Assembly: GCA_003615045.1 (NCBI GenBank)
Contig: ML014354.1
Location: 1 to 23,361, forward strand
From: Caulochytrium protostelioides
Taxonomy: Eukaryota; Chytridiomycota; Caulochytriomycetes; Caulochytriales; Caulochytriaceae
Direction of reading: 5' to 3'
DNA length: 23,361 bases
Shown: piece after piece, positions 1 to 23,361 of the stretch
Numbering within the stretch: position 1 is the first letter of the stretch
Layout of the letters: each line of letters begins with the position of its first letter
Program-made: the position numbers and the translations under genes
The notes under the pieces: model-generated
The model's input: only the letters and a program-made list of their open reading frames with translations
The model's database searches: none
Told to the model about the DNA's origin: nothing

Positions 1-510
1 CCGTCCTCGTCGTCGTCCTCCGCGGACACCGTGTCGCTTACCAAGCGATCGGCCTCACCGGCGACAGCGACTTTCATGGCATCGGCGACGGCCCCGTCCC
101 GCACCGACGCCCGGCTGGCCTCCGATGGCGAGACGGGGGCGGGCACGACGGATGCCGCCGCGCTCCCGTCGCTCGCGACGCACGGCGCGCCGCCCCGCGG
201 CCTCCCCAACAGCACGGCGCTCCCGCTCACGGCGTGGGCCCCGCGGGCTCTGGATCTGGCGGCTGATCCCGCGGCCACTGGCCGCACCGTGCTGACGGCG
301 TTGCCCCCGCAGGCGGCCTGGGCGGCCACGTCGCCGCCCGTCGCCGACGGGACGACAGGGCCGCTGGTCGCTGCGACGACGCAGACGCTCATGGCGCCCG
401 TGGACGCCGCCGCCGACCGATCCACGCTGACGCCTGCCAGCGGCACGCACGCTTCCGTCGCGACGTCGATGCCGACCGGGACATCGGTCGCGCGTTTCGT
501 GATGTCGTAG
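1..510 (+). CDS. Partial low-complexity ORF, coding strand uncertain
   Basis: A frame starting at base 1 is open to a TAG at 508-510 and enters the window from the left, so only a C-terminal part would be present. The product is rich in Ala, Ser, Thr and Pro, with a Ser run at the left edge, and no domain is recognisable. Third codon positions are strongly GC, as in the real genes nearby. The antisense frame with the same third-position bases is also open from about 529 down to base 1 and would read toward an acidic stretch (EDDDED) at the edge. That antisense reading has more G-starting codons, which favours it slightly, but it lacks a good start. I cannot choose between the strands. If + is right, this gene converges on the ankyrin gene. 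Confidence 0.3.
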   Translation, partial: PSSSSSSADTVSLTKRSASPATATFMASATAPSRTDARLASDGETGAGTTDAAALPSLATHGAPPRGLPNSTALPLTAWAPRALDLAADPAATGRTVLTALPPQAAWAATSPPVADGTTGPLVAATTQTLMAPVDAAADRSTLTPASGTHASVATSMPTGTSVARFVMS

Positions 511-846
511 CCGACGCCATCGCGTTCATTTCATTGGATTTTTTTATTCATCTCCGCCTCATACCTCATACGCGCGATATCTGCCGCGGTTTCGATCTGG
601 ACTGCACCTCTGCCTCCGCAACCGTCTGCCCATGTCCATGCTCGGCTCCGCTGCCAGCATCCGCCAGCATCCGCGTGAAAAAAAAAATGAATAGCCAAGA
701 TCTTGTGACATCCCTTCACGCATTTCACGAGACGAAACGACGCGACTGCTATGCGTTGTGGCAGCCGATACGAGTTAAAAAATCAAAACAAATAGAACTC
801 TGACGTCGATCGTGACTGACCGTCGCGCGCGCCGTCCAAGGGGGTA
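511..846. other. Intergenic, AT-richer spacer
   Basis: The base composition drops compared with the flanks, with a T-run near 540, an A-run near 678-687 and an A/T-rich patch at 776-795. It would hold the 3' end of the ankyrin transcript, which runs leftward, and possibly the end or the promoter of the left-edge gene. The short ORFs here are not convincing. Confidence 0.5.
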
Positions 847-2169
847 TCATGCCTTGATGGTCTGTACGGCGCGCAGCCGCAACTTGTTGAGCTTGCCCGT
901 GGACGGCATCGGGATCGGGGGCGCGGGCTCGTCCAGCCGGCCGGTGGACAGTGTCGGCAATCGCGGCAGTTCGATCGACTTGGTCAGCGCTTTCGTCACG
1001 CCCAGCGGCGCCTCCGCTGACCCGATGGGGACCGTCATGGATGGCGCGGGGGCCGTCAGCGTTGCCGCTGATCCCGATTTCGGCGACGACACCGCCGCGA
1101 CAGGACGCGCCGTATGCACTTCAATAGCCGCTTCCGGCGCCGCGGCGCGTTTCGTGCCCTTCCGCTTAGCCGCGGCGCTGGGCGGTGTCGCCGACGAGGC
1201 CGTTGACTTCTCGGCCACCGACTTCGTGGTCGCGCCCGCGGCTTTCTTGGCCGCAGCCGGGGGGTCCGTCTTGGCGGAGAGCTGGCGTGGCGCGGCGCTC
1301 GCCGCCGCCGCCGCGCGCTTCGCCGCGCTGGCCTTCGCCTTGCGACTCGCTCTCTCGGCCTGCAGCTGCGCGGCTGCCGCCCGCGCCGCCTCGGCAGCCT
1401 GGCGCTTCTGCGTGGCCTCGATGCCGACCATCGCTTGACGCAGCGTCGCGCTGCTCCCGAGCAGACTCGACGGCCGTGCGCCGGCCTTGTTGGCTGCCGT
1501 CGCCGGGAAGGCGGCGTCGGCGAGCAGCCACATGGTCTCGAGGCTCTGCACCCGGCGCTGCGCCGTGACGCGGGCCGCGGCGACGGCCCCGCCCGAGCCG
1601 CGCGCGGCGGCCGCGGGGTGCGCGGGGGTCTCGAAGGCCGCGCCGGCCGCGGCCGCCGCATAGTGCATCGGCGTCGAGCCGTAGCGCGTGGCTTTGCGCA
1701 TACTGGCGCTCATCCCAGGACCGTCCTTCTCCTGCAGCGTGTGCAGGAGCAGCTGCACGAGCTGCGGGTTGCCGCTGCCCGCGGCCCAGTGCAGCGGCGT
1801 GACGCCGAGCGCGTTGCCGAGCTGGGCGCGGGCGCCGTACGCGAGCAGCACGTCGGTGGCTTGGACGTGGCCGTGCTGGCACGCGAGATGGATGAGGGAG
1901 ACGTGCTGGCCGGACTGCGGGTCGTGGACGGTTGCGTTGGGGCTGGCCCCGTTCCACATGGACGCATAGATGCGTGGTAGGTCGTTCGCACGGACAGCGG
2001 CGACGAGGTCGGCATCAGCCTGAGGCGGCGTCTCGATCTTCATGTGTGAGAGGCGGGCGGCAAGAGCCGAGGCCGGCATCATAGCGCGCCCGCTGGCCGA
2101 CTTGGCCGTTGATCGCGACGACGACGAAGCCCCCGCCGACGCCTTGATCGAGCGCCGGGCCGAGCTCAT
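847..2169 (-). CDS. Ankyrin-repeat protein with Ala/Lys-rich tail
   Basis: The protein is 440 residues from the ATG at 2169; the frame stays open further upstream, but without an ATG. The context CACCATGA supports this start, and the stop is TGA. Residues 1-45 are a Ser/Ala/Arg-rich, probably disordered N-terminus. Residues about 52-180 hold three to four ankyrin repeats. The motifs SLIHLACQHGH with VLLAYGA, GVTPLHWAAGSGN with LVQLLL, and GSTPMHYAA are the family's TPLHxAA and LLL helices. Residues about 245-300 are an Ala/Gln/Glu/Arg-rich helix that could form a coiled coil, followed by a basic, Ala/Lys/Pro-rich low-complexity tail. Ankyrin repeats mediate protein-protein binding; partner and location cannot be told. 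The basic tail would suit a nucleic-acid-associated or cytoskeletal role, which is a guess. No intron is needed. Confidence 0.82.
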   Translation of the reverse strand: MSSARRSIKASAGASSSSRSTAKSASGRAMMPASALAARLSHMKIETPPQADADLVAAVRANDLPRIYASMWNGASPNATVHDPQSGQHVSLIHLACQHGHVQATDVLLAYGARAQLGNALGVTPLHWAAGSGNPQLVQLLLHTLQEKDGPGMSASMRKATRYGSTPMHYAAAAAGAAFETPAHPAAAARGSGGAVAAARVTAQRRVQSLETMWLLADAAFPATAANKAGARPSSLLGSSATLRQAMVGIEATQKRQAAEAARAAAAQLQAERASRKAKASAAKRAAAAASAAPRQLSAKTDPPAAAKKAAGATTKSVAEKSTASSATPPSAAAKRKGTKRAAAPEAAIEVHTARPVAAVSSPKSGSAATLTAPAPSMTVPIGSAEAPLGVTKALTKSIELPRLPTLSTGRLDEPAPPIPMPSTGKLNKLRLRAVQTIKA

Positions 2170-2811
2170 GGTGCCGGCAACACCCCTGTTGAGCCAGGAT
2201 GCAGTTGGCAACTGCCTGAATCAGCTGAAGAGTCGAAAAACAAATAGGACGGCGCCCCCCAAAGGCGTCTCAGGCGGAGTTTTCGCAGTGGACGGCAGAT
2301 TAGCTCATAAATAGTGAGACACAGCCGTCAAGGGAGAGGATCGCGAGCGAGCACGAGACGGTCGACAGTGTCAACGCCGGGCATCGGATGACCAGCGGTG
2401 GGCACTGAAAGAGATCCCAGTGTGGGCCTGGTGAACACCAGGGAGTCCTCATCATACCGGAGCCATGCCGTCCGTAGACGGTAAGATGACCACTTGAACG
2501 GCCGTGCCGTCATATTGAGCGTCGCGAGCCGCAGACGCTCTATCGTGTCGCCTCGCGCCTGGCTGTGCAGCGGCTATGGCTGCGGCGGGGGCGCGCGGCC
2601 TCTTCTGCGAGCCGCGAGAGGCGGTCCCACCCGGAGGGAGGGAGGTGAAGTTAGCGATCCTGTGTCGAGAGGCCGCTGTGTCATCATGAATCTCACCACA
2701 TTCGTCATCGAGCATAACTCGAAACCGCGGCCGGAATGGTCGGAATCGCTGAATCGCGGCAGATGTCGATCGGCGGATAGAGTCATCCCCACCAGCCACG
2801 AAAGCGCCACG

Positions 2812-2841
2812 CCGCGTCACGGATCCGCGTCACGGATCCGC
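2812..2841. repeat. 13-bp tandem duplication
   Basis: The unit CCGCGTCACGGAT occurs twice in perfect tandem (2812-2824 and 2825-2837), followed by four bases of a third unit. Each unit boundary creates a GGATCC. It lies in the divergent ankyrin/RPB9 intergenic region, and no function is apparent. Confidence 0.85.
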
Positions 2842-3215
2842 TATCATGAGACGTATTAGGACTGCGCCTAGCCGCGTCATCGTCCTTTGAGCGGTAACTG
2901 CGCCATGCAGCATCGCATTTTTCCGGACAAATCGCCTCGCTATCGTGATCCGTTGGGGGCCTCTGTCTCTGTCTCCGCCGCTTTCGCTTCGGGTCCTGAC
3001 CCGGAGGATCGCCGCGTGCGAGGCGTCGCCGATCCTTCGGCGGAGTCTTCATCAGCGGCAATTGGGTCGGCCTTTCGCCGGGTTCGATTGATTCGATCCG
3101 GCAACGAGGCTAAGGTTCGGGTCCATGCTCGACCAGAACCGGGAAGCCCAAAGAACTGCCGTTCCAGTCGTCGTCTCGCCCAGGTGGCGGGGCGGGGCGG
3201 AACCAGCCCGCCGTG

Positions 3216-3246
3216 GCGCCCTTTCGTCGCGCCCTTTCGTGGCGCC
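3216..3246. repeat. 13-bp tandem duplication upstream of RPB9
   Basis: The unit GCGCCCTTTCGT plus one variable base occurs twice in tandem (3216-3228 and 3229-3241), followed by GCGCC. It is about 420 bp upstream of the RPB9 start codon. Confidence 0.8.
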
Positions 3247-3660
3247 TGACGGCCGCCGCTTCGAGCTGCTTCGGCGCGGGGCGGCATGGAAACGGTGGCG
3301 TTGATGTGACTCGCAGGCGGTTCGAGAAGCCGTCGCCATTTCGGACTGTGCGGCGCAGACGGAGATTTGCTCGGCCAGGCCAGACGTTACCTACCATACG
3401 AGGGGCGGCGAGGGGGCGGCGATGCCGACAACTTCTGTGCTGACGACAACGACGACCGCATCCGCAGGCCTCCTTTTGCTCCGTGTGCTCCTTCCTGTGC
3501 CGACGACGTGCACTACGGCTCCGTTTTTTCCTCGGCCCTCGTCGCTGCCGTCCTTGGAATCAGCGTCGACTTCGGCATCGGCATCAACACGGGCCTGTCG
3601 TGCTTTGGATCGGTTTTGATGTGCTGCAACTTAGGCAGCCTTGAGGAGTAACTCGACATC

Positions 3661-4408
3661 ATGGCCAGCTTTCAGTTCTGCATTGAATGGTAAACGAACC
3701 GATGGGTATTCTCACGGCAGCCATTTCGCCAATCCCACGCGTGAGACGCAGTAGACGGCGGACCGATTTATCTTACGGGACGGGGTTGCCCGGATGACGG
3801 CTGATGTGGTGACCACGTGGTGACCACGTGGTCGCCCCGTAATCGCCACGTGTCGGCCAGGTGATCCTTATGCAGTTCTCATCGCCACAGGGAAGGCCGC
3901 CACAGATTAAGCGTTGCTGTTGTGTCGATCTTGTTAGGAATCGTTGAAGACGCTTCGGAGTATGCGCAGCACCTTGACCCAGCACCTCGATTGAGACTGG
4001 CGGGCCCATGACTCACCTCTGCTTCTTTCGTCGTTGGGTTTGATATGGACCACAACGTACATCAACAGCAACAACCTGTTGTATCCTAAGGAAGATCCTT
4101 CAACCATGCAGCTACTGTATCAATGCCGGAACTGTGACCACTCTGAGTTAGCCAAGTCGCCCGTGGTCTACACGCACATGATTCAGCAGTCGGCGATGGA
4201 CCAGACGTTGGCGACGCTGGACCTCAGTACCGACCCCACATACCCGCGGACACGCAAGACGTGTCCGGCGTGCTCGAACGAAGAAGCTGTCTTCTTCCAA
4301 TCGCGCAGCAAGGCCAAGGACACGAGCATGAAACTCTTCTTTGCCTGCACCAACGCCAGCTGCGGCCACCGCTGGATCGTCGAGTCGGCGCCCGACCAGA
4401 ACGTCTAG
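3661..4408 (+). CDS. RPB9: RNA polymerase II subunit RPB9, two exons
   Basis: This is the small zinc-ribbon subunit at the jaw/lobe of RNA polymerase II, which affects start-site choice, transcript cleavage and fidelity. Exon 1 is 3661-3689 and exon 2 is 4069-4408. Exon 1 encodes MASFQFCIE plus two bases of a Cys codon, and splicing at GTAAAC...CAACAG completes the first zinc pair as CIECNNLLYPKED, as in known RPB9. The spliced protein is 122 residues, the length of the yeast protein. Zinc site 1 is Cys7/Cys10 with CRNC. Zinc site 2 is CPAC with CTNASC, a Cx4C as in the animal protein. DPTYPRTRKTCP and EAVFFQSRS are family signatures. Without the intron, exon 2 alone would start at 4034 with an unrelated leader and would lack the first Cys pair, so I prefer the spliced model. 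The stop is TAG, followed at once by a Fanzor remnant. Confidence 0.93.
3690..4068 (+). other. RPB9 intron 1
   Basis: This is a 379-nt intron with donor GTAAAC and acceptor CAACAG. A pyrimidine-rich stretch at about 4015-4035 precedes the acceptor. It is inferred because joining its ends restores the RPB9 reading frame and the CxxC zinc pair exactly. It splits a codon after the second base. No other recognised gene here needs an intron. Confidence 0.88.
3806..3852. promoter_or_regulatory. Cluster of three CACGTG E-boxes in RPB9 intron
   Basis: The 11-mer GTGGTGACCAC occurs twice in tandem (3806-3816 and 3817-3827), followed by GTGG. This produces CACGTG at 3814-3819 and 3825-3830, and a third CACGTG lies at 3847-3852. 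CACGTG is the core site of bHLH factors such as the CBF1/USF class. Three sites within 40 bp near the 5' end of an intron suggest a transcriptional control element. The role is inferred. Confidence 0.45.
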
Positions 4409-4411
4409 ACC

Positions 4412-4810
4412 GTCTATATATTTCAAAGAACATACAGGCTCACTTTGAGACGACCTAACACGAACGCCATGCTCTGCTTGGTGAACCTCAAGAGTCCCCC
4501 ACGGAGGCCGTCCGCATTGGATTCGATTCGAACGCCGGATGCGCTTGCCGAATACGGGCTGCAATGGGGCTTGCCCGGGATGCGGCATAGCGCCGCAGGT
4601 CGGACCCGCATGGCCAGGCAGCGTTGGATGTTCAACGCGGCATTGAGATCGCGGTTCACGAACTGGCCGTTGTTGGAACTACACCATAGCAAACCTCGAA
4701 CCACGGATCCCTGACACCGGCGTTGGCCGGGCTGGGGACCAGGACCACAGACCGAGGGCGTTGTGCCACAACCCCCAGCAAGCTCCGCGCGGACAACAAC
4801 GTCAGCCACG
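4412..4810 (-). mobile_element. Fanzor (TnpB-like) remnant A, C-terminal part
   Basis: On the minus strand an open frame (4423-4809) encodes PGQRRCQGSVVRGLLWC, then FVNRDLNAALNI, then RPAALCR. NRDxNAAxNI is the RuvC-III motif of TnpB and Fanzor nucleases, whose Asp is catalytic, and a following RP..L.R is common in Fanzors. The catalytic DPG block and most of the protein are missing, so this is a 5'-truncated dead copy. The second zinc-ribbon Cys is Asn here. The 3' terminal block (4412-4480) is shared with copies B, C and E. The element's tail starts only 3 nt after the RPB9 stop codon, in convergent orientation. It could equally be read as the 3' untranslated DNA of RPB9. Confidence 0.75.
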
Positions 4811-5094
4811 TGGGCACGTGCGCGTTACGATTGCGACAAACTATGCCCTCATTGCGATGCGCGCGGCGGGTCCATGGCGGAGACGGGAACTGAGTGGACA
4901 TGGACCGCTCTCAGTGAGCTCGGCGTGAGCATCGCCCTCCTTACCGGCATCAACGCCTCATCCTGCCGTCCATGACGTATTGCACGATGTACCGAATCTT
5001 GCCTACGCTGTGCTTCTCCCGGACTCGCTGTCTTCGTTGCGGATCCTGCCTACGCGTTTGTCATGATCGCGCTTCATCCGGCTGAGGCGCCTGT
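4811..5094. other. Spacer, possibly decayed 5' part of Fanzor copy A
   Basis: No open frame here resembles a protein. By position it would be the upstream part of copy A if that element were longer, but I see no RuvC-II motif comparable with those of copies C and D. It also acts as upstream DNA for the broken polyglutamine gene. Confidence 0.35.
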
Positions 5095-5621
5095 ATGAAT
5101 CCTTTCACTAATGCAAATAGCCAGGCATTGCTGCAGTATTTTCAGCAGCAAGCGCGTTTGCAGCAAGAACAGCAGCAAAACAAGTCCAGTAGCAGCAACA
5201 AGCTCAGCAACATCAACATCAACAGCAACAGCAACATCAACATCAATAGCAGCAGCAGCAGCATGCTCAACAGCTTCAGCCCGGGCAGGCCAACGTGCGA
5301 GTGGGCCAAAAGACGCTCCCTATTGCGTCGTCATCGCAGGCCATAGCGCAGTTTTTGCAGAACCAGGAGCCACCGCCAGACCGTCGTCACTTTTTGCTTC
5401 AACAGCAGCAGCAGCTTCAATAGCAGCAGCAGCTTCAACAGCAGCAGCAGGCACAGTACCAGCTCTCCATCGCCAATGCCAGTACAGTGGTATGCAGCAG
5501 TATATGCACTTCCTCGAGTAGGCCGGGCATCGGCAGCGAGGGGGGTCAGATGCGGAAGACGAAAAAAAGCTTATTTTGGTTTTTGAGCTTATGGACGTCG
5601 CTTAAGAAGTTACTCTTCTAG
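5095..5621 (+). pseudogene. Broken polyglutamine-rich gene
   Basis: The frame starts MNPFTNANSQALLQYFQQQ at the ATG at 5095 and is Gln-rich to about 5178. From about 5175 on, the Gln-coding sense moves to another frame, which implies a one-base shift. That second frame runs to a TAG at 5619 with long Gln/His runs, then VRVGQKTLPIASSSQAIAQF and further Gln runs. It is interrupted by TAG at 5190-5192, 5247-5249 and 5421-5423, each inside a CAG/CAA run. In the two other frames the same repeat reads as Ser/Asn or Ala/Ser runs. The simplest reading is a pseudogene of a Gln-rich nuclear protein such as a transcription co-factor, family unknown. Alternatives are TAG read as Gln, or sequencing error. 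Nearby RPB9 ends at TAG with the expected length, which argues for the standard code. Confidence 0.5.
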
Positions 5622-5932
5622 ACACCAGCCGGTGTTCAATAAATAGTGAGATGTTAGCCGATTTCTTGGAAACCATCTTGGTCAATCATTCCACCGAGTT
5701 GCTTTCAGTGTTATTTTGAGGCAGATGAAGCAGTGTAGCTAGGATGAGCGCTCGTTGTCCGTGATTGGCAATGAACGACTTGGCTGCCGCCCTCCACCAG
5801 CCGAAAGTGTCGTAATCAGGATGCCCCTCCTCACAGGATGCTACGACTTGCATCATACTGGCGCCCACAACTGGTCCTTACTGGATCCCCATTCTAGCCA
5901 CGAAAGCCAACACCACGCGGACCCAATTCAGT
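5622..5932. other. Upstream region of MSH5
   Basis: This 311-bp spacer before the MSH5 start codon should contain its promoter. It is AT-richer than the coding flanks, with an A-run near 5563 just before it and an AATAAATAG stretch at 5638-5646. No gene is seen. Confidence 0.4.
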
Positions 5933-8900
5933 ATGCCGATTCGATATCGTGAACAGAAAGCTCCACCCTCTGATTCACGTCGTCCAAGCCAACTGGGGCG
6001 TGACGCCAGGATGGCCAGTCGTACAGCGAGAGGACTAGAGCCCGATATACACCCTTGCCCGAGCAACGGTATGGCCGACGCGTTTCGGAATCAAACCGTT
6101 CCCTCCAGTCGGGTCGAGCTGCCAGCGTCGCCTTCAGAACAAAGAGCCTCGTTTGTAGACGATATCAGCCACAGTTATGCCAACACGATTCATGACGCGC
6201 AACGCGAAAGTCAGGATATCGATGGTGGTCCCATTCTTAGCTTGATGGTCAGCAATCTGATGTTAGGCGCAGCGCTTTGGACCCCGGGTTCTCGTGGTGG
6301 CGATGCCCTCTTTGGCCTCATCACTCTCTTCTGCGACGCGCCAGACGATGCTACCCACCATCATCGACTCCGCGTCATTCTTGATCATGCGCATCCTCAG
6401 CTTATTCTTCTTCCTGCACGATGCCAGACACAAGTTGAGCCTGTGATCCGATCGTGGCGTGCCTCCGCCTCCTCCTCGGACGTGAATGGCGCTCAGGTCC
6501 AGACCCCTGCAACGATGGACTTTGGACTCGAAGCTGGCCGAATCCGAATACAGTCGATTGTCTTCAGACCTGGTCCATTAGACGCTGTGGAAAATAGCTT
6601 GTCGGAATGGGACTCTAGCCCAGAAGCAGGGGGTTCACAGAATGTTGGAGTCAAAGGACAGCAAGCGCTGCAGGCCATGGCTCAGGGCGACAGCCACCCC
6701 CTCATGACAAGCGCGACTGGTGCGCTTTTGCTTCACCTGCAACGCCGCCATCTCGTGGACCCGCAACATCCCAATTGTCATCTCCGAATCGGTCACCCAG
6801 CCGCATTCATGCATGTGCCTCCCGAGACGGTACGGGCCCTGGCCCTCATGATGGACGAGTCTGGGAGCGGCCACTCTCGATCCCGAGGCGCAGACACGAA
6901 GCCCCGCTCCATATTTCAGCTCGTTAATCACACCTTGACACCCCTCGGACGCGAGCGACTACTGAACTGGTTCCGTCTCCCTCTGCGACAACATCAAACT
7001 CTTTGTCATCGTCAAGCCACTCAGGCATACTTGCTGCAACCGCCATCTCACGCTTGCGATGCGGAGCTTCGCGTCGACGCCGTCCGTGATGGCTTGATTG
7101 GCGTCCCACATGTGCCGACTTTGCTGCGCCATCTTGAGACACGGCTTTATCTTCCTGATTGGATTGCACTCATCCGATGTCTGGGCCAGTTCACGAGCAT
7201 AGGCGAAGTGTTGCAGCGCACGTGTGATGTACAGGACGCAGTTCGGTCTGTTTCTGTCAGTGACAATTACGACATTAGCATGTTCACAGACGATGCCCCA
7301 AACGATGAGGATACGGACCTCTCTCGACAGCTTCAGGACCAGACGCCGATCATTATACGACAGATTCAGACACTATTGCATATGCCTATCACGGCTCAGG
7401 GTATTTTTACTCCATCCCAGTCAGAATTCCAAGGTTGTGGATCGCCACTGAATGACATGATCAACAGTGGTGATAATAGTGACCCAAGCGTTTTGCCTAC
7501 TGTGCCGTTTCATAATCGAATTGAACAGCTGGCGAGCCTGCTTGAGAAAACCATCGCAGTTGATGCGTCACGCTTCCACCATCGCGTTGTCGTTCAAGAC
7601 GGCGTGGATGCCACGCTCGACGAGCTCCGGCTTACTTATTCAGGATTGGACAACTATCTCGCTTCGGTAGCCCTCGAGGTCCGGCAAGCCTTACCCACCC
7701 TGGCTGCCATACTTCAAGAGCATGAACACCGGTATAATTCTGTACGTCAGAATTGCCTGGGAAAGCGGCGGCGCGAGCTGGAAGCGTCCATGGTCTCGTT
7801 TCGGCGCGGACGAGATGACTCATTTGAAGAGATTGATAGCTCATCGCTCGATGTCGTGACTGACGATGGCTTACAGGGGCATGGTGGGCATGGCAAGACT
7901 GATGAAGTAGACGCGATAGTAGAATTCGACGACCACACCAGTCACAGTTCAAGTGTGAGCTCATCTCGATCGATACGAACGACTGGTACGGCGGTCACAA
8001 CACTCACCAATACAACAGGAACTGTGATCGGTCGCCACGCTGATCCTCACACGATGAACGTAGTTTACTTTCCACAACTTGGATTTCACATCGCGCTTCC
8101 TTTTTCCAGTATCACGCCGGACCAAACTCCTCGATCGACAGTTGCATCGGGGTCTCCCTCGGCTGCCACCGCAGCCGAAACGACCTTAGATACTATCACA
8201 GAAGCCCGTCTTGCAGCTCTGGGTCTCACCTATCGATTCGCTAGCCCATCAGCGCACTATTACAAACATGCGATCATGACTAGGCTGGACGAAACACTTG
8301 GCGATATCTACACGCGAATCGTCGACCGTGAACTCGACCTGCTCCAGTCTGTACGGGAAGATGTACTGCACTATGGCGCAGCTATGACAGCTCTCGCCGA
8401 CCGGCTCGCCGATCTCGATGCGTTGGCATCCATGGCGCACACGGCCCGAATTTTGGGATGGGTTCGTCCGCATCTGACTCGAACGCGCGGTATTCATATT
8501 GAAGACGGCCGTCACCCGCTGGTCGAAATGGCGTGCCAGGGCGATTTCATACCTAACGACATCCACCTAGCGCCAACGCCACGAGACGCTTTGGCCGTGC
8601 ATTCTGACCTCACGGAGGAGGCCACAAAGGCCTCCCACGATAGGGGGGGTAGCGCCTTCCGACGTCCCCATCGCGCGGGCGAAGGCATTCTGCTGACGGG
8701 GCCCAACTCTTCGGGAAAATCTGTCTACGTCAAGCAAACAGGTGTGATTGTCTTTCTTTCTCATATTGGCAGCTACGTCCCCGCTCGGCGCGCGCGAATC
8801 GGCATGGTCGATCATTTAATGACGCGGCTACAAACATCAGAAAGCGTCAGTCGGCCCGAAAGCGCCTTTGTCATTGATGTACGTCAGGTCGCACATGCCC

Positions 8901-10018
8901 TACAGATTGCAACGCCGCGTTCCCTTCTGCTCATGGACGAGTTCGGCAAAGGCACGGATGCGGGCAATGGTATCAGTCTTTTCTGCGGCGTGCTCAAGTA
9001 TCTTCTGAACTTTCCGAAGAGAGGGGATGACCCTTCAGTCCATGACGCAGACGACGATGCGGCGCGGGTCGATCGCCGTCAGTCCAATACAGGCGTCGAG
9101 CCCGGTGACGTGGCAGACGAACATGTGCGCATGGCAGCGCCAGCCATGGAGACCGAACAGGCTCCTGAAAATGTCGTGCCCGCGCGAAGGTCCCCTATTT
9201 CGGTTAGACAGCTTCCCTTCTTCATCATGACCACGCATTACACCGAGATCTACCGCTATGCGTTGCTACCACTGCCACATCCGTGCTTGCAAGAGTATGC
9301 GACGCAAGTGATTCAGCATGTGCCATCGGATCCTCAAGAAGGCGTGGTCCCCACACGGATAGATTCGCTTTCTGCTACCATGGTCCCACAGTTTACTCTT
9401 CTCTATGCCGTGAAACCGGGGCGGTCGTCTGTGTCGTGGGGCCTCGCGTGCGCGCAAGTTGCTGGAATACCTCCAGGTATCCTTCGCCTCGCGCGGTGGG
9501 CCCACGCGCGACTCGTCAACGAACAGCCGCTGATCGGTTACCATGAGCACTATGACAACGACGATATGGACAGCGAGCAGACTAATGACGAGGGATACAT
9601 TCAGCGACAGCGCTGCCGCCGTCATGGTCGTCGCCGTAACGATCGCGATTCACCAGCGACGACGAGTTGGTCTTGGTCTTCGTCCTCGTCTACGTCATCA
9701 TCCTCGGCGCTATCGTCATGCTCGTCCCCTTCGTCGTCATTGTCTACCTCGGCGTCCGAGTCCCTCGCCATAGGGATGCGGCGGCGACAAGCTAGAGGGC
9801 AAGCCGGAGGGCAAGTCGTTGCACACACCGGTGCGCAAGCTAGGGCGCCAGCCGATTATAATCACAAAGGTCATGCCTTTTCAAGTGAACTACGCCGAAA
9901 ATCCATTCAAGCGTGTGTTCGAGCCTTTGAGACGACCACATTTACGAATCCAACGGCCGATCCGCGTGCCGATCCGGTCGAGAACATGTGGCGGCTTTTG
10001 GACCTTCTTGGCGATTGA
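5933..10018 (+). CDS. MSH5: MutS homologue MSH5, meiotic crossover factor
   Basis: MSH5 pairs with MSH4 to form a sliding clamp that stabilises Holliday junctions and promotes meiotic crossovers. It lacks mismatch-binding activity. The frame is one intronless exon of 1361 residues from ATG to TGA, against about 800-900 in most relatives. A core/lever region carries FQLVNHTLTPLGRERLLNWF, and NVVYFPQLGFHIALP matches MSH5 better than MSH4. The ATPase domain has Walker A TGPNSSGKSVYVKQ (residues 922-935) and Walker B LLLMDEFGKGT (Asp1002, Glu1003). The SSGKS and DEFGKGT spellings are the MSH5 form; MSH4 has GPNMSGKS and DELGRGT. MTTHYTEIY is the H-loop. Extra length comes from a disordered N-terminus of about 100 residues, an acidic/Ser insert near 640-700, an insert of about 60 residues inside the ATPase domain (about 1028-1090), and a Ser-rich tail. 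Later Met codons could be the true start. Confidence 0.93.
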   Translation: MPIRYREQKAPPSDSRRPSQLGRDARMASRTARGLEPDIHPCPSNGMADAFRNQTVPSSRVELPASPSEQRASFVDDISHSYANTIHDAQRESQDIDGGPILSLMVSNLMLGAALWTPGSRGGDALFGLITLFCDAPDDATHHHRLRVILDHAHPQLILLPARCQTQVEPVIRSWRASASSSDVNGAQVQTPATMDFGLEAGRIRIQSIVFRPGPLDAVENSLSEWDSSPEAGGSQNVGVKGQQALQAMAQGDSHPLMTSATGALLLHLQRRHLVDPQHPNCHLRIGHPAAFMHVPPETVRALALMMDESGSGHSRSRGADTKPRSIFQLVNHTLTPLGRERLLNWFRLPLRQHQTLCHRQATQAYLLQPPSHACDAELRVDAVRDGLIGVPHVPTLLRHLETRLYLPDWIALIRCLGQFTSIGEVLQRTCDVQDAVRSVSVSDNYDISMFTDDAPNDEDTDLSRQLQDQTPIIIRQIQTLLHMPITAQGIFTPSQSEFQGCGSPLNDMINSGDNSDPSVLPTVPFHNRIEQLASLLEKTIAVDASRFHHRVVVQDGVDATLDELRLTYSGLDNYLASVALEVRQALPTLAAILQEHEHRYNSVRQNCLGKRRRELEASMVSFRRGRDDSFEEIDSSSLDVVTDDGLQGHGGHGKTDEVDAIVEFDDHTSHSSSVSSSRSIRTTGTAVTTLTNTTGTVIGRHADPHTMNVVYFPQLGFHIALPFSSITPDQTPRSTVASGSPSAATAAETTLDTITEARLAALGLTYRFASPSAHYYKHAIMTRLDETLGDIYTRIVDRELDLLQSVREDVLHYGAAMTALADRLADLDALASMAHTARILGWVRPHLTRTRGIHIEDGRHPLVEMACQGDFIPNDIHLAPTPRDALAVHSDLTEEATKASHDRGGSAFRRPHRAGEGILLTGPNSSGKSVYVKQTGVIVFLSHIGSYVPARRARIGMVDHLMTRLQTSESVSRPESAFVIDVRQVAHALQIATPRSLLLMDEFGKGTDAGNGISLFCGVLKYLLNFPKRGDDPSVHDADDDAARVDRRQSNTGVEPGDVADEHVRMAAPAMETEQAPENVVPARRSPISVRQLPFFIMTTHYTEIYRYALLPLPHPCLQEYATQVIQHVPSDPQEGVVPTRIDSLSATMVPQFTLLYAVKPGRSSVSWGLACAQVAGIPPGILRLARWAHARLVNEQPLIGYHEHYDNDDMDSEQTNDEGYIQRQRCRRHGRRRNDRDSPATTSWSWSSSSSTSSSSALSSCSSPSSSLSTSASESLAIGMRRRQARGQAGGQVVAHTGAQARAPADYNHKGHAFSSELRRKSIQACVRAFETTTFTNPTADPRADPVENMWRLLDLLGD

Positions 10019-11174
10019 GGCTAAGTCGTGAGAACCCTTTCTTTTTGTTTCTGCTGCTTCTTACCCTGTGTCACGAGTGTCACGACGAGCTGTCCTCCCT
10101 CGCCACTGCATCGACGCCCGCGACTCTACAAATCGTGTAACTTGAAGACGCGAAGATTCGGGAGACGAAAAAATACTGAGTGGCCCACCTATGCATTGAA
10201 CAAGCGATGCGGAGAACGCTACACCGCTACACTGCGGGGTGCCCCTGGGTTTTTGATCACGAGGCCGCATGGTGTGTGGATCGTGGCGTGAGAAGGCGTC
10301 ATCAAACAAACAGAACCACGTGGCGAACCGAAGGAGAGCCTCTTCATACGGATAGTGGAGGCGATACGTCGGATGATAGAGCCCAACGATGTGAGGATCG
10401 GAGTCCAGCGTTGCAATGATGGAAACCCAAGGCTTGCGGCTGATGCGTCAGTGCCGCCTGGCCGGGGGGCTGGCTGGGTGGGCGTCCACCCCGCCGGCCT
10501 CCCTGCTGTTGGGTGAATGCGCCCGTCGCGTATGGGTCTGTCGGGGCTGGATCTGGCTTTTCTGTTTGGCCGCGGGAGGCCGCGTGTCGGAGCATACCAG
10601 CGTAACAAACCGCCGCCGTGGAATCCCGCCCCAACTTCCCCTTCGCCGCCACCTGATCGCATCGCCGGCCGGGCAGCCGTTGGGAGGCGGCGGCCTAGGC
10701 GACCACGGAGCGACCAGTGCCGCGTTCCACAGGGCGCGGTCTGACGAGGGCACAGAGATGCTGGATCGCAGCGGCCGCCGTGGGCCCCTGGTGAACGCGT
10801 CTCCGGCATCCGGCCGTCGCAGCAACGACGGCACGACACCCCGCCAAACGTCTGTCGACGAGAGCCCCAGCAGGAACAGAAGCCGGACCAGGAGCGGGAA
10901 CGAGCGGCCCACCACGCCACAGCGATCTGACCCGGCCCGACAAGCCGACGCCGATCCTCCCTGCGGGCGAGGGCCTCACCTGGATCACCTAGGCCCGCGG
11001 CATGCGCTCCCATCAGTCGTCGGTACTGGCATATTCCACTGGCGTTGCGCATGCTGCACATGGCTCGCTGCATGCCGCCGACCGCTTGCAGCATGTTGCA
11101 GTATGTCGCATACGGGGAGGGGAGACTTGTTTTCGTTTGGGGGGAGCGCTCATCCATGCAGGTGAGACCTGTTG
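10019..11174. other. Intergenic region, no gene recognised
   Basis: GC-rich DNA in which long frames overlap on both strands (minus 10219-11187, plus 10416-11165, minus 10448-10915). Their products are Arg/Pro/Gly/Trp/Cys-rich, mutually overlapping and unlike any family I know, and third-position GC is weaker than in the real genes. I treat them as chance ORFs in GC-rich DNA. A decayed transposon cannot be excluded. Confidence 0.45.
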
Positions 11175-11222
11175 GCCAAACGGCCAAACGACCAAGCTGC
11201 CAAACGGCTAAGCAGCCGAACG
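11175..11222. repeat. 8-bp-period degenerate tandem array, locus 1
   Basis: Six consecutive 8-mers with consensus GCCAAACG: GCCAAACG, GCCAAACG, ACCAAGCT, GCCAAACG, GCTAAGCA, GCCGAACG. The phase is kept without gaps. A related array is at 16532-16595 on the same strand. Because 8 is not a multiple of 3, it does not look like a protein repeat. Confidence 0.8.
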
Positions 11223-12272
11223 AGAAGGGGCTTGTCGTCCTGGTAATTCAGCTCAGCAAACGGCGGTGGGGCTAATGGATCCGGTGGCGAGGCGCCGATG
11301 CGACACTCGCGGATCCGCACAATGCCAATGCCGGCCGACCCTGTTCGCAGGCCGCAGAGCCTCGGCGAACGCGTGGACTCGCACGAGAGCAAAAGCCTCA
11401 GGCGAGCGAATCGAGCGTGTTTTGTCCTTCCCGTCAGTTTGACTCGGCGAGACTCTCCGATGGGAACGAAGATCCATCGGCATTGCATACGCCCTTCCAG
11501 TTCTGGGTTCGCCGTGAACGGTCGCATACCATAGCTCTGGACTTGACAGAAAGAATTGGACGCTGATCAGGCCGGGGTATATTGACTCTCAATGAGGGTC
11601 TCATTCCGCAGATATTGACGATTGTTTCCGCTTGCTCATACCGCTTTCACGGTGTCCGCCTCGCTTTCATTCTTTTAAGATCCATCGACCGTCAGACATT
11701 GGGCAGCGCCACGCGTTGTTGTGGGTGTGCTCCCTGTCCCCTTCTCCGGCCTGAGGGTGCCCGCTGCAACTCCGACAGCGATCGCGTCGCCGATCCCTTC
11801 TCCTCCGCGCCCCTTGCCCCCCGTCGCCCCTGTTTCCCCGCCCCACCTGGTCTAGCCCGACCGCCGTGGGACCGCGTGGCCACGGCCCTGCTTCGCTCGA
11901 TCGATGCGAGGCGCGGCGGATCACCCGCCGTCGAGCTTGATCGCAGGCAGAACCCTCTTCATACTTGGCATGAGCACCCCGGGGTGGCTCGATCGCTCCA
12001 TCCTTTTCCAGACCGAGGCCGTTGCGTGATCCGCTCGAGCGACGACTGTGGCGGCGACGACGACGACGACGACCACAAAGACGACGACGACGACCACTGC
12101 CATCTCTGCTCCGACTGCTGAGCACGCGACGCCGTCGTTAGCCGAGAGAGGTCTCTTGGGCAGGTGGACGCCGCTTCCATCGCCACGCAGTCCCCCTCCG
12201 GCCTCCGACCACCGGCTGCGACCTGCGCAGTCCTCCCTCCCCACGATCGCATCCACACTCGCCACGCCCACC
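11223..12272. other. Upstream region of the CDKL kinase gene
   Basis: About 1 kb without a convincing gene. The kinase frame itself is open back to 12048 but has no ATG before 12273, and that extension encodes Thr runs from a GAC/ACG-type repeat. A second frame (11582-12121) is open on the same strand but encodes low-complexity Pro/Arg then Asp runs. The region probably holds the promoter and 5' leader. Confidence 0.45.
12053..12101. repeat. GAC-type trinucleotide repeat tract
   Basis: Two runs of GAC/CGA triplets separated by CACAAA lie about 180 bp upstream of the kinase start. They read as Asp, Thr or Arg runs depending on frame and probably belong to the 5' leader or promoter. Confidence 0.75.
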
Positions 12273-13847
12273 ATGCTCGAAGATTACGAGAAACTCGGCC
12301 CGATCGGCGAGGGGACTTATGGCGTGGTGCTGAAATGCCGACACAAGGAGAGCGGCCAGGTGGTCGCGATCAAAAAGTTCAAGGAGAGCGAGGACGCGAC
12401 CGAGATCCGCAAAACCGCGAGCCGCGAGATCCGCATGCTCAAGAGTCTAAAGTATGACCACATCGTCAACCTGCTGCAAGTATTCCGCCGCAAGGGCAAG
12501 CTCTATCTTGTCTTTGAGCACGTGGACCGCACCATTCTGGCCGCGCTGGACCGGCATCCACGCGGCATGGACGAGGAGCAGATCAAGCGCATCATGTTCC
12601 AGCTGCTCAAGGCCACCGACTACCTGCACTCGCGCAACATCGTCCACCGCGACATTAAGCCTGAGAACGTGCTCATCTCCTCACAGGGCATTGTGAAGCT
12701 CTGTGATTTTGGGTTTGCGCGGACCCTCGCCGGTCCAGGTGCCAAGTATACTGACTACGTGGCCACCCGGTGGTACCGCGCGCCGGAGCTGCTGGTCGGC
12801 GATACCGAATACGGCCGCGGTGTCGACATCTGGGCGCTGGGCTGCATCTTTGCGGAACTGCTGACCGGCCAGCCGCTGTTCCCCGGATCGACCGATATCG
12901 ATCAGCTCTACCGCATCATGCGCAGCTTGGGCCCGCTCTCGGCGCACCACGCGGCCGTCTTCGTCTCAAACCCGCTGTTTGCGCACACGACGCTGCCCGA
13001 AGTGGGCAAGATCACGCCGCTAGAACAGCGCCTCGTCGGGATCCATGCCGCCGCGCTCGCGTGGCTGAAGGCCACGCTCATGTACGACCCCGAAGCTCGA
13101 CTCACGGCGCAGCAGCTCATGCAGACGCCGTTCTTTGCCGCGAGTAACTGGTCGGACCGGTTCGAGGCCGAGCTCAAGCGGCTGCTGCTGCGTGAGCGCG
13201 AGCGCGAGCCCGCCGAGCGCTCGGCGGCCGCGGCGCGGCGCAAGAAGACCGACTCGGCGGCCGCAGCAGGCGCTCACATCTCGGCCTCGCCGGGCACCCA
13301 CAACGCACCCGCGTTCGCGCCGAACGCTGCGCAGCCGCACCATCCCGCTACGCAGCCGCACACCAGCACCGCGTCGCCACCGAAACGGGCCATGTCCCAG
13401 ACCCTCGGGAGCAAGCAGAACGTCTTTGGGGGCACCGCCAAAGAACTGACTAAGAAGGCGGGGATGGTCACCCTCGCCGCCGGCAATGGGGGCTTGCCGT
13501 CGGCCACGGCCGCGTCGACGAGCATGACGACCACGACGAGTGTGGCCGGCACCGCGCTCATCTCCGCCCCGTCACGCAGCACGGGGCCTAAGCTGCGGCA
13601 GCTGGGCCTCGAGCCCGGCCTGGGAATGGCCAAGACGCGCTATCCGGAGCCGGCGTCGCAGCAGCTCATGTATTCCCGGTCGCGACCGACGGTGCCCGGC
13701 GCGATCACTAACCGCACCGTCCTGTCCCACGGACTCGGCGGCGCGATGGCGGGCTCGCAGCGAATGGATCCGTCCAAAGCCGGCGTCAAATCGGGTTCAA
13801 ACGGGCATATGCTCCCCAAGATATGCTCTCCAACCCTAAAAAGATAA
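12273..13847 (+). CDS. CDKL-family (CDKL5-like) Ser/Thr protein kinase
   Basis: The protein is 524 residues from the ATG in CACCATGC, immediately before the kinase domain. Kinase domain, residues 5 to about 290: Gly loop GEGTYG (12-17), ATP-binding Lys34 in VAIKKF, Glu52, catalytic HRDIKPEN (125-132, Asp127), DFG at 145-147 and WYRAPE at 167-172. The activation loop has Thr160-Asp-Tyr162, matching the MAP-kinase-like TxY of CDKL kinases. [23 protein letters not shown] and KLCDFGFAR are characteristic of CDKL1-5. CDKL kinases act at cilia and flagella, controlling axoneme length and microtubule-associated proteins, and do not depend on a classical cyclin. The tail after 290 is low-complexity Ala/Ser/Thr/Pro without a recognisable motif. 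The family supports a flagellated organism. The start could be further upstream only with a non-ATG codon. Confidence 0.92.
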
Positions 13848-13857
13848 AATCGGCGAT

Positions 13858-14260
13858 GTCTATATATTTATTTTTTCCGAACATAGAGGTTCTCCCTTGA
13901 CACGACCCAAGAGGACCCCCCACGGATGCAGTCCGAATTAGGTAGCTAGCCGGATGAGCTTGCCGACCACGGGCTTCAACCTGCCACGCCCAGTGAGCGG
14001 GGCACAGCGTCCCCCGTCTGACCAGTCAGTTGGATGTTCAACGCGACATTGCGGTCGCGGTTCACAAACTCGCCGTGGGTGGCTTCACACCACAGCAAAC
14101 CTCGAACCACGGTTCCCCGCCGCCGGCGTTGACCGGGTCTCAGGACCACAGGGGAATACACGGGTCCGCAGGACCCGGTTGAAAGCCGTCGGCCCGGCCG
14201 GCAGGCCGCCCGCCTTGGGTGCGAGATCGGCACGACCGTGTCGGAGGTAGCGACCGTCAC
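13858..14260 (-). mobile_element. Fanzor (TnpB-like) remnant B, C-terminal part
   Basis: The minus frame (13976-14260) encodes LRPGQRRRRGTVVRGLLWC, then EATHGEFVNRDRNVALNI, the RuvC-III region with a substitution (NRDRNVA). After this the similarity is lost and the 3' part is shorter than in copy A. The block at 13858-13930 matches the tail of copy A, including a 12-mer GTCTATATATTT shared exactly (4412-4423 and 13858-13869). The tail begins 10 nt after the CDKL stop codon, again convergent with the host gene. At the nucleotide level 14030-14066 aligns with 4627-4663 of copy A. It is 5'-truncated and dead. Confidence 0.72.
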
Positions 14261-14352
14261 ACATCAATATGCCGGTCAGACCCACTTTATGGGGCTTCTT
14301 GTAGTGAACCCTGTGCGCATGACGTGCCATCACCCAGTGGGCCACCAGCAGG

Positions 14353-14377
14353 CAACGAAGCGACCTTCAGGGCCATG
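14353..14377 (+). mobile_element. Fanzor 3'-region fragment F
   Basis: The stretch 14357-14377 is a perfect 21-nt inverted match to 21582-21602 inside copy E, and the match extends with one mismatch to 14353. In copy E this block lies near the 3' end of the element, on the minus strand, so F is in + orientation. It sits about 40 nt past the galactokinase stop codon (14419-14421), which makes it convergent with that minus-strand gene. It is too short to be sure of the full origin. Confidence 0.5.
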
Positions 14378-14418
14378 ATCATGGCGGCATATCATCTTGA
14401 TCAAGCAAATCTTCTGGG

Positions 14419-16005
14419 TTACAGGATCAGATCACGAAAGATGTTGGCGCCGGCCTGGGGTGCCGAGGCAAATATCATATTGCTGAGCTGCTGCTGACCC
14501 GCAGGATCGTGGCGCCACTCCGGACGGCGCTGATAGTAATACTCTTCGCAGAGACTCGCAATCAGGCCGGCGGCGCGGTCGGCTGTGACAAGACTGACAC
14601 AGGACCCGCCCCACCCGGCGCCGGTCAGACGCGACCCAAAAGCGCCGTGCTTCTCGGCCAGCGTTGTAAGCGTATCCAGCTCCGGGCTGCTACAGTCATA
14701 CAACTCCACGCAGGACCGATGGCTCTCATGCATCAACTGCCCGAGCGCCTTGAGCGTGCCATCTGGGTCCGGCATGGACGACCCCGCGTTCAGCTTGCAC
14801 AGCGCGTCGAACGCATACACGCGATGCGCTTCGGCCAAGATATGCTTGCCGCGCGCAAACAGATGTAGTCCCCCCGACGCGTCACACTGCATGTCGGGCG
14901 CATACCGCGCCCGCAGCGAGGCGATAGAGAGGTCGGATATGTCAAGCATCTCGGGCACATCGGCCTCGTTCACGACACCCTTGACGGGAAAGATGTCTTC
15001 AAACCGCTGCATCGCCTCGGCGAGCGTCTCGGCGGGCGCGCTCCGCATTGCCTCGGGGCCATAGTAAGCGTTGAGCACCGCGTGATAGGTCTTGCACGGC
15101 ACCGAGATGTTGAGCGCGCGCGCCAGCACGACGGCGCCCAGCGTAGCTTCATAGAAGCGCAGATTATATTGCACCGCAGCATACTTATGCTTCTCCGCGG
15201 TCTTAAGAGTCTGTGCAATGATAAACACTGGCTGCTCTCCGGCCGACGTCAGCGGCAGCGGCACGGGCGACACGTGGAGATGAGGGGCGAAGTCGACGCG
15301 GAGGGCAGCTTCGCGGTGGCCGAGCATGCAAATGCTCTGGTCCATGCCGCCGCACGCAACGCCGGCCAGGTGCTCGCCATCGATCGCGGCGCGCACCAGC
15401 TGCCGGCTCTTCATGACGACGCCGTTCGCGGCCATCGTTGCGAGCGACGCGCCGCATGTCAGCGCCGCGCTTGAGGAGAGCCCGGCCGCAATGGGCAGCG
15501 TGCTGCTGACGGCCAAATTAAACCGGCTCAGGGTCTGGCCGATCCGCGCGTCGGATTGGATCTGCTCGAGGGTAGTGCGATACGCGCCCTGGACGTAGTT
15601 GCCCCAGTGGTGGACGGTTTTGTCGATCTCCAGCACGGTTCCGGACTGGTGCGACCACTCGGTGTCCACGTAGCGCTCCGCATGGTCGGCGTGATGCAGC
15701 CGCACGGTGACGGTGCCGCCCGGCCCGACGGGTTCGATGTCTCCGACGGCAAGGAGGATGTCGCGGTTCAGCGCCATCGGCAGCACCGAAAACCCAGCAT
15801 AGTCGATGTGCTCGCCAATGAGGTTGACACGCCCCGGGCTGCGCACAAACAGCGACGGCGCTGAGCCGAAGCGCGCCACATAGGCGCGGTAGAGCGCTTC
15901 ATAGCGTGGCGCGGCTTGGGCCGCGGTCTTGAAGTCGTAAACGTCGGCCAGCGACGTGTACGTGGGTGGCGCCTCGTCGCCGTCAAGGTCGACGGTGCAG
16001 GTCAT
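14419..16005 (-). CDS. Galactokinase, GAL1/GALK2 type
   Basis: A GHMP-family kinase that phosphorylates galactose (or N-acetylgalactosamine in GALK2-type enzymes) at C1 using ATP, the first step of the Leloir pathway, in the cytosol. It has 528 residues, the size of yeast Gal1. Residues 57-69 hold motif I PGRVNLIGEHIDY (Arg59, Glu65, Asp68 at the sugar site). GLSSSAAL at 175-182 is the ATP-binding motif II. CGGMDQS places the catalytic base at Asp222. LTGAGWGGSCVSLV at 460-473 is motif III. HIDYAGFSVLPMAL is the spelling seen in yeast Gal1 and animal GALK2 rather than GALK1 (HTDYN), so the substrate cannot be fixed by sequence alone. All active-site motifs are intact. One exon, with ATG start and TAA stop, and no other sugar-pathway gene nearby. 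Confidence 0.92.
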   Translation of the reverse strand: MTCTVDLDGDEAPPTYTSLADVYDFKTAAQAAPRYEALYRAYVARFGSAPSLFVRSPGRVNLIGEHIDYAGFSVLPMALNRDILLAVGDIEPVGPGGTVTVRLHHADHAERYVDTEWSHQSGTVLEIDKTVHHWGNYVQGAYRTTLEQIQSDARIGQTLSRFNLAVSSTLPIAAGLSSSAALTCGASLATMAANGVVMKSRQLVRAAIDGEHLAGVACGGMDQSICMLGHREAALRVDFAPHLHVSPVPLPLTSAGEQPVFIIAQTLKTAEKHKYAAVQYNLRFYEATLGAVVLARALNISVPCKTYHAVLNAYYGPEAMRSAPAETLAEAMQRFEDIFPVKGVVNEADVPEMLDISDLSIASLRARYAPDMQCDASGGLHLFARGKHILAEAHRVYAFDALCKLNAGSSMPDPDGTLKALGQLMHESHRSCVELYDCSSPELDTLTTLAEKHGAFGSRLTGAGWGGSCVSLVTADRAAGLIASLCEEYYYQRRPEWRHDPAGQQQLSNMIFASAPQAGANIFRDLIL

Positions 16006-16494
16006 CGCGGAAACCGATGGACGCGCAAATGGGCGTGTAAATGGAGTACAAGGGAGATGGGCGATGGTTCCAAGCGGTTCATACGCGATGTGGTGTTCAC
16101 GTCGACCCCGAGTCGGATGCGATCAGCAGGATGAACCCAAAGGGTCCTGTGTACAGGCGTCGCGGGTTGCAGATGACACCAACATGTCATGTAGTGTAAT
16201 GCTCCATTTCCTGGTCATCTTTCCCCCCGTCTCCGATCGATTTAATATTCATCTCCATACGCTCTGGGTGGACTCACATTTGCTCGGAGCGGTGAGATCG
16301 GCAGCATGCCCTGGCATCGGCGCCGCTTTTGGAACCCGAGAACGGGAGAAGCATTTTAAGGATCGGCGGCGGGGAAGAGGGCGAGGGGTGGCCGCAAACT
16401 GCGGCAGACCGCAGAGGTCGCGTGAGGCCGGTGGGGCATTCGGCAACCCGCAAACAATGCCATTGCTCGGGACCGACCACGTTGTGGCCCCACG

Positions 16495-16531
16495 AACCCC
16501 ACTGACGCCACTGACCCCACCGACCCCGTCG
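16495..16531. repeat. 9-bp-period degenerate repeat
   Basis: Consecutive 9-mers ACCCCACTG, ACGCCACTG, ACCCCACCG and ACCCCGTCG run directly into the 8-bp-period array on the right. Confidence 0.65.
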
Positions 16532-16595
16532 GCCAAGCGGCCTGTCGGCCCGTAGACCCAGCGGCCAATCCGCCCAACCGCCAAGCGACCAATGT
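16532..16595. repeat. 8-bp-period degenerate tandem array, locus 2
   Basis: Eight consecutive 8-mers on the same theme as the array at 11175: GCCAAGCG, GCCTGTCG, GCCCGTAG, ACCCAGCG, GCCAATCC, GCCCAACC, GCCAAGCG, ACCAATGT. G/ACC at the start of each unit is almost invariant. The array is more diverged than locus 1 but has the same strand and phase. Confidence 0.7.
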
Positions 16596-17041
16596 CAACG
16601 GCGATCCGGTCGGCTGACTTTTCGTGCAGCACGGGTCAGAAGGCGGGCCCCTGACACCAAGGCCATACGGGACAGAAGGCTGTTCATGGTGAGGGCGGCG
16701 GTCACAGCGGCGCGCGTCACGTGGACACCGTCGTTGACGCGTCGCCGTCGCTGCCGCCACCCATGCCGCCGCCGCCGCCGGGCTGTATCACGCGGCCCAT
16801 TGGCGGCGGCCCACGGCCCGTGGCGTTGACTTCTGGGAAACGAGCAGCCCCGAACCCCCCGCGTGACTTGGTCGGCTGGTCACACTCATCGACAACCGTC
16901 AGCCGTGGCCACGCGAAAAAAACGCGATAGGACCGCCCGAACAGCAGTCAGAGACGTGGCAGCGCCATCTGAGCCACTGCAGCTGGCGGCGGCGAGCTCC
17001 AAAGGCACAGCGCTCGCTGCGCACCACCGCTTTCTGGAGGT

Positions 17042-17700
17042 GTGTGGCTCGCCACGTACGATCCGCTGGGGACCGAGTTCCGGAAGCCGCGCTGGGCACG
17101 CCCGCGCCGGCGGCTCTCCAGTGGCAAGCCGCGCGTGTTTGCCCCGTTCTTGAACCGCGTCGCCAACTGGGGCCGCTGCGGCGATGAAGCAACCGCTCGC
17201 GCGTACCAGGCGTGCACCCAGCGGTTCCGCACCCTCCTGGTTGACGCGTTCCGGACGACCCAGGGCATGCCGAGACGGATGAGATTCCGGGGTAAACCCC
17301 CGGGTCCCGACGAAGGTGCGGACCGCTCGCACGTCCCGGGCAGGCGCCCGCTCGACCGCGCCTGCGGCCATCAACCCGGTTCGCACAACTCGGGGGTATG
17401 CCCAAAGGAATGTGGACCTGAAACCCGGGCAACGCCGGCGCCAGGGGATCGAGGTCCGAGGGTTGCTGGGGTATAAAGCCACCCACAGCAAGTTGGTGAA
17501 CCGCGACCTCAATGCCGCGTTGACCATCCGACGTTGCCTGGCCTTATCCGTTAGACCGATAGCGCTGTGCCGCAACCCGAATCAAACCTGGTGGCGATCC
17601 GTGGTCGGCAAAGCCATCCGACACTGAACCGCGAATGCGCTACTGCCTCGGTGGGGGACCCCTCTGGGGCACCGCCGAGGGCATGGTGTGCGTGTTAGGT
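17042..17700 (+). mobile_element. Fanzor (TnpB-like) remnant C, RuvC-II to 3' end
   Basis: This is the longest copy. The frame 17042-17476 encodes FAPFLNRVANWGRCGDEATA and then RFRTLLVDAFRTTQ. VDxFRTT is the RuvC-II block of Fanzor and TnpB (usually VDEFRTS), with the catalytic Glu replaced by Ala. A frame change before about 17400 then leads to LKPGQRRRQGIEVRGLL and LVNRDLNAALTI, RuvC-III, followed by RPIALCR. The Cys of LLWC is Tyr. It has a frameshift, a lost catalytic Glu and no RuvC-I, so it is dead. The 3' block 17645-17700 aligns with the tails of A and E up to the shared GTTAGGT. Unlike the others it is not at the 3' end of a gene; the next gene, PTRHD1-like, lies 300 bp downstream in the same direction. 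Confidence 0.75.
17645..17700 (+). ncRNA. Candidate guide-RNA (omega RNA) scaffold remnant
   Basis: In TnpB and Fanzor elements the guide RNA is encoded at the 3' end of the element. This 3' block of copy C is conserved in copies A and E and folds on paper into a stem-loop: CCTCG (17646-17650) with CGAGG (17676-17680), GTG (17651-17653) with CAC (17670-17672), and CCCC-TCT-GGGG at the tip (17659-17669). The assignment is inferred from position and conservation only, and the parent nuclease is dead. Confidence 0.3.
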
Positions 17701-17701
17701 A

Positions 17702-18002
17702 GTGGGCCATTACATTCTGGTAAACGAACGCCAGGCGGCAGCGGCTATCAGGCCATTCGGTCATAGTGTCTCAGCGGTCAATCAATCGGCACCGCCGATC
17801 ACGGTCAACCCTCTCATGCGCTTGGGTGGCCTTCAGCACCCGGGGTCATCTCATATACAATAACATGACCGACCTAATCGTTGTTTATTTCTCTCGTTCC
17901 TCATTTGCAGCTGCCTGCCACATTGCATGATCGCCCACTCACCATCCGCTGCCAGTGGTCGCTTTTGGAGGCCATTGCTTGAAGCAGGTTAAGCGAGCGT
18001 GA
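17702..18002. other. Upstream region of the PTRHD1-like gene
   Basis: About 300 bp without a gene. It is AT-richer around 17850-17905, with a pyrimidine-rich patch (TTTCTCTCGTTCC) near 17888-17900. It probably holds the promoter. Confidence 0.4.
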
Positions 18003-18707
18003 ATGCTGTTTCGTCGCCTTGGTCTGGGTGCGACCGCGTGGCTTCGGCAGTGCTTGTTATTCGATTTGGCTAAGTGCCCACGTCACTGCCTGATAGCAAG
18101 CACGCGTCTGACGCGATCCGTGTGGACCCCCAAAATCCAGCAGCACAGTGCCAGTGGCGAAATGACGGTCGCTTCCGCTCCCGCTTCAGGTTCCCCTCAC
18201 GTAGAGCATGCGAGCGACCCAGAGCTGCATGAAACGCCACTGGGCCCGGCCGAATCGCCGCCGCCGCCGCCGCCATCGATGCCGCATCGCGCCCAGCGCG
18301 CCGCAGTGAAGGCCGAGCAAGCTGCCGCCGCCGCGACGGACGCGCCGCGGGACCCACTGGTCATGTATATGGTGATGCGAAAGGACCTGAAGTCGCAGTT
18401 CAAATTCACGACGGGCGCGCTGATGGCGCAGGCGGCACACGGTACGGCCAAGGCCCTCCATGTCTTCCGGGACCGCCTCGACACCGAAGCGTATCTGGAC
18501 GACATCGACCACATGCACAAAGTCACCCTACGCGTAGCCACCGGCAGCGAGCTCACCGACACGGCGGAGCGGCTTGATGCCGCTGGCGTGCCCTATGTCA
18601 TCTGGGTTGAGAACCCGGAACGCATCGAGACGTGTCTTGTCACCGCACCCGGTCGCAAAAGCGTGATCGGCTCGCACCTGCGCCATCTGTCCCTGTTTAC
18701 CAACTAA
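18003..18707 (+). CDS. PTRHD1-like (peptidyl-tRNA hydrolase II fold) protein
   Basis: The conserved domain covers residues about 118-234. PLVMYMVMRKDL opens it; GALMAQAAHGTAKAL follows and corresponds to the Pth2/PTRHD1 helix with Q and H near the presumed active site. Then come HKVTLRV and VPYVIWVENPERIETCLVTAP. These match PTRHD1 (LVQYLVLR, GALVAQACHAA, WLEQPENIATC) rather than canonical Pth2. Canonical Pth2 removes peptides from stalled peptidyl-tRNA; the activity of PTRHD1 proteins is less certain. Residues 1-45 are Arg-rich with only one acidic residue and could be a mitochondrial targeting peptide. Residues 55-115 are Pro/Ala-rich linker. A second start at Met54 (MTVASAP) would give a form without the leader. 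ATG start, TAA stop, no intron. Confidence 0.85.
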   Translation: MLFRRLGLGATAWLRQCLLFDLAKCPRHCLIASTRLTRSVWTPKIQQHSASGEMTVASAPASGSPHVEHASDPELHETPLGPAESPPPPPPSMPHRAQRAAVKAEQAAAAATDAPRDPLVMYMVMRKDLKSQFKFTTGALMAQAAHGTAKALHVFRDRLDTEAYLDDIDHMHKVTLRVATGSELTDTAERLDAAGVPYVIWVENPERIETCLVTAPGRKSVIGSHLRHLSLFTN

Positions 18708-19607
18708 AAGGATCTCCGTGGCCATGGCATGCTGCACGATACTTGATGCATGCATCACTGGCTGGGAGTGCCTTTGGGAGCTCTGCTTGCTGGCCTGCCA
18801 TGCATGACGCGTGGCCTGCGGCGGCATTGGGAACAGCATCAGCACGAGCGGGAGCGATGGGCACGGCGTGGCTGAGCTGTTGGCTCTCCAGCCCCCGCCA
18901 TGCGTCTCGCCCTTCTTCTATGAAAAAGGGGCTCGGGCACTCCGTTGCGCGAGCAGTCTGTCACGCTGTATTCGAGCCAGCGCGGCAGAGCTGACTACCT
19001 GCACATCGGCCGGCACATCGGCCGGTGCCACACATCACAACAAGGATCGACGGATTGGGGTGGCCTTGTTGCTCCCGAAGCTTGTCTGACACAAGTAGCA
19101 TCATGATAAGTTGAGACAGTTGAGACATATCCCGATTGCTGGAGAACGCGGTCCATGTCGGTTTCGACCCTCAACTCCGACCGTCTAGTCGGCAGTCAAC
19201 CCCGACTCCATGTGACATGACGCCATGCCCCCCAGACCTCAATGCGGCCTCTCTTCATAACTCCCTGACTCGTTCGGCCTCTTCCACCGTGCCTGCCAAC
19301 CAGCACTTTCCCGATCTTCTCTCCGCGTTACTCACCCGTGAACGTGCCTCTTGAACCTACGTACCTCCTGAACTTAACATTACCCTGAGTGAGCCCTGAC
19401 ATTGTTCATCAACCTTCTGTCGCCAAAAGTTGGCATCCCATCGACAGGATCGTCGTTTCCTGTGGCACGGTCGAGTAAGGAGGGCCGACGCGTGACCGGA
19501 TCGTCGGAGGCGTCCCTGGCGGCCACGGGACGTTCTTCTGATCACCTTTCATCGCAAAGCGCGGCTTGCCCGCTTGCTCGCCGTCCCGGCATCGTCGTTG
19601 CTCCGTT
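18708..19607. other. Intergenic region, no gene recognised
   Basis: This 900-bp stretch lies between two rightward genes and should hold the 3' end of the PTRHD1-like transcript and the cyclin promoter. Frames of 60-120 codons are present but low complexity. A 12-bp tandem repeat (19001-19024) and a 9-bp duplication AGTTGAGAC near 19109-19126 are present. Confidence 0.45.
19001..19029. repeat. 12-bp tandem duplication with palindrome
   Basis: GCACATCGGCCG is present twice in tandem. The second copy runs into GTGCC, so GGCAC and GTGCC flank an 8-nt loop and could form a short hairpin at 19012-19029. Confidence 0.7.
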
Positions 19608-21077
19608 ATGGCGCGGCGATCAGACAGCCAGCCACTCTCGGCTGGACCGTCGTCGGCCCCCCTCTTTCCGGGACTCTCGACCAACGACAACGGTGAGCTG
19701 ATGCTCGATTTGGACCTCGATTTTGATATGGATGAGGAGGCCGGTTCGTCGGCTGCGACCACGACCACGGCCAGGGCCACTGCAGTCACCGCCGCGGCGG
19801 CGACAACGACGGCAATGGCTTCGATAAGCGATGGCCGCGCAGGACCGGCAAGAACGTCGTCGCGACCTGCCACGGCGCGAGATGCGGGCCGGGAAGCCAC
19901 GAACACGTCCGGCAAGAGAGAGGGCGCTCTATCGGCAGCCGAAGACGACGCAGACGACGGTATCGATATGTCGTTTGAGGCCTTGTTTCCTGGTTGCCCG
20001 CGCCACGTGCCGTCGCACCGCGACCAGGAATGGCTGTACTCGATCGACGAGCTGGCCGTGTCGCCGACCCAACGAATCTCGCGCTGGTCGCGGGATCAGC
20101 ACCTGCTGAACCGCCCGACGCTGGCGACTGCGCCGCGCGTCCAGGTTCTCAGCGTCTATGAGGAGGCGGCCATGAAAGGCAAAGCCTGCGTCTTTATCGA
20201 CCGAATCAGCGCGCGCCTCAAGCTGCCGGAGACCATGGCTTACCAAGCGAAGGTGCTCGTACACCGCTTCTATGCGCGGCAACCCTTGCAGTTCCACCCG
20301 TTCTACGAGGTGGCGGCGGGGCTGGTCTTTGTCGTGCTGAAGCTCGGGGAGATCCCGGGCGCCCGCGGCGTGAAGAATCTTCTCAGCGCCGCTAGCTCCA
20401 TCGCCGCCAAACAGCACGTTCCCGAGAACTCGGCCGAGTGGGTGCGTTGGCGCAGCGCCGTCCTCTTCTACGAGAGCTATGGCCTCGCCGTCATCGGCTT
20501 CGACACCAGTGTCGCTTTGCCGCACCACCCGCTGCTTGTCATGCTCGCTTGGTGGTACCCGCGCGCAGCCGCAGCCTTCGCCGACCCGCCCACCGCTCGC
20601 ATAGAGGACGTCGACGTGGCAGAACGCGCGGCCTATCTGACGCTGCTGCGCCACGCCGCGTCGTACGCCGCCCAGGCCCTCCATACGACCCTCCCTCTGC
20701 GCTGCCACGCATTCGAGATGGCGGGCGCGGCGCTGTGGTGCGCCATGATCACGGTCGACCTGGGGCTGCGGCTCGGGACGTGTGACGTGGGCACGGCGCC
20801 ATCGGATGGCGGCGCGACGGCGAACGATCCGGAGGTGTGGCGGTGGCCAGCGCCAGCGTGCGCGGCCTCGGCGGTGTGGCGCGGCACTCGACTGCGCAAC
20901 TTCCTCGAGTCGTGGGATCTCGACCCTGCATGGCTGCCTGTCTGGGCCGAGGAAATTATGGTCTCCCGGCATGATGCCGCTTATCGCCGTTTCTTAGAGC
21001 ACCTGTTCACGCCTTCGAACGACGAGTCCGAGCACCCCCCTCGCGAAATCGCGTCGGCCGTCTCTGCCACCGAATGA
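19608..21077 (+). CDS. Cyclin of the transcriptional type (C/K/T/L-like)
   Basis: The protein is 489 residues from the ATG at 19608; the frame is open upstream without an ATG. Residues 1-130 are disordered, with an acidic patch (LDLDLDFDMDEEAG, about 33-46) and Ala/Thr runs. WSRDQHLLNRPT (160-171) resembles the W..D..L..TPS opening of K/T/L cyclins. The first cyclin fold spans about 175-265: VFIDRISARLKLPETMAYQAKVLVHRFY, then FHPFYEVAAGLVFVVLKLGEIP, with Lys245 and Glu248 at the usual CDK-contact positions of KxEE. A second, weaker fold follows at about 300-395. Such cyclins activate CDK7/8/9/11/12-like kinases acting on RNA polymerase II, but the exact class cannot be set. The CDKL kinase nearby is not an expected partner. 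Stop TGA, then Fanzor copy D about 40 nt later. Confidence 0.78.
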   Translation: MARRSDSQPLSAGPSSAPLFPGLSTNDNGELMLDLDLDFDMDEEAGSSAATTTTARATAVTAAAATTTAMASISDGRAGPARTSSRPATARDAGREATNTSGKREGALSAAEDDADDGIDMSFEALFPGCPRHVPSHRDQEWLYSIDELAVSPTQRISRWSRDQHLLNRPTLATAPRVQVLSVYEEAAMKGKACVFIDRISARLKLPETMAYQAKVLVHRFYARQPLQFHPFYEVAAGLVFVVLKLGEIPGARGVKNLLSAASSIAAKQHVPENSAEWVRWRSAVLFYESYGLAVIGFDTSVALPHHPLLVMLAWWYPRAAAAFADPPTARIEDVDVAERAAYLTLLRHAASYAAQALHTTLPLRCHAFEMAGAALWCAMITVDLGLRLGTCDVGTAPSDGGATANDPEVWRWPAPACAASAVWRGTRLRNFLESWDLDPAWLPVWAEEIMVSRHDAAYRRFLEHLFTPSNDESEHPPREIASAVSATE

Positions 21078-21114
21078 ATATGGAGAGAATAGGTTGTCAA
21101 TACACCAGCAATCT

Positions 21115-21356
21115 GGCGACGCCAAGCAGTGTTGGATGTACGAATCCGCATTGATATCGCGGTTCGCAAACGTGCTGTGACTGCTTGAATCGCACCACAG
21201 CAAACTGATCACGGTCTTCTCCCGCCGGCCTTGCACTATCAGCAAGACCAGATGGGTCTTTGCATGTACCTGGGTCGTGCGGACCTCATCGACCAGGACG
21301 GTACAGAAACCCTTGTACACGCCTTGTACATCCGTGGCTGCCCTGTCAGACATGCG
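21115..21356 (-). mobile_element. Fanzor (TnpB-like) remnant D, RuvC-II and RuvC-III
   Basis: The minus frame reads KGFCTVLVDEVRTTQVH, which is RuvC-II with the catalytic Glu preserved. GRREKTVISLLWCDSSSH and STFANRDINAD, RuvC-III, follow after about 45 residues. This is the only copy where both motifs lie in one open frame. The N-terminal two thirds and the usual 3' tail are missing. The nucleotide sequence 21121-21170 aligns with copy A near 4616-4663. The motif spelling (CDSSSHSTFA) is shared with copy E and differs from copies A-C. The C-terminal end lies about 40 nt past the cyclin stop codon, in convergent orientation. Confidence 0.75.
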
Positions 21357-21436
21357 CGTCAGAAATCTGGCAAACAGGCGCTACATGACTCCTACAGCCG
21401 CAGGCGCTGGTGCGCTTAGCGCGGCTTCAGGCAATT

Positions 21437-21878
21437 CTTAAAGAACATACGTGGCACGCGACACAGGTGCAAGGTATGCTTTGAGAATATACTTGCTCTC
21501 CCTTGAGACGACCTAACGCGAACGCCATGCCCTCCTTGGTGCACCCCAGGTGTCCCCACGGATGCTGTCCGCATCTCCGGCCATGGCCCTGAAGGTCGCT
21601 TCATTGCAGGACCCCAGCTCAGGTTCCTTCAGCAGGCCAAAGAGCACTGTCGGAGTCCGGCAGGGCGTCACGCTTGTAAGTCCACAACAACAGCCAGAGC
21701 ACCGCCGTCTAACCGACCAGCCGGTAATCAACGTCACTGAAACCAATGAGCAGGTCTCACGCATCCTGAGGCAGCCCAACCTGACGCACGATGAGCTCGT
21801 GAGTGAGCGGATCGCAAACGTGCTGTGGCTGCTTTGATCGCACCACAACAAATCTCTGATCACGGTCCTCTCCCGAGT
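21437..21878 (-). mobile_element. Fanzor (TnpB-like) remnant E, rearranged
   Basis: The minus frame starts REKTVI-like as RERTVIRDLLWCDQSSHSTFAIR, closest to copy D, with RuvC-III destroyed (NRD is IRS). About 190 nt of unrelated sequence follows, then the family's 3' block (21488-21602) with CCGTGGGGACACC, GGCATGGCGTTCG and GTTAGGTCGTCTCAA as in copies A and C. The block 21582-21602 is repeated inverted at 14357-14377 (fragment F). Similarity to copy D stops at about 21878, where a retrotransposon integrase begins. It lies directly beyond copy D with the same orientation. Confidence 0.65.
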
Positions 21879-22378
21879 AGGTGATATCCGAGGCATTGAT
21901 GTGGTCGGCCCCATCCTGCCCGCCACGCCTAACGGCAACCGATTCATCCTGACGGCCGTCGATTATTTTGGCCGGTGGCCGTTTGCGAAGGCCTGCGCGT
22001 CAGTGACGGCCGACGCCGTGATCCAAATTCTGCAGGAAGATGTCATCCCGACCCTCGGTGTGCCCAAACGAATCATTAGCGACAGAGGATCTCAGTTCGT
22101 GTCCGCAGCAGTCGCGACGTAATACCACCGCTTGAGTATCCAGTCGGCACCAACCACACCCTACCATCCACAAGCCAACGGAGCCGTAGAACGGGTGAAC
22201 CAGACCCTCCAGCGTGTGTTACGCAAGCTCGCCGCTGACCAATAACATTGGGATATGACGCTAGGACGCGCCCTTCTCGTGCTGCGGCGCCTACAATGGC
22301 GTGGATGCCGACCCACGGGTAAGTCATCCGCCGAGATTTTACCAGGGCGGCAGTTACGGAACCCGGCCACCTAGACCC
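21879..22378 (+). pseudogene. Ty3/Gypsy retrotransposon integrase fragment
   Basis: The plus frame encodes RGIDVVGPILP, NRFILTAVDYFGRWPFAKA, VPKRIISDRGSQF, then YHPQANGAVERVNQTLQRVL, a textbook Ty3/Gypsy integrase core. The catalytic triad is Asp at 21898, Asp at 22081 and Glu at 22189, with 60 and 35 residues between, the D,D35E pattern. A TAA interrupts at 22120-22122, another at about 22243, and a C-terminal piece (SSAEILPGRQLRNP) follows. Reverse transcriptase, protease, gag and the LTRs are absent, and the fragment begins about 20 nt before the first catalytic Asp. It is a dead fragment. Confidence 0.85.
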
Positions 22379-23136
22379 GGCCGAACGTTGAGACCACGGA
22401 CCAGGCGTTGCAAGACATTGACATTACGATGCGAAACATTCATCGCCAGGTGATTGAGCACCAACCCTTTTTTGACCAACTGCACATCATTGTGTTGCTT
22501 ACCACCGGTGCTGCCAAAGCTTACCTACGCAGCGCCACCCTGGCGATAGCAACATCTACCGGCGCCATCAATAACGAACCAATCTGAGCAATTATCACCC
22601 GCGGGTCAAAAATTAGCTGTGCCATCCGCATATAAGCCTTTATGTCATACTTTGCTGCTTTTACTGAGAACTTGTGTTTCAAGCTTGCGCTCGATTGGCT
22701 CTTGTGATCTGAAAGAGGCAGACCGATCACCAACTCAGCCACAAATAATAGGCTAGTGTAGTTCTAAGCAGTCACTAGAGAATTTGTATCAAAACAAGCA
22801 TAGTAGCTTATTCACGAACCTCACTCACGAATCTCACCAATCCAAACGCAACGCCTAGTTGTACCTCCGCGTTGGATCGTCAGATCCCGCGTAATATATA
22901 ATGAGAGGGAGGGAGGGAGGAAGTGAATCGAAAAGACTATGATATGTCGAAGTAGGTGGAGACATGTGGTGAATAGAAACCAGCCGCCACCAGTTCCTAT
23001 CTTTTGTTTTTCGAAGCTGGTCCACAAAAAACGCTACATCGCCACATCGCTACGCAACACATCTCTTTTGTTTTCTTTTCACGAACCGTCACGCGTATCA
23101 ATTGATCTTTCTGCTGAACCCCTTACTCATCGCATC
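22379..23136. other. Retroelement edge and promoter region of secreted gene
   Basis: The left part may be the remaining tail of the retroelement. The composition then turns AT-rich (about 22560-22830). A minus frame of 73 codons (22521-22742) has normal-looking composition but no recognisable family, so I leave it out. The right part (22830-23136) probably holds the promoter of the last gene and includes T-rich stretches just before its start. Confidence 0.4.
22903..22920. repeat. GGGA simple repeat
   Basis: GAGA then three GGGA units and GG form a pure purine stretch about 220 bp upstream of the secreted-protein gene. With three GGG runs and a final GG it falls just short of a canonical G-quadruplex. 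Confidence 0.75.
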
Positions 23137-23361
23137 ATGGTGTTGATCAAGTCTTTGGTTGTCTTCATTGGGATTGCTTCGGTGCAAGCCGCCTGCGTTC
23201 CCAAAGGGCACAAACAAAGGTCCGCGGGAACATCCAAAACGTACAACGCGGTGCAGGCAACAGCCGCCGCATCGAATGCCTATACAGGTAAATCGTCTAC
23301 AGCCACGAATGATCGGTCCACAGCGACAGCCAGTCAGCCCTCAGCGACAGCTTCAAGCACC
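23137..23361 (+). CDS. Secreted Ser/Thr-rich protein, N-terminal part
   Basis: The ATG at 23137 opens a frame that runs off the right edge, so 75 residues are visible. Residues 1-18 are a textbook signal peptide: MVLIKSLVVFIGIASVQA, with a short basic N-part, a hydrophobic core and an AxA-like cleavage site (VQA-A). The mature part starts ACVPKGHKQRS and becomes Ser/Thr/Ala-rich (KSSTATNDRSTATASQPSAT), typical of O-glycosylated linkers in fungal secreted and cell-wall proteins. The catalytic or binding domain, if any, lies outside the window. ACAGGTAAATC at 23283-23293 could be a splice donor, so the last about 24 codons might be intronic. Function unknown. Confidence 0.65.
   Translation, partial: MVLIKSLVVFIGIASVQAACVPKGHKQRSAGTSKTYNAVQATAAASNAYTGKSSTATNDRSTATASQPSATASST

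Follow-up and report, generated by a model that had tools for sequence, protein, structure and literature searches.

Fanzors are known mainly from DNA transposons, and the locus studied here raises the question of why relics of a Fanzor-type gene should lie tail to tail with host genes, directly behind their stop codons. The window, by which we mean the whole stretch of 23,361 nucleotides that was analysed, is an entire contig of the chytrid fungus Caulochytrium protostelioides and holds relics of a Fanzor1-related gene, arranged among host genes as follows.

4034..4408, + strand: RPB9-type host gene (TFIIS zinc ribbon; PF01096, E 1.2e-12), its stop facing copy A
4413..4800, - strand: copy A, element 3' part (NRDLNAALNI region, 3' UTR and A-rich end), 3' end at about 4413
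12048..13847, + strand: host CDKL-type protein kinase (PF00069, E 4.1e-73), its stop facing copy B
13863..14240, - strand: copy B, element 3' part between convergent genes, 3' end at about 13863
14419..16005, - strand: host galactokinase, convergent to the CDKL-type kinase, with copy B in the gap
16925..17732, + strand: copy C, a 5'-truncated copy of about 800 bp with its 3' end at about 17732
19566..21077, + strand: cyclin-L/T-like host gene upstream of D and E (Cyclin-L1, E 7e-4)
21113..21449, - strand: fragment D, genuine Fanzor-type sequence, an element piece without the 3' end
21470..21640, - strand: copy E, element 3' end at about 21470, broken by retroelement-like sequence
21841..22122, + strand: integrase-core fragment adjoining copy E (PF00665, E 1.6e-8; Ty3-like by eye)

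Four elements of the window had been described in the earlier note as lying antisense behind a host stop, and two of these cases hold: the 3' end of copy A is 4 nt past the RPB9 stop and that of copy B 15 nt past the stop of the CDKL-type kinase, each copy being antisense to the gene in question. The other two fell away. Fragment D, whose edge lies about 35 nt past the cyclin stop, breaks off within the NRD motif region, with roughly the last 185 of the 240 model positions missing, and a 3'-truncated piece is uninformative on 3'-end placement; a further fragment, F, was not counted because it matches copy E over only 26 nt and no other sampled copy at all. The 3' end of copy E is 392 nt from the cyclin stop, and that of copy C faces the start of a gene (PTH2) at 429 nt. 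For the cyclin-L/T-like gene the Cyclin_N match was below the cut-off and no family was found at E 0.01, and an Rfam search of the window gave no match.

A zinc-finger-less clade related to Fanzor1

The protein clade matches Fanzor1 by sequence profile and by predicted fold, which bears out the naming of these elements as Fanzor-type in the earlier note. The A1 profile matches the Parasitella Fanzor1 9cf0 with an E of 5.5e-5, and the seven best PDB folds for the predicted model of a relative, P0136, are all Fanzors (best E 1.3e-9), at a TM of only 0.3 to 0.4 and with low confidence in the N-terminal half of the model. Searched alone, P0121 had no match in Pfam, NCBIfam or PDB and P0136 no Fanzor match among PDB sequences, and a search of the genome for PF07282 returned nothing at E 0.001.

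The RuvC-type motifs DPG, EFR[TS][TS] and RD-N are the same as in the Fanzor1 proteins of Spizellomyces punctatus (SPu-1; PDB 8gkh) and Parasitella parasitica (9cf0). Two T/S residues, followed further on by RD, are present in 16 of 16 aligned sequences, and the first catalytic D (DPG motif) in seven of the 16, most of the others being fragments that start after DPG. Between the T/S pair and RD all 16 lack the C4 zinc finger, having 0 to 2 cysteines there, and we therefore name the family a Fanzor1-related, zinc-finger-less clade. With 344 genome matches for a 33-base motif of the gene, the family comprises hundreds of copies, decayed in every copy that was read; among the top matches listed, in the open-access literature, there was no earlier description of such a Fanzor-related family.

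About a quarter of the sampled 3' ends lie just past facing stop codons

For the genome-wide tests we used a sample of 100 copies chosen by similarity alone, of which 90 keep the 3' end (87 of these outside the window); the ten hits with an incomplete 3' end were excluded from the 3'-end tests. The codon model used for gene calling had been trained on these very pieces, and the limit of 110 nt was fixed after the distances had been seen.

The excess near stop codons that the earlier note had proposed to search for is present in the sample: of the 87 copies outside the window, 23 have their 3' end no more than 110 nt from a facing stop, against 1.4 expected (null 1.6%; p about 1e-21), an excess of about 17-fold over chance, and with the window included the count is 24 of 90. 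Facing stops at 111 to 200 nt were found for just two of the 87 copies, against 0.55 expected. The three fetch sets are concordant (10/33, 7/25 and 6/29), as is the comparison with random placement in a test that does without the codon model, where 27.4% of 84 copies had such a stop, compared with 2.8% of 6720 random draws. Pfam domains were found in 15 of the 20 facing ORFs tested, out of 25; those omitted were the two in the window, whose domains were seen separately, one held by no single locus and two more. None of the 90 copies has a called gene start within 110 nt on either side; with a null of 1.0 to 3.0%, about one to three would be expected by chance, so this is not a strong depletion.

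No stop was detected within 110 nt for the remaining 64 of the 87 copies, and these resemble the stop-adjacent copies in HMM score (p 0.20) and length (p 0.79). Among 65 copies for which no stop had been called, 24 have a nearby stop that ends an antisense ORF of 90 codons or more; ten of these ORFs were tested and gave one domain above the cut-off (EF-hand, at 133 nt) and one MuDR match below it.

The orientation bias claimed for the window stands in the sample when judged by distance. Stops within 110 nt are more frequent on the 3' side than on the 5' side (24 against 4 at score 40; 25 against 9 at score 20), and where a copy lies between genes that converge, its 3' end is at a median of 41 to 57 nt from its stop, compared with 178 to 179 nt for the 5' end and its own (Wilcoxon p 0.005 to 0.01; 11 to 12 copies). 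It does not extend to tandem settings, where the few unambiguous cases are even (4 against 4). The 5' side is also enriched in stops (14.8% of 54 against 2.8% at random, in the test without codon model), and copies in convergent settings (11 to 12) exceed those in divergent ones (4 to 5).

An AT-rich 3'-end motif had also been suggested as the target, and this proved right for part of the junctions: TATATA is found at the junction in seven of 23 stop-adjacent copies, compared with one of 64 others, and is absent from 16 of the 23. It occurs within 150 nt after only one of 40 element-free stops and is thus no general 3'-end signal in this genome; the sense strand after element-free stops showed no clear excess of T (among 26 stops, five T in seven and five A in four).

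Copies with one fixed end

The architecture of the copies is LINE-like and not IS605/IS607-like. The sampled copies share one fixed 3' end and have many 5' break points, coverage dropping stepwise from 3' to 5', and their length ranges from 96 to 1810 nt with a median of 684 (n = 88). As a rough guide, first-look candidates numbered 501 and 638 with queries from the 3' region, against 101 with a 5'-region query. The element terminates in a short A-rich end followed by unique sequence, without a long poly(A) tail. In none of 84 copies was the start-region motif, with up to 5 edits allowed, present at the 5' boundary. What had looked like a sharp 5' end of the element was rejected after 12 further starts were read: it reflects the truncation of the copy used as query, and several copies run on past an ATG.

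Terminal inverted repeats, as in mariner-like DNA transposons such as SPu-1, are no more frequent at the copy boundaries than in the control (one of 84 copies within 8 edits, against three of 84), and no target-site duplication was detected, the longest shared word being 5.99 nt against 5.85 nt in mismatched pairs (82 copies), a comparison whose power is lowered by old copies and fuzzy 5' boundaries. Because the copies are one-ended, without inverted repeats or detectable duplications, we dropped, as our working model, the IS605/IS607-like choice of insertion sites to which the earlier note had pointed. In a search for a structured omega RNA at the 3' end, 59 copies gave no consensus structure over their final 150 nt, a weak result from a gappy alignment.

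The LINE endonuclease family PF14529 was not found in the genome. None of the genome's 19 RVT_1 hits falls in the 82 sampled pieces, which do not reach the element's true 5' end; four of the 19 adjoin Ty3-type RNase H hits, and no element encoding a reverse transcriptase and sharing the same tail was identified. One candidate for a LINE, C19, was rejected as a telomerase-like gene, identified by eye.

How the copies may have arisen

We propose, with a probability of about 0.5, that the decayed Fanzor1-related copies multiplied from their A-rich 3' end inwards, strongly preferring sites just past the stop codons of host genes. The sense strand of a host gene would be nicked at an AT-rich signal for the mRNA 3' end, and the freed DNA end (stop ... 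TATATTTT) would pair with the A-rich 3' end of the element transcript; reverse transcription would then proceed towards the element 5' end, often halting early. A single such step would account at once for the antisense orientation, the 5' truncation and the way the two tails face each other. In favour of this reading are the fixed 3' end with its many 5' break points, the 17-fold excess near facing stops, TATATA at about a third of the stop-adjacent junctions and, from PMC8522215, the role of UAUAUA as the poly(A) efficiency element of yeast. As the sampled copies yielded no reverse transcriptase, another element would have to supply it. We regard it as a long shot that the Fanzor nuclease itself nicks genes at message-ending signals and that its own transcript is reverse-transcribed there, in a manner like prime editing, leaving antisense 3' UTRs behind host genes.

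Copying from the 3' end inwards has against it the lack of a target-site duplication, of a long poly(A), of PF14529 and of a partner encoding a reverse transcriptase. Further points against it are that TATATA is rare behind element-free stops and missing at 16 of the 23 stop-adjacent junctions, that 64 of 87 copies have no stop detected within 110 nt, that tandem settings are even and that stops are enriched on the 5' side.

It is also conceivable, though rather unlikely, that insertion was less targeted and that copies whose tail reads TATATATTTTTT on the host strand after the stop were kept as poly(A) signal and 3' UTR. Such selective retention would fit the concentration of TATATA at stop-adjacent junctions and its rarity behind element-free stops, and in yeast 3' UTRs UAUAUA, the poly(A) efficiency element, and (UA)3U3A act as strong efficiency elements, according to the excerpted text of PMC8522215. 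However, 16 of the 23 stop-adjacent copies are without TATATA, and the similar HMM score and length of both groups give no sign of long preferential retention. We consider it unlikely that tolerance alone explains the pattern, with copies inserting at random into a genome dense with genes, the least harmful sites being 3' flanks and convergent gaps. The empty surroundings of gene starts (0/90), the stop enrichment on the 5' side and the predominance of convergent settings agree with this explanation, but a start count of zero is little below the one to three expected by chance, and the 17-fold excess, which does not extend past about 110 nt, belongs to one end of the element and is accompanied by a junction motif. 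The suggestion that only insertions after genes were tolerated fits poorly, since 64 of 87 copies have no detected stop that near and both groups are alike in HMM score and length.

The fixed 3' end, the variable 5' end and the absence of a target duplication would suit break repair as well as they suit reverse transcription. A break near a gene 3' end, perhaps made by Fanzor, would be filled from the 3' end of an existing element, with variable abort and no RNA intermediate. By itself such copying leaves the choice of many unrelated 3' flanks unexplained, and the lack of a conserved 3'-end RNA structure, in the weak, gappy alignment, leaves a guide RNA unsupported; we hold this route to be quite improbable. 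That the placement was produced by the way in which genes were called or copies chosen is hardly credible: the codon model was trained on the pieces it was applied to and the 110-nt limit was chosen after the fact, but most facing ORFs tested carry Pfam domains, the three fetch sets and the model-free ORF test concur, and the copies were picked by similarity alone.

Relation to known elements

If our preferred reading is right, and the copies were made from the 3' end inwards, a large, one-ended, 5'-truncated family preferring message ends would be a new spreading route for an RNA-guided nuclease gene, and this Fanzor-related family would also be a mobile element that targets the 3' ends of genes. 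The questions thereby made testable are the copying machinery, TATATA as a target and the use of the tails as 3' UTRs by the host.

With non-LTR retrotransposons (LINEs) and copies made by them in trans the Caulochytrium copies share the fixed 3' end, the A-rich terminus and the variable 5' truncation, but they are without a reverse transcriptase hit in the sampled pieces, a target-site duplication or a long poly(A). They resemble TnpB elements of the IS605/IS607 type in encoding a relative of the TnpB-type RuvC nuclease, and differ in being one-ended, with no shared 5' end and no conserved structured 3' RNA found. From Fanzor1 the family is set apart by the missing C4 zinc finger (16/16), the hundreds of copies and, in the sample, their mostly 5'-truncated state. 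SPu-1 is about 2,100 bp long in the excerpted account of PMC3627910, and the Caulochytrium element, likewise single-gene, is about 2 kb judging by its longest copies; the same excerpt gives SPu-1 33-bp terminal inverted repeats and putative TA duplications, whereas no terminal inverted repeats were found for the Caulochytrium copies. Also similar are the Fanzor 'ghost loci' of S. punctatus, which, in the extract of PMC10432273, are likewise short and have part of the Fanzor 3' region in common; 30-nt inverted repeats flank the ghost loci, while the Caulochytrium copies have a single fixed end.

Host genes and Fanzor pieces in the window

The window makes up contig C244 in full (23,361 bp), in a genome that comprises 20.95 Mb in 337 contigs. 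Host genes supported by Pfam in the window encode an ankyrin protein, RPB9, MutS, a CDKL-type kinase, a galactokinase and PTH2. The galactokinase has its closest named proteins in chytrid fungi (38 to 39%, among 120 matches listed), and none of these 120 comes from Caulochytrium. For the cyclin-like gene Pfam gave nothing above cut-off, and cyclin L1/T1 chains in the PDB were matched at E 7e-4 to 1e-3.

The earlier note described four Fanzor remnants lying tail-to-tail with host genes, the element being antisense and its 3' end pointing at the host stop codon (here, the facing stop). Two of these cases are sound, namely copy A at RPB9 and copy B at the kinase. The other two fail, as piece D lacks its 3' end and F, taken for an element fragment, is only a 26-nt match to copy E. 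E had been described as stacked behind D; it is interrupted by a retroelement piece.

This piece (window 21650-22330) is decayed, lies beside and inside copy E and contains an integrase core domain (PF00665, E 1.6e-8; Ty3-like by eye).

Ty3-type reverse transcriptase or RNase H hits are likewise found no more than about 0.7 kb from Fanzor matches at G000:C183:10108-11840 and C22:18242-19723, on two other contigs of this genome. Upstream of copy A, window 4800-5090 (300 nt) matches one other place at 96% (C85:58362-58667) and no other sampled piece, and is probably a separate, younger duplicate; a stretch of CAG/CAA-rich repeats (window 5095-5520) lies between copy A and MutS.

About a quarter of copies lie close behind host stop codons

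Genes were called with a codon log-odds model, which in the window recovered six of the seven genes with Pfam or PDB support, missing MutS, which differs in composition; the model misses some genes, and the null set misses the same kind. At a score threshold of 40, a facing called stop was found within 110 nt of the 3' end in 24/90 copies, compared with 1.6% of random intergenic positions, and a called gene start within that distance in 0/90 (about 1 to 3 by chance). The stop-adjacent placement proposed from the window holds in the genome sample: outside the window, 23/87 copies were stop-adjacent against 1.37 expected, and although the 110-nt limit was chosen after the distances had been seen, limits of 50, 110 and 150 nt each gave p < 1e-14. 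Fifteen of the 23 lay within 50 nt, and two copies lay 111 to 200 nt from the facing stop (0.55 expected). The fetch sets were consistent (10/33, 7/25 and 6/29).

A model-free test gave the same picture: in 27.4% of 84 copies an antisense ORF of 250 codons or more terminated no further than 110 nt from the 3' end, versus 2.8% of 6720 random draws. For 14.8% of 54 copies, a sense ORF of that length ended equally near the 5' boundary. Pfam domains, including ribosomal S10, TBCC, RasGEF, proteasome subunit, HECT, ubiquitin-conjugating enzyme, MutS and Serinc, were present in 15 of the 20 facing ORFs tested.

The proposed orientation bias was borne out by distance only. Stops within 110 nt numbered 24 at 3' ends versus 4 at 5' boundaries at a score of 40 (25 versus 9 at a score of 20), the latter being located less exactly, and in the 11 to 12 copies between convergent genes the element 3' end was nearer its stop than the 5' boundary was to the stop on its side (p 0.005 to 0.01). 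In unambiguous tandem settings, however, the split was 4 versus 4 (3 versus 3 at higher score), so the bias rests on distance and not on tandem counts.

Architecture and decay of the family

The sample consisted of 82 merged pieces (288.5 kb) from fetched loci, with 100 HMM hits. Copy coverage peaks at the 3' end and declines stepwise upstream. In 88 copies the 5' boundary lies 96 to 1810 nt from the 3' end, with a median of 684 nt. The 3' terminus is A-rich (around TTAAAAAAATAT) and the sequence beyond it is unique. No target duplications were detectable, inverted copies of the 3' end were no more frequent than in the control (84 copies), and the start-region motif was found at the 5' boundary in 0/84 copies within 5 edits (10 at 6 or 7 edits, control 8). 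Several fuller copies start with a short leader and ATG, the true 5' end of the element lying beyond the sequence reached. Judged from these sequences, the family has the features of non-LTR retrotransposons, with a fixed A-rich 3' end and variable 5' truncation. It does not look like a cut-and-paste element, or like the IS605/IS607 elements with which the earlier note drew a comparison, since the copies are one-ended and show neither detectable target duplications nor inverted 3' ends above control level.

With up to 3 mismatches allowed, a 33-base pattern from the NRDLNAALNI region had 172 matches per strand (344), and its reversed control none. Two DNA queries gave 501 and 638 initial candidates and a protein query 725; scores were computed for 40, 40 and 87 of them, respectively. 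Upstream of NRD the open frame had a median of 71 codons (maximum 334, 87 copies). The longest genome match of the homologue P0136 runs from residue 141 to residue 480 and contains one stop; none covered the whole protein, and no copy examined was intact. Among the 100 pattern matches listed out of 344, 13 lay less than 1 kb from the first base of a contig (about 1.6% expected), and therefore many contigs break in or beside the family. By eye, contigs C99 (L049:25-100) and C260 (L017:15-90) open with tRNA-like sequence upstream of Fanzor copies.

Junction motif and possible mechanism of insertion

In the span that begins 15 nt ahead of the junction and ends 25 nt beyond it, TATATA occurred in 7/23 stop-adjacent copies versus 1/64 others (p 2.8e-4). 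At 25 to 110 nt from the junction it was absent from both groups, and at 60 to 20 nt before it the groups were alike. Seven motifs were tried in the host-sense direction over a slightly different span, in a test prompted by the data and with uncorrected p-values: TATATA (7/23 versus 2/64, p 0.001), TATATTT (7/23 versus 5/64, p 0.01) and six T (10/23 versus 11/64, p 0.02) differed, and for the remaining four the groups were alike. Element-free stops carried TATATA in 1/40, no more frequently than elsewhere. UAUAUA is described as the efficiency element of yeast polyadenylation (PMC8522215). Either insertion prefers the few 3' flanks with TATATA, or copies which bring or keep TATATA behind a gene are retained.

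The best explanation so far is tail-first insertion, in which a nick in the sense strand of the gene, at an AT-rich mRNA 3'-end signal, would serve as primer for reverse transcription of the element transcript from its A-rich end. Insertion of this kind would jointly account for a 3' end that is fixed and a 5' end that varies, as well as for the antisense placement and the motif at the junction. Selection alone, by which copies would be tolerated or retained mainly behind genes, explains less, given that for 64/87 copies no stop was detected within 110 nt and that copies behind stops and the others are alike in HMM score and length. As for the enzyme that tail-first insertion would use, none of the genome's 19 RVT_1 hits fall in the 82 sampled pieces; four adjoin Ty3-type RNase H hits, one resembles telomerase by eye, and the LINE endonuclease PF14529 had no match in the genome.

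A Fanzor1-related clade

Of the five window pieces only copy A matched the Cas12f1/TnpB TNB domain, and did so weakly (E 0.007, below cut-off); a whole-genome TNB profile search at E 0.001 gave no match. P0121, translated from an open stretch in another copy (320 aa), had no Pfam, NCBIfam or PDB match alone and 16 homologues, of which 15 were aligned with it, leaving out a chimeric Caulochytrium protein (A1; P0121, P0122 and P0124-P0137). EFR[TS][TS] followed by RD is present in 16/16 sequences, the DPG motif is reached by 7/16, and in six the TNB domain is detected with an E of 0.1 or lower. The A1 profile matched Parasitella parasitica Fanzor1 (9cf0) at E 5.5e-5; P0136 as a single query did not. 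The AlphaFold model of P0136 (490 aa; mean pLDDT 61, C-terminal half mostly >70) had Fanzors as its seven best PDB fold matches (E 1e-9 to 8e-7, TM 0.3 to 0.4). The Fanzor/TnpB motif as presented in PMC3627910 includes a C4 zinc finger, and at that position all 16 sequences have just 0 to 2 cysteines. We therefore call the family, from its alignment, a Fanzor1-related clade without zinc finger, not canonical Fanzor1.

The zinc-finger-less A1 sequences come from the chytrid as well as from metagenome or unnamed contigs. In the genome copies, about 40 to 45 extra residues are inserted between EFRTT and RGLLW (P0121 about residues 190-242, L070:926-1885, minus strand); this insertion is missing from the 15 other A1 sequences, and many genome matches of P0136 stop there. 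In the annotated Caulochytrium protostelioides protein CXG81DRAFT_23488 (P0123), a Fanzor stretch at the start, which by eye reads like a copy on contig C6 (about 206,900-207,300), is joined to unrelated sequence, through either fusion or gene-model error.
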